Below, piece after piece: positions 1-64,000 of a DNA stretch of 64,000 bases. Made by a program: the position numbers and the translations under genes. The stretch's first letter is position 1; each line of letters begins with the position of its first letter. Origin of the DNA: an uncultured Ruminococcus sp. (GTDB lineage: Bacteria; Bacillota; Clostridia; Oscillospirales; Acutalibacteraceae); NCBI GenBank assembly GCA_902798755.1, contig CADBYC010000003.1, positions 35,807 through 99,806 of the forward strand, in the 5' to 3' direction. The notes beneath the pieces were generated by a model. The model saw only the letters and a program-made list of their open reading frames with translations, was not told the origin of the DNA and did not search any database.

Positions 1-2410
1 TTCTGTAGCCGCTCAATCCTCCGGTGATTTTTATGATCGAGCTTCTGAGCATCATTTTAAATTGTTTCTTTTCGCCTTCTGTGACATTGATCTTTTCAAC
101 AAAATCAAAAGCGAACGCGATATTTTTAAACTTAATAAAATAATTAGACTCGATCTCACAAATACGTTTAAGCAATATCAAATACAAATAAAAAATATGC
201 TCATCTTGCCTCGACTTTAATGCTATATCCTTCATGTCTTGAATAATGATAAACGCCTTGTTGTGGTCGATCCCATTGATATCTTTTAATAATCTGATCA
301 GTGATTTGGGCTGTATCCTGTAGTCTTTTTTCAGGATTTCCAGCATATACAGCAGAATTGCGTGAATGGCTTTCTTTACGTTTTCCCGATAGTACAAAAA
401 CGGTCTGGACAAAACGATGATAAAAGAATAGATATATTCGTACTGTAAATCCCCTTTTAACGGGTTCAGCTCTGATGAAATACAGTCCAAAATGATCCGA
501 TAGATCTTATTGGGATCTGACCATTCGTGACTCAGTCTTTTATACATCTGATTCTCACAGTAAAACCTTCTGATATGCCGTTCCTGGATATCATCTGATT
601 GCTTTAAAAAGACTTCTTTCGCGCCCTCAAGGTTTTTTATAATATGATAACGCTCTCTCTCAGCCCAATGCTCCTCCATGGATAAAAACGCTGATTTTTT
701 CTTTAAACGTGTTGCCTGTGCTTTTTTACCGCACAGATGACAAGAATCTCCGTAGTTTCTGAGAGAAGGAACGTTAATATCAATAAATGAGAAAAATCTA
801 TCTGCGTCGCTTACATAATTGTATTTAGAGGCTGACGAATTTCTGTTAAGCAAGATAATAACCGATTCAAATAAATGTATATTCTTTCTTGCAACTTTGA
901 TGTCTAAACGTCTGATCAAAGAGGTGACAAAAGACTTTGCCCTGTAAAAAGAATTGCCCAGTATCAATTCGTCATCAACATAGTGAAAATAGATATTCGT
1001 TTCCGCCTGCAGATTCTTTAACGGATTTATGATATAAGAATAGTTAGAATATTTGCTCTCGAAATTGGAACGGAATTCATTTTTTGGATTAAGCGTAATG
1101 ATCTCGCATTGCGATTCAAATACTTCCGTGCTGATCATGTTAAAAAACCGCTCGTTGCTGTAGTGAGTCGGAGCTATGATAACGTCGATTCTCTCCTCGT
1201 CCTTCTTAATAAGTCTGTCACGGATTGTTTGACAATACTGACCAAACTTTTTGGATAATCTTTCATCAGACAGGATTCTGTTTAACAGCGCGTTCGTTCT
1301 GATATAATACTGATAATGATTCCCGTCGCGCGTTATATGGTTGTAGTATAAATACTCGCTGAAAACAAAATGATGATCGGCGTCACGCTCGAAAAAATCT
1401 ATTTTTTCAGCGTCATCCCTTTTTTCAGCGTCTTGATCGTCTTTTTTTTCTTTGCTCAGATCGCCTTCGATCATTTGGATCGGGATCACCGATGTTTCAT
1501 TGGTCCCGATAATCGGTCTTTCATGCTCCTGTTGATAACACCATTTACAGTCAGAGGCATTTTGCCATTCGCAATAAACGCATATGAGATATTTTGCTTC
1601 TATGCGCATCTCTTCAGATCCGCCCTTTCGAGTAAGCAGCCGCTCTGCGCTCTGATGCTCCAGGACTTTTCCGTCATCGAGATCATACACAACGTTACCC
1701 GAAAGGAACTCATTAGGCAAAACCTGGATGACAGAATAAAAAAGAGAACGTTCCAAAATCCATTTCTGAATCCGTTTCTTCAGTATTTTCTCTTTTTCAT
1801 CTTCACTGTAAATATTGTCATACTCTTTTTTCAACTCTTCTGCTAATCTACCAAAACGTTCTCCCTGCTCGTTCTTTTTGTCATACATATCGTTAAATAA
1901 CCGATCAAATATTTTGTTATATGTACTCAGAGTTGAGGATATTCCGCAGACAAAAACAAATCTGTCGTACTCTGACAAGGGCAGAATGCTGCACTTTCTC
2001 AGCCTTTCCTTGGTCATATAGTCCGACGTAGTGTGCTTGGGTCCCTCGTAAATGCAGTAATCCACATCTGTGAACTTAGCTTCTTCCATGATATCTTTTG
2101 TCTTTATCATTACAGGCTCGATGTAGGTTTCATATCCTATCATCAGAATTTTTTCAGACTTGTCCGATATAACATCTGATATATCCTTCGCCAAGGAATT
2201 TGAAAAAATAGATATCCAATACGCGTTTCCGAATAAAAACTGTGCTTCAAAAAACTCTCCGAGATGTACATCTCCCACTTTTACATGAGTGCTGTTCACA
2301 TGACATCCCAAATCCACCTTATGGATATCTCTGGTTAATATACGGGTCAATTCCGTTTGCCAAATTTTTCTTGGACCGCAGTCGAGCATTTTAAACTTTT
2401 GTATATTCAT
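1..2410 (-). CDS. Phosphoribosyltransferase-fold-like protein, partial (3' end outside window)
   Basis: An open frame runs from the ATG at 2410 down to base 1 without a stop, about 803 codons, so the C-terminus lies outside the window. The start overlaps the stop of the upstream GHKL gene as ATGA, implying translational coupling. Around residue 409 is a strand-like DVIIAPTHYS segment and around residue 476 is VDDELILGNSF, which together resemble the core and the PRPP-binding Asp-Asp loop of type I phosphoribosyltransferases; this is a motif-level inference. A SCHLCGKK Cys pair (about residue 553) may bind metal. The remaining C-terminal 250 residues look helical. I do not recognise a named family. 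Position in an accessory island beside a GHKL ATPase suggests a conflict or stress-response role, but this is not shown by the sequence. Confidence 0.7.
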   Translation of the reverse strand, partial: MNIQKFKMLDCGPRKIWQTELTRILTRDIHKVDLGCHVNSTHVKVGDVHLGEFFEAQFLFGNAYWISIFSNSLAKDISDVISDKSEKILMIGYETYIEPVMIKTKDIMEEAKFTDVDYCIYEGPKHTTSDYMTKERLRKCSILPLSEYDRFVFVCGISSTLSTYNKIFDRLFNDMYDKKNEQGERFGRLAEELKKEYDNIYSEDEKEKILKKRIQKWILERSLFYSVIQVLPNEFLSGNVVYDLDDGKVLEHQSAERLLTRKGGSEEMRIEAKYLICVYCEWQNASDCKWCYQQEHERPIIGTNETSVIPIQMIEGDLSKEKKDDQDAEKRDDAEKIDFFERDADHHFVFSEYLYYNHITRDGNHYQYYIRTNALLNRILSDERLSKKFGQYCQTIRDRLIKKDEERIDVIIAPTHYSNERFFNMISTEVFESQCEIITLNPKNEFRSNFESKYSNYSYIINPLKNLQAETNIYFHYVDDELILGNSFYRAKSFVTSLIRRLDIKVARKNIHLFESVIILLNRNSSASKYNYVSDADRFFSFIDINVPSLRNYGDSCHLCGKKAQATRLKKKSAFLSMEEHWAERERYHIIKNLEGAKEVFLKQSDDIQERHIRRFYCENQMYKRLSHEWSDPNKIYRIILDCISSELNPLKGDLQYEYIYSFIIVLSRPFLYYRENVKKAIHAILLYMLEILKKDYRIQPKSLIRLLKDINGIDHNKAFIIIQDMKDIALKSRQDEHIFYLYLILLKRICEIESNYFIKFKNIAFAFDFVEKINVTEGEKKQFKMMLRSSIIKITGGLSGYR

Positions 2411-4362
2411 CGTGTCTCTCCTTCGTCCTCTTCAGCCACATTCCGTTCCAGCGTGGAAACAGATGTATTCAGCTCATCAAAGATTTCATCGTTGATAGCC
2501 CCAAACACCAGTTGGCTTACAAGATTCTTCAGTATATCGTCGTACTTTTTCCCTGAAATAAAGATTTCAGCGCTGCAGTCGAGATTGCATAAGAACAGTT
2601 CGTTTTGAAGAAACGTCGTGTTCTCTCCCCTGTATGTATAACACAGCGCAATCAACCTGAGCGCCGTCTTCAACAGCCCCATGTTTTGGAACTCGGTGAT
2701 TGCAACACAGGTAGACTTCTCTGCTTCGAAAGTTTGATCCCGCTTGCTTAAAAAAGAGAGAACCGCCTTGATTAAGTATTCCACTTCAATTCTCCGCTTG
2801 ATGGTTAAAGCGCTGAGGCACAGGATTTTTCCCTCTTCATAGTTATCCGTCAAAAGCCGCGTCAGTTGATTGATCCTGTCGCTTTTCTCCTGCCTGTTAT
2901 CCGGCAGGTCAAATTGACTATAGTCGATCTTCAAAGAACATGCGCCAAAGTCCAAATACGAAAAATTATAATTATTTTTACTGATTCCGGTATATACAGA
3001 CTTAGAAACTTGTTCACGTATCGGAATGACCAGTCTGTAAAAAGTTCCCTGTGCATAGTGATAATTCTCCGCCGCCTGAGGTTTGAAAGAAGGATTTTGT
3101 GTATCAGAATAAAAATATTGCTTGTTTTTCAGGCAAAACAGCGCCTCCGTTTTTTTTGCCATAAGATGCAAGGTCTGCAAACCGTAGTGTTCAATAATCA
3201 TTTTCGGATTATTAAAATACTCATCTATTGTATTACTGATATTGGGTGTCAAAATCCTCTCAAGCGCATTGGGGGAGTCAAGCTCACTCTTCAATTCCGG
3301 CTTTCTGTTTTCATCGGCCAAATCAATAAAATTAGAAACTATTGTTCCGTTCGGACAATAATCAACCAGTGTGACTTCTATAAAGAATCCGGCAGCCGAA
3401 TTGCGCTGATCGGGTTTCATAACGTCAATCAGCGCTTTGGAATCGCCCTTATGGATCCTGAAAGATAAAACACCGTCAGAGGCATAGAAGAAAGTGTTCT
3501 CAACGATCTGTTCAAGGCTCAGCGCGTAATCAAGACAGCTTTCAAAGACCAATCCGTAATCAAAGCTATCTGATTGCTTTTTGGTGACTACGGCGCCAAA
3601 TAGAAGCATTGCCAAAAGCGGGGTATCGTGCTGAAGCCTAATGAAATCTATCACCTTTTCATAACCCCTTAAACGCGTCAAATAGCTATATATACAAAAA
3701 TACAAATTTATTTTTGCAGGGGAGTATCCAAAGTCGGACAGAACAGTTAGAATCATTTTTCTGTTATATCCAATTTTGTCGTATATTTCTTCATTAAAAT
3801 GAAAGGAATCATAACAAGAGCGGTAAAAATCCTCATCGACTCTGAAAAACGGCAGAATCTCTCCCGGCAAAAAATCATTATATTGTGAAGGTAGATTTCT
3901 TATTCCATCTGCATCCTTGATAAATATATAGTCATATAGGGTCGTGCGATTTGTAAAGAAATACTGTGAAATCTTAAAATATATATTAATATCAACCTCG
4001 TTATGAAGGATTAAGAACGCATTAATACTATTTGTTCTAAAGTATTCCTCCAATATCAAAATATATTGCAGATTGATGACATCCTCTTTTCCAAGCTCTA
4101 CTGTTATGATTATATGCTTTTCGACAGTCTTGCCGTACTCTTCAAGGGTTATTTGTTTATTACAGCTGGTAAAGCTCTCGATTTTGGATAAATCCAAATA
4201 GACAGATACGTTGTTATAATAACAAATTGAATTTATAAATGGATCATCCTTCGGAAATTGATTATTGATAATATAATTCGGGATTCTATCAAGTACAAAC
4301 GAATCCCCTCTGCATTTGATAAACAACACACCTGCATCTTTTGAAATCTTGATCTTTGCCAT
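2407..4362 (-). CDS. GHKL (histidine-kinase-like) ATPase-domain protein
   Basis: A 651-residue protein whose middle third matches the layout of a GHKL ATPase: an N-box-like LEQIVENTFFYA (283-294), a G1-like VDYCPNGT (333-340), a G2-like HYGLQTLHLMAKK (392-404) and a closing GTFYRLVIPI (439-448), the usual final strand of HATPase folds. There is no phospho-acceptor His domain or membrane segment, so it is not a standard sensor kinase. The first 130 residues contain a STAS-like stretch (VSVYLDLSKIESF, 52-64), and the last 200 residues form an unassigned domain. The stop codon overlaps the start of the next gene (ATGA at 2407-2410), so the two products are probably made in fixed ratio and act together. 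The family call rests on motif spacing only. Confidence 0.7.
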   Translation of the reverse strand: MAKIKISKDAGVLFIKCRGDSFVLDRIPNYIINNQFPKDDPFINSICYYNNVSVYLDLSKIESFTSCNKQITLEEYGKTVEKHIIITVELGKEDVINLQYILILEEYFRTNSINAFLILHNEVDINIYFKISQYFFTNRTTLYDYIFIKDADGIRNLPSQYNDFLPGEILPFFRVDEDFYRSCYDSFHFNEEIYDKIGYNRKMILTVLSDFGYSPAKINLYFCIYSYLTRLRGYEKVIDFIRLQHDTPLLAMLLFGAVVTKKQSDSFDYGLVFESCLDYALSLEQIVENTFFYASDGVLSFRIHKGDSKALIDVMKPDQRNSAAGFFIEVTLVDYCPNGTIVSNFIDLADENRKPELKSELDSPNALERILTPNISNTIDEYFNNPKMIIEHYGLQTLHLMAKKTEALFCLKNKQYFYSDTQNPSFKPQAAENYHYAQGTFYRLVIPIREQVSKSVYTGISKNNYNFSYLDFGACSLKIDYSQFDLPDNRQEKSDRINQLTRLLTDNYEEGKILCLSALTIKRRIEVEYLIKAVLSFLSKRDQTFEAEKSTCVAITEFQNMGLLKTALRLIALCYTYRGENTTFLQNELFLCNLDCSAEIFISGKKYDDILKNLVSQLVFGAINDEIFDELNTSVSTLERNVAEEDEGETR

Positions 4363-4633
4363 TTTTCTCTCCTAAAACTATTTGTTTTTATAATTTTATC
4401 ATGATTCGATTATATTCTCTATAATTAGACAACATTTGTCCTAGAGAAAAACACATCTGTTTCTTGTGCAATTAGCAAAGTAATTCTTAAACAAAGTTGT
4501 TAACATAATCGGATAAACATAGTATATGAAATTATCATCCATATCAAACTTCAGCAGCAGAAAGAGCGCGCCCCCAAAAAAATGAGAGCAAACTGATCTA
4601 TAACTGTTTTTACATTATAGTCGATTATTTTTT

Positions 4634-4658
4634 GTTTCCAACTTGACAACAGCAGGCG
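4634..4658. repeat. Diverged copy of island boundary repeat (possible attachment site)
   Basis: The 25 bases here match the core of the 37-bp repeat found at 15947-15983 and 19371-19407 with one mismatch (TTTCC versus TTCCC), in the same orientation. Its presence between gene modules supports stacked insertions using one site. Confidence 0.6.
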
Positions 4659-4784
4659 GTATTATATCCTCCGGTTTTTTCCAATGCTTCGGATATAGCA
4701 TCCTCTCCATTTTCAAATATTTGCATCGTTTTCGGAATAACTAATGTCAAATGCTTCTTTTTGTTCCGAAATCGGAATATTCAA

Positions 4785-4813
4785 TTGACTTTTGATAGAT
4801 AATATTTTATAAT
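4785..4813 (+). promoter_or_regulatory. Sigma-A-type promoter of the DUF4143-type ATPase gene
   Basis: TTGACT at 4785-4790 and TATAAT at 4808-4813 are separated by 17 bases. Just upstream lies the dyad TTCCGA-AA-TCGGAA (4764-4777), a possible operator. Confidence 0.6.
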
Positions 4814-4845
4814 GATTTTATTATAGAAAGAAAGGAAAAGCGCTA

Positions 4846-6069
4846 GTGGTACAACGAAGAGAATACTTAAATCAACTCAAACAATGGAAAGATGAAAAGG
4901 TAATTAAAGTCATTACCGGGCTGAGGCGTTGTGGCAAGTCTACTCTTTTACAAATGTTTCGAGATCATCTGGAATCTTCCGGAATACTTCCTGAACAAAT
5001 CATCTTCATCAATTTTGAAGATATAGAATTTGAAAACCTTCTGGATTATAAAAAGCTTTATCAATACATCTGTGACAGACTCGTTCCCGATAAGATGAAC
5101 TATATCTTTCTTGATGAAATACAAGCTGTTTCTGATTATCAGAGGGCGGTCGATAGTTTGTACCTTAAAGAAAACACTGATATTTATATCACAGGCTCAA
5201 ACGCATACTTACTATCCGGTGAGTTAGCGACACTGCTGTCCGGCAGGTACGTAGAGATCAATATGCTTCCTTTATCGTTTGCTGAGTACTGTGAATTAGT
5301 GAGCGGAAATGATAAAGAATCATTATTTGCAGAATATATGCGTTTTGGTTCTCTTCCGTATATTGCTTCTTTAGATCCTGTGTCGGAAAAAGCAGACATC
5401 TACCTGGAAGGGATATACAACACCATAATAATTAAAGATATCGAGCTTCGTCAACAACGAAAAGAGCGCGACCCGAATAAGCGAAAAGTAACCGATACCA
5501 CTCTTCTCAGGAACATTTCGAAATTCTTGGCAAATTCTATCGGCAGTCCTGTTTCCATAAAAAGCATTGCTAACTATATCAGCTCAAACGTCAGACCTAT
5601 TTCCCAGAATACGGTCGCTGATTATGTTGAAGCTTTAGTAGAACCATATGTGTTTTACCCGATAGAGCGATACGACGTGTTTGGAAAGAATCTTTTAAAA
5701 CAGAATTGCAAGTATTATATCGTCGACCTGGGAATCAGACGACATTTGCTGTCGCGAAGCAGATATGATCTTGGATTCTCTCTAGAAAACCTTGTGTGTT
5801 TAGAGTTGCTCCGCAGAGGATATTCAGTGAATGTCGGCAAAGTCGGGTCTGCAGAAGTTGACTTTGTCGCAAAAAAGAGCGACCAGACAGAATACTATCA
5901 GGTCACAGCGTCAATGGTAGATGAATCAACCTTTGATCGTGAAATATCCCCCTTAAAATCCATCTCTGATAATTATCCTAAAACGATCCTCACTCTCGAT
6001 CGTCTGTCCCTTGGTAATTACGAAGGGATTCTTGTAAAAAATGCAATCGACTGGTTATTGGATAAATAG
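4846..6069 (+). CDS. AAA_14/DUF4143-type ATPase
   Basis: This 407-residue protein has an N-terminal P-loop ATPase of the AAA_14 type: Walker A GLRRCGKST (25-33) and Walker B YIFLDEIQ (about 86-93), followed by the ITGSN sensor segment. The C-terminal DUF4143-like part ends in a restriction-nuclease-like fold with an AEVDFVAKK strand, but the usual ExK is replaced by YYQVT, as in one branch of the family, so nuclease activity is doubtful. The start is a GTG with an AAAGGAAA ribosome site 6-7 bases upstream. It stands alone with its own promoter. Members of this family are common, often horizontally acquired, and have no settled function. Confidence 0.85.
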   Translation: MVQRREYLNQLKQWKDEKVIKVITGLRRCGKSTLLQMFRDHLESSGILPEQIIFINFEDIEFENLLDYKKLYQYICDRLVPDKMNYIFLDEIQAVSDYQRAVDSLYLKENTDIYITGSNAYLLSGELATLLSGRYVEINMLPLSFAEYCELVSGNDKESLFAEYMRFGSLPYIASLDPVSEKADIYLEGIYNTIIIKDIELRQQRKERDPNKRKVTDTTLLRNISKFLANSIGSPVSIKSIANYISSNVRPISQNTVADYVEALVEPYVFYPIERYDVFGKNLLKQNCKYYIVDLGIRRHLLSRSRYDLGFSLENLVCLELLRRGYSVNVGKVGSAEVDFVAKKSDQTEYYQVTASMVDESTFDREISPLKSISDNYPKTILTLDRLSLGNYEGILVKNAIDWLLDK

Positions 6070-6292
6070 TGCTTATGAAACTTGTTTATCCTGATTATAT
6101 TTCTTCACTGATTGATTTTTTACACTTAGTTATTATAACGTTAATCAAATTTGTAGAGATGAATCCTTCGGATTTATATACAGCTTTGGATTTATGTGAT
6201 TTACACATCGTCAATAAATAGAAATCTCATCCTACGTTAGATTATTTTTCTTGCTGCATAAAGTGTTTATCTATTTGTTGCTGCTCAGCTAA

Positions 6293-6481
6293 TCAAGATT
6301 CGTCAATCAAATCCTCTTTCTTCAAACGCGAGCGTATCGCGCCTTGAGTTCTTCTGTGAATCTCAGTTAATTCTTTAATATTCATTCCGCTCATGAATTC
6401 AGTCTTTGATTGATCGATCTCCGGATTATATATCTTGATTTCGGCTTTTATGTCGCCATCTAATATTAGTAAATTATTCAT
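6293..6481 (-). CDS. Small protein with helix-turn-helix-like C-terminus (uncertain)
   Basis: A 62-residue frame divergent from the XRE gene. Its C-terminal half (IKELTEIHRRTQGAIRSRL) looks like the short DNA-binding helix motif often seen at the end of larger accessory proteins. No ribosome binding site is evident upstream of the ATG, and the start lies within the palindrome that probably regulates the XRE gene. It may be a remnant of a larger gene rather than an expressed protein. Confidence 0.35.
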   Translation of the reverse strand: MNNLLILDGDIKAEIKIYNPEIDQSKTEFMSGMNIKELTEIHRRTQGAIRSRLKKEDLIDES

Positions 6482-6517
6482 TTACTAAATTGAATAAAAT
6501 CTTAACTTTAGTAAATG
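6479..6517. promoter_or_regulatory. Inverted-repeat operator upstream of XRE regulator
   Basis: A perfect 11-bp inverted repeat, CATTTACTAAA (6479-6489) and TTTAGTAAATG (6507-6517), sits just upstream of the -35 box of the XRE gene. A related half site (TAGTAAAT) lies at 6467-6474. It is the natural candidate for autorepression by the XRE protein. Confidence 0.55.
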
Positions 6518-6522
6518 ATATA

Positions 6523-6551
6523 TTGACACAAGCCGCATTTAACAATATAAT
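6523..6551 (+). promoter_or_regulatory. Consensus sigma-A promoter of the XRE-ImmA operon
   Basis: A perfect TTGACA (6523-6528), a 17-base spacer and a perfect TATAAT (6546-6551) precede the XRE gene; an AAGGAGG ribosome site follows at 6561-6567. Confidence 0.85.
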
Positions 6552-6575
6552 AAATTATAGAAGGAGGTGCTAAAT

Positions 6576-6953
6576 ATGATTGACATGAATATCATCGTTG
6601 CCAAGAACATCAGCAACGCACTAAAAGCGGTTGGAAAGAAGCAATCCGAGCTTGCCGAGGCTCTCGGCTTTTCTAAGCAAATAGTCAGCAATATGCTTTC
6701 CGGTTCACGTTCAATCAACGCACTTGAGCTAAAAAGAATAGCAGACTTCTGTAATGTGAGTATGGAAAGCCTTGTTAAGCTGCCGGAGCAGCCAATCGAA
6801 ACAAATGTTGTTCGTGCATTTATGGGACAGGTTAAGACACAAAATGCAAAAGATGGAATCGAAATTGCCGATAAACTGATTGATATGTATTTGTTTCATG
6901 CGCGTGTGCACGATAGTTATATCATAGGAATGACAGAACGGAGCAGTCTGTAA
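6576..6953 (+). CDS. XRE-family transcriptional regulator
   Basis: A 125-residue protein with an N-terminal lambda-repressor-type helix-turn-helix (KKQSELAEALGFSKQIVSNM and following SRSINALELKRIA). The longest frame starts at a GTG at 6567 inside the ribosome site AAGGAGG; the ATG at 6576, 8 bases after that site, is preferred. Its stop overlaps the ATG of the ImmA/IrrE-like protease by one base (TAATG), so both are one transcript. In this family pair the protease relieves repression by cleaving the regulator. The 11-bp inverted repeat upstream is the likely binding site. Confidence 0.88.
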   Translation: MIDMNIIVAKNISNALKAVGKKQSELAEALGFSKQIVSNMLSGSRSINALELKRIADFCNVSMESLVKLPEQPIETNVVRAFMGQVKTQNAKDGIEIADKLIDMYLFHARVHDSYIIGMTERSSL

Positions 6954-7774
6954 TGAACAAAGTACTTGAGAACAGTCTTTTTCAAATAAATCCCGACCGC
7001 TTTCAGAAATTAAGACGGTATGTCGGTGAATTCAATACATCTTATAACGGGAACAACATCATACAAGACGATATATTTATTATTGTGCGTAATTATGCCA
7101 AGAGAAACGGAAAGCATATAGAGTTGTTTCGTCTTCCGGTATACGATGAGGATTTTTGCGCCTTTACCTGTGTCAGAGAAGGAAAAATCTTTACTGTGAT
7201 AAACTCATATCTCCCTATCTGCAAACAAATTTTTGCCGCAGGTCATGAATTGTATCATATATGGCGTTATGTTTCAGATTCCGACGACTCTTTGCCGTTA
7301 AGCGGTTCTTTTCTTACCGCTGATAATATGGATGAAGAAACAGCTAAAAACGAAGACAATGAAGCTAACGCCTTTTCCGCACTGTTGCTTGCTCCTAAAA
7401 GCGCGATCACTGAACAAATAGAAATATATGATCTTGGTCAAAAGGAATTCGATTTGGACGATGTTATCCGATTAATGGATGTGTTTGCAATCCCGTTTAA
7501 GGCGATGGTCTTACGTTTATATGAAGAAAAAATAATAGACGCAAAACGAGCCGATTATCTTCTCGAAAAAGGGTCCGTCGACAATCAGAAACATTCTATG
7601 AGAAGACAAAACACCGCTTTACGCTGGCAAAAGCGTACCGAAGATATAGCGGATATCGGTACACTACATTCATTGATTCAGGATAATATGGAAGCAGGAT
7701 GCCTTCCGAAGCAAAGAATCGAAGAAGATATTCAATTTTTGGAAGACAATAACATCTGGGACTTTGAAGAGTGA
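6953..7774 (+). CDS. ImmA/IrrE-family metallo-endopeptidase
   Basis: A 273-residue protein with the zinc-protease signature HELYH (98-102) and a downstream EANAFSALLLAP stretch (from about residue 137) that supplies the third zinc ligand, as in ImmA/IrrE (COG2856). It has no signal peptide, so it acts in the cytoplasm. It is coupled to the preceding XRE gene and probably cleaves that regulator in response to a signal such as DNA damage or an incoming element. The C-terminal 90 residues are charged and of unknown role. A third, frameshifted gene begins 8 bases downstream and looks like the operon's output gene. Confidence 0.88.
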   Translation: MNKVLENSLFQINPDRFQKLRRYVGEFNTSYNGNNIIQDDIFIIVRNYAKRNGKHIELFRLPVYDEDFCAFTCVREGKIFTVINSYLPICKQIFAAGHELYHIWRYVSDSDDSLPLSGSFLTADNMDEETAKNEDNEANAFSALLLAPKSAITEQIEIYDLGQKEFDLDDVIRLMDVFAIPFKAMVLRLYEEKIIDAKRADYLLEKGSVDNQKHSMRRQNTALRWQKRTEDIADIGTLHSLIQDNMEAGCLPKQRIEEDIQFLEDNNIWDFEE

Positions 7775-7782
7775 GGCGCATT

Positions 7783-8329
7783 ATGGAACAAGACAAAAGA
7801 TGTGCCATGCTGGACGCCGATTTTATCTCTAAACTATATGAAAGCAATCAGATGATAGTCCGCATACTCAGTATCGCTGATTTCAATTTTTGTCTATCAT
7901 AAACAAACAGGCATTGAGTTGAGCAGACATAATCACCAAGCGCTTCAATGGTTGAACACAAATACCGACATAACTGTTTATTCGGATCGTGATCTGATTC
8001 AGCAAATGTTGGAACTATTCAATATATCTGCCTATACATATTATGCTGATATGCTGCGCAGAAGCTGTGACATTTTTTCTCAGGGCTTCTATAATCAATA
8101 CTATAATAAAATCATTAATAAATCCCTCGATAAAGATTTTTCTCTTTATCGAGGGATTTATTGTATGTCAACTCAAAGAACACATTTTTCGTCTTCGGAG
8201 GGTTTGCTGTTAATACAACCTATCGGTCACATTAAGCCGATCCCCAAGGTGTACAAAGGAATCGACTCCGACCTTGCGCGGGATAATCTTGAAAACGATA
8301 TCCCCAACGCAAACTTGCAAGATTACTAA
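7783..8329 (+). pseudogene. Frameshifted third gene of the XRE-ImmA operon (PIN-like N-terminus)
   Basis: The ATG at 7783 opens a 39-codon frame (MEQDKRCAMLDADFISKLYE...) that ends at a TAA near 7901. Removing one T from the TTTTT run near 7890 joins it without interruption (FNFVYHKQTGIELSRHN) to the frame that continues to 8329. The joined product would be about 181 residues; its beginning (MLDADFIS) is like the first strand of PIN-type nuclease domains, but that is a weak call. The distal part contains a 19-bp perfect hairpin (8117-8162), suggesting that the true 3' end was replaced. It could be a decayed toxin-like output gene or an assembly error of one base. Confidence 0.55.
8117..8162. 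repeat. Perfect 19-bp inverted repeat hairpin
   Basis: Arms at 8117-8135 and 8144-8162 are perfectly complementary with an 8-base loop, centred on CCCTCGATAAAG. It lies inside the distal part of the frameshifted gene. It is not followed by a clear T-run on the plus strand. Confidence 0.7.
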
Positions 8330-8355
8330 ATTATTACGGTTGCAATAATATTGTT

Positions 8356-8904
8356 TTACTGCATATCATCGTTTGTAAATACATATTCGCTGACCTCGTC
8401 ATCGATTTCTTCGCGGATGCACCAGAACGGACTGTAGGTGCCTCCGTCACCGTCTGCGAACACGCCGATCAGATGAACAGATAAATCGCTGTCAAGCAGT
8501 TCTGCCCAATACCGTTCGAATATCCGCCAGACTCCGTACCGATTCATCGTCCTATCCTGTTCCATCGCAATGCTCGGATGCTGACCGAGGGACAGACCAA
8601 AATGACCTGCGTCTCTATCCTTTGACCCTGCTTTACGGTACTCCGGATGAGATAGTCTGAGTGGTTTTGTGGGTGATACACGGCACAAATAGCAATCAAT
8701 AAACGCGATATTGCCCTGAATATCTGTGAGATAAAGATTTTGATCATATACATAGGCTGTTTCGCTTTGTAAGGCTGTGGGATCCACATGATCTTCAAGA
8801 TTCATTCGCTTGATCTCTTTGATATCCAGATAATCCGGGACCAAGCGGCCTCTTTTCAAAACGAGCTCCACGCCCGGCTCCATGACGTCGTCAAATATCA
8901 GCAT
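8356..8904 (-). CDS. Small protein resembling DNA/RNA non-specific endonucleases
   Basis: A 182-residue protein with no signal peptide. Its C-terminal half has RDAGHFG (His101), an Asn in TMNRYG (Asn121) and WRIFERYWAELL (126-137) followed by a V.L.GVF strand, an order that resembles the DRGH...N...E layout of the DNA/RNA non-specific endonuclease superfamily. That is inferred from motifs. The gene begins 26 bases after the stop of the helicase gene and has a strong AGGAGG site, so the two are one operon. A helicase-nuclease pair inside an island points towards nucleic-acid processing or defence. The alternative is an uncharacterised island protein. Confidence 0.6.
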   Translation of the reverse strand: MLIFDDVMEPGVELVLKRGRLVPDYLDIKEIKRMNLEDHVDPTALQSETAYVYDQNLYLTDIQGNIAFIDCYLCRVSPTKPLRLSHPEYRKAGSKDRDAGHFGLSLGQHPSIAMEQDRTMNRYGVWRIFERYWAELLDSDLSVHLIGVFADGDGGTYSPFWCIREEIDDEVSEYVFTNDDMQ

Positions 8905-8930
8905 AACACTTCCCTCCTAACTTACAGTGC

Positions 8931-11900
8931 CTAAAACCGGTTATCTTGAACATAACGGCATAGCAATCCCTTAGCAGAAGCAGAGCTGCCGTTTTGCAGG
9001 CAGTCAAAGCTGCCAAACACCCAGAACGCATCCTTTGCTCGAGAAACGGCAACATTCATTAATTCCGTATGGTTGTCAATGAAAAAACCGCTTTCATTTG
9101 CTCCGTATGTAGTGGAAAAGATAATAATATTTCGTTCTGCACCTTGAAACGTATGGACCGTACCGACGGTTACCGGAACCGTCTGAAAAGCAAAAGCCTT
9201 GCGCAGCTGCGTTCTGATCTCATTCGCCTGCGCCTTAAACGGAGTGATGACCGCTATGATATCTTCTTTTCTTATGTTTTTGTCGGTATTGCCGTAAGCG
9301 TCACACAGCTCTCCGAAATGAGTCGCGATCCATAGTGCGATCTCTTTCGCTTCTTTCACGTTCTTTCGGCTGGAACCGACCTTCTCGGAGTTCGGCGTCG
9401 GTATATCATGACAGCCGATGATCGGGTATTGCTTCATTTTTTCCGGACGTTTCGTGTCTTTTAACCCGCTGCCGCGCTTCGGTTCCAGCCTGTTCTGATA
9501 CACCAAATCATTGCAGTATCGGATGATCTCATCGTAACACCGTCGATGCTCGCTGAGAAACAGTCCTTTATAAGTATTGCCTTTATATGCTTTGCTATAG
9601 GGACAAGCTCCGAGCGCAAGCTTCATTACACTGGACTGTGAGGCATTTAATCCGCGTTTCTCCAGTAAAGAAAAATCCTCTTGTTGCTGAATCACACCGC
9701 AGTCCAAAGCGAGCGCCATATCCAATTGACGGCATAACCCCCATACCGGCGGGATCTGAAACTCATCCCCAACCACGATCGCTTTCTTTGCCAGCGCAAA
9801 TGACGCCGCAGCAACCTCCGGTGATGTTTGTCCCGCCTCATCAACGATCAACAAATCGATATAGTTCATCAAATAACGATCGTTATACATTTTCATTTTT
9901 GACGGCAGCATATAGAATGTCATTACAAAACACGGTGACAGCATTGACAATTGGCGATACTTTTTTGTCAACACCGGATAGGTCGTCTTCCAAATATCTG
10001 TCTCTTTGATCGGCTCCTCTTCCAGCCAAACACATTCATAATAATGAATCGCCAGCCAAAACGACCGCCACCTTAAAGAAACATCTAAATACTCGTTTAT
10101 TTCTTTAGTTGTTGATTCACTGATGAAAGCGTTGATTGATACTTCTTTCCCATCTTTTTTAGGATGAACGCATCCTGACGCTTCGATTATCTCATTGCCG
10201 ATCATAACAGCTTCGTTCAACAAAGATTCCGTTTCCTTTGCTCGATCATTAAGCCCTTTGATCTGAACGTCAAAGTTTAAACTCTTTTCTTGTAATTCTT
10301 TGATCCGACTGTCTGTAGCTTGGATTCGGTTTTGATAAAAGGCCAACATATCCTTTGTTGTATGCGCTGACGAAGCTTCTGTGATTTCGCTCTCCGTTTT
10401 AAACGCCTGCGTCCAGCGGATGATCTTTCTGTTAAAAGATGGGACAAAACCGAACATACGGATATACCAGGAAACCTGCGATTGAAAACTCTTCTCCCAC
10501 TCTTCCATGCGCAGGCACAGGCTCTGTCGCTTATTCAAAGCCGCTACCCGGAGAGCGTCGATCTCCTGCTTTTTATTCTCAATAGCATGTATTTCCTGAG
10601 CGTTCTGATAAAGATAGTCCTTTACGAAAAGACCGTTTGTCGCTCTCATAATATCGGCGTGCTTGTTGAGAAAACGACGTTTCAAGCTTTCACTCTTAGT
10701 CAGCTCGTGATAAACCGCATCCCTGCATTCTGCAATATCAGTCAAACAATGTCCGAAAAATGCTTCACAACAACATAGCATCTTCTCCTTTGACTCTTTT
10801 CGAACATCTTCCTGATTTATTGTATTGATCATATCAGTATCAATCTGATACTTCTTCGATTGTCCTTTTTTAGAAGAGGAAGGGAAATAGGTTGCCAAGC
10901 TGTCGGCCGCCGTGACCCATCTTAATTCCAGACCGGATGGATCGGTAGACCTTGGCTGAGAAAAGGAATCGATTATATTTGTTACAGCCTGATTATTGGT
11001 TGATGACGCAACGATGATCGGCGCCTCTGCTTTCATTAATGCGCGCTTTGTGACACAATCCGCGACAACAGATTGTAAAAGCGTTGTTTTACCTGTTCCC
11101 GGAGGTCCGCTGACAGCCAGTATCTCTCCGTCTGCTAAAAGATTCAAATGATCAAGCGATTCGCGCTGCGACTCCGCCAGAGGATAGCGGTTGCCCATTT
11201 GACCGGAATGATTCAACATTGCTTTCAGCGGATCATCTGTCAGCGGGCGACCAGTCGCCTCACCAAGAGCTGTAAAACGTCTATATAAGGGCAGCTCATT
11301 TATACTATGTTGAGTCAGAATAGCGTCATAGAGTTTTAGAATATGCTGAGAAGCAACAACGGTAGTGTCATTGATCATGTAACATCTCTTATCAAACTTA
11401 AGCACAGCGTCATTTGGGACTGCCAAGCTTGAGATATCCTCATGAGTCACCGTTTGATACATTAAACAGATATAGTCCCAATAATCGTTCCAACTCTCGA
11501 TTTTTCGGCGTTCCGCCGCTGTTTGTGAAAGAAAAACGTCTACATCCTCTGCTTTACCGATACTCAACTCCGCCTCTATCATCGGTTCCATATATTCTCT
11601 TACAAACCACGGGAGTTTTCCCTCGTTTTTGGCAAGGATTCCTCCTTCACAGAGCTTTGCGGGAACAAAGAATACGCAAGTCAACTCTCTCGGCTTCTGC
11701 GAATCGCTAACACCTTCTTCATAAGGAGATAACAAGTTCTTTAATGCAATCAGTATTTCATATTCTCTTGTGGGGAGTTCCTTATCAGACCGGTGTTTTT
11801 CGCTGTCCTTCAACAGTTTTTCATAGTAATCTTCAAAGCCTTCTCCGGTTGCGATATGATTCATATCGGTAATAAGCAGTGAATCGTCATTCAGTTCTAT

Positions 11901-11954
11901 GCTCTGACTTGATTGAGCTGCTAACGCCTTTCGCAAATATTTGGTTACCTTCAT
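8931..11954 (-). CDS. Superfamily 1 DNA/RNA helicase (Upf1/Dna2-like, AAA_11/AAA_12)
   Basis: A 1007-residue protein with the full set of SF1B-type motifs: a Q-motif-like YPLAESQRESLDHL (257-270), Walker A GPPGTGKT (283-290), a DEAG box (LLIVDEAGQTSPE) followed by VVGDEFQIPPVW, and the C-terminal VGTVHTFQGAERNIIIFS and MNVAVSRAKDAFWVFGS motifs. The roughly 430 residues between Walker A and the DEAG box are long and coiled-coil-like, as in large AAA_11 helicases. There is no fused nuclease; the small nuclease-like gene downstream may supply it. It likely unwinds or translocates on DNA or RNA in an island-encoded system. Confidence 0.88.
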   Translation of the reverse strand: MKVTKYLRKALAAQSSQSIELNDDSLLITDMNHIATGEGFEDYYEKLLKDSEKHRSDKELPTREYEILIALKNLLSPYEEGVSDSQKPRELTCVFFVPAKLCEGGILAKNEGKLPWFVREYMEPMIEAELSIGKAEDVDVFLSQTAAERRKIESWNDYWDYICLMYQTVTHEDISSLAVPNDAVLKFDKRCYMINDTTVVASQHILKLYDAILTQHSINELPLYRRFTALGEATGRPLTDDPLKAMLNHSGQMGNRYPLAESQRESLDHLNLLADGEILAVSGPPGTGKTTLLQSVVADCVTKRALMKAEAPIIVASSTNNQAVTNIIDSFSQPRSTDPSGLELRWVTAADSLATYFPSSSKKGQSKKYQIDTDMINTINQEDVRKESKEKMLCCCEAFFGHCLTDIAECRDAVYHELTKSESLKRRFLNKHADIMRATNGLFVKDYLYQNAQEIHAIENKKQEIDALRVAALNKRQSLCLRMEEWEKSFQSQVSWYIRMFGFVPSFNRKIIRWTQAFKTESEITEASSAHTTKDMLAFYQNRIQATDSRIKELQEKSLNFDVQIKGLNDRAKETESLLNEAVMIGNEIIEASGCVHPKKDGKEVSINAFISESTTKEINEYLDVSLRWRSFWLAIHYYECVWLEEEPIKETDIWKTTYPVLTKKYRQLSMLSPCFVMTFYMLPSKMKMYNDRYLMNYIDLLIVDEAGQTSPEVAAASFALAKKAIVVGDEFQIPPVWGLCRQLDMALALDCGVIQQQEDFSLLEKRGLNASQSSVMKLALGACPYSKAYKGNTYKGLFLSEHRRCYDEIIRYCNDLVYQNRLEPKRGSGLKDTKRPEKMKQYPIIGCHDIPTPNSEKVGSSRKNVKEAKEIALWIATHFGELCDAYGNTDKNIRKEDIIAVITPFKAQANEIRTQLRKAFAFQTVPVTVGTVHTFQGAERNIIIFSTTYGANESGFFIDNHTELMNVAVSRAKDAFWVFGSFDCLQNGSSASAKGLLCRYVQDNRF

Positions 11955-12072
11955 AATTTCCCTCGCTCTTTTTCGTCCCTATTATCAAATTGTGTCAATT
12001 GTTGCCAGATTGCACTTCTTCTAATCAATATAAATCAATTAATAATCTTTATTGCGGTTGAAAGTATTATCG
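11955..12072. other. Short A+T-rich gap upstream of the helicase gene
   Basis: No gene is seen here. It should hold the helicase promoter on the minus strand; I could not identify a convincing one. Confidence 0.4.
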
Positions 12073-12328
12073 CTTTGACTGAACGCAAAAAGCAGCATAC
12101 AGCGGAGCAGATTTTATGTCGTTCTCAAAACCGAATTTCTATGCGGAGATTCTGACTGAATATGCGGGCTCAAAGAGCCGAACATATTCCCTAAGGCTCT
12201 TTGAATCGACATGCTCCCCGCTCTTCACTTCAGCAGGAATCAGTTCTCCGTTTACAAGCGATATATTATAACTCGTTTTAGAAAATGATGCAAAATATTG
12301 CGCATAACCAGCATTAATTTCTTAAATA
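12073..12328 (-). pseudogene. Remnant C-terminus of a DUF4143-type ATPase
   Basis: Translated on the minus strand this stretch gives ISLVNGELIPAEVKSGEHVD, the E-x-K core of the nuclease-like C-terminal fold of AAA_14/DUF4143 proteins, then YSVRISA, an in-frame TAG, and KFGFENDIKSAPLYAAFCV, the usual C-terminal end of such proteins. A stop codon lies upstream of it in the same frame and there is no start. It is the tail of a lost fourth family member. The rest of the gap to 12496 holds nothing I can identify. Confidence 0.75.
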
Positions 12329-12496
12329 AATCTAGATGACTTTGCATTATATTCTACTCTATCACTTGCTTCTTTATTTCTAATACTATTCATACTCGTT
12401 CTATCTTTCCATAAAAATTATTACTAATCTGCCATCACCGCTGCACTTGTTTGAAAACCCTTTCCATAGTACACAAAAACAAAGAATCCGGAACAA

Positions 12497-13783
12497 TCAG
12501 TTCTTTAACGCTGTTATCGGTACTACGAATACTCCATCAGGACGTCGGTAAGCAGCTGTTGCCATTCCGCAAATCACACATAATACCTTAGGAGGTACCC
12601 CTTTGGGATCTTTAGCGATATCGTTCTCGATTTTGATCAAATTAGCTGCTGCATCATCGATCTGATTAGCGCCGAGCTTGATTTCAAAGGCACACCAGTT
12701 CCCGTCACTCAGTTCAATTACTGTGTCGATCTCGCGACTCTGATAGTCCTGATAGTGAAATGCTTTTGCACCAAAAGTTTCTGCATAGATCCTCAGATCT
12801 CTTTCACACAGTGCTTCAAATAAAAAACCAAATGTGTGCAGATCATTCAAAAGCCGCTCTTGATTGGCATTTAACAGCGCACAAGCAAGAGCAGGATCAC
12901 AAAAATGTCTTTTCTCTGCTTGCTTAACTCTGACAGAAGAACGAATATTTTCCGAGAAAGGCAAGAGATTATCCGTCAGAAACAATCGATCAAACACATC
13001 CAAGTAGGTTGCGATCGTATCCCTGTCGATTATCTCATCATCTGTTTCCTGAATATCTCTCAATAAACGACTATTCGTTGCTGTTGTACTTTCGTTACGG
13101 GCAAGCGATCTTAACAACAACCTTATTTTATGCTTGTTATACTTTGTACTATCCAACCTTTGAATATCGTCATCTAGTATCGCGCTGATATACGACTTCG
13201 GCAGTATATCAGCATTTTCTCTGCTGACATCGATATTCCCGGGCCATCCGCCTCTAACCACATAGTATATCAGTTGCTTAATATCTACATCACCTGTTAA
13301 GCACGGAGAAAGTTCTCCTCGACAAAGCGCTTCAAGCGATACCTGACCGGAAGAATCCCCCGACTCATACAGTGACATCGTACGCATACGCAATTTGCTG
13401 ATTCTTCCTGCACCGCTGTGTAAAATACCTTTCCTTTTCGGTGTAGATGAGCCGGTCAGTATAAATTGAGCGCTTTTCGCTCTCTGATCGACAGCATATC
13501 GTACTGCATCCCAAATCGATGGAACCTCTTGCCATTCATCGATCAGGCGAGGTGTCGCTCCTTCCAAAATGGTTGCCGGAGCTATCTCCGCCAGTTGTCT
13601 GTTTTGAAAGTTATTTGCAGGGTCCCCAATCAGATATTCACTGTTACAGTGATAGGAAGATGTCCACGTCTTCCCGCACCATTTCGGCCCTTCTACACAA
13701 ACAGCTCCAACGGCAGTCAAATATTGTTCTACGCGAGAGTCGATCATTCTGGGCTTATACTTTTCCTTGTTTGCAATGCTCAT
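12497..13783 (-). CDS. AAA_14/DUF4143-type ATPase
   Basis: The preferred start is the ATG at 13783 (MSIANKEKYKPRM), 428 residues. A longer frame from 13825 would have to start inside the -10 box of the promoter at 13814-13842. Visible motifs are Walker A GPKWCGKTW, the Walker B variant RLIDEWQEVP, FILTGSS, and a C-terminal nuclease-like fold with EIDTVIELSDGNWCAFEIKLG, in which the D...ExK residues are kept. Unlike the plus-strand family member at 4846, this branch may retain catalytic residues. It is a single gene between the remnant at 12073-12328 and a small hypothetical gene. Function unknown; these ATPases typically sit in variable regions. Confidence 0.85.
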   Translation of the reverse strand: MSIANKEKYKPRMIDSRVEQYLTAVGAVCVEGPKWCGKTWTSSYHCNSEYLIGDPANNFQNRQLAEIAPATILEGATPRLIDEWQEVPSIWDAVRYAVDQRAKSAQFILTGSSTPKRKGILHSGAGRISKLRMRTMSLYESGDSSGQVSLEALCRGELSPCLTGDVDIKQLIYYVVRGGWPGNIDVSRENADILPKSYISAILDDDIQRLDSTKYNKHKIRLLLRSLARNESTTATNSRLLRDIQETDDEIIDRDTIATYLDVFDRLFLTDNLLPFSENIRSSVRVKQAEKRHFCDPALACALLNANQERLLNDLHTFGFLFEALCERDLRIYAETFGAKAFHYQDYQSREIDTVIELSDGNWCAFEIKLGANQIDDAAANLIKIENDIAKDPKGVPPKVLCVICGMATAAYRRPDGVFVVPITALKN

Positions 13784-13813
13784 AGTTAACCTCACATTTG
13801 TCATACTGTTAAC

Positions 13814-13842
13814 ATTATACTTCATTCCGCAGAATTAATCAA
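13814..13842 (-). promoter_or_regulatory. Sigma-A promoter of DUF4143 ATPase gene; decides its start
   Basis: On the minus strand TTGATT (13837-13842), a 17-base spacer and TATAAT (13814-13819) precede the gene. Because the longer frame begins inside this promoter, translation probably begins at 13783. Confidence 0.65.
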
Positions 13843-14063
13843 TAAAATTACGCAAAATTATTTGAAAATATTCCGCAAGATTTCCATATTATATTCCTCA
13901 TCATTTTAATAACAAAACACACATCGTGTATTGTGTTTTCTCTTTTAATAAATCGAACAATTTATTACAATCTAAATATATTTGAATTTCATTAATCTGG
14001 ATTCGCATTGCATATTAGCAGAAAAGCCGACAGGATACCCCATCGACTTTTTCATGATCGTTA

Positions 14064-14300
14064 TTATTTTGCGTTTGGAATCGCCAACAACTCCCGAGCT
14101 CTTTTTTTGATATGATATTCGATCGCCTGCAAGCGCCCCTCGGGCAGATTGATCGACGGGTGTCTGGTAAAGGTGAAATTCACCAACCGTCTCAGCTGTG
14201 TCTTTTGTTTACTTCCCATGATCGCTCTGCATACATCCTCAAAGGAAATACAATAAGGCGTAGTCCTTGTCTTAGCGTACGCATCGAGGTCATCCGGCAT
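14064..14300 (-). CDS. Small hypothetical protein
   Basis: A 78-residue protein (ATG at 14300, with GAGGTG six bases upstream; a GTG at 14309 is possible but lies in the ribosome site). It is basic in its C-terminal half (YHIKKRARELLAIPNAK) and could bind nucleic acid, but no motif is recognised. Its 3' end and downstream flank are duplicated in degenerate form at about 18290-18460, so the gene belongs to the same mobile material as the 15.9-19.4 kb modules. Confidence 0.55.
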   Translation of the reverse strand: MPDDLDAYAKTRTTPYCISFEDVCRAIMGSKQKTQLRRLVNFTFTRHPSINLPEGRLQAIEYHIKKRARELLAIPNAK

Positions 14301-14483
14301 AGCAATCACCTCGTTTCATGATGTTATCATATTTGATAATACTTGTCTATACTGTCAATGTGCTATGAATGCTATCAGTCACTTTTCCTTCTATCTGATT
14401 CTCTATCGGAATCAATCATCGCAAACTGTAAAATGACCGGTTTTTATCATGTTGCTCGGTGAGACAGCGCCTTGCTGTCATCA

Positions 14484-15833
14484 TCACAGCAAGCCCTCAC
14501 TGTCATTCGGTTTTAAGAACATCACATAGTAAATCGGCAGATAGTATATTTTTTCTTTTTGGGATATTTCTCTGGTATTTGAGAATACAATTGCCTTTCG
14601 GATATTATAATCTTCGTTGGAGAGCAACGCATTCAAAGCGCTGTGGACTTGATAATCCTTCCCGGATTTTACCTCGATAGGCAGTAACGATAAAGCATCA
14701 TAATCATCGACGACATAATCGATTTCGCCCTTCTTGCGATTGTCGTAGTAGCGCAAATCAAATCCATGAGCGCGTAATTCCTGTGCCACAACAGATTCAT
14801 ATACCGTGCCGAGGTTGATGCTTTTCTCATTATCCAGCACCGCGCGGATATTGTATCGATACAAAATGTTTGTCAACAAACCGACGTCGTTCAAATAGAG
14901 CTTGAGTAAGTTTTTATTCTCGGACTCGATCAGTGGAAATTTTGGATTGGAAACCGCCTTAACATCTAATGCCACGCCTGCGGAGATCAGATATTCAAAC
15001 TCATCCTGATAATCCGTATAGCGCTTGCCTTTCTTATCCTCGATATCCTTGAACACAACACGCTTTTTCTTGTTTTCCAGATTTAATGGAATCATTTCAT
15101 AAATACGTTGAATTTTCAGTTTTCGGTAATTCTCTTCCTCATACTTTGCTGCGTCAGCGACATAAAAGTCATGAATGTCACTTTGGATCGCTCGGACATT
15201 GGCAATGTTTTTACTTTCGAGGAAGCTGTTGACCGAATCAGGCAAGCCGCCTATCAACAGATATTTCTTGAATAGATCCAGAACACGATTGTGAGTATTC
15301 TCGTCCAAACTCTCATTTGCCAGATACTTTTTTCTCAGAATCTCGATCGCCGTAGCGTTGAATCCATTGGCAATCAAGAATTCTTCAAAATCCAGCGGGT
15401 ACATCCTTTTTCGCAGAATACTGCCGATCGGGATAGACGTAGTCTTTTTCAGCGATACGCCCAACATAGAACCACTCGCAATATAGTTATAGCGATTATC
15501 CGCACGCAGGAATTTGAGCAACGTAAGGAGCTGAGGATACTGCTGGATCTCATCGAGGAAAATCAGCGTATTTTCCTTCTCTTTCATCCTTTCTCCCGCG
15601 ATCATGCTGACCTGAAGATAAAAGTCGTCGACCGTCCTAACGTTTTCAAACAGACGGTCGCCTTCATAATCCTCGACAAAGTTCAGCTCGATATAATTCT
15701 CAAAGAGCTTCTTGCCGACATGATTGATGATAAAAGTCTTTCCGATCTGACGTGCGCCGTCAATCACTAATATCTTGTCGGAATCAGAGCGCAAATGAGT
15801 CTCGATAAATGCTTCGATTTTGCGATATAACAT
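14484..15833 (-). CDS. AAA_14/DUF4143-type ATPase
   Basis: The preferred start is the ATG at 15833 (MLYRKIEAFIE), 449 residues; the longer frame begins with a TTG that is part of an upstream direct repeat. Motifs are Walker A GARQIGKTF, Walker B LIFLDEIQQ, a SGSMLG segment and the C-terminal nuclease-like fold KGEIDYVVDD...LLPIEVKSGK with all D-ExK residues. It has its own strong promoter and a pair of 15-bp direct repeats between promoter and start that look like an operator. It is the third intact family member in 11 kb. Confidence 0.85.
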   Translation of the reverse strand: MLYRKIEAFIETHLRSDSDKILVIDGARQIGKTFIINHVGKKLFENYIELNFVEDYEGDRLFENVRTVDDFYLQVSMIAGERMKEKENTLIFLDEIQQYPQLLTLLKFLRADNRYNYIASGSMLGVSLKKTTSIPIGSILRKRMYPLDFEEFLIANGFNATAIEILRKKYLANESLDENTHNRVLDLFKKYLLIGGLPDSVNSFLESKNIANVRAIQSDIHDFYVADAAKYEEENYRKLKIQRIYEMIPLNLENKKKRVVFKDIEDKKGKRYTDYQDEFEYLISAGVALDVKAVSNPKFPLIESENKNLLKLYLNDVGLLTNILYRYNIRAVLDNEKSINLGTVYESVVAQELRAHGFDLRYYDNRKKGEIDYVVDDYDALSLLPIEVKSGKDYQVHSALNALLSNEDYNIRKAIVFSNTREISQKEKIYYLPIYYVMFLKPNDSEGLL

Positions 15834-15840
15834 GGCAATC

Positions 15841-15888
15841 ACACTTTTCAATATATTTTTGAGGTATTATACTACACTTTTCAATATA
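15841..15888 (-). promoter_or_regulatory. Direct-repeat operator upstream of DUF4143 ATPase
   Basis: Two identical 15-bp copies of TATATTGAAAAGTGT (minus strand) occupy 15841-15855 and 15874-15888. They start 33 bp apart, about three helical turns, and lie between the promoter and the start codon. Confidence 0.6.
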
Positions 15889-15889
15889 A

Positions 15890-15918
15890 ATGATACCCTA
15901 AAAAATACACTTTGTCAA
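15890..15918 (-). promoter_or_regulatory. Sigma-A promoter of DUF4143 ATPase
   Basis: TTGACA (15913-15918), a 17-base spacer and TATCAT (15890-15895) on the minus strand precede the gene that starts at 15833. Confidence 0.6.
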
Positions 15919-15946
15919 CAAGGCTGTTTAATTTATTGTCATTGAA

Positions 15947-15983
15947 AATCCCGAATTGTTCCCAACTTGACAACAGCAGGTGC
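15947..15983. repeat. 37-bp island boundary repeat, left copy
   Basis: This sequence is identical over 37 bp, same orientation, to 19371-19407, where it forms the break inside spoVAD. The core CCCAACTTGACAACAGCAGG is also present with one mismatch at 4634-4658. It looks like an attachment site left by repeated integration. Confidence 0.75.
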
Positions 15984-16156
15984 TCTTGTTGTCCCAATAT
16001 TTTCCATTTTCTCTGTATTTTATGTGTTCAAGATAATAATCCATACAAAAGTACTGCTCAGAAAACGATATGATAATCAAAGAAACCTGAAATTATAACC
16101 ACTCCAAAAAATCTCAAATGATTATTCTTCTATATACCCAATGAATAATATCAGAC
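15984..16156. other. Short gap with one copy of a 33-bp flanking repeat
   Basis: Bases 16053-16085 match 18242-18274 with one mismatch (core ACTGCTCAGAAAACGATATG), same orientation. The two copies bracket the HTH-AAA-nuclease gene. Nothing else was seen. Confidence 0.6.
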
Positions 16157-18019
16157 CTATCCCATACATATCTCAACGTTCTTTCCGCTGAAAGCTACCC
16201 CGTATTTAACGATAGTTTCAACACCTCTTCTATGCATTTCAGTATCATATCCACGAGTATTGATTTGATTCAATGCCTCCTGAGCAAGTGAATTTAAACT
16301 TAGCGATTCGCAATCCTTCTCATGCTTTAGCTCAAATAATATTCCGGGACGCTTTGCTTCCTTCGGCTCTAACTGAATGTCAAACCTTCCTTCCCCTGAT
16401 TCTCTGTTTGAAGATACATAGTATTGATCGTCAAACATCGCGCAAATACCGAGTAATAGTCCATGAAAAAACAGTTCTTTGGTTGTATCATAACAGCTGG
16501 CAGATTGCAGCAATAGATTTCTTATATGCTTTTGAAGTTTTACGATATCATTCGTATAAATAGCCTCTTGAATTCCTGTTGCGGTAGACTGACTCACAAA
16601 TCCTTCCAGCTTTTGCAAAATCTCCTTGTTATATACAGTCTTGATCTCCTTATTAGGCAGTGATACCTCGCACATATAATCGCCGTTAGGAGAAATATCC
16701 GCGTTTTCTGCTTTTAAGTAACCCGCCACTAACAAAAAACTGTAAATAGTAGAAGGATTGTTTTTTATCTGAGGATATATTACTCCGGTATCAATCAACG
16801 CAGTGAATTTTTCACCTTGTAACAGTTGCTCCAATCTTTCATATATCTCTTCATCTGCGTTCCCAATCACTTCGGAAATGATATCATTGCTTCCGGTTGA
16901 CTGCCAAAAAGGTTTGGGCTTACAGCGATTACCAAAATAATTAATTACCGACCATGGATTAAAAATCTCTGTATCTCCAAAACGATAACCATCATACCAT
17001 TCGCCGATCTCTTTTATTTTGTCCGATGCATAATAGTATTCAGCCATTGCTTCAACCTCTTTCCGAGTAAACCCAAAGTATTGACTGTATTTATCATCGA
17101 TCACAGAATTGGTTACCAAATTATTTAATCCACTGAAAATACTTTCCTTTGCTACACGAAGAATTCCTGTCAAGAAGCCATATGCCAAATAACTGTTATC
17201 CTTCAATCCACCAGAAAATAGATTTCTCATAAAATCTATGACTTGATCATAAAAATTCTTCGAGTGACCCTGCTGGATCGGAACATCATATTCATCTATG
17301 ATGATAATAACATTTTCGCCGTAATGCTTTGAAAGCATACGGGACAAAACATCAAAAGATCTGGATAAGCCCACCTTATCCAGCTTTTGATCAACCGCGT
17401 CTTGATAATACCTTTTATCGCTCTCACTGCATTTTGGGGAATCAATCAATTCATGATGCCTATCAAATTCATTTGCGATCGTCGCTTTCAGCATTTCAAA
17501 TGTGTCTTCCCAGTTATCGAACTTGATGTCTTTAAAGGACACATAAATAACAGGAAACTTTCCCTGATAAGAACGGTACTGTTCTCCACAGTTCCATATT
17601 TTTTTATCTTGAAAAAATATGGATGTATCCTCATCGCTTAATTCAAAAAACACACGTAGCATATCCATATTCAGAGTTTTTCCAAAGCGCCGCGGGCGGG
17701 TGAACAACGATACCTTAGGACGCTCATCCAGAAAATCTTTTATCAACATAGTCTTATCAATATAGTAGTACTGAGTTGACGCAAGACGATATTCCGAAAT
17801 ACCGATAGGAAGCGGAAGCAAAGTGCCAAAGTGTATATCTCCCTCAGGCTGTTTTTTTCGACGCTTATCCATAGGTTTTACCGCATTAATTGGAATAAGC
17901 CATTCTTTTTTGCCTTTTATGGCGCCGGGTATTTCACCATTACGACACATTTGAGCTACTCGGGTGCTTGTAAGTTTCCACTTACCGGCTGCTTCTTTTG
18001 CCGATATCATTCCATCCAT
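16157..18019 (-). CDS. HTH-fused AAA-ATPase-like / PD-(D/E)XK protein
   Basis: A 620-residue protein. Residues 1-50 form an excisionase/MerR-type helix-turn-helix (SAKEAAGKWKLTSTRVAQMC, then KGKKEWLIP). Residues 65-330 are an AAA-ATPase-like domain (PF09820 type) with the P-loop variant TRPRRFGKT (107-115) and Walker B VIIIIDEYDVPI. The C-terminal part has ESGEGRFDIQLEPKEAKRPG followed by ILFELKHEK, the D...ExK core of the PD-(D/E)XK domain usual in this family. The start has a GGAGG site. The N-terminal DNA-binding fusion is not standard for the family and suggests autoregulation through the TTTCGAAAATAT array just upstream. Function of the family is unknown; it is abundant in gut Bacteroidetes and Clostridia. 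Confidence 0.87.
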   Translation of the reverse strand: MDGMISAKEAAGKWKLTSTRVAQMCRNGEIPGAIKGKKEWLIPINAVKPMDKRRKKQPEGDIHFGTLLPLPIGISEYRLASTQYYYIDKTMLIKDFLDERPKVSLFTRPRRFGKTLNMDMLRVFFELSDEDTSIFFQDKKIWNCGEQYRSYQGKFPVIYVSFKDIKFDNWEDTFEMLKATIANEFDRHHELIDSPKCSESDKRYYQDAVDQKLDKVGLSRSFDVLSRMLSKHYGENVIIIIDEYDVPIQQGHSKNFYDQVIDFMRNLFSGGLKDNSYLAYGFLTGILRVAKESIFSGLNNLVTNSVIDDKYSQYFGFTRKEVEAMAEYYYASDKIKEIGEWYDGYRFGDTEIFNPWSVINYFGNRCKPKPFWQSTGSNDIISEVIGNADEEIYERLEQLLQGEKFTALIDTGVIYPQIKNNPSTIYSFLLVAGYLKAENADISPNGDYMCEVSLPNKEIKTVYNKEILQKLEGFVSQSTATGIQEAIYTNDIVKLQKHIRNLLLQSASCYDTTKELFFHGLLLGICAMFDDQYYVSSNRESGEGRFDIQLEPKEAKRPGILFELKHEKDCESLSLNSLAQEALNQINTRGYDTEMHRRGVETIVKYGVAFSGKNVEICMG

Positions 18020-18048
18020 TTCTATTCCTCCAAAAATATGTATATATT

Positions 18049-18077
18049 ATTATAACTTTATTTTCGAAAATATGCAA
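18049..18077 (-). promoter_or_regulatory. Promoter of the HTH-AAA gene, overlapped by operator
   Basis: On the minus strand TTGCAT (18072-18077), 17 bases, and TATAAT (18049-18054). The spacer contains the first TTTCGAAAATAT operator copy. Confidence 0.6.
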
Positions 18078-18115
18078 CCGATTTTCGAAAATATATACTC
18101 TTGTTTCGAAAATAT
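18062..18115. promoter_or_regulatory. Three-copy TTTCGAAAATAT operator array
   Basis: Identical 12-bp copies begin at 18062, 18083 and 18104, exactly 21 bp (two helical turns) apart; each holds the dyad TTTCGAAA. The first lies within the promoter spacer of the HTH-AAA gene. Confidence 0.75.
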
Positions 18116-18616
18116 ATATCTTCATATGAAACTTTATGCTTCTTTTAACAACATCCTGATAATAGCTTTGTGAAAATGAGACTATATAATGATCCAGAGA
18201 CAGATACTTTTTCTTCCATATTAGTGCTTTCTTTAGAAAGCACTGCTCAGAAAACGATATGTTAATCAAAGAAAAACTACTTCTCGAAAGATATAATATT
18301 ACATCTAAATATAAATATAATTGAATATCTTGCTTCTGGATTTTGCATTGCGTATCGAAAGAAAGCCGACGGGATAACCCATCGACTCTTTTTCATGATC
18401 GTTATTATTTGGCATTTGGAAGCGCTAACATCTCGAACTCTTTTTTGGATATGGTAAACCATTATCACATATGTCGAAGCAAAGGAAATAGTTTATGATA
18501 CTATGCAACTCTTTGAAGTTTCAAATCCTCTCAAATCTTATACAAATGGATAAAGTTAGCATCTTCTTACAGAACTCAAAAAACAATTTTTCACTCTATT
18601 CGGCGCTTGGTACTTA
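18116..18616. other. Gene-free region with duplicated fragments
   Basis: Bases 18242-18274 are the right copy of the 33-bp repeat that also lies at 16053-16085. Bases about 18290-18460 are a degenerate copy of 13965-14110, including the 3' end of the small gene at 14064-14300 (its last residues read LALPNAK here). No intact gene is visible, and no AbiEii-type toxin follows the AbiEi-like gene. Confidence 0.6.
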
Positions 18617-19258
18617 TCAACCATATCGCTCTTTACTGATTAATGCTTGGATCAGGCTTGTTCCTAAAATCTTTTTTGATACTGAGTCCGGGAAGTAAAT
18701 ACAATACTGATGGACAGCCGAGAAGGTAACATTATATTTTCTAATATAATCTTCAAGTCTGTTTATTGTCCATTTATTTCGATCGCTGATATTGATCAAT
18801 CTCACAGCTTCTAAGAAGCGAAGAACAGCTACATTAACCGCTGAGATTTCTGTCGGAGGCTTTATTAGGTAAATCTCCTTATCACCCAGTCTCACTTTCC
18901 TGCCTCTGGATTTTTCTTTGTTGGTAACTATAATCATCACATCAGGTTCACAATTTATCAGACCTAAAACCTTTAATAATTTATCACCCGAAACATATCC
19001 AAAAACTTTGCCGTCCCGCTCTATGTACTTCTCCCTAATAACTTTACTTACGTCAAGCTCTGAAATACTTTCCCGATTTTTTCTTGGACGGTAATATATC
19101 CCAGTCGCGTATCTTACTAATTGTCCTGACGCCGTCAACTCACTTAACTCATGGTCAATCCATTGCCGGGAACGGGTTGGATACATCTTGATAATGTCTT
19201 CAATAAAAATCGGCTCATTCACTTTTATTAGATCAAATAATTTTGGTTTCTCTCCCAT
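18617..19258 (-). CDS. AbiEi-like (DUF6088-type) antitoxin, orphan
   Basis: A 213-residue protein with an N-terminal winged helix (FIEDIIKMYPTRSRQWIDHELSELTASGQLVRYATGIYYRP split across its helices) and a C-terminal domain of the AbiEi type. In the type IV AbiE systems this protein represses the operon and counteracts a nucleotidyltransferase toxin encoded just downstream. Here no toxin gene follows: the downstream 500 bases hold only repeats. It has its own strong promoter and a GAGGCGA ribosome site. It may be an orphan regulator, or the remaining half of a broken toxin-antitoxin pair. Confidence 0.75.
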   Translation of the reverse strand: MGEKPKLFDLIKVNEPIFIEDIIKMYPTRSRQWIDHELSELTASGQLVRYATGIYYRPRKNRESISELDVSKVIREKYIERDGKVFGYVSGDKLLKVLGLINCEPDVMIIVTNKEKSRGRKVRLGDKEIYLIKPPTEISAVNVAVLRFLEAVRLINISDRNKWTINRLEDYIRKYNVTFSAVHQYCIYFPDSVSKKILGTSLIQALISKERYG

Positions 19259-19278
19259 TTCATCGCCTCTTTGATCGA

Positions 19279-19308
19279 ATTATAAGATATTTTGACTATT
19301 CTTGTCAA
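19279..19308 (-). promoter_or_regulatory. Promoter of the AbiEi-like gene
   Basis: TTGACA (19303-19308), an 18-base spacer and TATAAT (19279-19284) on the minus strand. A short dyad (GACAAGAATAGTC) sits next to the -35 box and could be an autoregulatory site. Confidence 0.7.
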
Positions 19309-19353
19309 TATTTCTCGGATATACAAAAATTTAATCATCAAAATATGGCTTAT

Positions 19354-20058
19354 CTAAGCCATTATTGAGGAATCCCGAATTGTTCCCAACTTGACAACAG
19401 CAGGTGCCATAGCGGCGCCCATATTGTTCTGATCGGTGATCTGAAAGTCGATGATCCTACCGAGACGTGCGGAATGGAGATACGGTTTTCGCGAAATATG
19501 TGATCGAGGATCTTCGGGAATACTCTTACCGTCTCCGCTTTCTAACACACACGCCCCCGATCCGGTAACGGTCCACTGGGCTGTCGGGGGCCGCTGAGAG
19601 CCATATTCGAGTGGGAAGCGATACTGGCGCTCTGCCGTGCAGTAATGGGAAGACGCGGCGCAGACCGCGCGCTTTGCCGCACCGCTTTCGATTGCGATAG
19701 CGGACAGAATCATCGACAGCGCCATGGTAGAGCACGCCCCGTATACGCCCGCGTAAGGGATATGATAAGATCGCATCGCAAAGCTGCTCGCCACGCATTG
19801 ATTCAGCAGATCGCCGCAGCAGGCAAAGTCGATCTGCTCCTGCGTAAAGTCCCCTTTATTCAGTGCGACCCGAACGGCAGTGTTCATCAGCTCGCTTTCC
19901 GCCTTCTCAAAAGTTTCCTTGCCGACATAGCTGTCGTGAATGATACGGTCAAAATAGTCGCGCAGAGGACCTTCTCCCTCTTTCTTGCCGACTACAGCGG
20001 CACAGCTCGCAATATATGGCACATTCTCGAATATCAGATTACCATCTTTATTTCTCAT
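19354..20058 (-). pseudogene. spoVAD: Truncated stage V sporulation protein AD
   Basis: The first 220 or so residues match SpoVAD, the thiolase-fold protein that binds and helps import dipicolinic acid into the forespore: EGPLRDYFD, CGDLLNQC, YGACSTMALSM, ASSHY, then PPTAQWTVTGSGACVLESG and ITDQNNMGAAMAPA. SpoVAD is normally about 340 residues. Here the reading changes at AMAPA to VVKLGTIRDSSIMA and stops, exactly where the 37-bp boundary repeat begins. The C-terminal third is missing from the window. A 9-bp inverted repeat (GTGAATACT/AGTATTCAC, 20059-20097) surrounds its ribosome site. The gene stands alone, not next to spoVAC. Either insertion killed it or excision of the island restores it. 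Confidence 0.85.
19371..19407. repeat. 37-bp island boundary repeat, right copy (inside spoVAD)
   Basis: Perfect direct repeat of 15947-15983. It marks the transition from the A+T-rich island to the chromosomal spoVAD coding sequence and creates the aberrant SpoVAD tail. Confidence 0.8.
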
Positions 20059-20170
20059 GTGAATACTCCTTAATCAATGTCATACATTAGTATTCACAGT
20101 TTTATGGATATCATGCCGATAAAATCGAAAGCTCCCGACGCATGATCGAGAGCCTTGCACCAACCAATGT

Positions 20171-21406
20171 TTATTTTTCAAACAATCGCAAACTGCTGTA
20201 GACCTTTTTCCTTTGCGCGGCTTCTTTGAGCATCTGCTTTGTCCCCGAGGATTTGCGCCTGCCCGTTATCAGCAAGCCGATATACTTACCTCCCTCGGCA
20301 AGATAGCCGATCGGCAACAGAAATCGGTGTTTATCGATTGCTTTGTAGTCCTCAATAACTTTCTTGTTCAGCGTCCTGAAGCCCTGCTTGATGATGCCGT
20401 CGGAGCTGACAGTACGCTCGCCGCGGTCGGAGATATACTTGATCTCACGATAGCGGTTCATATCCTTAAAACCGAAGTTTCCGCCGCTTAAGATATCGTT
20501 CATCAAGCTCTCAAGCTGTTCAGAGCTTACTTCTTTGCGCTCGATCGCCTCGATCGCCCAGACCCGCTTCGGAGCACCGAGATATTTGATCCCCAGCAAG
20601 GTAAGAACCTGCGCGAATTTCCAGAGTCCGAATTCCTTGAGCTTCTTTTCAAAGATCTCACGAAACTCCGCGTCACTCAAGTCGGACACAAATACCACCC
20701 AATCGCAAAGGTGTCTGAGTCCCACTCCTTCGCTCGTCAGGTGAGAAGCGGTATGCAGCAACATGATCAACCCGTGATGGAATCGGTCGGGCACACGGCA
20801 AAGGACGCCGTCACAGGTCTTTTCCACTGCTGTCTCGATCGTTCGGCCTACCTCCGCTTCTATCAGTTTGCCGATCTCTCCCGAGGGCACTCCGTTCACG
20901 CTTCGGTGCATTTCCCAGATGCTCATGGGAGGACGGGTGTAGGCGACATGGATACCGTCGTCCTCATCGCCGTGATCGATCGCAAAGCCTGCCTGCTCCA
21001 GTACCTCCCCCGCTCTCGTCATATCGGACGGGTCTACCAAAAAATCTACATCGCCCATATTGCGCAGTGAAGGCTCGGGATAGTACATCGCTGACGCCAA
21101 GCCTTTGATCACGACATAAGGGATCTGACAAGAAGTCATCAGCTCATGCAGTTCTCCGTGCTCGTCAAAATTGCGTGTGCAGGCTATCGCGTGCATCAGA
21201 TTCATTTCACTGTATTGCTCAGCCTTTTCACCGCTGAGCACACTCTTTATCTGACTTTCAAGCGTATTAAACAGGAGAGAATAGACCGCCTGAGATTTGC
21301 TTTCCTTCAACAGCGGTTCGATGTACTGCTCGTCAACAGCGGGCATATCCCTGCCGAACAAAGCGCCTCCGACGATCTGCAACAGCAGAGCTTGAACATT
21401 ATTCAT
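20171..21406 (-). CDS. Nucleotidyltransferase family protein (NTP_transf_5 type)
   Basis: A 411-residue cytoplasmic protein with VIKGLASAMYYPEPSLRNMG followed by DVDFLVDP (about residues 98-125), the G-S-x-x-DxD-like core of the uncharacterised nucleotidyltransferase family PF14907. Later LLHTASHL and WKFAQVLTLLGIKYLG are typical of the family's helical C-terminus. The start overlaps the end of the VanZ gene by 8 bases, and the ribosome site AGGAGG lies inside that gene. It is a paralogue of the protein at 21966-23117. Members often accompany surface polysaccharide or peptide-modification genes, but substrates are not known. Confidence 0.8.
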   Translation of the reverse strand: MNNVQALLLQIVGGALFGRDMPAVDEQYIEPLLKESKSQAVYSLLFNTLESQIKSVLSGEKAEQYSEMNLMHAIACTRNFDEHGELHELMTSCQIPYVVIKGLASAMYYPEPSLRNMGDVDFLVDPSDMTRAGEVLEQAGFAIDHGDEDDGIHVAYTRPPMSIWEMHRSVNGVPSGEIGKLIEAEVGRTIETAVEKTCDGVLCRVPDRFHHGLIMLLHTASHLTSEGVGLRHLCDWVVFVSDLSDAEFREIFEKKLKEFGLWKFAQVLTLLGIKYLGAPKRVWAIEAIERKEVSSEQLESLMNDILSGGNFGFKDMNRYREIKYISDRGERTVSSDGIIKQGFRTLNKKVIEDYKAIDKHRFLLPIGYLAEGGKYIGLLITGRRKSSGTKQMLKEAAQRKKVYSSLRLFEK

Positions 21407-21947
21407 CAGGCTTTCCTCCTTTTTCGGATTTCAGAAACAGCTTGCGCCATAGCAAGGTCAGCAAATAGGACATGCTGCCGATCGCCGTGCCTACCGTATT
21501 GCAGATTACATCATCTGCTTCCGCCATTCCTAACGCAAAGAAATATTGTATCATCTCAACTGCAAAAGACAACGCAAAGCCGATCATGATCGCCAGCAGT
21601 ACCCTTTTCGCCGTATTTCCTTTCAAAACAAACGGCAACGCTAAGCCAAGCGGCTCAAATAAAAAAGTATTCATCAGCATAGAGCGATAGAATTCAGGCT
21701 GTTCGATCGCCCTTTGAAAAGAAGAAAAGGGAATGAAATCATGCCCGAGACTCGACTCGCCGCGCGAGAATACCGTCGCGTACAGAATGATCGCCGTATA
21801 CGCGATCGAAACGATCAGTCCGATCAGCCGCATCCTTTTATAAAGAAGCGCGCCGAAAACCGACCATGCAATCAATAAAATGACCATGATTATCATGATC
21901 GTAGACAGGTCTGCAACATATATTTGATGAAAAAATGAATGGATCAT
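21399..21947 (-). CDS. VanZ-family membrane protein
   Basis: A 182-residue protein with four or five predicted membrane segments. The signatures HDFIPFSSFQRAI, MLMNTFLFEPLGLALPF, SFAVEMIQYFF, then EADDVICNTVGTAIG, are those of VanZ-like proteins. VanZ confers low teicoplanin resistance in enterococci; most relatives have no assigned role but act at the cell envelope. It sits between two nucleotidyltransferase paralogues with an 8-base overlap on one side and an 18-base gap on the other, so the three are one operon. Confidence 0.88.
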   Translation of the reverse strand: MIHSFFHQIYVADLSTIMIIMVILLIAWSVFGALLYKRMRLIGLIVSIAYTAIILYATVFSRGESSLGHDFIPFSSFQRAIEQPEFYRSMLMNTFLFEPLGLALPFVLKGNTAKRVLLAIMIGFALSFAVEMIQYFFALGMAEADDVICNTVGTAIGSMSYLLTLLWRKLFLKSEKGGKPDE

Positions 21948-21965
21948 AAGTTTACAAAAAATTCA

Positions 21966-23117
21966 TCATCGGTTCAGCCCGAGACGCTCGAGGAAATCAA
22001 ACTTTTCCGTACCTGAGGACATACCCTTTGCGATCGGTTCGCCGTGGAAAACCGCTGACAACCCGCGCTTGATATAACGGAATATCTGATACAGCCACGC
22101 AAAACGCCGCAGGAAAGGGTGCTCCTGACTTTTCGTCCAATTCTGTTCCCCTCTTGCCTGCAGATATCGAAACAGTCCCATTCGACGGGCGCTGATCGTG
22201 ATATACTCCGCCGGCTGAATTTCCTCCGTCAGCTTACTGCCAAAATCTCCGTAATCAAAAACGGCTTCGAGCAATTCCTGTGCTGTATCTTCATCGGCAG
22301 GATCACACCATGTAATGGGATCGGTCAGTCCGAACCACTTCTTGCACATACTCGTCATCGTCACAGCAAGCGTTTCAAGCCCTGCTCCCCGCGCGAGCTG
22401 TGCAAAGCCGGTTTCCCAGCTTTCATCGTTCAGATTCGCGTGGACGAACATCATCCAGTCGATGATCTGACGGATACCGAGACCGCCCTGTAAGTGATGG
22501 CGCACATGATCAAGCAGGACCAGCCCATTGATCATCTCGGGCAAAACAGGAAAATGATGATTGAACACTTCACGGGTTGAGATATCAGGAAAGCTCTCCA
22601 AAATCAACGGGTCGATATCCCATTTCTCGTCACTGTAACGATGATGAAGCTCCAGCACAACACCGCGTATCGTATAGCTGTAGTCCCGATCCGTACCGTG
22701 ATCCGAGTTAAAAGCATATCCATTCTCATCCATCAAAGAACGCGCGCTCTCAAAATATTCAGGGGGCACCAAAAAGTCGATATCCCCCATTGCGCGTCTG
22801 AGGGGAGCGGGATAATACATCGCCGCGGCAAAGCCTTTGAGGATCACGAGAGGGATCCCCGCGGCCTCGAAAAGCCGGATCTGCTTTGTCTGTTCATTCA
22901 GCAGATTCAAAAAGTTAGCTGTGTTTCTCGCGACAGAGGTCTGCCATTTCGCAGCTTCTTTTTTCGGAACAGCAGGAGCCGCCAGCGCGACCACCGCCTG
23001 ATCCTTCGCCTCTTGCAGTACCGCGTCCCAGTCAACGCCAGAGGAAAAAGACGGTTTCGTCTCAAACAGTGACGCCTTGATCAGTTCAAGGAGCGCCTGT
23101 TGATTTACATTGATCAT
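21966..23117 (-). CDS. Nucleotidyltransferase family protein (NTP_transf_5 type), paralogue
   Basis: A 383-residue protein with VILKGFAAAMYYPAPLRRAMG followed by DIDFLVPPEYF (about residues 93-125), matching PF14907-type nucleotidyltransferases. It shares layout and many residues with the 20171-21406 gene, so they arose by duplication around the VanZ gene. AAGGAGG precedes the ATG. It is the first gene of the three-gene operon. Its role is unknown. Confidence 0.8.
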   Translation of the reverse strand: MINVNQQALLELIKASLFETKPSFSSGVDWDAVLQEAKDQAVVALAAPAVPKKEAAKWQTSVARNTANFLNLLNEQTKQIRLFEAAGIPLVILKGFAAAMYYPAPLRRAMGDIDFLVPPEYFESARSLMDENGYAFNSDHGTDRDYSYTIRGVVLELHHRYSDEKWDIDPLILESFPDISTREVFNHHFPVLPEMINGLVLLDHVRHHLQGGLGIRQIIDWMMFVHANLNDESWETGFAQLARGAGLETLAVTMTSMCKKWFGLTDPITWCDPADEDTAQELLEAVFDYGDFGSKLTEEIQPAEYITISARRMGLFRYLQARGEQNWTKSQEHPFLRRFAWLYQIFRYIKRGLSAVFHGEPIAKGMSSGTEKFDFLERLGLNR

Positions 23118-23300
23118 AAGCGACCTCCTTCAACACACACTTTAACAGGTTAATAGTATCATACTGACCTCTAAAATGCAAGTAGCGGAAAATCTGCAAC
23201 TATATGTGCCGGTGAATGATCGTCATTTATTCCTCAATTCTGTATTATGATAAAAGTGTATCATTACCAACAAACCGCCATGAATCAATCACGGCGGTCG

Positions 23301-24104
23301 TTATCCTTGTTCGGTTTCTTCATTTTCTGTTGGTTCTTCTGCGGCTTCACTCTCGCTTGGCTCCTCTGCGACCTCGCTTTCGTTTGGTTCTTCCGACACA
23401 GACTTCTTTTTCTTTTCAGCCGTTTTCCGTCCGATCAGAACGCCTGCATAGATCAGCGCGGCAAATAAGACGACGATACCCGCGCCGATCAAAATGTATT
23501 TCACGGCGTGGTTTTTCCGCAGATCTATGACTTCACCCGTGGCAGGATCGACATAGACGTCCGAATCGGAGGCTTCATTAAGGTAGGATCTTGAAGATGA
23601 TCCGTTTTTATCTGTTTTTGAGGACGCCTTAGTCGACGCTGTTGAAGAAGAGCCCGCTGCGACATCGTCCTTTCCGAGCTTCACCTCGATAGAGGAATCC
23701 GGGAAAGCGCCCATCAGCTTAGGCTCGCTGTCCGCCGCCTGAGCGATATGCAGATCAAAGGTGCAGGTTCCTGCCTGAAGGGCTTTGAACGCGACTCGGC
23801 ACAGCTTGCCTTTGATTGCTCCGCTGTCCGCCAAGGCGATCTTTACTGCTCCATTCTCCTTTGCCGAACGCACGGAAGTGGATTTCTCCGCGGCGCTTAC
23901 CTCACGAAACTCAGCAAAGCTCTCGTCAAAGCCTAACTCCATCACCGCGGCGCTTGTGTCAACCGTGCTGTAAATATCAATATAAAACACGTTGCTTTTC
24001 TCGGTCTTCGGCGAATACTCACAGTAGAAGCCGCTGTCCGCCGCACAGGGGATCCCAAAGAATATCAACAGCAGAATAATCGTCAAAGCTGCTATCCGCT
24101 TCAA
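23301..24104 (-). CDS. Membrane-anchored single cohesin-like domain protein
   Basis: Translation most likely starts at the TTG at 24104 (268 residues; ATG at 24143 is an alternative), giving a signal peptide LKRIAALTIILLLIFFG...CAADS. Residues 25-140 are a beta-sandwich with the spacing of cohesin-type domains (FYIDIYSTVDTSAAVMELGF, CRVAFKALQAGTCTFDLHI). A Ser/Thr-rich linker follows, then one membrane segment (AVKYILIGAGIVVLFAALIY) and a basic stop-transfer followed by a cytoplasmic acidic tail with EEPxESE repeats. It could present one docking module on the cell surface next to the dockerin genes. The cohesin assignment is structural inference. Confidence 0.65.
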   Translation of the reverse strand: MKRIAALTIILLLIFFGIPCAADSGFYCEYSPKTEKSNVFYIDIYSTVDTSAAVMELGFDESFAEFREVSAAEKSTSVRSAKENGAVKIALADSGAIKGKLCRVAFKALQAGTCTFDLHIAQAADSEPKLMGAFPDSSIEVKLGKDDVAAGSSSTASTKASSKTDKNGSSSRSYLNEASDSDVYVDPATGEVIDLRKNHAVKYILIGAGIVVLFAALIYAGVLIGRKTAEKKKKSVSEEPNESEVAEEPSESEAAEEPTENEETEQG

Positions 24105-24310
24105 GCCCTCACCGCCTCTCGTGGTTCTTCGTTCATCATACATAAAAATTCGATATTTGTCTATAGCTCTCAAACAAATCATATTAAAAATAAGCAAATC
24201 ATATTAGAAATAATGCAATTACGCTCAGACTAAGTTCTTCATATATCCTCCCTGTCATATTACCCTACATTAGAGGCATCGTTCAAAAGATTTCGCGTAT
24301 AAAAGCACAA

Positions 24311-24341
24311 AACTCCCCCATCATCTGCAGATGGGGGAGTT
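24311..24341 (-). terminator. Terminator of the five-module dockerin gene
   Basis: A 12-bp perfect stem (AACTCCCCCATC / GATGGGGGAGTT) with a 7-base loop, followed on the minus strand by TTTTGTGCTTTT. Confidence 0.75.
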
Positions 24342-24381
24342 GATTGTACTTGATCGGAATATGCTTACTGCGTGAGTATAA

Positions 24382-27300
24382 TTACTCTACCGTCACATAC
24401 TCATTGATCGGATAACTGACACTCAGTTTTGCAAGATAACGCTGAATAAAGGTAGCGTCAATAATATTTAACTTACCGTCTCTGTTAACATCGCCGTTTC
24501 TCTGTGCGATGGTTGCATCAACCCCTTCGGGAAGAGGCATTTTTGCATCATAACGCTGGATAAGAGAAATGTCACGCGTCACAACCTTATTGTTGTTATC
24601 AGTATCGCCGAGCAGATAGGTCTCGGGAGCTTCTGTCGGCTGGGTCTCGCCGGGCTTTGTGAAGGATGCGCTACCGTCGATGGAGAAGCCGGGCTGTAAC
24701 TCGCCTTTTCTGACGATAACGGTAAGATCAGCGTCAGCAGAAGCCAGCATATCCAGAGTGGTTCTGATCTCTGCGTCGCCTGCAGCAGTGACCTTGTAGC
24801 TGGTTACAGCCAGCAGAGCATTGTCGCTGTCGAACTTGAAGCCCTTGTTGATCTGCGGAGTAGAAGCGTTGAATTTGTTCAGACCGTCATAGATCTTCGC
24901 GACAGCAGCATCTCCGAGGATCGGGAATACTGTCTCGTTATCGGTAACAACATAATCATTGTCAACTGCGTCGGTAGACTGCAGGATGCTCTTGGTATAG
25001 GTCTGGGAGCCGCTGATGGAAGCAACGCCGCCGGGAGCTGCGGTAGCAGCATTGAGAGTGGTGTATACGGTGAAGGTATCGCCAACATTAAAGGTCTTGA
25101 CCTCAGAGGTGCCGTCGATACCGTAGATGGTTACATTAGCTTTCTGATCTGGCTGAGGCTCGGTCGGCTTTACAGGAGGCTCAGTGGGAGCTTCTGTCGG
25201 AGGCTCTGTGGGCTCGGGCTCGCCGGGCTTATAGAAGGAAGCGATGCCGCCGAGGGTGAAGCCGGGCTGTAACTCGCCCTTTCTGACGACCTGAGTGAGG
25301 TCCTTATCAGCGATCGCCAGAGTGACCAGGCTGTTTCTGATCTCCGCGTTACCGGCAGCGGTAACCTTGTAGTTGCTCACGATCAGCAGAGATTCGTCGG
25401 TGATGAGCTTGAAGCCCTTGTTGACCTGCGGGGTAGATGCGTTGAACTTGGTAACGCCTAATTCGGTGTCGATCTTCGCAACGGTCGCGTTGCCCAAGAT
25501 CGGGAACATCGCCTCGTTATCGACAACTACGCTGAGTTCGTCGACCTCGTCCTGAGGCTGCAGGATCTCCTTTGTGAAGGACTGCTCCGCGTTGATGGAA
25601 GCAATACCTGCGGGATCCGCGGCGGGAACATTCAGAGTGGTATATACCGTGAAGGTGTCGCCGATGTTAAAGGTCTTGGTCTTGGGGGTGCCGTCGATCG
25701 CGTAGATGGTTACGGTAGCCTTGTTGCTGGGCTCGGTCGGTGTAGGCGGATCGGTCGGTGTGGGAGGATCGGTAGGCTTTACGGGGGGCTCGGTCGGCTC
25801 GGGAGCGCCGGGATCGGTAAAGGAACCGGGCATGGAGTAGGTCTGACCGGACTGTGTCGCGTTGTTGTAAACGATCTTGGTCGCGTCAGCGTCGTCCTTG
25901 ATCAGGGTTCTGAGGGTGGTCTTGATGGTAGCAGTACCGGTAGCAAGAACCTTGTAGTTGGTGACGATCAGCTTAGAGGTATCGGTATTGAACGCATAAC
26001 CGCCGTCGATGGTGCCTCTGGTCGCGTTGAACTTGATCTTGCCGTTGTTAGCTGCGGCAAATGCCTCGTCACCGAGGATCGGGAACATCGCAGTCTTGTT
26101 GGTGATCTCGTTATACTCGCCGTTGACCGCGTCGGTCAGCTGGAGAGAAGCGGTGGGATAGACCTGGGTGCCTTCTACGCTGGCGATCTTGGCGCCTGCG
26201 TTGAGGACAGTATATACGGTAAAGGTCTCGCCCTTGCTGAATTCCTTGACAACAGTGGTGTTGTCGGGATTGACGATGGTGACCTTCAGCTTGTCGCTCT
26301 CAGGCTGTGTGGGAGGCTCGGTCGGAACAGGAACGTCAGAGGAGAAGGAGGCGGGCATGCTGTAGCTCTTGCCGGTCTGGGTCTCGCCGTTGAATACGAT
26401 ACGGGTGATATCTTCATCATTCGCCGCCAGCGTATTCAGCTTGTTGGTGATATCGGCATAACCGTTCGCCGTAACCTTATAGGTAGTGACGATCAGCAGG
26501 CTGCTGTCAGAATCAAACTTGAATCCGGCTGTGGAAGAACCCGCGTACTTGATAACGCCGGCGTTCTTCGCGATGCCGATAGCGGAATCCTTCATTACGG
26601 GGAACACAGTGCTGGTATTTTTAATATATCCATCCGCGTCAACAGCGTTGGTAAGCTGCAGGACAGAAGAAGTGTAGCGCTGGGTACCGTTGACGGAAGC
26701 CATATCGCCGCCGTTGACGGAAGACGCGTTGAGGAACGTGTAAGCGGTGAAGGTATCGCCGATATTGAAGCTCCTTGTCTCAACACTGCCATCAAGGCTG
26801 TGCAGGCGTACTTCTGCATGATCGATCGCGGGAGTAGGATCATCGAAGCTGGCTTTACCGGCGATGGTCTTGCCCTCCTGAGCCTTGCCCTCAAAGACGA
26901 GTCTGGTCAGATCGGCATCGGCAGCCGCGAGGTTTTTCAAAGCGTTCTTGACTTCGGCGGTGCCTGCCTTGGTTGCCTTATAGGTAGTAACGATCAGCAG
27001 AGAAGAGTCGGAATCAAACTTGAAGCCGTTGTTGATGGCGGGAGCAGATGCGTTGTAGACGATCTTGCCTGCCTGCGCGCCGTTAGCGATCGTATTGTCG
27101 CCGGTCACGGGGAATACTTTTACGGGGTCTACAAACTCACCGTACTGTCCCGATACTTCGTCAACCAGAGAAAGGACGTCGGAAGTATAGGTCTGTGTAC
27201 CCTGGATCGAACCGATCATACCGTTAGTAACAGAGGCAGAGACGTTCAGTGTGGAATAAACGGTAAATTCTTCACCTACGTTGACTTCTTTGACCTCAGT

Positions 27301-27423
27301 CGTTCCGTCAATGCCGTAGATGGTGATGGTCGCCGTTTCAGCGGCGCTTGTGGTGGTTATGCCGACAGTAAGCAAAGTTAGAACCATGGCAAGAACCATC
27401 ATGATGCTGATAATCTTTTTCAT
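24382..27423 (-). CDS. Secreted five-module cohesin-like protein with C-terminal dockerin (scaffoldin-like)
   Basis: A 1013-residue secreted protein: signal peptide 1-28, five homologous modules (about 31-193, 202-361, 378-535, 569-731, 761-922) joined by PTEPP linkers, and a type I dockerin (936-1001) with two calcium loops (GDTDNNNKVVTRD and GDVNRDGKLNIID). Each module opens like VTIYGIDGTxxVKTFNVGD and contains FPILGD and a KFDSDxSLLIVTxYKVTA strand, the pattern of a cohesin-type beta-sandwich. Modules 4 and 5 are most alike, implying recent duplication. If the modules are cohesins, it is an adaptor scaffoldin that recruits dockerin enzymes and itself docks to a surface anchor. There is no sortase motif. 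Otherwise the modules could bind polysaccharide. Confidence 0.75.
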   Translation of the reverse strand: MKKIISIMMVLAMVLTLLTVGITTTSAAETATITIYGIDGTTEVKEVNVGEEFTVYSTLNVSASVTNGMIGSIQGTQTYTSDVLSLVDEVSGQYGEFVDPVKVFPVTGDNTIANGAQAGKIVYNASAPAINNGFKFDSDSSLLIVTTYKATKAGTAEVKNALKNLAAADADLTRLVFEGKAQEGKTIAGKASFDDPTPAIDHAEVRLHSLDGSVETRSFNIGDTFTAYTFLNASSVNGGDMASVNGTQRYTSSVLQLTNAVDADGYIKNTSTVFPVMKDSAIGIAKNAGVIKYAGSSTAGFKFDSDSSLLIVTTYKVTANGYADITNKLNTLAANDEDITRIVFNGETQTGKSYSMPASFSSDVPVPTEPPTQPESDKLKVTIVNPDNTTVVKEFSKGETFTVYTVLNAGAKIASVEGTQVYPTASLQLTDAVNGEYNEITNKTAMFPILGDEAFAAANNGKIKFNATRGTIDGGYAFNTDTSKLIVTNYKVLATGTATIKTTLRTLIKDDADATKIVYNNATQSGQTYSMPGSFTDPGAPEPTEPPVKPTDPPTPTDPPTPTEPSNKATVTIYAIDGTPKTKTFNIGDTFTVYTTLNVPAADPAGIASINAEQSFTKEILQPQDEVDELSVVVDNEAMFPILGNATVAKIDTELGVTKFNASTPQVNKGFKLITDESLLIVSNYKVTAAGNAEIRNSLVTLAIADKDLTQVVRKGELQPGFTLGGIASFYKPGEPEPTEPPTEAPTEPPVKPTEPQPDQKANVTIYGIDGTSEVKTFNVGDTFTVYTTLNAATAAPGGVASISGSQTYTKSILQSTDAVDNDYVVTDNETVFPILGDAAVAKIYDGLNKFNASTPQINKGFKFDSDNALLAVTSYKVTAAGDAEIRTTLDMLASADADLTVIVRKGELQPGFSIDGSASFTKPGETQPTEAPETYLLGDTDNNNKVVTRDISLIQRYDAKMPLPEGVDATIAQRNGDVNRDGKLNIIDATFIQRYLAKLSVSYPINEYVTVE

Positions 27424-27527
27424 GTTAATCCTCCTCGGGATATATTTTCAGACAATATAATTTTAACATATTATTTTTGATTATTCAACGATAATTGATG
27501 ATTTTTTAATAAAGATTTTCGACTCAG

Positions 27528-27547
27528 TTTTGTATATTATGACAAAA
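27528..27547. promoter_or_regulatory. TTTTGT-N8-ACAAAA palindrome, copy 1
   Basis: A 20-bp dyad about 105 bp upstream of the five-module gene start. The same dyad with the same spacing occurs upstream of the dockerin genes at 30392-30411 and, with one change, at 32373-32392. Confidence 0.5.
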
Positions 27548-27700
27548 GAATTACAAAAATGCTGAATTAAAATGCACAGCCGCCGCGTGCTTGTGCTTTC
27601 GTAAGGGTGACGGAAATGATCCTATCCGTGGTTTTAAAGGGCGTATTTTCGGTTGCTTTTCCATTATTATTTCTTCGTTTTTCAGTGTTCATAACAAAAC

Positions 27701-27727
27701 CGCTCCCCCTGAAAACCAGAGGGAGCG
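27701..27727 (-). terminator. Terminator of the Cys-rich repeat dockerin gene
   Basis: Stem CGCTCCC/GGGAGCG extended by two pairs, with a GAAAACC-type loop, followed on the minus strand by a GTTTTGTT stretch. Confidence 0.6.
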
Positions 27728-27759
27728 ATAATCATTCAGTTATTCGATACCGACAGGGA

Positions 27760-30210
27760 TCAAACGTCCGTGCCGATCTTCAGATCCTGATTCAGACCTA
27801 AGAGCCAGCGCTGGAGCTTGGTGACGTCTATCGAGGAAAGATCGCCGTCGCCGTCTACGTCGCCGAGCTTCACAACGGTAGCGTCCCTATCCTTTGCTCC
27901 TGCAAGTACACGCTGGAGGTAGGTCACGTCGAGAACGGTGACCTCGCCGTCGCAGTCAACGTCGCCGAGCTTGCCTGTAACGATCCTCGGGATTCTGACA
28001 TTTTCCCAAGTGGTCTCAGTAGTGCCGGCAGCAGTGGTAAAGAGCTTGCCGCACTCGGTGCAGTAGAAGTGGGTCTTCCAACCGTCAGCCTCGGTGGTTG
28101 CCGCCTTGCCGGACTTGATCTTGATGGTATGCTTCGTCATATCAATGGTCTTGTGCTCGCGGGAAATCTCAGCGCCGCACTCGGTGCAGTATACGACCTC
28201 GTCATAAGAGCCTTCTGCCTTGCAGGAAGCGGGTACAACATTCTCCTGTACCGGCTCGCCGGGCGTATGCGCGAGCTTGTCGATGGTCTTGTGCTCGCGA
28301 GAGAGCTCAGCCTGACACTCGGTGCAGTAGACGACCAGATCATAAGAGCCTTCCGCCTTGCAGGAAGCGGGTACAACATTCTCCTGTACCGGCTCGCCGG
28401 GCGTATGCGCGAGCTTATCGATGATCTTGTGCTCGCGGGAAATCTCAGCATGACAAGAGGTGCAGTAAACAACCACGTCATAGGAGCCTTCTGCCTTGCA
28501 GGAAGCGGGAACAAAATTCTCCTGTACCGGCTCGTCGGGAGTATGGACATGGTCGAGCTTCGGAATGATCAGAGAAGCCGCGGTGACTTCTACGGTACCG
28601 GCAGCGTCCGCAAAGAGCTTATCGCAGCCGGAGCAGGTATAGTGAGCCTTGGTGCCCTCAGCCTGCTCGGTAGCGGGAACCTCGGGAACATAGGTCAGGG
28701 TATGGGTGATGATCGGGAGCTCAACGGGAGCATGGCTGATCTCTGCATGACATTCGGTGCAGTAAACAACCTCGTCATAGGTAGTCTTATCGTGGGTGAC
28801 CGTTACATTCTCCTGTACCGGCTCGCCGGGAGTATGGGCGAGCTTGTCGATGGTCTTGTGGGTTTGGGAGAGCTTTTCGCCGCACTCGGTGCAGTAGACG
28901 ACCTCTTCATAAGAGCCTTCCGCGGAGCAGGAAGCGGGATCAACATTCTCCTGTACCGGCTCGCCGGGCGTATGCGCGAGCTTGTCGATAGTCTTATGCT
29001 CGCGAGAGAGCTCCTCGTTGCACTCAGAACAGTATACAACCTCGTCGTAAGAGCCTTCTGCCTTGCAGGAAGCGGGAACAAAATTCTCCTGCCTCGGTGC
29101 GCCGGGATTATGCAGGAGCTTGTCGATGGTCTTGTGCTCGCGGGAGAGCTCCTCGTTGCACTCAGAACAGTATACAACCTCATCATAAGAGCCTTCTGCC
29201 TTGCAGGAAGCGGGAACTACGTTCTCCTGTACCGCCTCGCTGGGAGTATGCGCGAGCTTGTCGATGGTCTTATGTTCGCGGGAGAGCTCCTCGTTACAGC
29301 CGGTGCAGTATACCACCTCATCATAAGAGCCTTCTGCCTTGCAGGAAGCGGGAACGACGTTCTCTTGTACCGGCTCGCCGGGCGTATGGGTGTGGGCGGG
29401 AACTACCTCGCCGGGCAGGGTAGATACGGTATAATCCCAAGTGGTCTCAACGCTGTTGTTGGTGAACGCGTCGTAAACCTGCTGCTTGGTCAGACCTAAG
29501 CCCGTGCCGATATCGTCGATCAGCTGCTGATCGGTCTTGGTGCCGGGCTCGACAACATATTTTTTAGCGTTGACATAGGTGGTGGTGCCGGTGACGCTGT
29601 CAACGACAGTCAAAAAGTCGGTGAAGATAGACGCCGGAGTCTTGCCCTCTTCGGGGCAGGTGCCGACGACGTTACCGATCGAAGAGATCTGGAGCACGGG
29701 ACCGACCTCGGTAGCGTCCATATCCTTCCAGAATGCAGCCAGCGTCTTTTTGGAGCTGTCTACGGGATTCTCATACTCGGTACCGTCGCAGTAGGCGATA
29801 TGACCGAGGCAATCGGTGGTGAAGAGCAGATCATAAGTCTGGTTGGTCCAGTTCTTTCCTTCGGTACGGACAAAGATGATCTTGTATTGCACACCGGGGT
29901 TGAGGGTATAGCCCTGTTTACCACCTACAGGATCGATCTCGAATACGCCGGGCTGACCTTCGGTAGCGGTGCCGATCGACTTGGATGCGCCCCATGCGAG
30001 ACCGTTCTCAAGATCGCCGCCGAAGATATGGAACGCGACCTTGTTCCTGGTGCCCATTTCCCAGCCGGTGCCTTCGGTGTCAAAATAGAGCTTGTTGGCT
30101 TCGGGCGTGAAAGTGTCGCTGGTAGCCGCGGCGGTATTCACAACGCCGACTGCCATGACGGATACGACCATCATCACTGCCAAAAGCACTGATAACAATT
30201 TTTTGAACAT
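27760..30210 (-). CDS. Secreted dockerin protein with eight Cys-pair repeats
   Basis: The ATG at 30210 follows GGAGGATTTTAAC, giving 816 residues with signal peptide MFKKLLSVLLAVMMVVSVMAV. Residues 30-270 are an unassigned N-terminal domain beginning LYFDTEGTGWEMG, possibly carbohydrate binding. From about 275 there are eight repeats of roughly 43 residues (HTPGEPVQEN...PASCKAEGSYDEVVYC..C), each with three Cys in a zinc-ribbon-like pattern, then a related GxKATTxADGWKT unit and a C-terminal dockerin (GDVDCDGEVTVLD and GDVDGDGDLSSID loops). It would be delivered to a cohesin on the cell surface. The function of the repeats is not known; they may be a stalk or metal-stabilised adhesin. Confidence 0.75.
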   Translation of the reverse strand: MFKKLLSVLLAVMMVVSVMAVGVVNTAAATSDTFTPEANKLYFDTEGTGWEMGTRNKVAFHIFGGDLENGLAWGASKSIGTATEGQPGVFEIDPVGGKQGYTLNPGVQYKIIFVRTEGKNWTNQTYDLLFTTDCLGHIAYCDGTEYENPVDSSKKTLAAFWKDMDATEVGPVLQISSIGNVVGTCPEEGKTPASIFTDFLTVVDSVTGTTTYVNAKKYVVEPGTKTDQQLIDDIGTGLGLTKQQVYDAFTNNSVETTWDYTVSTLPGEVVPAHTHTPGEPVQENVVPASCKAEGSYDEVVYCTGCNEELSREHKTIDKLAHTPSEAVQENVVPASCKAEGSYDEVVYCSECNEELSREHKTIDKLLHNPGAPRQENFVPASCKAEGSYDEVVYCSECNEELSREHKTIDKLAHTPGEPVQENVDPASCSAEGSYEEVVYCTECGEKLSQTHKTIDKLAHTPGEPVQENVTVTHDKTTYDEVVYCTECHAEISHAPVELPIITHTLTYVPEVPATEQAEGTKAHYTCSGCDKLFADAAGTVEVTAASLIIPKLDHVHTPDEPVQENFVPASCKAEGSYDVVVYCTSCHAEISREHKIIDKLAHTPGEPVQENVVPASCKAEGSYDLVVYCTECQAELSREHKTIDKLAHTPGEPVQENVVPASCKAEGSYDEVVYCTECGAEISREHKTIDMTKHTIKIKSGKAATTEADGWKTHFYCTECGKLFTTAAGTTETTWENVRIPRIVTGKLGDVDCDGEVTVLDVTYLQRVLAGAKDRDATVVKLGDVDGDGDLSSIDVTKLQRWLLGLNQDLKIGTDV
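28140..29390. repeat. Coding tandem repeats of about 135 bp
   Basis: The eight protein repeats of the Cys-rich dockerin gene give strongly similar DNA repeats of about 138 bp here, with one diverged unit in the middle (about 28560-28860). They are prone to recombination and copy-number change. Confidence 0.8.
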
Positions 30211-30391
30211 GTTAAAATCCTCCTGTAAAGAATATTGATACGGATATATTATGTCGCCATATTGCAAGCGTCAGCCGATCCTCTTCTGCCGATACTTTTC
30301 ATGGACATAATGATAGCAATAATATTTTAGCACATATTTTTTCAGACTTCAACGATTTATATTTTTTTCGATATAGAGATTTTGGCTTCAG

Positions 30392-30411
30392 TTTTGTGTA
30401 TAATGACAAAA
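30392..30411. promoter_or_regulatory. TTTTGT-N8-ACAAAA palindrome, copy 2
   Basis: The dyad TTTTGT-GTATAATG-ACAAAA lies about 180 bp upstream of the Cys-rich dockerin gene, directly next to the terminator of the preceding gene. Confidence 0.5.
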
Positions 30412-30439
30412 CCGCTCCCTCTGAAAACAGAAGGAGCGG
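30412..30439 (-). terminator. Terminator of the 602-residue dockerin gene
   Basis: Stem CCGCTCC/GGAGCGG with a 14-base loop, followed by TTTTGTC on the minus strand; near identical to the terminator at 27701-27727. Confidence 0.6.
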
Positions 30440-30487
30440 ATAGTTTTTGGTTTGTCTGAAACGATTATAACAGCGTTCGGTCAACGA

Positions 30488-32296
30488 TCACTTGATCGCT
30501 TCATTGATCGGGTAAGAAACCTTGATGCCGATCAGATAGCGCTGGATAAAGGTCGCGTCAAGGATCGTCAGCTGACCGTCGCCGTCTACGTCGCCGCGCT
30601 TGATCATATCGGCGGTAGCCGAGATGATGCCTGCGTCAACGCGCTGGATCAGCGTAGCGTCAACAGAATCTACCGTGCCGTTGCCGTTTACGTCGCCAAG
30701 GAGCTCAGCGGGTACGGGCGGTTCGGTGGGCTTGGGAGCTTCTGTCGGAGCCTCGGTGGGCTTGGGCGGATCAGTCGGTGCCTCGGTGGGCTTGGGCGGA
30801 TCGGTCGGTGCCTCGGTAGGCTTGGGAGCTTCTGTCGGAGGCTCGGTCGGAACGATCTTCGGGATCACGATCTGATCCCATGTCAGTTCCATCTCACCCT
30901 TGTTGTTGTTGAAGTACTTGCCGCACTCGGTGCAGTAGAAGTAGGACTTCCAGCCGTCAGCGGTAGTGGTAGCCTTTTTGCCGGGCTTGAACTTGAGGGT
31001 GTGCTGATGGTCGAGCTTCGGGATCACCAGATCAGCCGCAGTGACTTCGATGGTGCCGGCAGCGTCGGAGAACAGCTTGTTACATTCGGAGCAGACATAA
31101 TGCGCCTTAACGCCCTCAGCCTCCTCGGTAGCCGCGACAGCGGGAACATAGGTCAGGTTGTGAGCGATCTTGTCGATGGTCTTATGGGTGCGGGAGATCT
31201 CCTCGCTGCACTCGAGACAGTATACTACCTCGTCGTAGGAGCCTTCCGCGGTACAGGTAGCAGCCTTAACGTTCTCCGCGACTGCGGCGGCAGGGCTGTG
31301 AACATGCTCGGTCGGAGCGGGCTCGGTGGGCTTAGGAGCCTCGGTAGGCTTGGGAGCCTCAGTGGGATCGTCTACATCGGGCTGATAACCTACGTGAACG
31401 CCGTCCTTGAAGTGATCGGGGTTCATGCAGATTTCGGCTACATTGTCAGACCAGCCGGGGGTGCCGTCGGGATACTCGGAATCTTCGCCGATACCCTCTT
31501 TATACTCTACGCCGTAGCAGCCGTTGCCGTAGTAAACATACCAATCGGCGCCGCAGGTCTGCTTCTGGCTCAAGGGGTTGATGGAAACTCGGTTGGGGTT
31601 GATGATATAGATACAGTGATCAAAGTTCCACGGATCGGGAGAGCCGTACGGAGTTGTCTCATAGTCATCCGGGAAAGCGCCCTCGACGTTGGTGTCGATG
31701 GTCTGAGCCGCCTGATAGTAGATGGGCTTGGAAGTATCGGTACCGCCGTCAACGCCGTTGTTGAAGATCGCGACAGCAACAGAAGCAGTGGGGTCATCGG
31801 GATCGTAAGGAATATCGGCATAGTAGATGCCCTGCTCATAGTCCTCGATCTCCATGCGATAGCCGCACCACTTGCAGTCTACCTCAGCGGGTCCGCCCCA
31901 CCAGTATACGCCGGCATAGTGCTTGCCGTCGAGAATATTGTTCTCGTTATACCAGGAAGGAGTTTTTTCGCCTTTTTTGATCACGAGATCATCGTGAGCT
32001 TCTTCAACAACCTCGCCGGTTTCTTCATCGATCTTCTCGGGAACGTGCACATAAACGTCGTCGGTCGCCGCAGAACCGTTCTTGCCGTTCGGCATCATGA
32101 AATAGATGCGCTGGGTCGGGAGGGAGCCGGGCTCCATCTCATTTTCCTCTTCATACGCCGCGATACCCTCTTTGAAGGACGGAACGTAGGGGGCGCCCTC
32201 GTCGTCAACGTCAGAGACGGATAACGCGTTGAAGGAAACAGCAAGCATAGCAGTAAGCAAGGTCGCAACCAATAATAAACTGATTACCTTTTTCAT
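30488..32296 (-). CDS. Secreted starch-binding-type dockerin protein
   Basis: A 602-residue protein with signal peptide MKKVISLLLVATLLTAMLAV. Residues about 60-270 hold a module with AGVYWWGGPAEVD, CGYRMEIEDYEQGIYYADIP, then VAVAIFNNG and QAAQTIDT, the signature order of CBM26/25-type starch-binding domains, with long inserts and NPLSQKQTCGADWYVYYGNG after it. Two Cys-pair repeats like those of the neighbouring gene and PTEAP linkers follow, then a dockerin (GDVNGNGTVDSVD and GDVDGDGQLTILD). It lacks an enzyme domain, so it probably tethers the complex to starch. A paralogue with extra modules lies immediately upstream (33000-36186). Confidence 0.75.
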   Translation of the reverse strand: MKKVISLLLVATLLTAMLAVSFNALSVSDVDDEGAPYVPSFKEGIAAYEEENEMEPGSLPTQRIYFMMPNGKNGSAATDDVYVHVPEKIDEETGEVVEEAHDDLVIKKGEKTPSWYNENNILDGKHYAGVYWWGGPAEVDCKWCGYRMEIEDYEQGIYYADIPYDPDDPTASVAVAIFNNGVDGGTDTSKPIYYQAAQTIDTNVEGAFPDDYETTPYGSPDPWNFDHCIYIINPNRVSINPLSQKQTCGADWYVYYGNGCYGVEYKEGIGEDSEYPDGTPGWSDNVAEICMNPDHFKDGVHVGYQPDVDDPTEAPKPTEAPKPTEPAPTEHVHSPAAAVAENVKAATCTAEGSYDEVVYCLECSEEISRTHKTIDKIAHNLTYVPAVAATEEAEGVKAHYVCSECNKLFSDAAGTIEVTAADLVIPKLDHQHTLKFKPGKKATTTADGWKSYFYCTECGKYFNNNKGEMELTWDQIVIPKIVPTEPPTEAPKPTEAPTDPPKPTEAPTDPPKPTEAPTEAPKPTEPPVPAELLGDVNGNGTVDSVDATLIQRVDAGIISATADMIKRGDVDGDGQLTILDATFIQRYLIGIKVSYPINEAIK

Positions 32297-32372
32297 TGTT
32301 AATCCTCCTAAGCATTTATTATGCTATTATGCATCTTTATCTTATCATATAAATCCTAAGGATTCAATATTT

Positions 32373-32392
32373 TTTTGTGAATTACGGCAAAA
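32373..32392. promoter_or_regulatory. TTTTGT-N8-GCAAAA palindrome, copy 3
   Basis: Same spacing as the dyads at 27528 and 30392, with one changed base, about 77 bp upstream of the 602-residue dockerin gene. Confidence 0.4.
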
Positions 32393-32639
32393 TATTTTTT
32401 GTTGTCAATCAGTTTTCGTTAAATCGCACAAAGATTAACCCTCTTTTTTGGTAACAAAATTAGGTGCGCCATACTTTGCACAATCTCCCCAAGCCTTCCC
32501 CACACCCGCAGTCATTGCGAAGGCTATTCTGTAGGGGAGGTTCTCGCCCCTCCCGAACCGCAAGCCTTCCCACCGCAGTCATTGCGAGGGAGCGACTAAG
32601 CGACCGTGGCAATCCCCCAAATAGGGAATCCCACGCTTC

Positions 32640-32750
32640 CGTAGGGACGACCATTGGTCGTCCGAGAATGACGGGCGCAGAATCAGACGGAAACCTTAGA
32701 TAGAGGAAAAAAGCGTCTGCCATGCCGGACGAGCAATGCTCGTCCCTACG
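32640..32750. repeat. MITE-like element B, copy 1 (111 bp)
   Basis: The element is bounded by inverted ends CGTAGGGACGA...TCGTCCCTACG and is nearly identical in length and interior to 36558-36668. Each end is itself a near-palindrome (GGACGACCATTGGTCGTCC). Confidence 0.75.
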
Positions 32751-32918
32751 ACGGCGTTTCATTTTCGATCTGCGCGATTTCCAAAGCCCTCGCAATGACA
32801 TCGTAATTAATCAGCGCTTACTATACATATACAAATCGGGTGAGGGCAAAGCCCTCCCTCAACTTTCCACTTTCCACTTTCAACTTTAAATTTCACTCCT
32901 AATTCCTAATTAAAAAAA

Positions 32919-32945
32919 GCTCCCCTCGCCGAAGCAAGGGGAGCC
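32919..32945 (-). terminator. Terminator of the large starch-binding dockerin gene
   Basis: Stem GCTCCCCT/AGGGGAGC followed on the minus strand by a run of T residues. Confidence 0.75.
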
Positions 32946-32980
32946 GGAGCTTACATATTATGCCGGAGCTTACATATTAT
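32943..32980. repeat. 19-bp tandem duplication
   Basis: GCCGGAGCTTACATATTAT occurs twice head to tail (32943-32961 and 32962-32980) between the terminator and the stop codon of the dockerin gene. Confidence 0.7.
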
Positions 32981-32999
32981 GATGTAAAGTGATCAGATA

Positions 33000-35762
33000 T
33001 TATTCAGCGTTCGAAGGGTTGCCGATCGGATACTTGACAGTCATGCCCGCGAGATAACGCTGGATAAGTGTCACGTCAAGGATATCGACTTCGCCGTCGC
33101 CGTTTACGTCAGCAGCCTCGGGAATGACATAGCTGATCATCTGAGCGTCATAACGCTGGATCAAAGTAGCGTCGATCGAATTAACTTCACCGTCGCCGTT
33201 CGCGTCGCCGAGGATGTACGAGGGAACCTCTTCGCCCCAGGTGATGGTCATCTTAGCGCCGGTCTTGGTGTCAAAGTCGAAGTTGATCAGGTTGAGCTCC
33301 ATCTTGATGGTGGTGCCTGCGGTCAGACCGGTGATCTTGAGGTTCTGGGAACCGTTGTAGATCGCGTCGGTCTCTACGCCGTTCTCGAAAACGCCGTTGT
33401 CGCCCAGACCGAAGTTGTGGGTCCATGCGTCATTGATCGCAAACTTGAACTCTACGTCGCTGGGATCATACTCGCCAAGAGTATAAGTGATAACGTAAAC
33501 GCCGTCCATAACCTTTGACATATGGTTAGCTTCAGCAGCCGGATCCCATGTGATGTTGTTCAGCCAGCCGCTGCCGTCTGCGGTACCGTTACCAACTGCG
33601 GTTACGGACTGAACATCCAGACCGCCGATGGGTTCGACGATATCGCCCTCTACCCAAGTCTTTTCGCCGTCGCAGTATACGGTGAAGGTACCCGCGTCGG
33701 TGAGGTTAAAGGTGACGTTGTTGCCGGTCTCGTCGCCGATCCAGGTAGTGCCGTTCTTGACAGCCTTGAGCTGGACGTCGGTCATCGCACCGGAAACGGT
33801 GTATTCCTTATACCATACGTCGTTAGCATACTCCATGGAGTTGTTAGCGTCGTTGCCGTTCCAGGAAGTACCGAAGATATCGGCAGCGTTACCTGCTACG
33901 ATATAAGTATCGCCGACAACAGGCTCGGTCGGAACAGGAGCCTCGGTCGGAACAGGAGCCTCGGTCGGAACAGGAGCCTCGGTCGGAACAGGAGCCTCAG
34001 TGGGAGCCTCAGTCGGGATCGGAGCCTCGGTGGGTACGGGAGCTTCGGTCGGAACAGGAGCCTCAGTGGGAGGTACATAATCGGCGGTCTTCTCGAACTT
34101 GTACATATAGCCGCCTACGGTCGCGCCGTGAGCTGCGGGGTTACCCTCGGGATCGGTCTCAACATAAACCTTGATCCAACCCTCTTCGGGATTGCCGTCG
34201 CCGTTGGGACGGAAGTAGATGGTGTAAATGCCGTCCTCAGCTACGGTACGGTTGTTCTCTACGCCGTCGGGATAGTAGTAAGAAACGGAAGTGCCTCTCT
34301 TTGAGGACTTAACGACCTTGAAGTTGTCGCCGATGATCTCGGGACCTGCAGGATCGGAATTCTTGATGGGGTTGCCGAACTGGTCAACGCCGAGCTCAGC
34401 CTTCTTGAGAGCGATGCCCTCGATCTTGTACAGACCGTCTTCTACCTCGGTCAGCTCGAGAGCGGGATCAAGGCTCCAGTTCTGGTTCATGGATTCGATG
34501 GTGCCGTACAGATAATAGGTGTTGGGCTTGAGTGCGGGAGCGGGCTCGGTAGCAGCCTCGGTCGGAGCCTCAGTGGGAGCCTCGGTCGGAGCCGGAGCCT
34601 CGGTAGGCTCTGCGGCAGCAGTCCAGGTAATGGTCATCTTCGCGCCGGTCTTGGTTGCGAAATCAAAGCCGGACAGGTCGAGCTGCGCCTTGATGACGGT
34701 GCCCGCGGTCAGACCTGTGATCTTGAGGTTGGTAGCACCGTTGTAGGTCGCGTCGGTCTCTACGCCGTTCTCGAAGGTGCCGCCCTCAGCCAGACCGAAG
34801 TTGTGGGTCCAAGCGTCGTTGACTGCGAACTTGAACTCAGGATCAGTGGTGTCATACTCGCCGAGTGTGAACTCGATCTCATAAACGCCGTCGGAAACCT
34901 CAGTCATGTGGTTCGCCGCAGCAGCGGGATTCCACTCGATGTTGTTCAGCCAGCCGCTGCCGTCTGCGAGACCGTTACCAACTGCGGTTACGGACTGAAC
35001 ATCCAGACCGTCGTTGAAGGAGACGATGTCGCCTTCTACCCATGCCTTTTCGCCGTCGCAGTATACAGTGAAGGTGCCTGCGCCGGTGAGGTCAAAGGTG
35101 ACGTTGTTGCCGGTCTCATCGCCAATCCAGGTAGTGCCGTTCTTGACGACCTTGAGCTGGACTTCCTTCATCGCGTCAGTGACGGTGTAGGACTTAGCGA
35201 ACATACCGCCGGCCTCTTCCATGGTGTTGTTGGCGTCGTTGCCGTTCCATTCAGTGCCAAAGATATTCTTAGCGTTACCTGCTACGATATAAGAATCGGC
35301 AGGAGTGGGCTCTTCTGTGGGAACAGGAGCCTCAGTCGGGATCGGAGCCTCGGTGGAAGCCTCAGTCGGAACAGGAGCCTCGGTGGGAGCTTCTGTAGGA
35401 ACAGGAGCCTCGGTGGGCCCGGGAGCTTCTGTCGGAGCCTCGGTCGGAGTGGGCTCGTCCTCGTGGTAGCCTACGTGCTCGCCCGCTTCGTTAAAGTGGT
35501 CGGGGTTCAGGCAGCAGTCCTCAACAGAGGTAAACTCTTCTGCGTCGGTTCTGTAGCTGCCATAGCAGCCGTTGCCATAGTAGAAGTACCAGTTACCGCC
35601 GCAGGTCTGCTTGCCGGAGAAGGCATTGATGTCAACCTGATTGGGGTCGATAACATAGATACAACCATCGAAGTCGAACTCATTGTAGGTATCGCCCCAC
35701 AGGGTCTCATAGTCGCCTTCATAACCGCCTTCCATGTTGTTATCGATCGTCTGCGCGGCCTT
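33000..35762 (-). pseudogene. Large starch-binding-type dockerin protein, C-terminal part after frame break
   Basis: About 920 in-frame codons beginning KAAQTIDNNMEGG, where the frame continues the CBM26-like module of the fragment at 35761-36186. After it come PTEAP linkers, a pair of X25-like modules (SYIVAGNAKNIFGTEWNGND and LDVQSVTAVGNGLADGSGW), an unassigned domain (KPNTYYLYGTIESMNQNWSL), a second such pair (YIVAGNAADIFGTSWNGND...) and a dockerin (GDANGDGEVNSID, DVNGDGEVDILD). X25-like modules occur in amylopullulanases and in starch adherence proteins of Ruminococcus bromii (Sas20 type). The longer frame from 35984 reads through out-of-frame sequence and is not real. It is silent unless the frame is restored. 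Confidence 0.7.
33921..34072. repeat. 18-bp coding minisatellite (PTEAPV linker)
   Basis: Tandem 18-bp units of the type GGTCGGAACAGGAGCCTC encode the PTEAPV linker of the large dockerin protein. The array is likely unstable in length. Confidence 0.8.
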
Positions 35763-36186
35763 AGTTATCAACGTCGTCGATCTCCATCTTGTAGCCCGGC
35801 CATGCAGCGGGGGAAGCGGGAGCGTCCCACCAGTAGATACCTGCATAGTGGTTGCCGTCTGCGCCTTCGTTGAACTCGTTGTACCAGGACGGAGCCTTGC
35901 CGCCTGCTTCGATGACGAGATCATCGTGAGCTTCCTCAACGACTTCACCGGTATCGGGATCGAGCTTCTCGGGAACGTGTACATACACGTCGTCGTCAGC
36001 TACGGGGCCGTTTTTGCCGTTGGGCATCATGAAATAAACTTTTGCGGTGCCGCCCTCATAATCAGTCGTTATCGCATCTTCCAGCGAAGGAGCGTCAGCG
36101 TCTACAACATTGTAAGCGGAGAACGCTACGACGGTCGTGGATAAGACCAACATGAGAGCTAAGATTACGCTAATAAACTTTCTCAT
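35761..36186 (-). pseudogene. Large starch-binding-type dockerin protein, N-terminal fragment
   Basis: 141 codons: signal peptide MRKFISVILALMLVLSTTVVAFSA, then a region nearly identical in order to the 602-residue paralogue (KVYFMMPNGKNG, DDVYVHVPEKLD, HYAGIYWWDAPASPAAWPGY), ending MEIDDVDN and a stop. Alignment to the paralogue shows that about 40 codons (GIYYADIP...IFNNG...) are missing at the junction and that the deletion is not a multiple of three. The rest of the protein follows in another frame from 35762. It has a good ribosome site, so a truncated secreted peptide may be made. Confidence 0.7.
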
Positions 36187-36557
36187 AATATCCTCCTTAT
36201 AATAATTTTATTGCGTATCTTAATCATAGCATAAATTATTTGAATATTCAATAATTAATTTCGCAAATGGAACTTTTTTTCAGAGTTTTTGCCAAATTTG
36301 TCAATGCGCCAAAACCCTTGTGCATATTGCCCTAAAACGGTTATTTTAGATTGTTCATTTTCACGAACCATCAAGCGATTCGGCTAAGAAACATCGAAAA
36401 TGTTTGGGTAATAATCACCAACCACAGGCATTTCTGTTCCCCCAAGCCTCCGCAATCCTCAGGGAGGTGCCCGAAGGGCGGAGGGTTGCCTTCCCCTCGC
36501 AGTCATTGCGAGGGCTTTAGCCCGTGGCAATCCCACAAACAAAGAATCCCACGCTTC

Positions 36558-36668
36558 CGTAGGGACGACCATTGGTCGTCCGAGAATGACGGGCGCAGAA
36601 TCAGGCGGAGACCTCAGATAGAGAAAAAAAGCATCTGCAATGCCGGACGAGCAATGCTCGTCCCTACG
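36558..36668. repeat. MITE-like element B, copy 2 (111 bp)
   Basis: Same ends and interior as 32640-32750. Confidence 0.75.
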
Positions 36669-37108
36669 ACGACGTTTCATTCTCGATCTGCGCGTTCCTC
36701 AACCCCGCAGTCATTGCGAGGGAGCGACCAAGCGACCGTGGCAATCCCTGCAGTGGCGCTTAGCCAATCGCTACGCTCCCCCGGCGCTGTTGCATGGGAG
36801 TTGTAAGCCAAATCAAAGATTTGGACAACTCCTCAACAAACAGGGAATCCTACGATTATATAATGTATACAAAATGTATACGCAGTCATGTATACTCAGG
36901 ATAGGATAGGATAGGTTAGGTAAGGTAAATACTGATTAATACAGTTTGCATTTTAGTTGTCATTCCGTTGGAGCGACTAAGCGACCGTGGGAATCCCACA
37001 AACAGAGACTGAAACGTCGGATTCCTACTTTGTGGGATTGCCACGGGCTAAAGCCCTCGCAATGACATAGTAATTAATCGGTGCTTACTTAGAATCTCAT
37101 AGGGCATT

Positions 37109-37150
37109 TGGCAACCAAATGGCAACCAAATGGCAACCAATTGGCAACCG
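37109..37150. repeat. Four-copy 11-bp tandem repeat TGGCAACCAAA
   Basis: Copies begin at 37109, 37120, 37131 and 37142, exactly 11 bp apart; the last two are slightly changed. Confidence 0.8.
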
Positions 37151-37303
37151 AGGTTAGATTAGGTAAGTATAGGTCAGGATAGATTAGATCAGATTGATTT
37201 CATCACCCTGCGGGTGCGGCTGAAGCCGAGATTCATTTCATTTGCGCCTGACGGCTTTTCGGAATCATTTAGGAATGTATGTATTGGATCGTGTTGGAAC
37301 GAT

Positions 37304-37396
37304 ACGTCCGAGAATGACGGGCGCAGAATCAGGTGGAGACCTCAGATAGAGAAAAAAAGCATCTGCAATGCCGGACGAGCAATGCTCGTCCCTACG
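37304..37396. repeat. MITE-like element B, truncated copy 3
   Basis: It matches the interior and right end of the 111-bp element but lacks the left terminal palindrome. Confidence 0.65.
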
Positions 37397-37426
37397 ACGA
37401 CGTTTCATTCTTCATTACAGCAAAAA

Positions 37427-37450
37427 ATCCCCCTGCGCTGACAGGGGGAT
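37427..37450 (-). terminator. Terminator of the VanW-family gene
   Basis: Stem ATCCCCCTG/CAGGGGGAT with a 6-base loop, followed by TTTTTTG on the minus strand. Confidence 0.8.
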
Positions 37451-37464
37451 AAAATGTATACAGT

Positions 37465-39228
37465 TTACGCGCCTTCGCCGGATTCTCCGCCGCCCGATCC
37501 ACCGCCGGACTCGCCGCCTGATTCGCCGCCGGATTCACCGCCCGACTCACCGCCGCCGGATTCTCCGCCCGAGGTGTCGCCGCCCGACTCGCCGCCGGAG
37601 CTGTCGCCGCCCGAGGTATCGCCGGCAGAGGAAGAATCGCCGCTGTCGGAGCTGTCATCGTCGTCATTGCTCGAGCCGCCGCCCGAGGAACCGCCCGAAG
37701 AAGGAGCCGAGGTATAGTAGGTGGAGGAGGGCAGGTCGTCGGAATCGACCTCCTTGCCGTCCTTATAATAGGTACGGCTGGTATAGACCTTGTAGCCGCG
37801 GTCGAAGTAGGTCGGAGAAGTGGTCGAGATCTCGATCTCGTCAAACTTCGGATTCTCCAAGCCCCACATCTCGCAGTTCAGCTCGGTGCCGTCCATCCAG
37901 CACTTCATGAACAGCTGATACTTGAAGGGGTTGTTGACCTTGAGGTCGATATTGCCGTAGTCAACGGTCGCGTCGCGGCCCGCGTCGACATATACCGATT
38001 TATAATAGTGGCACTCACGCTCGACAACGTCCATACCGCACAGGATAGCGGCGTTGTAGATAGTGGTGGAGGACTGGCAGATACCGCCGCCGACGCCGGT
38101 CTCGCTGCGACCCTCTACGATAACGCCCGCGGGCTTGTAGCCGTTGGACTCAAGATTGGAGTTGCCGGTATGATCGTTGAACGACCACGTCGCGCCCGGC
38201 TCGATGATGGAGCCGTTGCATGCCGCCAGAGAAACACGCATGTTCTCGTTACCGTTGGAGTTGTTGGTCGAGATCGTCGAGAAAGACGAGAGCTTCTTGA
38301 TGTTCTCCTTGAGGTAGCTCGCGGTGATCTCGGGATCGACCTCCTTGACAGTCGCGTCGACCGTTCCGCTGATGTTGCCGCCGTTGATAAAGGTCTTGAG
38401 CGCGTTCAGGCTGGTCTCTTCATCAAGAGAGGTGCCCTTGGTCTCGTCCTCAAAGGTGAACATCGAGTCCGCGGAGGGGTCAAAATCGGTGACCTTGGCG
38501 TCCTTCGCCTCAGTCTTGATATCGCCCGCGATCTTCGTGATGATGTCGGAGCAGGTGGTGTCCTCGACCGTCATCTTGATCTCGTAGTTCTTATCCTCGG
38601 TCTTGATGCCCTTCTCCTCGGAATAGGCCTTTGCTTCGCTCAGCACCTTGTCCGTATCAAAGGAGTATTTGAAATCGTCTTTGGTATAATTATAGGTCTT
38701 GTCGCCGGCTTTGACGTCGATCTTGATGCCGTTCGCCATCTCGTCCTCAACGCCCTTCATCAGCGCCTTGGCTTGTCCCATCGTCATATCCTTGAGCGAC
38801 TTGCCGTTGACGTAGACGTTATCGGAAAAGGTACTGTCGGGACCTGTACCTGAGCCGGAGAACAGATAGAGCGTCAGTCCGCCCGCCGCGGCTACCAGCA
38901 GGATGCTGATGATACAGATCGCGACGATCAGACCGGTTTTCTTTTTCTTTTTGGAGCTTGCGGGCTTCTTGCCGCCGTTCGCCTTTTTCTTGGCGGGCAT
39001 ATCATAATCGTCAGTCACGATGAAATCATCGTTGAAGCTGCGCTGCTGCTTGGCGGGAGCCGCCTTGCGGGCAGGAGCCTGACCGTTGCGAGCGGGCGCC
39101 TTCTGTGCGGACGAGCCGCCCTTGCCGCCGCGAGCGGGAGCCTTCTGCGCAGAGGAGCCGCTCTTGCGGTTGCGCGCCTCAGCCAGAATGGAATCCAACT
39201 CCATGGTGTTGGAGTTATTTTTCGCCAT
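37465..39228 (-). CDS. VanW-family membrane-anchored protein
   Basis: The ATG at 39228 follows GGGGAAGTGAAAGGT, giving 587 residues. Residues 1-95 are a basic, Ala/Lys-rich cytoplasmic part, followed by one membrane segment (TGLIVAICIISILLVAAAGG). The extracellular part has a peptidoglycan-binding-type domain (YVNGKSLKDMTMGQAKALM...) and the VanW domain (SFNDHTGNSNLESNGYKPAG, then GVGGGICQSSTTIYNAAILC and ECHYYKSVYVDAGRDATVDY). The C-terminus is a 70-residue Ser/Gly/Glu low-complexity tail (GGESGG units) that may vary in length. VanW-type proteins act at the cell wall; their reaction is unproven. Confidence 0.88.
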   Translation of the reverse strand: MAKNNSNTMELDSILAEARNRKSGSSAQKAPARGGKGGSSAQKAPARNGQAPARKAAPAKQQRSFNDDFIVTDDYDMPAKKKANGGKKPASSKKKKKTGLIVAICIISILLVAAAGGLTLYLFSGSGTGPDSTFSDNVYVNGKSLKDMTMGQAKALMKGVEDEMANGIKIDVKAGDKTYNYTKDDFKYSFDTDKVLSEAKAYSEEKGIKTEDKNYEIKMTVEDTTCSDIITKIAGDIKTEAKDAKVTDFDPSADSMFTFEDETKGTSLDEETSLNALKTFINGGNISGTVDATVKEVDPEITASYLKENIKKLSSFSTISTNNSNGNENMRVSLAACNGSIIEPGATWSFNDHTGNSNLESNGYKPAGVIVEGRSETGVGGGICQSSTTIYNAAILCGMDVVERECHYYKSVYVDAGRDATVDYGNIDLKVNNPFKYQLFMKCWMDGTELNCEMWGLENPKFDEIEISTTSPTYFDRGYKVYTSRTYYKDGKEVDSDDLPSSTYYTSAPSSGGSSGGGSSNDDDDSSDSGDSSSAGDTSGGDSSGGESGGDTSGGESGGGESGGESGGESGGESGGGSGGGESGEGA

Positions 39229-39589
39229 ACCTTTCACTTCCCCTGTCGGAATATATATATCTGTAAAGCTGGTTTGTAAAATCACAACTCGTTTGAAAAT
39301 CATCAGCGGAGCCGCAGTAAATCTGTATTTCTCCCACTGCTCCTATGATAATCAAGTATATAATAACGAATCTGAAAATGATTAATAATCTGTAAAAGAA
39401 TTATGAAATAAAAATACGACGATATTTACTACCCCTGCGGTCGGTTAATTTATTGATTTTTGATAAAGCGGCATTTGACCGCGGTTTTACAGCGCTCTAA
39501 TCATGCGAATAATTTGATAAATACCTGTTGCAGTACCGATAGAATTGAGTTATAATATCAGTGAACACTTTTTCAGAAAGGTGAAGCGT
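39229..39589. other. Divergent intergenic region
   Basis: It separates the VanW gene and the glycosyltransferase gene and must hold both promoters. I could not place them with confidence and see no other feature. Confidence 0.4.
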
Positions 39590-40855
39590 ATGAAAACAAT
39601 GATCCTGACCGCTTCCACGGGAGGCGGACATAACCGCGCGTCCAACGCACTGAAATCATATATCAACACCCATGACCCCGAGTCGGACGTCCGCATCATC
39701 GACGCGATCGAGGAATGCTCCTCCGTCCTCAACTTTACGGTCGTCAAAGGCTACAAGGCGCTGGTGACCCTGACGCCGAGCCTTTTCGGTAAGATTTACA
39801 AGAACTCCGATAAAAAGTCGCCGCTGTCGGATACGGTCACCTTCCTCTATCAGCAGTGCGCCAAGCGCCTCAAGCCCGTGATCGACGAATACATGCCCGA
39901 CGTCATTATCAGCTGTCACCCGTTCGCGGGAGCGATCTTAGGTTATATGAAGGAGCAATTCGGATACACCATGCCGCTGATCAGCATCGTGACCGACTTC
40001 CTCCCCCACCGCACCTATATCGCGAACGGCATCAACGCGTATGTCACCGCCTCCGCGCAGGCGAAAGAGATCCTCTCCACAGAGTACGAGATCGAGAGCG
40101 ACCGCATCTTTGATTACGGCCATCCCATCTTCGACCGCTTCTATGAGGGCAACGGCAGAACGCGCGAAGAAGTCCTCAACGAACTCGGCTTCGACCCCGA
40201 CAAGCGTACCGTGCTGATCATGGCGGGCAGCTTCGGCGTGACCGATATCCTTGAGATCTACGAAAACCTGCTCACCATCGACGCCGACTACCAGATCATC
40301 GTCATCACCGGCCGCAACCAAAAGCTGTACGACGCGTTTGACAAGCTGCTCCACGATGAAGATGAGATCGTCACCGATGAAGAGCCGGAATTCCTCAGCT
40401 GGGTCGGCGAGGACAGCGTCCTGCGCTACATGTACGACCAGAGCGAGCAGGTCATCGACATACTGACCCGCACCTTCCGTCACAAGATCGAGAACCGCAA
40501 GCCGACCAAGCTGTTCTTCTTCATCGACAACGTCGACGACTATATGCACGCCAGCGACCTGATCGTCACAAAGCCCGGCGGTCTGACCACTTCTGAGAGC
40601 ATCGCCGCCGCGCTGCCGATGGTCGTGTTCAAGGCTTATCCCGGCCAGGAGGAACAGAACGCCGCATTATTGGTCGAGAACAATATCGGCGTGATCATGG
40701 AAAGCAGCGAGACAGCCGCTCAGACGGTCGGCGACCTGCTGAAAAGCGATACCAAGCTCGACGAAATGCGCGAGAGCTGCCGCCGCTTTGTCCATAAGGA
40801 TTCCTGCCGCCGTATCTACGAACTGGCAAAAAATTTGGTAGAAAACAAAGAATAA
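39590..40855 (+). CDS. MGDG-synthase/UgtP-type glycosyltransferase
   Basis: The ATG at 39590 follows AAAGGTGAAGCGT; 421 residues. The N-terminus ILTASTGGGHNRASNALKSY is the hallmark of the monogalactosyl-/processive diacylglycerol glycosyltransferases (GT28, UgtP/MGDG synthase type); the C-terminal half has LIVTKPGGLTTSESIAAALP and PGQEEQNAALL, which bind the UDP-sugar. Such enzymes make glycolipids that anchor lipoteichoic acid or tune the membrane. An insertion of about 60 residues (EEPEFLSWVGEDS...) precedes the acceptor loop. It is monocistronic, with a MITE-like element beginning at its stop codon and a terminator behind it. Confidence 0.88.
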   Translation: MKTMILTASTGGGHNRASNALKSYINTHDPESDVRIIDAIEECSSVLNFTVVKGYKALVTLTPSLFGKIYKNSDKKSPLSDTVTFLYQQCAKRLKPVIDEYMPDVIISCHPFAGAILGYMKEQFGYTMPLISIVTDFLPHRTYIANGINAYVTASAQAKEILSTEYEIESDRIFDYGHPIFDRFYEGNGRTREEVLNELGFDPDKRTVLIMAGSFGVTDILEIYENLLTIDADYQIIVITGRNQKLYDAFDKLLHDEDEIVTDEEPEFLSWVGEDSVLRYMYDQSEQVIDILTRTFRHKIENRKPTKLFFFIDNVDDYMHASDLIVTKPGGLTTSESIAAALPMVVFKAYPGQEEQNAALLVENNIGVIMESSETAAQTVGDLLKSDTKLDEMRESCRRFVHKDSCRRIYELAKNLVENKE

Positions 40856-41011
40856 TACTAATCCTTGATAAAAAGATTTAATCAGATATTAGTGATATAT
40901 TTCGGATAGCGCGACGGGCTCCTTGACAGGCTGGCGCCTGTCAAGGAGCCCAACAAAGCTATACGAAATATAGCGCAATAGATGATAAAGGTTTTTATTA
41001 AGGATTAGTAT
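40855..41011. repeat. MITE-like element A, complete copy (157 bp)
   Basis: Terminal inverted repeats ATACTAATCCTTGATAAAAA and, at the other end, its complement with one mismatch, enclose a perfect 16-bp stem (GGGCTCCTTGACAGGC... at about 40918-40953). It abuts the stop codon of the glycosyltransferase gene. Another copy enters the window end at 63902, and a decayed half is at about 45780-45858. Confidence 0.75.
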
Positions 41012-41017
41012 AAGATC

Positions 41018-41045
41018 AAGAGCTTCCTGCGGGGAGCTCTTTTTT
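41018..41045 (+). terminator. Terminator after the glycosyltransferase gene
   Basis: Stem AAGAGCTTCC/GGGAGCTCTT with a TGCG loop followed by TTTTTTG. Confidence 0.75.
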
Positions 41046-41088
41046 GATTCCGATTTTGTAATCTGCGATTACTCTTTCGTTAAATTTA

Positions 41089-41117
41089 TTTACAATGAAT
41101 TCAAATTCTCTTATAAT
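41089..41117 (+). promoter_or_regulatory. Promoter of the ABC transporter gene
   Basis: TTTACA (41089-41094), a 17-base spacer and TATAAT (41112-41117). Confidence 0.6.
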
Positions 41118-41217
41118 GTAGGCTATAAAAATGTACCATAATGTACTATAGATATATAATACTTATAATATATAAAAATCATCCGCACCCACTATCATCG
41201 ACTGAGGAGATTGATCA

Positions 41218-44200
41218 ATGCTTCAAATCAAAGGCATCAAAAAGGTTTATAAAACAGGATCGCTGATTCAGGCGGCGCTCAAGGGCGTGTCGCTCAGCCT
41301 GCGCGACAATGAGTTTGTCGCTATTCTCGGACAGAGCGGCTCCGGAAAAACCACCCTGCTGAATATCATCGGCGGACTCGATCGCTACGACGATGGCGAT
41401 CTGATCATCAACGGTATCAGCACAAAGCAGTATTCCGACCGCGACTGGGACTCCTACCGCAACCATACCGTAGGCTTCGTGTTCCAGAGCTATAACCTGA
41501 TCCCCCACCAGACCGTTCTGAAAAACGTCGAGCTGGCGCTCACCATCAGCGGTATCAGTGCGGGCGATCGTACTGCCCGCGCCACCGAAGCCTTGGAAAA
41601 GGTCGGGCTCTCCGAGCATATCCACAAGAAGCCCTCTCAGCTTTCGGGCGGTCAGATGCAGCGCGTCGCCATCGCCCGCGCCTTGGTCAACGACCCCGAT
41701 ATCCTGCTTGCGGACGAGCCGACGGGCGCTCTCGACAGCGACACCAGTATCCAGGTCATGGATCTGCTCAAGGAAGTCGCTCAAGACCGCCTCGTCGTGA
41801 TGGTCACCCACAACCCCGAGCTTGCCGAGCAATACGCCACGCGTATCGTCACCCTCAAGGACGGCGAGATCACCTCGGATTCCGACCCCTACACCCCCGC
41901 AGAGACCGAGGCAGTTCACAAGAACCTTGGCAAATCTTCGATGTCCCTGCTCACCTCGATGGCGCTGTCCTTCAACAACCTGTGGACGAAAAAGGCGCGT
42001 ACTATCTTGGTCGCGTTCGCGGGCTCTATCGGTATCATCGGTATCGCGATGATCCTGGCGATGTCCAACGGCGCGAATGAATATATCCGCAGCGTAGAGG
42101 AAGGCAGCCTGCAGGATTATCCTTTGCAGATCACCGATACCAGCTTCAGCATGGTGTCGATGTTTGCGGGCGGCATGTCCTCGTCAGCAAAGGCGACCGA
42201 AGCGACCCCCGACGAAAAGGTCGTCGAAGAATGGCGCACCGTAACGAATATCATCTCAGGCATGAACACCAACGACCTGAAATCGCTCAAAGCCTATTTC
42301 GAGAGCGATGAATGTGACATCAACGACCACGTGCAGACCATCGAGTACGACTACAATATCACCCCGCGCATCTACAAGGAGGACAGCGACGGCAGCTTCA
42401 GACAGGTCAACCCCAGCACCACCTTCGCGCCTCTCGGCTTCGGCGGCTCCGAATCCAGCACCAACGGTCTGTTTTCCGCGTTTTCCAATACCAACAGCTT
42501 CTTCGTCATGCCCGAAAAAGACGAAGTGTATCAAAAGAGCTTTGACCTGAAAGCCGGTAAATGGCCCGAAAACCACAACGAATGTATCGTTACGCTGACC
42601 TCCAACGGACGCGTCTCCGACCTCGTTCTGTATATCATGGGACTAAAAGATCCCAAAGAACTGACAAAAATGATCGACGCCTTCTCACAGGGCGAGAGCG
42701 TCAACGACGTCTCCGAGTTGGGACATTACAGCTATGATGATTTTCTGGGAACAGAATTCAAGATCGCTTCCGTCGCGGATTTCTATACCTACGACAAGGA
42801 CTACAGTGTCTGGACCGATCACAGCACCGACACCAAGTACCTGAAAAAACTGCTCGATCAAAGCGAGAGCCTGAAGGTCGTCGGCGTCGCTCAGCTGGTC
42901 GACAATACGACCACCACCGGCAACATGATCGGCATCGGCTACCATTCCTCGCTGACCAACCACGTCATCGAGCTTGCCGCTCAGTCGGACATCGTCAAGG
43001 CTCAGCTCAAGGATCCCGATACCGACGTCTTTACAGGCAAGTCGTTTGATGATGATTCCACCGAAAAAAATATGGACATGAGCTCCCTGTTCTCCGTGGA
43101 CAGCGACGCGCTCGACAAGGCGTTCAGCTTTGACTCAAACGGCATGGATCTGTCAAAAATGGATCTGTCGGGTCTCGATCTGAGCAGTATGGATCTGTCC
43201 GATATGGACATGAGCTCTGTCTTTTCCGCAGATGACCTCAGCAAAATGATGCCCCAGCTGAGCGAAAAGGATATCGCCGAATTGCTCAGCGGAATTAAGT
43301 TCAACGTCACCGCCGAGCAGATGAACGAGCTGTTCTCAAAGCTCCTCAGCGGCTATCAGGAATACGCGAAGGACGATCAGCGGGCGGATCTCTCCTCCCT
43401 CCCCTCCGCCCTGCGGCAGTATTTGAATACCGACGAAGCGAAAGACCTGCTCCGCCAACAGCTCACGGATTATGTGAACCGTCACAGCGACGATATCATC
43501 AAAGAAGAAGATATCGCCGCCATCGCCGAGAGCTACATCGGCGGCTACGCATCGTGGCTCGAAAAGCACAGCTTTGAAAAAGACGATTACTCCCATATCA
43601 ATGAATATGTTCAGTCCGAGGACGCGAAAAAGATCCTGCAGGACGGTGCCGAGACCCTGCGCGAAAAGCTCAGGAGCCTTTCTCCCACCGATGAGGAGAT
43701 CAACTCCCTCGCCGCCGCGGTCGTCGCGGGCTATGAGGCGTATGCCGATGAAAACGCCCTTCCCTCGGCTTCCTATCTGCTTAAATCCTTCACCGATTAT
43801 CTTTCGACCGACGAAGCAAGCTCATTGATCACCTCCCTTGTCGGCGAGGCGGTCGACGCTTCAGGTCTGGAGAAAAGCATGTCCAAGTACTCCGACGTTA
43901 TCTCCTCCCAGCTGGGCAATGTGATGGCAGGAATCATGAACGCCGTCAGCGGTCAGATAACCTCTGCGCTTCAAGCGGGCATGTCGTCGCTGACCTCTTC
44001 TCTTTCTTCCGATCTGCTCAGTGCCTTTGACTTCGACCCCAACGCGTTCGCCGATCTTTTCAAAACGAAGATGAGCGCCGAGGAACTCAAGGATCTGATG
44101 GTCTCTCTGTTCAACACCAACAAGTCCACCTTTGACGGCAACCTCAAAAAGTTAGGCTACGCCGACCTCTCCAAGCCCTCGACCATCACCATCTATCCCA

Positions 44201-44751
44201 AGGATTTTGACAGCAAAACACATATCAAACAGCTCATCAGCGATTATAACGCCCGCATGAAAGCGGCGGGTGAGGACGACAAGGTGATCGAATACACCGA
44301 TCTCGTCGACGCTTTGATGGGCTCTGTCACCACGATCATCGACGCCATCAGCTATGTCCTGATCGCTTTCGTCGCGATCTCACTGATCGTATCGTCGATC
44401 ATGATCGGCGTCATCACCTATATCAGCGTTCTCGAGCGCAAAAAGGAGATCGGTATTCTCCGCGCGATCGGCGCGTCCAAGCGCAACATCTCTCAGGTAT
44501 TCAACGCCGAGACCTTCATCATCGGCGCGTTGGCTGGCGTGATCGGTATCGGTGTGACAGAACTGCTGATCATACCCGCGAACCTCATTCTGCACGCTCT
44601 GACCGAGCAGGAGAACATCAACGCGATCCTGCCCCCCGCGGCGGCAGGTATCCTGATCCTGCTGAGTATCGTGCTCACGCTCATCGGCGGCATCATCCCC
44701 TCGCGCAAGGCGGCTAAGAGCGATCCCGTTACCGCGCTGCGTTCAGAATGA
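41218..44751 (+). CDS. Giant fused ABC transporter (MacB/FtsX-type ATPase-permease)
   Basis: A 1177-residue protein. Residues 1-230 are an ABC ATPase: Walker A GQSGSGKTT (38-46), signature LSGGQ (142-146), Walker B DILLADEP (161-168). One membrane segment follows at about 260-285, then roughly 750 extracellular residues, then an FtsX-type permease block (about 1035-1175) with ERKKEIGILRAIGASKRNI. This is the layout of LolD/MacB-like Firmicute exporters that act on peptides, lipids or cell-wall hydrolases. The extracellular part has an unusual MDLSx five-residue repeat (643-667) and long helical segments. RBS GAGGAG. It probably forms a homodimer by itself since no partner gene is adjacent. 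Confidence 0.9.
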   Translation: MLQIKGIKKVYKTGSLIQAALKGVSLSLRDNEFVAILGQSGSGKTTLLNIIGGLDRYDDGDLIINGISTKQYSDRDWDSYRNHTVGFVFQSYNLIPHQTVLKNVELALTISGISAGDRTARATEALEKVGLSEHIHKKPSQLSGGQMQRVAIARALVNDPDILLADEPTGALDSDTSIQVMDLLKEVAQDRLVVMVTHNPELAEQYATRIVTLKDGEITSDSDPYTPAETEAVHKNLGKSSMSLLTSMALSFNNLWTKKARTILVAFAGSIGIIGIAMILAMSNGANEYIRSVEEGSLQDYPLQITDTSFSMVSMFAGGMSSSAKATEATPDEKVVEEWRTVTNIISGMNTNDLKSLKAYFESDECDINDHVQTIEYDYNITPRIYKEDSDGSFRQVNPSTTFAPLGFGGSESSTNGLFSAFSNTNSFFVMPEKDEVYQKSFDLKAGKWPENHNECIVTLTSNGRVSDLVLYIMGLKDPKELTKMIDAFSQGESVNDVSELGHYSYDDFLGTEFKIASVADFYTYDKDYSVWTDHSTDTKYLKKLLDQSESLKVVGVAQLVDNTTTTGNMIGIGYHSSLTNHVIELAAQSDIVKAQLKDPDTDVFTGKSFDDDSTEKNMDMSSLFSVDSDALDKAFSFDSNGMDLSKMDLSGLDLSSMDLSDMDMSSVFSADDLSKMMPQLSEKDIAELLSGIKFNVTAEQMNELFSKLLSGYQEYAKDDQRADLSSLPSALRQYLNTDEAKDLLRQQLTDYVNRHSDDIIKEEDIAAIAESYIGGYASWLEKHSFEKDDYSHINEYVQSEDAKKILQDGAETLREKLRSLSPTDEEINSLAAAVVAGYEAYADENALPSASYLLKSFTDYLSTDEASSLITSLVGEAVDASGLEKSMSKYSDVISSQLGNVMAGIMNAVSGQITSALQAGMSSLTSSLSSDLLSAFDFDPNAFADLFKTKMSAEELKDLMVSLFNTNKSTFDGNLKKLGYADLSKPSTITIYPKDFDSKTHIKQLISDYNARMKAAGEDDKVIEYTDLVDALMGSVTTIIDAISYVLIAFVAISLIVSSIMIGVITYISVLERKKEIGILRAIGASKRNISQVFNAETFIIGALAGVIGIGVTELLIIPANLILHALTEQENINAILPPAAAGILILLSIVLTLIGGIIPSRKAAKSDPVTALRSE

Positions 44752-44824
44752 TCATTTCATTTTCAATCACAATACAGGCAAAAACCTGTCCGAAATCATT
44801 TTAATACCAAAGGCGGAGGAAATC

Positions 44825-45742
44825 ATGGTAAAAGTCATTGATAAGGAAGTTCTCTCTTCCGACAAAAAACATCAGCTCAAAGGCAAGATCTATATCCCCG
44901 AGGGCAGTCCCAAGGGGCTGTTCCACGTTGTCCACGGCATGACGGAGTATATCGGCAGATATGACAGCTTCATGCGCGAGATGGCGGAAGCGGGCTACAT
45001 CACCTTTGGCTACGACCACTTAGGTCACGGCAAAACGGCTGTCAACGAGCGCGAGCTCGGCTTCATCGCGGATAAGGACGGCTGGAAATTCCTTGTAGAC
45101 GACGTGTTTGTTTTCGGCAACGAGATCCGCAAAGCCATGCACGGCGAAAAGCTCCCCTTTATCCTCATGGGTCACAGCATGGGCTCCTTTATCGTGCGCC
45201 TTACCGCGGCAAAGTACGACCACTACGACAAGCTGATCGTCATGGGCACAGGCGGACCCAACCCCGCCGCGGGCGCGGGCATTGCGCTGGCGGGCATGAT
45301 CAAATCCTTCAAGGGCAGCCGCGGCTATTCCAACTTCATCTACTCCATGGCGTTCGGCAGCTATAATAAAGGTCTGGAAAACGAGAACGATCCCTACGCA
45401 TGGCTTTCCGTCAATAAGGAGAACCGCGACAAATACCGCGTCGATCCCTTCTGTACTTACCGGTTCACCGTATCCGCCATGCAGGATCTGGTGCGCCTGA
45501 ATAAATACAGCAACGACAAAAGCTGGTTCGATAATATCAACAAGAAAAAGCCGATCCTGTTGGTTGCAGGTGGCGAGGACCCCGTCGGCGAGCACGGCGC
45601 AGGAGTTAAAAAGGTCTACGATATGCTCAAAGCCGCCGGTGCGAACGTCGATATCCGCATTTACGAGGGTTATCGTCACGAGATCCTTCAGGACATGTGC
45701 CGTGAAAAGGTCATTTCAGACATCAAAGCTTTCGTAGGATAA
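44825..45742 (+). CDS. Alpha/beta hydrolase (monoacylglycerol lipase/lysophospholipase type)
   Basis: A 305-residue cytoplasmic hydrolase of the serine aminopeptidase S33/Hydrolase_4 type. HVVHGMTEYIGRYDSF (34-49), GYDHLGHGKT, the nucleophile elbow GHSMGS (Ser118), an Asp in LLVAGGEDPVGEHG and the catalytic His in EGYRHEIL complete a triad. AAAGGCGGAGG precedes the ATG. It lies 73 bases after the ABC transporter and may be co-transcribed with it. A clear terminator follows. Confidence 0.9.
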   Translation: MVKVIDKEVLSSDKKHQLKGKIYIPEGSPKGLFHVVHGMTEYIGRYDSFMREMAEAGYITFGYDHLGHGKTAVNERELGFIADKDGWKFLVDDVFVFGNEIRKAMHGEKLPFILMGHSMGSFIVRLTAAKYDHYDKLIVMGTGGPNPAAGAGIALAGMIKSFKGSRGYSNFIYSMAFGSYNKGLENENDPYAWLSVNKENRDKYRVDPFCTYRFTVSAMQDLVRLNKYSNDKSWFDNINKKKPILLVAGGEDPVGEHGAGVKKVYDMLKAAGANVDIRIYEGYRHEILQDMCREKVISDIKAFVG

Positions 45743-45753
45743 CAACAAACATA

Positions 45754-45775
45754 AACCGCAGGGCGTCCTGCGGTT
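45754..45775 (+). terminator. Terminator of the lipase gene
   Basis: Perfect 9-bp stem AACCGCAGG/CCTGCGGTT with GCGT loop, followed by CTTTAT. Confidence 0.7.
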
Positions 45776-45779
45776 CTTT

Positions 45780-45858
45780 ATACTAAAGCTCATCAAAGCT
45801 ATGCGGGATTCACCGCAACAAATGATAAAGGTTTTTATCAAGGATCCGTATTATACAC
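45780..45858. repeat. Decayed half copy of MITE-like element A
   Basis: The sequence from CAAAGCTAT to GATAAAGGTTTTTATCAAGG parallels the right half of 40855-41011 and ends in a degraded terminal repeat. Confidence 0.55.
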
Positions 45859-45864
45859 AAAGAC

Positions 45865-45891
45865 AGCGCCCGACCATTACGATCGGGCGCT
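45865..45891 (-). terminator. Terminator of the alpha-amylase operon
   Basis: Stem AGCGCCCGA/TCGGGCGCT with a 9-base loop, located between the convergent lipase and amylase genes. Confidence 0.6.
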
Positions 45892-45915
45892 TGTTATTTG
45901 CATTAACGGTCAATA

Positions 45916-47505
45916 TCACTTGACCTCTTTCAATACAACCGAAGTACGGGCGGGCAGGGTCAGCTTTGTTCCGCTGAGCTTGGGCGTTTCCTTGTTCGGC
46001 TCTGCCGCGAGGTCGGCGTACGACCAGCCGCGCAGCTCGGGATTACTGATCATATCGATGGTCAGCTCCTTTGCTTCATCGGTGGTATTGTGGATAACGA
46101 TGACGCGCGAGCCGTCATAGTTGATGATCATTCCGCCGACGTTGTTATCGCCGAGGTCGAGTACCTCCTCGATGTCGCCGCGCGCGATCTCAGGATTCTG
46201 CTGGCGCAGCTTGATCAGTCTGCGGTAGGTGTTGAGCATACTATGCTCATCCTTGAGCTGCTGTTCCACGCCGCCGAGCTCGTTTTTCACGACCTCCGCG
46301 ACGCCGGGCACCTCGATATCGGGCAGATTCTCGTTGTCCCAGATCATCGCCGTGCGATAGGACGCGTCGTTGCTGGTGTTGGGTGCTTCGATCGCGATCT
46401 CCTCACCATAGTAGGTGAAGGTGTTGCCGGGCGCGAGCATATACAGCGCCGCCGCCATCTTATAATCATCCTCGTCGAGCATATTATACGCGCGTACCAT
46501 GTCGTGGTTCGTGAGGAAGTTGGCGTTGATCGCGTTTTCATTACGCTTTTTGATGTTGTCATCATATTTTTTCAGCTTGCCCAGCGCGTCGGCGGTCATG
46601 CCGTGGCTTGCGACCATCCACTCGCCGCCGGAGTTGGCAAACTTGAAGTTGAACAGGCTGTCGATCCCGCTCTCATACATGTCATAAACATTGCCCGCGT
46701 CATCCCAGTCCTCTCCGACCATATACACGTCGGGATTGTACTTCTGCGCCATGGTGTAGAACCATTTGAGGAATTCTACCGCGTCGGTGTTCTTATCTTC
46801 AAAATATTTGACCGCGTCAAGACGGAAGCCGTCAACGCCCTTTTCAAGCCAAAACTTCGCGACTTCTTCAAAATACTCGCGGGTGCCCTCGTAGCTCAGA
46901 TTCCAGTCGGGCATATCGGTCGAGAAGGGACCCTCATAATAATAGTCAGAGCCGGAGATCGGGCGGTTGTAGGTCTCGTTCGACTCCTTCGATACATTAT
47001 AATAGCGGGCATAGCCGTCCTCTTTACCCTCTCTGAGCTCGTCACATGCCTTGAGGAAGAACTCGTGATCGTCGCCGCTGTGGTTGAGCACCAGGTCGAT
47101 GATGACGCGGATACCGCGGTTATGCGCCTCTTTGATCAGGGTATCAAAGTCAGCGAGCGTACCGAAATCGGGATCGATCTCAAAGTAATCGCGGACGTTG
47201 TATTTATGATAAGACTTAGAGGGCATCATCGGCGACAGCCAGATACCGTCCGCACCGAGGTCGTTGCCGGCGTTCGGGTCGCCGTCGTTGATATAATCGA
47301 GCTTGGAGATCAGACCGGGCAGATCGCCGATCTGGTCGCCGTTTGAATCGCAGAACGAGCCGATCCACACCTGATAGTAGCTGCGGTATTTATCGGTCGA
47401 AGCCTCTGCTTTATTTTTGTCTACAGGATTAGATGATCCGCCGCATGCCGCCAGCAGGGAGGCGATCATACATACTGCCAAAAGAAGGGAAAGGATTTTT
47501 TTCAT
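45916..47505 (-). CDS. GH13 alpha-amylase, lipoprotein
   Basis: The ATG at 47505 follows AAAGGAGAGCTT; 529 residues. A lipoprotein signal ends in LLAAC (Cys21), so the enzyme is tethered to the outer face of the membrane. GH13 motifs are all present: DLVLNH (137-142), GFRLDAVKYF (226-235, nucleophile Asp230), VGEDW (acid/base Glu265) and TNHD (Asp335). The longer upstream frame is repeat sequence. It lies downstream of malE-malF-malG on the same strand, so its maltodextrin products can be taken up directly. A MITE-like element (47524-47629) sits between malG and this gene. Confidence 0.92.
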   Translation of the reverse strand: MKKILSLLLAVCMIASLLAACGGSSNPVDKNKAEASTDKYRSYYQVWIGSFCDSNGDQIGDLPGLISKLDYINDGDPNAGNDLGADGIWLSPMMPSKSYHKYNVRDYFEIDPDFGTLADFDTLIKEAHNRGIRVIIDLVLNHSGDDHEFFLKACDELREGKEDGYARYYNVSKESNETYNRPISGSDYYYEGPFSTDMPDWNLSYEGTREYFEEVAKFWLEKGVDGFRLDAVKYFEDKNTDAVEFLKWFYTMAQKYNPDVYMVGEDWDDAGNVYDMYESGIDSLFNFKFANSGGEWMVASHGMTADALGKLKKYDDNIKKRNENAINANFLTNHDMVRAYNMLDEDDYKMAAALYMLAPGNTFTYYGEEIAIEAPNTSNDASYRTAMIWDNENLPDIEVPGVAEVVKNELGGVEQQLKDEHSMLNTYRRLIKLRQQNPEIARGDIEEVLDLGDNNVGGMIINYDGSRVIVIHNTTDEAKELTIDMISNPELRGWSYADLAAEPNKETPKLSGTKLTLPARTSVVLKEVK

Positions 47506-47523
47506 AAGCTCTCCTTTATTATT

Positions 47524-47629
47524 GTAGGGACGAGCATTGCCCGTCCGGGGACAGAACCGTTTCGGTGCTGTCCTGTATCGTGTATTAATTGTCTTGTTAT
47601 CATTCGGATGACCAATGGTCGTCCCTACG
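47524..47629. repeat. MITE-like element B, diverged copy 4
   Basis: Ends GTAGGGACGAGCATTG and its complement-like CAATGGTCGTCCCTACGA match the element at 32640-32750, but the interior differs. It is inserted between malG and the amylase gene. Confidence 0.65.
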
Positions 47630-47687
47630 AATTCTCGCCTATCACAAAAGGGCGGAGAAAACTCCGCCCTTTGCAATTGAAAAGTGA

Positions 47688-48551
47688 TTAGCCCTTTACG
47701 CCGCCGGCGGTAACGCCTTCTACGTAATATCTCTGCATGATCAGGAACAGAGTGGTAATCGGAACAGCTACGACAACGGAACCTGCAAGGAAGTTCTTGA
47801 AGTTGTTGACAACATGGTCGTTGTCGAGCAACATCTGCAGACCGATTGCAACCGTATAGTTAGGAATATCTCTACCGACGATGATCTTAGCCAGAATGAA
47901 GTCTGTCCACGGACCGATGAACGAGGTCAAAACGGTGTAAACAAGGATCGGCTTAGACATCGGGAGGATGATCTTCCAGAAGATCTGGTTACGGGTCGCG
48001 CCGTCTATGGTCGCGGCCTCATCCAAGGCTCTTGGTATCGTATCGAAGAAACCTTTACTGATCTGATAACCAAGTCCCGCGCCGGCTGAATAGCAGATGA
48101 TCAGCGCTACGAGAGGCAGTTCAAGGAGACCCATAGCCTTTAACAGATAATAGATAGCGATCATGGTCATGAAGCCGGGGAACATACCGAGGATCATGCC
48201 GATATTGATCAGGGGCTTTCTTGCCTTGAATCTCAGACGGCTGAACGCGTAAGAGACCATCATAACGGCAAGAGTAGAGATGATGCAGCTGAAAATAGCT
48301 ACGATAAAGGTGTTCAGGAACCATCTGGGGAAGTTTACCGAGCTCTTGGCGGTAACAGTAAACAGATTGATATAGTTCTGGAACGACAGCTTTTTAGGGA
48401 TCAGGTAAGAAACGTACGCCAGACCTTCATCACGGAAGGAGTGGAGGACGAGATATACCAGAGGAGAAATCCAGATCAGACCCAATACAGCGAGGAGGAC
48501 ATAAATAAAGGTATTCGAAAGGAATCTGCGTAATTTATAACTTTTAATCAT
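47688..48551 (-). CDS. malG: Maltodextrin-type ABC transporter permease (MalG-like)
   Basis: A 287-residue protein with six membrane segments. The EAA loop (TIPRALDEAATIDGATRNQI and following KIILP, 171-197) contacts the ATPase subunit. Its ATG overlaps the stop of the malF-like gene (ATGA), giving coupled translation. It pairs with that permease to form the channel. Substrate is inferred from the downstream alpha-amylase. Confidence 0.9.
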   Translation of the reverse strand: MIKSYKLRRFLSNTFIYVLLAVLGLIWISPLVYLVLHSFRDEGLAYVSYLIPKKLSFQNYINLFTVTAKSSVNFPRWFLNTFIVAIFSCIISTLAVMMVSYAFSRLRFKARKPLINIGMILGMFPGFMTMIAIYYLLKAMGLLELPLVALIICYSAGAGLGYQISKGFFDTIPRALDEAATIDGATRNQIFWKIILPMSKPILVYTVLTSFIGPWTDFILAKIIVGRDIPNYTVAIGLQMLLDNDHVVNNFKNFLAGSVVVAVPITTLFLIMQRYYVEGVTAGGVKG

Positions 48552-50065
48552 GAGAATTCCTCCTCGTTCTTAGCGGACTTGGTAAGGTTGAACGTCAAGA
48601 GCGATACAGTCGCGCAGACGATGAATACCAAGATACCGATAGCGGCGGCGTAGTTGTAGTCCTGCGAGTTCATGGTCAGCTTGAACAGCCATGTAACGAG
48701 CAGGTCAGTGTAGCCTGCCTGATAAAGGTCATTGGAGTTCTGCAGATTCGAAGTCAACAGGTAGATAACATTGAAGTTGTTGATGTTGCCGACGAAGCTG
48801 GTGATAAGATAAGGTGTGGTAACGAACAGCATATAGGGCAGTGTGATCTTGAAGAAAGATTTGACAGGGCCCGCGCCGTCGATGGTAGCGCTTTCGTACA
48901 GATCCGCGGGGATATTCATCAGAATACCCGAGGTGATCAGGATGGTATACGGAATACCGACCCAGATGTTGACGATAATGACCGTCAGACGAGCTACCCA
49001 CGGATCGCCGCCGAGGAAGTCGATATACTGCGGTGTCCAGTGAAGCACATCATGCAGCAGTACGTTGATCGCGCCGCCGTTTACGTCGAGCATCTGGCTC
49101 ATGAGCAGCAGGGATACGAACTGAGGTACCGCAACGGTAACAACAAACAGGGTTCTCCATAAGGCCTTGAGCTTGATGCCCTTCTTATTGATCATAAGAG
49201 CAACAACCATACCGAGGATATAGTTCAGTACGGTCGCGAGAACCGCCCAGATCAGCGTCCATCTGACAAGTACGCCGAAGGTGTAGCCCATGTTAGCGCC
49301 GCCGGTGTTGGAGAATACCTTACCAAAGGTCTCAAAACCGACCCATGAGAACAGCTTACCGATGTGGCTGTGGTCATAGTTCGTGAACGCGATAAGGATC
49401 ATGAACAGAAGCGGCAGAATGGTGAAGATAGAGATGGTAAGAGTCGGGAACGCCAGCAGCGTTACGTGGAACTTGCTGTCAAAGAACTCCTTAATCTCAG
49501 CAAAGAAGCCGGGCAGCTTCTCGCCGGCAGCTTTCGTCTGCTGCGCTTTATAAGCAGATTTGGTGCTTGCAATATAGATCGCGAGGAAAACAGCGATGAT
49601 AACAAGCGTCAATACTCCGTACAGGAGTAATTTCATGGAGTCGTCGCCTTCGATACGACCGGGACGACCCGTTACGGGGTTAATTCCGTAACCTTCTTCA
49701 TTGAAACCGATGGTTCCGTTGTTAAAGAAACCGAGGTTGTGTATCTTATCCCAACCGAAACCGACCATATATAAAATGAAGAAAACTTCTGTAGCAAGGA
49801 AGATCAATCCCTTGATGATCTGGCCTTTGACGATATTGCCAAAGCCCATGATAATGTAAGATAATTTGGTAGCCCAGTCACCCTTGACGAATCTGGTGAA
49901 ATAACCCGCAAAGCCTTTTCCGATACCGACAAAGATCTTTTTGAAGAAGTTGCCGATTGCTTTGAATACCTTACCGCAGTTCGCGGGAAGATTGACAAAG
50001 AAGTTTTTGAGATTATATCCCAATTTCTGGAATGGGTTGAGCTGCACATAATCAATATATTTCAT
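48548..50065 (-). CDS. malF: Maltodextrin-type ABC transporter permease (MalF-like)
   Basis: The ATG at 50065 (MKYIDYVQLNPF) follows GGGAG; 505 residues. An N-terminal amphipathic region of about 70 residues precedes two membrane segments, a 30-residue loop with NPVTGRPGRIEGDD, and a six-segment permease core with the EAA loop at about 386-410 (ADLYESATIDGAGPVKSFFK). The extended N-terminus is characteristic of MalF-type permeases of Clostridia. No ATPase gene is found in the operon, so a shared MsiK/MalK-type ATPase encoded elsewhere must energise it. Confidence 0.9.
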   Translation of the reverse strand: MKYIDYVQLNPFQKLGYNLKNFFVNLPANCGKVFKAIGNFFKKIFVGIGKGFAGYFTRFVKGDWATKLSYIIMGFGNIVKGQIIKGLIFLATEVFFILYMVGFGWDKIHNLGFFNNGTIGFNEEGYGINPVTGRPGRIEGDDSMKLLLYGVLTLVIIAVFLAIYIASTKSAYKAQQTKAAGEKLPGFFAEIKEFFDSKFHVTLLAFPTLTISIFTILPLLFMILIAFTNYDHSHIGKLFSWVGFETFGKVFSNTGGANMGYTFGVLVRWTLIWAVLATVLNYILGMVVALMINKKGIKLKALWRTLFVVTVAVPQFVSLLLMSQMLDVNGGAINVLLHDVLHWTPQYIDFLGGDPWVARLTVIIVNIWVGIPYTILITSGILMNIPADLYESATIDGAGPVKSFFKITLPYMLFVTTPYLITSFVGNINNFNVIYLLTSNLQNSNDLYQAGYTDLLVTWLFKLTMNSQDYNYAAAIGILVFIVCATVSLLTFNLTKSAKNEEEFS

Positions 50066-50090
50066 CAGTTCAACTCCCAAAATGAGTTTT

Positions 50091-50177
50091 GCGTCTGTGG
50101 TGTTACTGTATCCACAGACGCCCGGTTAGATACAGTATGATAACTGTCTGAGTCGGGCGGCATTTCAGCCGCCCGAC
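50091..50177 (-). promoter_or_regulatory. Two stem-loops between malE and malF
   Basis: Two perfect 10-bp stems occupy the gap: 50091-50100 with 50112-50121, and 50152-50161 with 50168-50177. Neither has a T-run on the minus strand. Such structures typically protect the malE message or reduce read-through so that the binding protein exceeds the permeases. Confidence 0.65.
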
Positions 50178-50235
50178 CTTAGATCATAAGTAGTAAACTT
50201 ACCTTTGCACTGTTGTGCGGGTAATCAAAACGAAA

Positions 50236-51516
50236 TTATTCGTCGAGAACGTTGGCCATTGCCTTGTCAAACTCAGCGGAGAGAGCTTCTCTGCTGTTAT
50301 CGTCAGCCTTGTACAGAGCGGCGCACATGGTGCCGATAGGAGTCCAGAAGGTAGCGGCTACGTCGGTCATCGGAACGGAGAACTGGGTCTGCTCGCTCAG
50401 AGCGTTCAGAGCGGGGCTGTTCTTAACAGCGTCAGATTCCTGGACCTCTTTGTTGGAGGGCAGCCAGCCGTTGGATTCCATTCTCTTGGTCTGAGCAGCA
50501 GCCTGAGTCAGGTAGTTAGCCAGAACCTGAGAAGCCTCGGGGAACTTGGAGTGAGAGTTAACGCCGATGAGCTTACCGCCGTTGAAGCAGTAGATCTGCT
50601 TGTCGGTGCCCTTGATGTTGATGGTGGGGAGCTTAGCAGCGCCGAAGTTGTCGCCCAGAGCCTTGGTGACGCCGGGGGTGTCCCAAGAACCGTCAAAGCC
50701 TGCGCCTACGGTCAACTCAGCAGGATCCATACCGGAAGCGATACGAGCGGGAGCAGCGTCCATGAAGGTGTCGCTGTACTGATGGAACAGAGCGGAGAAA
50801 GCTTCCATGGAATCGAGGACTTCGTCCTTGTTATAGTCGTTGAAGATCTGAGTGCCATCCTCGGTCAGACCGGTCAGGGACATACCGCCGGTGAAGGGGA
50901 TCGCGCCGCCGGAGAAGCCGTCGCCTACGTTGAAGATGAACTTTCTGCCGGCCTTCTGGCAAGCTGCCAGTACGCCTTCGAGGGTCTTAGCGTCTTCGTC
51001 GGTTACGACAGACTTGTCGTATACGAGATAGAGGCCGTTCTCACCGGTCTCGGGATAAGCGTATACAGTGTTTTCCTTGGTTGCAACGCTTACGGAGAAA
51101 TCGGTGTTGCGGGACTTGACGTCCTCGAGATAATCATCGACTACGGGAGCCAGCGCCTTAGCCTGTACGAGCTTGGTCAGCTGGTCGCAAGCGAAACCGA
51201 ATACGTCGGCAGCCTTGTCGAGGTCGTTCATCGCCTGAGTAGCAGCCTCGGACTCAGCCTGAGCCTGAACGTCGATGGTGATGGTCTTGTCAGGATACTG
51301 AGCGATAAAGTCGTTGCACAGTTCCTTGGTCAGAGAAACGATTGCGTCGGGAGCCCATACGAGCAGGGAGATGTTATCCTCGCCGTAGAACGGGTCGCTG
51401 TTGCTGGTGTTGCCGGCATTGCCGGAGTTGTTGTTGTTAGTATTGCCGCCGTTGCAGGCTACGAGTACGGAAGCCAGCATCAGAACTGCAAGTAACAACG
51501 CAAGAATCTTTTTCAT
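50236..51516 (-). CDS. malE: Maltodextrin-type ABC transporter substrate-binding lipoprotein (MalE-like)
   Basis: The ATG at 51516 follows AGAAGGAATTCAAA; 426 residues. A lipoprotein signal (MKKILALLLAVLMLASVLVAC, cut into signal plus lipid-modified Cys21) precedes an Asn/Gly-rich linker and a family 1 solute-binding fold: LLVWAPDAIVSLTKELCNDF, then GVLAACQKAGRKFIFNVG, VGAGFDGSW and INSHSKFPEASQVLANYL-type strands. It binds the sugar at the outer membrane face and delivers it to MalF-MalG. It is the first gene of the operon malE-malF-malG-amylase. Confidence 0.9.
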   Translation of the reverse strand: MKKILALLLAVLMLASVLVACNGGNTNNNNSGNAGNTSNSDPFYGEDNISLLVWAPDAIVSLTKELCNDFIAQYPDKTITIDVQAQAESEAATQAMNDLDKAADVFGFACDQLTKLVQAKALAPVVDDYLEDVKSRNTDFSVSVATKENTVYAYPETGENGLYLVYDKSVVTDEDAKTLEGVLAACQKAGRKFIFNVGDGFSGGAIPFTGGMSLTGLTEDGTQIFNDYNKDEVLDSMEAFSALFHQYSDTFMDAAPARIASGMDPAELTVGAGFDGSWDTPGVTKALGDNFGAAKLPTINIKGTDKQIYCFNGGKLIGVNSHSKFPEASQVLANYLTQAAAQTKRMESNGWLPSNKEVQESDAVKNSPALNALSEQTQFSVPMTDVAATFWTPIGTMCAALYKADDNSREALSAEFDKAMANVLDE

Positions 51517-51597
51517 TTTGAATTCCTTCTTTCCAAAAATATTTTTTTGGATAGGTTGCACCGAGAATCCGGACCGGCGCACCTAATCACTGTATAA

Positions 51598-51627
51598 ATT
51601 TTACCATATGTACATAGGTGATTTCAA
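51598..51627 (-). promoter_or_regulatory. malE promoter with palindrome in the spacer
   Basis: On the minus strand TTGAAA (51622-51627), 18 bases, TAAAAT (51598-51603). The spacer contains the palindrome TATGTACATA (51607-51616), flanked by CC and GG, a candidate site for a LacI-type or other sugar-responsive repressor. Confidence 0.55.
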
Positions 51628-51920
51628 CTCCTTTTGTACTTTTTATCTAAAAGATTAATTTTGACGCTCTCTTTTAGTCGTTTTGTCAATGGATTTTTTC
51701 ATTTATGGTTATTTTGCATAAATGGCTTCGCCGCATTTTATGGATTTTAACGATAAGGCGTTTGTGCAAGTTGTCAACTTTCCTTTTCAAGAACAGGCTA
51801 TTCTGATGTCGTATGGCAGGTTTATTTTTCCGACTCAGAATTAAAGTGCCGCCGTGCCGAAGATTTCGTTATTTTTCGTATATTTTTACTAAAAGCCCCG
51901 ATTTCCGACGAAAAGACGCA

Positions 51921-51950
51921 TTGACACAACCGCCCTTTTCTATGTATAAT
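51921..51950 (+). promoter_or_regulatory. murE promoter
   Basis: TTGACA (51921-51926), an 18-base spacer and TATAAT (51945-51950). Confidence 0.7.
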
Positions 51951-51990
51951 ATATAGGTATTTTTATATCCTTTCTGTACGGAGGTTCACG

Positions 51991-53481
51991 ATGAAACTGA
52001 TTGATTTACTGCAAAAATGCGAATATACGCTTGATTCCGGTTCGCTCGACGTCAACATCAAGGACGTCATCTACGACAGCCGCAAGGTCGTCAAGGGCTG
52101 CTCGTTCGTCGCCCTCAAGGGCTACAACGTCGACGGTCACAAGTTCATTCCCGACGCCGTTGAGCGCGGCGCAAAGGCGCTGATCGTCGAGGACGAGGGC
52201 ATCGCCTATGACGGCGTCACCGTCGTCCGCGTCAAGGACGCGCGCGCGACTCTCGCGCTGATGTCCGTCGAGTTCTTCGGCAGACCCGCCGAGGAGCTGA
52301 CCACCATCGCCGTCACCGGCACCAAGGGCAAGACCACGACCGTCGCCATGATCCGCTCGATCTTAGAGAACGCGGGCATCAAGACCGGCACCATCGGCAC
52401 CCTCGGTATCCTGATCGACAATCAGATCTACAAGACCAACAACACCACTCCCGAGAGCTACGAGATCCAGCAGGCAATGCGCCGCATGGTGAACGAGGGC
52501 TGCAAGGCAATGGTCATCGAAGCGTCGTCATTGGGTCTGAAATGGCACCGCACTGACGGTATCCTCTTCGACTACGGTATCTTCACCAACTTCTCGAGCG
52601 ACCACATCGGCGACAGCGAGCACAAGGACATGGCGGAGTACCTCGCCTGCAAGTCCCTGCTGTTCAAGCGCTGCAAGATCGGTATCATCAATATCGACGA
52701 CGAGAACGCCTCAGGCGTGACAGAAGGACACACCTGCGAGATCGAGACCTACGGCTACAGTGAGAATGCCGAGCTCGTCGCCCACGGTGACGAGCTGGTC
52801 GCCAAACGCGGCTTCATCGGCGTACATTTCAAGACCACCGGCGTCAAGGAGCTGAGCGTAGACGTCGCGATCCCCGGCCGCTTCTCCGTATACAACGCGC
52901 TCGCCGCTATCGCGGTATGCCGTCACTTTGATATCACCGACAAGAATATCCTCGACGGACTGAGATCCGTCAAGGTCAAGGGCAGAGTCGAGGTCGTTCC
53001 CGTTCCCGGCAACTACACCATGCTCATCGACTACGCGCACAACGCCGTGTCGATGGAGAACGTCCTGTCCACCCTGCGCGAGTATAAGCCCCACCGCCTG
53101 ATCACCATGTTCGGCGCGGGCGGCAACCGCCCGAAGAGCCGCCGCTTTGAGATGGGCGAGGTCAGCGGCAAGCTGTCCGACCTGTCCGTCGTCACCGAGG
53201 ACAACAGCCGCTTTGAGGACGTCATGGAAATCATCGCCGATATCAAGGTCGGTCTCGACAAGACCGACGGCAAGTACGTCGTCATTCCCAACCGTATCGA
53301 CGCGATCCGCTACTGTATCGAGAACGCCGAGGCGGGCGATATCATCGTGCTCGCGGGCAAGGGTCACGAGGATTATCAGGAGATCCGCGGCGTGAAGTAC
53401 CATATGGACGAACGCGAGATCATCGCCGACATCATCGACGATAACCGCGATGATGACGATGACGACAGCGGCAACAGATAA
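51991..53481 (+). CDS. murE: MurE-type UDP-MurNAc-tripeptide ligase
   Basis: A 496-residue Mur ligase: substrate domain 1-100, ATP loop GTKGKTTT (110-117), a carbamylated-Lys candidate K221 in LACKSLLF, and a C-terminal domain with YAHNAVSMENVL and GHEDYQEI. MurE adds the third amino acid of the peptidoglycan stem. The specificity motif is DNSR (404-407) where meso-diaminopimelate enzymes have DNPR; the Arg is kept, so DAP remains likely, but the substitution may mark a second or atypical MurE. The protein ends in an acidic DDDDDD tail. GGAGG and a promoter precede the ATG; a terminator follows. It stands alone, outside a division/cell-wall cluster. Confidence 0.88.
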   Translation: MKLIDLLQKCEYTLDSGSLDVNIKDVIYDSRKVVKGCSFVALKGYNVDGHKFIPDAVERGAKALIVEDEGIAYDGVTVVRVKDARATLALMSVEFFGRPAEELTTIAVTGTKGKTTTVAMIRSILENAGIKTGTIGTLGILIDNQIYKTNNTTPESYEIQQAMRRMVNEGCKAMVIEASSLGLKWHRTDGILFDYGIFTNFSSDHIGDSEHKDMAEYLACKSLLFKRCKIGIINIDDENASGVTEGHTCEIETYGYSENAELVAHGDELVAKRGFIGVHFKTTGVKELSVDVAIPGRFSVYNALAAIAVCRHFDITDKNILDGLRSVKVKGRVEVVPVPGNYTMLIDYAHNAVSMENVLSTLREYKPHRLITMFGAGGNRPKSRRFEMGEVSGKLSDLSVVTEDNSRFEDVMEIIADIKVGLDKTDGKYVVIPNRIDAIRYCIENAEAGDIIVLAGKGHEDYQEIRGVKYHMDEREIIADIIDDNRDDDDDDSGNR

Positions 53482-53497
53482 GATAGTATGATAGATA

Positions 53498-53531
53498 ACG
53501 CCCCGCGGTTCGGCAGAGCCGCAGGGCGCTT
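53498..53531 (+). terminator. Terminator of murE
   Basis: A long stem (CGCCC...GCGGTTC / GAGCCGC...GGGCG) with GGCA loop followed by CTTTC. Confidence 0.6.
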
Positions 53532-53643
53532 TCAATATATGATTCGACTGTTGATTGCTTTATTTCGAAACGCAATTCACATTTCAGTCATTGCTTTTTA
53601 CATTTTAATATGTTAAACTACTTTCAGAATGGAGGGATTTCTC

Positions 53644-54015
53644 ATGAAATTACAGGAATCCGGCGAAATGTATCTGGAAACAATATTGATACTATCGCAG
53701 AAAAAGAGTTTTGTCCGCGCGATCGACGTCGGCGAGCACATGGGCTTCTCCAAGCCCTCTGTCAGCCGCGCGATCGGACTGCTGCGCAACGGCGGATTTG
53801 TCGAAGTCGGCGACGGCGGCGGTCTGAGCCTGACCGAAACCGGCAGAGAGGTAGCCGAAAAGATCTATGACCGTCACAAATACCTGACTAAAATGCTGAT
53901 GGAAATGGGCGTTGACGAAGAAACAGCGTCAGAGGACGCCTGCCGTATGGAGCATGTCGTGTCCGACAAATCCTTTGCCGCCATCAAGAACTACTTCAAA
54001 TTCAACGCTGATTAA
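53644..54015 (+). CDS. DtxR/MntR-family metal-dependent regulator
   Basis: The ATG at 53644 is 7 bases after GGAGGG; 123 residues. The N-terminal winged helix (ESGEMYLETILILSQK, RAIDVGEHMGFSKPSVSRAI) and the second domain (LTETGREVAEKIYDRHKYL, then ASEDACRMEHVVSD) follow DtxR/MntR, including the Glu/His-rich metal-binding helix around MEHVVS. It lacks the SH3-like third domain, as does MntR. It probably senses manganese or iron. The thioredoxin reductase gene follows after a hairpin, so co-transcription is uncertain. Confidence 0.85.
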   Translation: MKLQESGEMYLETILILSQKKSFVRAIDVGEHMGFSKPSVSRAIGLLRNGGFVEVGDGGGLSLTETGREVAEKIYDRHKYLTKMLMEMGVDEETASEDACRMEHVVSDKSFAAIKNYFKFNAD

Positions 54016-54046
54016 TACAGCAAAACGCAATCATCAATCACAATCG

Positions 54047-54067
54047 GGGGAGGCGCAAAACCTCCCC
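54047..54067 (+). terminator. Hairpin between the DtxR-type gene and trxB
   Basis: Stem GGGGAGG/CCTCCCC with a 7-base loop, followed by TATTGTAT. It may be a weak terminator. Confidence 0.45.
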
Positions 54068-54095
54068 TATTGTATATACAGAAAGGAGCATGACT

Positions 54096-55007
54096 ATGTA
54101 CGACCTTATCATCATCGGCGGAGGCGTCGCGGGCATGACCGCCGCCATCTACGCCGCCCGCTCGGGACTGTCTGCGCTTATCATCGAAAAGGCGGGCTTC
54201 GGCGGACAAGCCGCCCTGACCGCGAAGATCGAGAACTACCCGTCTTATAAAGAGATCGAAGGCTTTCAGCTTGCCGCCGACATCAAGGCGCAGGTCGACG
54301 CCCTCGGCGTAGAGAGCCGCTCGGCTGACGTAACGGGACTCAAGAAAGAGAACGATATCTTCACCGTCGCCACCGACTCCGACAGCTATCAGTCAAAAGC
54401 CGTCATCATCGCCAACGGCGTGCGCCGCAGAGAATTAGGCATTCCGGGCGAGGACAAGCTCCGCGGTCGCGGCGTGAGCTGGTGCGCGGTATGCGACGGC
54501 GGTTTCTTCCGCAAGAAAAAGACCGCTGTCATCGGCGCGGGCAACTCAGCCCTCGGCGACGCGATCTACCTTTCCAATCTCTGCGAGGAGGTCTATCTGA
54601 TCTTCCGCCGCGATTACCCCACTGCTACCAAAAGCTATATGGATCAGCTCGAAAAGATCGACAATATCCGCCTGATGCCGCGCCATATCCCCGTCGAGAT
54701 CAAGGGGGATTTCGTCGTCAACGCGCTGACAGTCAAGAACGTCGACAGCGGAGAAATGAGCGATATCGAAGTCAACGGCGTGTTCGAAGCCATCGGTCTG
54801 ATCCCCGACAACGACCTTTTCTCCGAGCTTGCCGAGCTGGATAACAACGGCTATATCATCACCGACGGCGAGATGCGCACCAAAACGCCCGGACTCTTTG
54901 CCGCGGGCGACACCAGACAAAAGTCCCTGCGCCAGATCGTCACCGCCTGCTCCGACGGCGCTCAGGCAGCCACCGCCGCGCACGATTTCCTGAAAATAGG
55001 GCTGTAA
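54096..55007 (+). CDS. trxB: Thioredoxin reductase
   Basis: About 303 residues. The ATG at 54096 is 7 bases from AAAGGAG; the ATG at 54090 is too close to it. FAD-binding GGGVAGMTAAIYAARSG (about 8-24), the redox pair CAVC (about 130-133), NAD(P)H-binding VIGAGNSALGDA and the closing FAAGDTRQKSLRQIVTA are all present. It reduces thioredoxin with NADPH (or a thioredoxin-like substrate). The second nucleotide motif reads GAGNSALGDA followed by FRRDYPTA, lacking the clear HRRxxFRA of NADPH enzymes, so cofactor preference may differ. alkD follows 1 base after the stop. Confidence 0.9.
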   Translation: MYDLIIIGGGVAGMTAAIYAARSGLSALIIEKAGFGGQAALTAKIENYPSYKEIEGFQLAADIKAQVDALGVESRSADVTGLKKENDIFTVATDSDSYQSKAVIIANGVRRRELGIPGEDKLRGRGVSWCAVCDGGFFRKKKTAVIGAGNSALGDAIYLSNLCEEVYLIFRRDYPTATKSYMDQLEKIDNIRLMPRHIPVEIKGDFVVNALTVKNVDSGEMSDIEVNGVFEAIGLIPDNDLFSELAELDNNGYIITDGEMRTKTPGLFAAGDTRQKSLRQIVTACSDGAQAATAAHDFLKIGL

Positions 55008-55008
55008 T

Positions 55009-55689
55009 ATGACCGATATCCAAAAACGGCTGTTTGCCTTGCAGGACAAAGGCTATCAGTCAGGCTCCGTCAAGCTCAATCCCTCTGTCGATCCCGATAC
55101 GATCATCGGCGTGCGGATCCCCGCTCTCAGGAATCTTGCCAAGGAGCTGAAAGATACCGAAGAAGCGACCGACTTTGTCGCCATACTCCCTCATGCTTAT
55201 TTCGAGGAGTACCAGCTCCACAGCTTCATCATCGGCTATCTCAAAGATTTTGACAGAGCCATAGCAGAAGCCGAGCGCCTTCTCCCCTATCTCAACAGCT
55301 GGGCGCTGACCGACTCCATGCGCTTCAAAGCCTTTGACCGCGACCCCTTGCGCCTTTTGCCGTATATCGAGAGCTGGCTTTCAAGCGATCACCCCTACAC
55401 CATTCGATACGGTATCCTCTGCCTGATGAACTACTTCCTCGACGACCGCTTTGACGACCGCTGCCCCGCAATGGTCGCCGCGGTACATAACGACGAATAC
55501 TACGTCATGATGATGCAGGCGTGGTACTTCGCGACGGCGCTCGCCAAGCAGTATGAAGCGATCCTCCCCTATATCGAAAATCACAGGCTCGACAAATGGG
55601 TGCATAACAAAACCATTCAAAAGGCGGTCGAGAGCTACCGTATCACCGACGAACAAAAAGCCTATCTCAAAACCTTAAAAATTAAGTAG
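55009..55689 (+). CDS. DNA alkylation repair protein (AlkD family)
   Basis: A 226-residue all-helical HEAT-like protein: GVRIPALRNLAKELK, HAYFEEYQLHSFIIGYL, YLNSWALTDSMRFKAF, then SSDHPYTIRYGILCLMNYFL and QAWYFATALAKQYE. These are the AlkD/DNA_alkylation (PF08713) signatures; the W in NSWALTD and the D in MNYFLDD region line the lesion pocket in the family. It excises positively charged alkylated bases. Its ATG is 1 base after the trxB stop, so the two are co-translated. Confidence 0.9.
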   Translation: MTDIQKRLFALQDKGYQSGSVKLNPSVDPDTIIGVRIPALRNLAKELKDTEEATDFVAILPHAYFEEYQLHSFIIGYLKDFDRAIAEAERLLPYLNSWALTDSMRFKAFDRDPLRLLPYIESWLSSDHPYTIRYGILCLMNYFLDDRFDDRCPAMVAAVHNDEYYVMMMQAWYFATALAKQYEAILPYIENHRLDKWVHNKTIQKAVESYRITDEQKAYLKTLKIK

Positions 55690-55758
55690 CCGCTGATTGA
55701 TTCATGCCTATCGGCTGAGCACGCAACTCGAATTGATCATTGTCTACCTAAATGAAAA

Positions 55759-55790
55759 AACCGACAGTAAGCGTCTGCCTGCTGTCGGTT
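55759..55790. terminator. Bidirectional terminator between alkD and the Na/Pi transporter gene
   Basis: Stem AACCGACAG/CTGTCGGTT with A-run before and T-run after, serving both convergent genes. Confidence 0.8.
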
Positions 55791-55808
55791 GATTTTTTAT
55801 ATTGTTTT

Positions 55809-57455
55809 TTATACGGGGTCTGCGATAACCGCCTTCTGGCGGTTCGGGATCGCGAACGCCACGTTGATCGCGTGGTCGCCGATACGCTCGATATCGATCA
55901 GCATATTCAGGAAGGTAGTGCCCGCCACAGCGTCGCACTCGCCCGCGTCCATACGGCGGATATGATTCTGCTTGTAATCGTCCTTGCAGTCGTCCACGTC
56001 GTCCTCGGCCTTGATGATCCGCTCGATCAGCTCGGGAGAGCCGCCCTGCGCGTTGAACATCGCGAAGCTCAGCTCCATCAGACTGCGGCACTTGTCGCTG
56101 ATATCATGCATTTCCGCGATCGCCGTATCGGAGAATTTCTGATTCTCGTCAATGACGGTGCGCGCGTATTCGACGATATTCTCGGCATGGTCGCCGATAC
56201 GCTCTAAGTCCTGGATCGCCGAGTACATCGCGGCGACGACCTGGTGGTCATGCGCTTCTACGTCAAGCGCGTTGATCTTGACGATATAATCCGTGATCTC
56301 CTTGGAGAGATAGTCGATGACCTTCTCTCTCTCGATCACCTTGTCGATCGAATCCTTGTCCCTGTCAAAGAACGCGATCATCGCTCTGTTATAGTTCTTC
56401 TGCACCAGACGGCTGAGTCTGGCGACCTCCTTCTCACACTGCAAGACAGCCATGGGAGGGGTGGTCAGGATACGGTTGTCGATGAACTCCACCGCCATCT
56501 TGTCCTTTTCGGGATCCTCATGATAGGGCAGGATCTTCTGAGTCAGCTTCACCAGCAAGCCGGAGAACGGCAGCAGGATCACTGTCATCGCCACATTGAA
56601 GAAGATATGAGCGGCTGAGATCTGCGCGGCGGCAGTTCCCGGCAGGAGCTTTTCGATCGTGTCCGCTACGGGGAGGAGCATCGTGATCGGAGTCATGATG
56701 ATCACGCCGGACAGGGTGATCAGCATGTTCAGGATCGCTACCTGCTTTGCGTTGCGCTTTGCGCCCGCCGCGGACAGGAACGCCGGCATCGTCGCGCCGA
56801 GGTTCATACCGAATACGATGAAGATCGCCTGATCCACGTTGATCGCTCCCGCGGAGGCGAGCGCCATCAGGATACCGACAGAGGCGGACGAGCTCTGGAT
56901 CACGGCAGTGACCGCCGTGCCGAGCAGGATACCGATAAACGGATTGTTGACGCTTGAGAGGATATTGTCGATCAGACCGGTCTCATTCAGGCTCTTCAAG
57001 GCGCCGGACATCATGTCCATGCCGAAGAAGAGGATACCAAAGCCCGCTAAGATCTGACCGTAGTACTTATAGTTGTTCTTCTTGACGAACATCATCACGA
57101 TAACGCCGAGGAAGATGAACAGCGGCACGATGCTCTTGATATCGAACGACAGCAGAACGGACGTTACGCACGTACCGATCTTTGCGCCAAAGAGGATACC
57201 GACCGTCTGCGCGAGCTCCATCAAGCCCGCGTTGGTAAAGCCTACCACCATCGCGTCGGTCGCCGACGAGCTTTGGATCACCGCCGTCACCACTAAGCCG
57301 ACCAGCATACCGAGGAACTTGTTCGAGGTGATTTTTTCAAGCAGCGTACGCAGCTTGTTGCCGGCGGCGAGCTCCAAGCCCTCGCCCATGTACTTCATGC
57401 CGAGGAAGAACAGACCCAAGCCGCCGAGCACTTTAAATAAACTCAACACACTCAT
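55809..57455 (-). CDS. Na+/phosphate cotransporter (NptA/PhoU-fused)
   Basis: A 548-residue protein. The first 310 residues form two inverted membrane repeats, each with the QSSSA motif (61-65 and 187-191) that coordinates sodium and phosphate in the NptA/SLC34 family. The last 220 residues are a PhoU-like helical domain (YSAIQDLERIGDHAENIVEY and NMLIDIERIGDHAINVAFAI), the E/D-x3-D metal motifs of PhoU. It imports phosphate and may sense it through the PhoU part. It is a single gene with a shared terminator. Confidence 0.92.
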   Translation of the reverse strand: MSVLSLFKVLGGLGLFFLGMKYMGEGLELAAGNKLRTLLEKITSNKFLGMLVGLVVTAVIQSSSATDAMVVGFTNAGLMELAQTVGILFGAKIGTCVTSVLLSFDIKSIVPLFIFLGVIVMMFVKKNNYKYYGQILAGFGILFFGMDMMSGALKSLNETGLIDNILSSVNNPFIGILLGTAVTAVIQSSSASVGILMALASAGAINVDQAIFIVFGMNLGATMPAFLSAAGAKRNAKQVAILNMLITLSGVIIMTPITMLLPVADTIEKLLPGTAAAQISAAHIFFNVAMTVILLPFSGLLVKLTQKILPYHEDPEKDKMAVEFIDNRILTTPPMAVLQCEKEVARLSRLVQKNYNRAMIAFFDRDKDSIDKVIEREKVIDYLSKEITDYIVKINALDVEAHDHQVVAAMYSAIQDLERIGDHAENIVEYARTVIDENQKFSDTAIAEMHDISDKCRSLMELSFAMFNAQGGSPELIERIIKAEDDVDDCKDDYKQNHIRRMDAGECDAVAGTTFLNMLIDIERIGDHAINVAFAIPNRQKAVIADPV

Positions 57456-57686
57456 TTTGAACTCCAGTTTTCATTATTGTGTTTATACGCTTCATACCGA
57501 TCTCAAAAATAAGATTAGATAAAAGGAATATATTTGAGGTTAGTATCACAGGGCCTTTCTCAAATTACCCTACGATAATAATACTAAAAGAATTTGTCAA
57601 ATATTTTCCGCAAAAGAAAAATGCACAAAATCGGCAAAGTATACAATACTTCCCCATTTTGTGCATATAAAATCACTAAAACCTTG

Positions 57687-58184
57687 TTACGATCCCGCCA
57701 TTCTTTCATCGGTTATGATATGCTCGACCGCGTCGTGCTTCGTATCGAGGTAATCCTTCAAGAACGTGGGATAAAATCGATGGCTATTTAACTCGTCTAT
57801 CGGAATCCAAACCATGCTCTCTTTATCATTAAAGTGTGTATAGCTGTCGCTGTGCAGCTCCTGTGTCCCGCGCGGCTTCATCAAAAAGTACAGAGATATC
57901 TCATGACAAGACAAGCCCTTGTCATAAGCCCCGTCCCCGTTCCAAAAGTTTTCATGGATAACAGCCAGACGGTCGATCTCATACTTTACGCCTGTTTCCT
58001 CCAACACTTCGCGCAAAACAGCCTCTCTCGCTGTTTCACCGTGATGGACGCCTCCGCCCACGGAATATAGATAATCTTCCTTTTCATTTCCGGCCAAAAG
58101 AACGCAGCCTCCCTCAACGATGATCGCGGCGGCTCGATATCGGAACCAGTTTTTCCCCTCTGTAAAACAACAATCTTGTGTCAT
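57687..58184 (-). CDS. NUDIX hydrolase
   Basis: A 165-residue protein with the complete Nudix box GGVHHGETAREAVLREVLEE followed by TGV (about residues 44-66), which binds the metal ions and pyrophosphate. RYRAAAIIVEGGCVLLAGNE before it fits the core strand. The substrate cannot be predicted. It lies 16 bases downstream of rqcH and is probably its co-transcribed partner. Confidence 0.9.
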   Translation of the reverse strand: MTQDCCFTEGKNWFRYRAAAIIVEGGCVLLAGNEKEDYLYSVGGGVHHGETAREAVLREVLEETGVKYEIDRLAVIHENFWNGDGAYDKGLSCHEISLYFLMKPRGTQELHSDSYTHFNDKESMVWIPIDELNSHRFYPTFLKDYLDTKHDAVEHIITDERMAGS

Positions 58185-58200
58185 GTTTTTCTCCTGTATT

Positions 58201-59889
58201 TTACGAAGGTATCCCCGGCGTCACATAAACGGTGTTGTAATTGACGTAGATCACCTTGCCCGGCAGGGCGCCGTTTGGCTTACTGACATTCTTGACGCGC
58301 GTATAGTCGACGGGCACCTGCGCGCTGTCCTTGCCCTTGCTGTGCATGGCGGCGATACGCGCCGCTTCCATGATCGCGGTGTCTGAGATCTCCTTCCCGT
58401 CTGCGACGATGATCACATGACTGCCGTGGATCTCCTTGGTGTGCAGCCATAGATCGTTTTTGTTCGCCGTGCGCAGGGTAAGCTGATCGTTCTGCTTATT
58501 ATTGCGCCCGACCAGTATTCGAAAGCCGTCGGAGCTTTCATACTCGATCGGCGGCAGGGGCTTATCCTTGCGCTTTGCAGTACACTTCTGCGTTTTGATG
58601 AAGCCCTGCTCCCGCAGCTCCTCGCGGATCGCGGACAACTCCGCCTCGCTCTCGCACCTGCTCAGCATTTCCTGAACGCTCTCGAGGTAGGCGAGCTCCT
58701 CGGTCGCCTTTTGTATCTGCTCCGTGAGCATGACCTCGCGGGTCTTTGCCTTGTTGTATTCTTTATAACACCGCTGGGCGTTCATCGCGGGGCTGACGGT
58801 GGGATCGAGCCTGATCGTGACCGTCGCGTTGTTCTCGTCATAGAAATTCTCGACCGTGACCGAGGTCGCGCCGCGCTCGATACGGTACAAATTCGCTTGT
58901 AACAGGTCGCCCTTGATACGCAGCTGTTCGCGGTCGGCGCATTTCTTCAGGTCGGCTCTTTGCAGATTGATCTTGCGTGACAGTCGGTCGATACCGTTAT
59001 TCAGCAGCTTGCCGATATCGGCGGATCTTGCCTTCATTCTCGCGAGTCGGTCGCGATCGGAGAAAAAGGTGTCAAGCAATTCCCCGAACGTCTCGAACCG
59101 CCTGACGGTCAAAGCGCCCTCGTACTGACGGATATCCATAAAGGCAAAGTCCATCGGCGAGCCGTCCTCTCTGTAGATCAGGGTCGGCTCACCCTTGCCC
59201 TCTTCCACGAGCCTTTTCAGCGCGCTGACCTGTTCAAGCATACTGTCCTTCTCGGCACGATAACAGATCTCCCGCGCGATCATCGGAGAGATACCCTGAA
59301 TGGTATTCAACGCCGCGCGGTCGTCGCCGCCGAGCATATCGATCCGCTCGCATATCGTTTCAGGCTCATTTTCCTCGATACACAGCTTGTCCTGCATCCG
59401 CGGCAGCTCATACGGCATCTTCGGCAACAGGACGCGCTCCTCCGATACAGAGAAATCGATCCTTCTCACGGTATCGATGACCCTGTCCTCGCCGTCGGTC
59501 AGCACAGCGTTGGAGTACCTGCCCATGATCTCGATATACAGCTTCAGCTTCTCGCGGTCGCCGATCTCGTTGAGCGCTTCAAAATGCAGACACAGCACAC
59601 GCTCGTTCTTCGGTTGTGTGATATCGCTGAGTCTCGCGCCGCCCAGCCGCTTTCGCAGCAGCATGCACAGCATCGGCGGGACAGGCGGATTCTCGATCGA
59701 GCAGGAGGAGATATGGACGCGGGGAGAATCGGACAGACGGATCAAGACCTTCTTCGTCCCCTGTTGCGTGCGAAAGGCAAACACCAGCTCGTCACGGGCG
59801 GGCTGATAGATCTGATTCACGCGCGAGCCGATCAGCACGCCGCTCATCTCGCGCCGCACCATCGTCATCATGATGCCGTCAAAAGCCAT
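58201..59889 (-). CDS. rqcH: RqcH/NFACT-family ribosome quality-control protein
   Basis: A 562-residue protein: NFACT-N domain (MAFDGIMMTMVRREMSGVLI, then GSRVNQIYQPARDELVFAFR), a coiled-coil middle (about 280-420) and NFACT-R with NDLWLHTKEIHGSHVII. It recognises stalled 50S subunits with peptidyl-tRNA and recruits tRNA-Ala to add C-terminal alanine tails that mark the chain for degradation. Older annotation calls it fibronectin-binding protein. RBS AGGAGG. Confidence 0.93.
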   Translation of the reverse strand: MAFDGIMMTMVRREMSGVLIGSRVNQIYQPARDELVFAFRTQQGTKKVLIRLSDSPRVHISSCSIENPPVPPMLCMLLRKRLGGARLSDITQPKNERVLCLHFEALNEIGDREKLKLYIEIMGRYSNAVLTDGEDRVIDTVRRIDFSVSEERVLLPKMPYELPRMQDKLCIEENEPETICERIDMLGGDDRAALNTIQGISPMIAREICYRAEKDSMLEQVSALKRLVEEGKGEPTLIYREDGSPMDFAFMDIRQYEGALTVRRFETFGELLDTFFSDRDRLARMKARSADIGKLLNNGIDRLSRKINLQRADLKKCADREQLRIKGDLLQANLYRIERGATSVTVENFYDENNATVTIRLDPTVSPAMNAQRCYKEYNKAKTREVMLTEQIQKATEELAYLESVQEMLSRCESEAELSAIREELREQGFIKTQKCTAKRKDKPLPPIEYESSDGFRILVGRNNKQNDQLTLRTANKNDLWLHTKEIHGSHVIIVADGKEISDTAIMEAARIAAMHSKGKDSAQVPVDYTRVKNVSKPNGALPGKVIYVNYNTVYVTPGIPS

Positions 59890-60108
59890 ACTTTGCCTCC
59901 TATTGAAAAACGAATTTTTTGAAATCTGCCATTACGATATTGTAATAAATGTTTACTTTCATTACTATGATTGTTAAACTACTCGTGCAAGGAGTTATCC
60001 TGACACGGTAGGCGGTTAACCCTCTCCTGACAATAGTCATAACAGAGGGACTGTGACCCTCTGTTCACATAGAAACCCAACAGGGAATCTGAAAAGAGGG
60101 TGATACGT

Positions 60109-60174
60109 ATGGAGTACGCAACGATTATCACTTTGGTGATAATACTGTGCATCGTTTTATCCATAAAGAAATAA
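60109..60174 (+). CDS. 21-residue hydrophobic peptide, candidate type I toxin
   Basis: A frame too short for usual gene finding: MEYATIITLVIILCIVLSIK plus a final Lys. It is one hydrophobic helix with a charged end, like the holin-like and Fst/TxpA-type toxins of Firmicutes. AGAGGGTG lies 7-8 bases before the ATG, and a terminator follows directly after the stop. The flanking inverted repeats and masked ribosome site support regulation by RNA. No antisense promoter was identified with confidence. The pure-sequence alternative is a chance frame in a structured RNA. Confidence 0.55.
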   Translation: MEYATIITLVIILCIVLSIKK

Positions 60175-60199
60175 CCGCCCATCTGCACTAAGGGCGGTT
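60173..60199 (+). terminator. Terminator of the small peptide gene
   Basis: Stem AACCGCCC/GGGCGGTT with an 11-base loop overlapping the stop codon, followed by GTTTCTCTT. Confidence 0.7.
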
Positions 60200-60289
60200 G
60201 TTTCTCTTAACAACAATCTTTAGGGTTAACCGTCTATCGGATAGCTCCTTGTAATTATATTATAATCCATTTTATGCATTTGTCAATTA

Positions 60290-60748
60290 CTATCGCAAAA
60301 TATTCAATAGCTTTACGAATTTCCCGTACCTATCCTCGCCGATAAATACCACTTTATCAAATCCCTGATCGATATATAACTTCAATGCCGGATAATTATC
60401 TAAGTCCACACCGATAGACAGCTCGCTATATCCCTGTGCTTTTGCTTCTTCCATAATGAAAGAAACCAGCTTTCTGCCGATGCCCTGTCTTCTGTATCCT
60501 TCTTTGACGATCAGGCGAGATACATACAGCCTCTTTTCAGGGATCGTATAATCAGCGTCATCAGCGTCTTTTACCACAGATATCTCGCCGATAAACGTAC
60601 CGTCGATCGTATAGACGTAAGTCGTCCTGTTGCCGTCGCGCATTTCGCGATAAAACTGCTTCGCAAGATTGCTCTGCCGCTGCATATCCCAGATATTGCC
60701 GCATTTCTCAAAGTCATTGATGTCAAGTTTGATGATCTGCGTTTTCAT
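60290..60748 (-). CDS. GNAT-family N-acetyltransferase
   Basis: The ATG at 60748 is preferred (153 residues); the ATG at 60760 overlaps the stop of rlmH. The acetyl-CoA-binding motif A reads YVSRLIVKEGYRRQGIGRKL (about 85-104) and is followed by MEEAKAQGYSELSIGVDLDN, typical of GNAT enzymes. Substrate unknown. It is translationally linked to rlmH. Confidence 0.88.
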   Translation of the reverse strand: MKTQIIKLDINDFEKCGNIWDMQRQSNLAKQFYREMRDGNRTTYVYTIDGTFIGEISVVKDADDADYTIPEKRLYVSRLIVKEGYRRQGIGRKLVSFIMEEAKAQGYSELSIGVDLDNYPALKLYIDQGFDKVVFIGEDRYGKFVKLLNILR

Positions 60749-60759
60749 AGCAATCCTCA

Positions 60760-61239
60760 TTATTTATGATACTTCGTTCCTTTTGATATCTGGAACGCGC
60801 GGTAGATCTGCTCGAGCAGCATCACCCTGCACAGCTGATGCGGAAAGGTCATCTTCCCCATGCTCAGCTTGAAATCGGCTCTCTTTTTCAACGCGTCGCT
60901 GAGCCCCCAGCTTCCGCCGATGATCAGATCGATCGTGCTGTGCGTCATGCTGATACTTTCGATACGGTCGCTCAGCTCCTCTGAGCTGATGTATTTGCCC
61001 TCAACGCACATCGCGATCACATAATCGCCCTTGCCGATCTTCTGCATGATCCGCTCGCTCTCCGCAGTGATGGTGCGCGCGATCTCCGCGTCGGACGGAT
61101 CATCGCCCACGCGTTCCTCGTTCAGCTCGATGATATTCAGCTTGCACAGCGTTTTCATTCGCTTGCTGTATTCGTCGACCGCGCCGCGCAGATAGCTTTC
61201 CTTGAGCCTGCCGACGCAGATGATATTGATACTCAGCAT
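60760..61239 (-). CDS. rlmH: 23S rRNA (pseudouridine-1915-N3)-methyltransferase RlmH
   Basis: The ATG at 61239 with AGAGGATTATT upstream gives the expected 159 residues. MLSINIICVGRLKESYLRGA, LIIGGSWGLSD (SAM knot) and KMTFPHQLCRVMLLEQIYRA and YRAFQI...YHK are diagnostic of RlmH (SPOUT family). The longer frame that extends to 61608 reads through an intergenic repeat and part of walJ and is not coding. It lies downstream of walJ in the usual order. Confidence 0.95.
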   Translation of the reverse strand: MLSINIICVGRLKESYLRGAVDEYSKRMKTLCKLNIIELNEERVGDDPSDAEIARTITAESERIMQKIGKGDYVIAMCVEGKYISSEELSDRIESISMTHSTIDLIIGGSWGLSDALKKRADFKLSMGKMTFPHQLCRVMLLEQIYRAFQISKGTKYHK

Positions 61240-61406
61240 AATAATCCTCTCATAAATCGTCATTGCGAGGGCTTTCAAAGGGGTCCCCGACACGTCCCGA
61301 CGTGTTGGGGAGAGGAGGCGCCGCCACATGAAGTCAAGGCATACCAACCGGATATGCCTTTCGAATACGGCGCGCGACGACGATGTGGCAATCTCAACCG
61401 AATCAT
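61240..61406. repeat. Expanded intergenic repeat between walJ and rlmH
   Basis: It begins with GTCATTGCGAGGGCTTT (61259-61275) and ends with GTGGCAATCTC (61385-61395), the two halves of the repeat found around 36.5 kb, here separated by about 110 bases that include a CGACACGTCCCGACGTGTTG dyad. Confidence 0.55.
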
Positions 61407-62195
61407 TCAAAAATAAATCGATCTGCCGTTCGTCACGACAGGCGCGACGTCCAGCGTATAGTCGGTATTGATGACCATTCCAGCGCGACCCAGCGAATCG
61501 ATCGACTCGTTCAGCGCGAGGTGCGGGGTGTTGTTCTCCTCGCTGAGGTGTCCGAGAATGATCCGCGTCAAACCTGCGCCGACAAAGTCGGGCAGCGCCT
61601 CGGCGCACGCCGCGTTGCTCAGGTGTCCGTTGTCGGACAGGATACGCTGTTTGAGTATGTAGGGATACGCGCCCTCCTTGAGCATATCGAGATCGTGGTT
61701 TGATTCCACTACCGCCAAGTGTGAGCGCGAGATCGCCAGCCTTGCGTTCTCCGTCAGATATCCCGTATCGGTCACAACGCTCATGCGACGTCCGTCCGGG
61801 GTGGTGATAAAGTAGCCGCAGGGCTCTGCGGCGTCGTGAGAGGTCTCGACGCGCTCTACGCGAAAGTCGCCCGTCTCGACGATATCCTCGATCACGCGCA
61901 GCCGCGCCGTCGGCGGCACCTTGTCATATCGCGCCAGATATTCCAGCGTTCCGCGCGAGGCGTACAGCGGGATCGGATAGCGCTTCAACAACACCTTCAG
62001 CGCGCTGATATGATCGCTGTGCTCATGGGTCACGAAGATCGCCTGCACGTCGCGCATAGAGAGGTCGTTTTCCGCCATCGCCAGCTCGAGTTGTTTGAGG
62101 TTACGCCCCGCGTCGATCAGGATTGCGGAGCCGTTGCCCTGTATATAATAAGAATTGCCTTTGCTCGAAGAAAAGAGCGGTACGATTTTTGCCAT
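61407..62195 (-). CDS. walJ: MBL-fold metallohydrolase (WalJ/YycJ type)
   Basis: A 262-residue metallo-beta-lactamase-fold protein with the metal motif THEHSDH, SSSKGNSYYIQ at the N-terminus, then SVVTDTGYLTENARLAISRS and ESNHD, and the late GHLS. This set is characteristic of YycJ/WalJ, a cytoplasmic exonuclease-like protein linked to cell-wall and DNA repair functions. It precedes rlmH, as in many Firmicutes; the walRK genes are not in the window. Confidence 0.9.
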   Translation of the reverse strand: MAKIVPLFSSSKGNSYYIQGNGSAILIDAGRNLKQLELAMAENDLSMRDVQAIFVTHEHSDHISALKVLLKRYPIPLYASRGTLEYLARYDKVPPTARLRVIEDIVETGDFRVERVETSHDAAEPCGYFITTPDGRRMSVVTDTGYLTENARLAISRSHLAVVESNHDLDMLKEGAYPYILKQRILSDNGHLSNAACAEALPDFVGAGLTRIILGHLSEENNTPHLALNESIDSLGRAGMVINTDYTLDVAPVVTNGRSIYF

Positions 62196-62281
62196 TGACG
62201 TTTAATCCCTTCATAAGAAAACTATGATTAGGGTGTGGACGCAGCCCACCCATCACCATTCACTATTCACCCTTCACCAAA

Positions 62282-62303
62282 AAAGCCACCCGCAGGTGGC
62301 TTT
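62282..62303 (-). terminator. Terminator of murA
   Basis: Perfect 9-bp stem AAAGCCACC/GGTGGCTTT with CGCA loop, followed by T residues on the minus strand. Confidence 0.8.
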
Positions 62304-62306
62304 AAA

Positions 62307-63599
62307 TTACGCTGTTGTTAATACGTCCGAAGGATCGGGGATATAGGATTTTTTGATATCCGCGCCAAGCGACTGGAACTTCGTCACCACGTCCGAATAT
62401 CCTCTTTCGATATACTTGATGTTCGAGATCGTCGTCGTGCCCTCGGCGACCAGTCCGGCGATCACCATCGCCGCGCCCGCGCGCAGGTCGGTCGCCTTGA
62501 CGGGAGCGCCTGTCAGTGTGCCGCCCTCGATGATGGCGAGTCTGCCCTCGACAGAGATCTTCGCACCCATGCGAACCAGCTCGCTGACGTACTGATAACG
62601 GTTATCCCATACGCTTTCGTTGACGATGGAGGTGCCCTTCACGGTCGACAGCAGCGCGACAAACTGCGGCTGGCAGTCGGTCGGGAAGCCGGGGTGCGGC
62701 ATCGTCTTGATATTGACGCGGTTCAGCGGACGCTTGGTCGCGTCGATGATGACCGCTTCATCATATTCTTCGATCTCACAGCCCATTTCCATGAGCTTTG
62801 AGCTGATAGACTCGAGGTGCTTCGGCGTGATATTGCGGATCGTGATCCTGCCTCTGGTCGCGGCGGCGGCAGCCATGTAGGTGCCCGCCTCGATCTGGTC
62901 GGGAATGATGGAATAGGTCACGCCGTGCAGATACTCCACGCCGCGGATCTTGATAACGTCGGTACCGGCGCCGCGGATGTTCGCGCCCATAGAGTTGAGG
63001 AAGTTCGCCAGATCGACGATGTGCGGCTCTTTGGCGGCGTTCTCAAGGATCGTCTGACCCTCAGCCTTAACAGCCGCGAGCATCAGATTGATGGTAGAGC
63101 CGACGGATACGGTGTCAAAATAAACTCTCGCGCCATGGAAGGAGCCATTCGTCCTGCTCTCGATCACAGCGCCGTTGACCAGCTCGTTCTCCGCGCCCAT
63201 CAGCGCGAAGCCCTTCAGATGCTGGTCGATCGGACGAACACCGAAGTTACAGCCGCCGGGCAGGGCGACCTTCGCGTTATGGAAACGGCCGAGCAGAGCG
63301 CCCAGCAGATAGTACGACGCGCGCATACCGCGCACCGCGTCATGGGTCGCTTCATAGGTGTTGATCGGTCTGGGGTCGATATCCAGCGTATTCTTATCCA
63401 CGCGGCGCACCATCGCGCCCATATCCTGCAGGATGTTGGCGATCAGGGTGACGTCGGAGATGTTCGGGATATTTTCGATCCGGCATGGCTCGTCGCAAAG
63501 CACGACGGCAGGGATGATCGCTACGGCGGCGTTTTTCGCGCCGCTGACGGTGACTTCACCGAATAAAGGCTTTCCGCCGTTGATAATGATATTTTCCAA
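62307..63599 (-). CDS. murA: UDP-N-acetylglucosamine 1-carboxyvinyltransferase (MurA)
   Basis: The best start is the TTG at 63599 (430 residues), 7-8 bases after AGGAAGTG, giving the standard N-terminus xENIIINGGKPLFGEVTVSG. The catalytic Cys117 lies in PGGCNFGVRPIDQH, so the enzyme is expected to be fosfomycin-sensitive. It catalyses the first committed step of peptidoglycan synthesis. MHPGFPTDCQPQ-type and DLRAGAAMVIAGL motifs confirm the family. The upstream frame extension to 63659 lacks conserved sequence. Confidence 0.95.
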   Translation of the reverse strand: MENIIINGGKPLFGEVTVSGAKNAAVAIIPAVVLCDEPCRIENIPNISDVTLIANILQDMGAMVRRVDKNTLDIDPRPINTYEATHDAVRGMRASYYLLGALLGRFHNAKVALPGGCNFGVRPIDQHLKGFALMGAENELVNGAVIESRTNGSFHGARVYFDTVSVGSTINLMLAAVKAEGQTILENAAKEPHIVDLANFLNSMGANIRGAGTDVIKIRGVEYLHGVTYSIIPDQIEAGTYMAAAAATRGRITIRNITPKHLESISSKLMEMGCEIEEYDEAVIIDATKRPLNRVNIKTMPHPGFPTDCQPQFVALLSTVKGTSIVNESVWDNRYQYVSELVRMGAKISVEGRLAIIEGGTLTGAPVKATDLRAGAAMVIAGLVAEGTTTISNIKYIERGYSDVVTKFQSLGADIKKSYIPDPSDVLTTA

Positions 63600-64000
63600 A
63601 TCTGTACACTTCCTAAAACTGAGTATATTTGGTTCTGTTTTTCGCAATATAAGTCGCACGGCAACGCCGTGTATGATTCAAAACAAGCGCATTTTCGGGC
63701 ATTGCGCCTAATTATGCTTATACATAAGATAATACAAAGGACCGATAAAGTCAACCGAAATAATGATTTGTAATATTTTTTAGTGAATCTGTATGTTTTT
63801 ATGCTTGCCGACTGTACGCATTTTCTATAATTATAATTCTTTTATGTAATTATTTTGTAATCGATTCGCGTATTTTTACGCTCTTCCCGATTTTTGCGTT
63901 CATACTAATCCTTGATAAAAAGATTTAATCAGATATTAGTGATATATTTCGGATAGCGCGACGGGAGACGCAGACAGGCTGGCGCCTGTCACTTCCGGGG
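63600..64000. other. Upstream region of murA and left part of a MITE-like element
   Basis: The murA promoter should lie in 63600-63780 but I could not place it firmly. From 63902 the sequence is a copy of MITE-like element A. Nothing else was seen. Confidence 0.5.
63902..64000. repeat. MITE-like element A, copy cut by the window end
   Basis: The first 64 bases equal 40855-40918, then the central stem differs except for the shared GACAGGCTGGCGCCTGTC core. Confidence 0.75.

What the first reader, a model, noticed from the sequence alone, without database searches (positions are those of the whole stretch)
4631..20058. Stacked island integrated inside spoVAD at a repeated 37-bp site
Seen: spoVAD coding sequence ends abruptly after AMAPA, exactly at a 37-bp sequence (19371-19407) that recurs perfectly at 15947-15983 and with one core mismatch at 4634-4658, all in one orientation. 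The segments between copies (about 11.3 and 3.4 kb) are A+T-rich accessory modules. Known: several sporulation genes of Bacillus and Clostridia (sigK, spsM, spoVFB, gerE) carry intervening elements excised by recombinases. Inferred: spoVAD is an integration site used repeatedly, so the organism is either spo-negative or carries an excisable spoVAD element. No recombinase is in the window; it may lie to the left.
Basis: partly seen in the sequence, partly recalled or inferred. Interest (0 to 1): 0.7.

Follow-up and report, generated by a model that had tools for sequence, protein, structure and literature searches.

The report
Mobile island splitting forespore gene spoVAD
A family of mobile DNA islands in gut bacteria cuts a gene that is needed inside the developing spore, and its control signals suggest that it removes itself from the future spore's own chromosome, whereas the spore-gene interruptions described in the papers we could read are removed in the mother cell, which dies.

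Summary
In the window spoVAD stops at an attachment-site core. The island runs left out of the window; its large serine recombinase (LSR) lies 33 kb left of it, 945 bp before the contig end. The 3' third of spoVAD was not found in this 90%-complete genome. In the same genus 25 of 100 genomes have spoVAD matches that break off there (22 with island ends read); LSRs of this kind were found in 14 of those 25 and 0 of the other 75. Among named genomes a spoVAD fragment adjoins 27 of 35 related LSRs (>=41% identity) and 0 of 45 below. Joining the ends restores spoVAD in frame in 13 of 13 elements, and the joined circle makes a TTGACA-17-TATAAT-like promoter. A small DUF6870-like gene, a candidate excision factor, precedes the LSR in 41 of 43 loci. 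In this LSR group it carries a sigma-F (forespore) type promoter in 29 of 40 loci, against 1 of 27 other DUF6870-LSR pairs. Split halves are under purifying selection, and some elements descend with their host. Best reading: an intervening element excised in the forespore, i.e. the germ line, then reintegrated or lost after germination. This is inferred from sequence; no circle or spore was observed.

The parts
19405..20058 (-). spoVAD 5' part (profile positions 5-207 of 329), cut after Ala-Met-Ala-Pro-(Ala)
   Evidence: PF07451 E 1.4e-82; ORF list; cut point shared with relatives
19371..19407 (-). Junction: element arm 1 (TTGTTCCCAACTTGACAACAGCA on + strand) plus core; central dinucleotide GG/CC at 19403-19404
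   Evidence: arms of the same two kinds in 13 of 13 elements of relatives with both ends joined
20085..20117 (-). Forespore-type promoter-like sequence in front of spoVAD (GTGAATACTA at the -10), read by eye
   Evidence: upstream regions of spoVAD in the genus printed
15947..15983 (-). Identical arm 1 + core copy, not followed by spoVAD or by arm 2: half site, possible remnant of an earlier insertion or deletion
4634..4658 (-). Arm 1 copy with one mismatch, core lost after GCAGG
18617..19258 (-). DUF6088 protein next to the junction; similar DNA flanks the junction in relatives G035 and G091
   Evidence: PF19570; blastn C3:54698-55278 and 54475-55294
16157..18019 (-). AAA-ATPase-like / PDDEXK_9 protein, island cargo
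   Evidence: PF09820, PF08011
14484..15851 (-). AAA_14 / DUF4143 ATPase, cargo
12497..13825 (-). AAA_14 / DUF4143 ATPase, cargo
8931..11954 (-). Helicase resembling Mokosh MkoC (defence), cargo
   Evidence: PADLOC MkoC E 7e-259
6953..7774 (+). IrrE/ImmA-like peptidase (PDC-M69B model), cargo
   Evidence: PF06114, PADLOC
4846..6069 (+). AAA_14 / DUF4143 ATPase, cargo
1..4633 (.). Island continues leftwards out of the window to the contig end at C3:1 (Wadjet JetABCD C3:8845-15471; DUF6870-like gene C3:2722-2994; sigma-F-like site C3:2962-2989; LSR C3:946-2685, all outside the window)

Best explanation
This is one member of a family of site-specific genomic islands that use a conserved point in spoVAD as their attachment site. 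A large serine recombinase (LSR) integrates the island. During sporulation a small DUF6870 protein, made early in the forespore from a sigma-F-type promoter, is proposed to act as the directionality factor that makes the LSR excise the island. This restores spoVAD in the forespore, before sigma-G transcribes it. The excised circle would stay in the spore. After germination the LSR alone would reintegrate it; otherwise the island is lost. Shown from sequence: cut point, att anatomy, LSR linkage, in-frame rejoining, purifying selection on the split halves, the DUF6870-LSR gene pair, and the enrichment of a sigma-F-like promoter in this LSR group over other LSR elements. Inferred: DUF6870 as directionality factor, excision in the forespore, reintegration.
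For: Cut point: 25 of 100 genus genomes, island arms read in 22. LSR of this kind in 14 of 100 genomes, all 14 among the 25. Named genomes: spoVAD fragment within the held DNA of 27 of 35 LSR loci at >=41% identity, 0 of 45 below. Joining the ends: 13 of 13 restore spoVAD in frame; the circle carries TTGACA-17-TATAAT in 6 of 6 type B, TTGACA-17-TATACT in 6 of 6 type A, 10/12 in L071. DUF6870-like ORF before the LSR in 41 of 43, by a profile built mostly from these loci; Pfam DUF6870 over cut-off in 4 of 5 scanned. A sigma-F matrix trained only on 28 spoIIR promoters scores >=10 in 29 of 40 loci and 1 of 27 control DUF6870-LSR pairs; without eight loci whose held DNA shows no spoVAD it is 23 of 32. 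Sigma-E and sigma-K motifs are not enriched. SpoVAD-C dN/dS 0.03-0.06 in L076/L077/L078/L081, where LSR and spoVAD divergence agree. SpoIIR in 30 of 30, SpoVAC/AEB in 37 of 37 chosen genomes. Contigs end exactly in the core in G093, G024, G049 and G014.
Against: No assembled circle junction in 100 genus genomes, and none recognised in viral contigs. 11 of 25 split genomes show no LSR of this kind, so some insertions may be fixed; two of these, G027 and G081, give the highest spoVAD-C dN/dS listed, 0.31. G049 has a stop soon after the core in its 3' part. SASP was not found in G000. Promoters are predictions; no expression data. DUF6870-like ORFs also stand before 27 of 41 control LSRs; the function is unknown, the G000 copy is below Pfam's cut-off (17.6 against 24.4 bits), and the model has no PDB match. 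Sigma-F scores are below 10 in 11 of 40 loci, and below 7 in L071, L073 and L080. Close intact relatives of carriers lack the LSR.
Confidence: 0.6

Rival explanations
1. A selfish site-specific island that simply breaks spoVAD; carriers lose DPA uptake or sporulation, and lineages survive by chance loss of the island.
For: Close relatives differ in carriage (G017/G012, G001/G097); recent transfer between distant hosts (L066/L067: LSR 100%, spoVAD-C 81%; L064/L068: 93% against 52%); 11 of 25 split genomes lack the LSR; G027-G081 spoVAD-C dN/dS 0.31; G049's 3' part is broken.
Against: Split halves keep low dN/dS in pairs that inherited the LSR vertically; split genomes tested keep SpoIIR and SpoVAC/AEB; the candidate excision-factor gene carries a sporulation-type promoter in this LSR group and not in other LSR elements.
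Confidence: 0.22
2. Excision is regulated, but occurs in the mother cell, in both compartments, or before division; the forespore-like promoter match is misleading, or SpoVAD is made elsewhere in these bacteria.
For: The excisions whose compartment is given in the passages read are in the mother cell (PMC4191935, PMC5025042, PMC6957869). Sigma-F and sigma-G elements resemble each other (PMC3789822, passage).
Against: Sigma-E and sigma-K motifs are not enriched; the matrix is trained on spoIIR of the same genus; spoVAD itself has a forespore-type promoter here by eye and is sigma-G-controlled in C. difficile (PMC3789822, table passage).
Confidence: 0.12
3. SpoVAD works as two separate pieces, so no excision is needed.
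For: Open reading frames of both halves in most genomes where both are assembled; in type B an in-frame TTG lies at the start of the 3' part.
Against: That TTG is part of the conserved TTGACA of the att arm and no ribosome site is evident; the type A ends read have no such start; the 3' part lies up to 74 kb away (G012).
Confidence: 0.04
4. Assembly or binning artefact.
For: Most named genomes are metagenome-assembled.
Against: Both halves on one contig in G012, G037, G063 and L071; same cut point and arms in independent assemblies.
Confidence: 0.01

Closest known systems
skin element of Clostridioides difficile in sigK (CD1231 LSR + CD1234 RDF)
   Same: LSR element inside a sporulation gene; LSR transcribed from a sigma-A promoter, small RDF under sporulation control (PMC5025042, passages). 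Here too a sigma-A-like site precedes the LSR (26 of 41) and a sporulation-type site the small gene.
   Different: skin is excised in the terminal mother cell and its target is a mother-cell gene; here target and promoter are of forespore type. DUF6870 is the candidate factor; no relationship to CD1234 was tested.
SP-beta/spsM, gin/gerE, vfbin/spoVFB, yin/yabG intervening elements
   Same: Gene-splitting elements with serine recombinases, excised in sporulation (PMC4191935, PMC5595907, PMC10747680, PMC6957869; passages). gin is likewise a non-phage island.
   Different: The genes described there are expressed in the mother cell or act in its programme or in the spore envelope, and SP-beta excision was shown to spare the forespore genome (PMC4191935, passage). 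None is spoVAD.
Tn4451/Tn5397-type LSR transposons (TnpX, TndX; TnpV)
   Same: LSR; TnpV at the end of type B elements (two proteins scanned, PF14198 E 5e-21 and 2e-17); a promoter made at the circle junction (known to me for Tn4451; the title of Lyras and Rood 2000 was seen only in the reference list of PMC13023037).
   Different: Best plasmid LSR only 38% identical, TndX 35%; one fixed site in spoVAD; cargo of another kind.
SCC islands with Ccr recombinases
   Same: LSR-borne islands at one chromosomal gene (recalled).
   Different: CcrB model match 127 bits against a cut-off of 900; SCC sits at the end of its gene (recalled), here the gene is cut in the middle.
fdxN element with XisF (cyanobacterial heterocysts)
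   Same: LSR of related family (XisF model 99 and 107 bits, cut-off 375); developmental gene rearrangement (PMC6957869, passage).
   Different: Heterocysts are terminal cells (recalled); here the proposed cell is the germ line.
Regulated prophage excision from comK in Listeria
   Same: Excision in a lineage that is not terminally differentiated (PMC5025042, passage).
   Different: Prophage, not a sporulation gene; signal differs.

Membership tests
Large serine recombinase island | Resolvase, Recombinase and zinc-ribbon domains in one protein | tested here: met
   PF00239, PF07508, PF13408 all over cut-off in L014:946-2685
Large serine recombinase island | attP an imperfect palindrome about a central dinucleotide shared with attB | tested here: met
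   11-17 of 24 matches between arms about CC in 13 of 13; about 6 expected by chance
Large serine recombinase island | Recombinase acts on these sites | not testable with these tools
   only linkage: 14 of 14 genomes with the LSR are split
Sporulation-gene intervening element | Splits a sporulation gene so that excision restores the frame | tested here: met
   13 of 13; the window's own 3' part is not assembled
Sporulation-gene intervening element | Recombinase gene carried on the element | tested here: met
   both ends and LSR on one contig in G012, G037, G063, L071
Sporulation-gene intervening element | Excision observed in sporulation | not testable with these tools
   no circle junction found in assemblies
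Sporulation-gene intervening element | Excision factor under a sporulation sigma factor | tested here: inconclusive
   sigma-F-like site in front of DUF6870 in 29 of 40, controls 1 of 27; function of DUF6870 not shown
skin-type element (mother-cell excision) | Target and excision factor expressed in the mother cell | tested here: not met
   by predicted promoters only: forespore type at spoVAD (by eye) and DUF6870; sigma-E and sigma-K sites not enriched
Tn4451-type transposon | TnpV and LSR of the TnpX/TndX family | tested here: inconclusive
   TnpV in two type B elements scanned; LSR 35% to TndX
Prophage | Phage structural genes, or an LSR close to known phages | tested here: not met
   best-ranked phage LSR 37% identical, none of 547 records at 60% or more; no phage structural family among 19 island proteins of the own genome scanned with Pfam; not all island genes were scanned

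The most novel reading that the evidence does not exclude
A gene-intervening element that leaves the germ-line chromosome at every sporulation: sigma-F switches on its excision factor in the forespore, spoVAD is repaired in time for sigma-G, the spore stores the island as a circle, and after germination the vegetative recombinase, helped by a promoter that exists only on the circle, puts it back. Island carriage would then be renewed or lost at each spore generation.
Probability: 0.43. Interest if true: 0.92.

Novelty: new variant of a known kind. Interest (0 to 1): 0.82.

Why it matters
[quoted passage not shown] An element in a forespore gene breaks that rule. If the reading holds, these islands, one of which carries a Wadjet defence system, cycle between chromosome and circle with each spore generation. 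A testable link between sporulation and island gain or loss in gut bacteria would follow, and a proposed role for DUF6870.

Tried and rejected
Tyrosine recombinases: many in these genomes, but the gene linked to the junctions is an LSR. Prophage or plasmid origin: no LSR at 60% identity or more in 547 phage and 471 plasmid records with a match. Circle junctions: the genus-wide pattern hit 15 places in 11 of 100 genomes, none with the spoVAD arms by the printed matches; viral contigs gave 2 stretches for type B and 0 for type A; 9 of the 14 loci made were read further and look like ordinary promoters. Ancient vertical descent everywhere: rejected, close intact relatives lack the LSR and some LSRs moved recently. 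Mother-cell control: sigma-E/K motifs not enriched. LSR sigma-A promoter as a special feature: rejected, controls have it too (13 of 27). Fold of DUF6870: mean pLDDT 89.5, no PDB match with E <= 0.001. Stacking of three islands: the inner copies are half sites; left open. Label caveat: in the tree split rows not listed as type A were labelled B by default. By the ends read, type A are G000, G012, G023, G035, G037, G063, G091, G094, and A-like G049 and G004; G014, G024, G092 and G093 are undetermined and G050's end was not read.
Full report
1. What is in the window. The window is contig C3:35807-99806 of a draft genome of 2.44 Mb, 74 contigs, 90% complete. On the minus strand spoVAD reads ATGGCACC|TGC and then runs into TGTTGTCAAGTTGGGAACA, the reverse strand of the 37-bp repeat at 19371-19407. 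The repeat recurs exactly at 15947-15983 and partly at 4634-4658. PF07451 matches positions 5-207 of 329, and no other SpoVAD match was found in the genome.

2. The same cut elsewhere. Of 100 genomes of the genus (own one included), 92 have a SpoVAD match; in 25 the match stops or starts at about profile position 200-217. Island ends were read in 22 of the 25 (19 on the 5' side, and G004, G073, G027 on the 3' side). In G024 and G093 the contig ends in the core, so a split is not seen directly, and G050's end was not read. Both halves lie on one contig in G012 (74 kb apart), G037 (29 kb) and G063 (8 kb), and in named contig L071 (6.6 kb). In a class-wide draw of 293 genomes at least two (G222, G361) look split from their E-values; the match list was cut off, so this is a minimum. 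Named carriers are mostly MAGs titled Ruminococcus sp., Clostridia or Oscillospiraceae, many from ruminants.

3. The att sites. Two arms flank a core CACCTGC. Arm 1 is about TTCCxACTTGACAACAGCA, arm 2 about TTCxxxxTATACCATxxCA. In type A (window and relatives) arm 1 is on the 5' side of spoVAD; in type B it is on the 3' side. Joining the ends gives an imperfect palindrome about the dinucleotide CC, as expected for a large serine recombinase, with 11-17 of 24 arm positions matching in 13 of 13 elements. The arms are thus swapped about CC between types.

4. The recombinase. PF07508 was searched in 26 genomes (the 25 split ones and G014). In 11 of them (G005, G012, G023, G035, G037, G046, G063, G084, G086, G094, G097) an LSR gene lies within about 3 kb of a junction on the same contig; in G000 it is on the junction's contig, at C3:946-2685. 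The G000 protein is 92% identical to that of G012, where the 3' part of spoVAD starts 1.9 kb beyond the LSR; contig C3 ends 945 bp beyond it. Whole-genome protein searches at strict cut-offs (1e-130, 1e-150) found LSRs of this kind in 14 of 100 genomes, all 14 split and none of the other 75; in genomes with many candidates only the first 13-14 were scored. 11 of 25 split genomes show none.

5. Named genomes. A spoVAD fragment lies within the held DNA in 27 of the 35 loci at 41% identity or more and in 0 of 45 below. The eight without one are L055, L060, L065, L069, L075, L080, L082 and L083. This LSR clade looks dedicated to spoVAD.

6. Descent. LSR and SpoVAD-C distances correlate over 25 loci (Mantel r 0.77, 0 of 2000 permutations). 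In L076/L077/L078/L081 and L087/L130 synonymous divergence of the LSR (pS 0.43-0.62) is close to that of spoVAD-C (0.31-0.56), with dN/dS of spoVAD-C 0.03-0.06: vertical descent while the split gene stays under selection. Only 3' halves were measured there. L066/L067 (LSR 100%, spoVAD-C 81%) and L064/L068 (93% against 52%) show recent transfer. In the genus, split-split pairs have N-half dN/dS such as 0.086 (G000-G012) and 0.13 (G023-G063), up to 0.25 (G012-G094); intact pairs 0.06-0.24; for the 3' half G027-G081, both without LSR, reach 0.31. Against long residence: G017 and G001 are close, intact relatives of carriers G012 and G097 and have no such LSR.

7. Hosts look like spore formers. SpoIIR in 30 of 30 chosen genomes, SpoVAC/SpoVAEB twice in each of 37 of 37, SASP in 33 of 37 (missing in G000, G069, G043, G053). 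The sets mix split and intact genomes.

8. The small gene. A 60-90 aa ORF resembling DUF6870 lies before the LSR in 41 of 43 loci of this LSR group and 27 of 41 control LSR loci, by a profile built from 26 members of the group and one control. Of five scanned with Pfam four are DUF6870 over cut-off (E 1e-12 to 4e-20) and the G000 one is below it (E 0.004). No paper in the library uses that name. Its predicted fold (mean pLDDT 89.5) has no PDB match.

9. The forespore-type promoter. Eye reading of upstream regions gave GTATA-N15-GGxAAAAxC-like sites. A recalled B. subtilis sigma-F consensus reached 10 of 11 positions in 15 of 43 loci; shuffles 2.2 on average, maximum 4. As an independent test a matrix was built from 28 spoIIR promoters of the genus. 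The group set of 43 holds one entry per place, chosen by LSR similarity; L084 and L085 were left out for want of upstream DNA. The controls are 41 of the 45 loci below 41% identity. Score >=10: 31 of 43 (shuffles 4.8, maximum 9) against 5 of 41 controls (shuffles 5.5, maximum 11); Mann-Whitney p 8e-10. Restricted to loci with the small ORF: 29 of 40 against 1 of 27; >=14: 15 of 40 against 0 of 27. Leaving out the eight loci without a seen spoVAD fragment gives 23 of 32 (from the list). Loci are related, so p values are too small; but each of three LSR clusters at 60% identity holds high scorers. In 23 picked loci the site lies about 7-34 nt before the likely start of the small gene, often with a ribosome site between; the start is uncertain in L024, L039 and L075. 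In G000 the site is GACTA-N14-GCCAACACT at C3:2962-2989, score 14.7. Sigma-E and sigma-K motifs are not enriched; sigma-G is weakly so (18 of 43 against 10.2, maximum 17). The LSR has its own sigma-A-like site in 26 of 41 (shuffles 3.3), but controls do too (13 of 27). C. difficile skin has the same plan, constitutive LSR and compartment-specific factor, but in the mother cell (PMC5025042, passages).

10. The target is a forespore gene. In C. difficile spoVAC-AD-AE is listed in the sigma-G regulon (PMC3789822, table passage). In this genus spoVAD has upstream sites such as GCAGATAATA or GTGAATACTA (by eye). In G000 the SpoVAC/AEB genes lie on other contigs, C2 and C21.

11. The circle promoter. 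In all 13 joined circles TTGACA and a TATAAT-like box lie exactly 17 bp apart: 12 of 12 positions in six type B, 11 of 12 in six type A, 10 of 12 in L071. In the integrated state the two boxes are at opposite ends. In the two type B elements scanned the first gene behind it is TnpV. The LSR follows in only some (by position L073, G084, G086, G035, G094), so it is not a general switch for the LSR. A circle-made promoter is known for Tn4451 (title only, in the references of PMC13023037).

12. Signs of two states. In G093 the 5' contig stops in the core and overlaps by 55 bp a contig that reads on into intact spoVAD; contigs also end in the core in G024, G049 and G014. This is what an assembler does when both junctions are present, but strain mixtures do the same.

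13. Cargo. The G000 island has Wadjet JetABCD (C3:8845-15471), a Mokosh-like helicase, an IrrE-like peptidase, RecQ, Fic and AAA/DUF4143 ATPases. At the DNA level cargo differs largely between relatives; shared are the LSR module (G012, 82% over 3.9 kb), the DUF6088 end (G035, G091) and a few short stretches. G063 carries sugar-nucleotide genes by eye.

14. Judgement. That this is an LSR island family with spoVAD as attB: about 0.97. That excision restores spoVAD in sporulation: about 0.72. That it happens in the forespore: about 0.6. Not in print as far as searched: (open PMC papers only) listed no spoVAD interruption.

Noticed in passing
L014:8845-15471 (contig C3, left of the window): Complete Wadjet type I system (JetABCD) in the same island; with the Mokosh-like helicase at window 8931-11954 the island looks like a defence island.
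   Followed up: partly
L016:3500-12000 (G063 C12): The 8-kb spoVAD island of G063 carries, by eye, UDP-sugar epimerase/dehydrogenase-like genes and an endonuclease IV-like gene beside the LSR.
   Followed up: no
L066 and L067: LSR 100% identical at protein level between MAGs whose spoVAD 3' parts are only 81% identical: very recent transfer of a spoVAD island between species.
   Followed up: partly
G000 and relatives: These genomes are rich in large serine recombinases (11 in G000, 17 in G050 by PF07508); other genes may be split in the same way.
   Followed up: no
window 16048-16085 and 18237-18274; 14047-14093 and 18388-18434: Two further direct repeats, 95% and 89% alike, within the island.
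   Followed up: no
G024:C81, G046:C294, G087:C21 (L180, L176, L184): The same strong promoter-like sequence TTGACAAGTGCCGCCGGTTGCGTTATACT with conserved flanks in three species; it lacks the spoVAD arms.
   Followed up: partly
window 20171-21406 and 21966-23117, L014:7240-8439: Proteins of similar size that look alike upstream of spoVAD and inside the island; only the last was scanned (NTP_transf_5).
   Followed up: no
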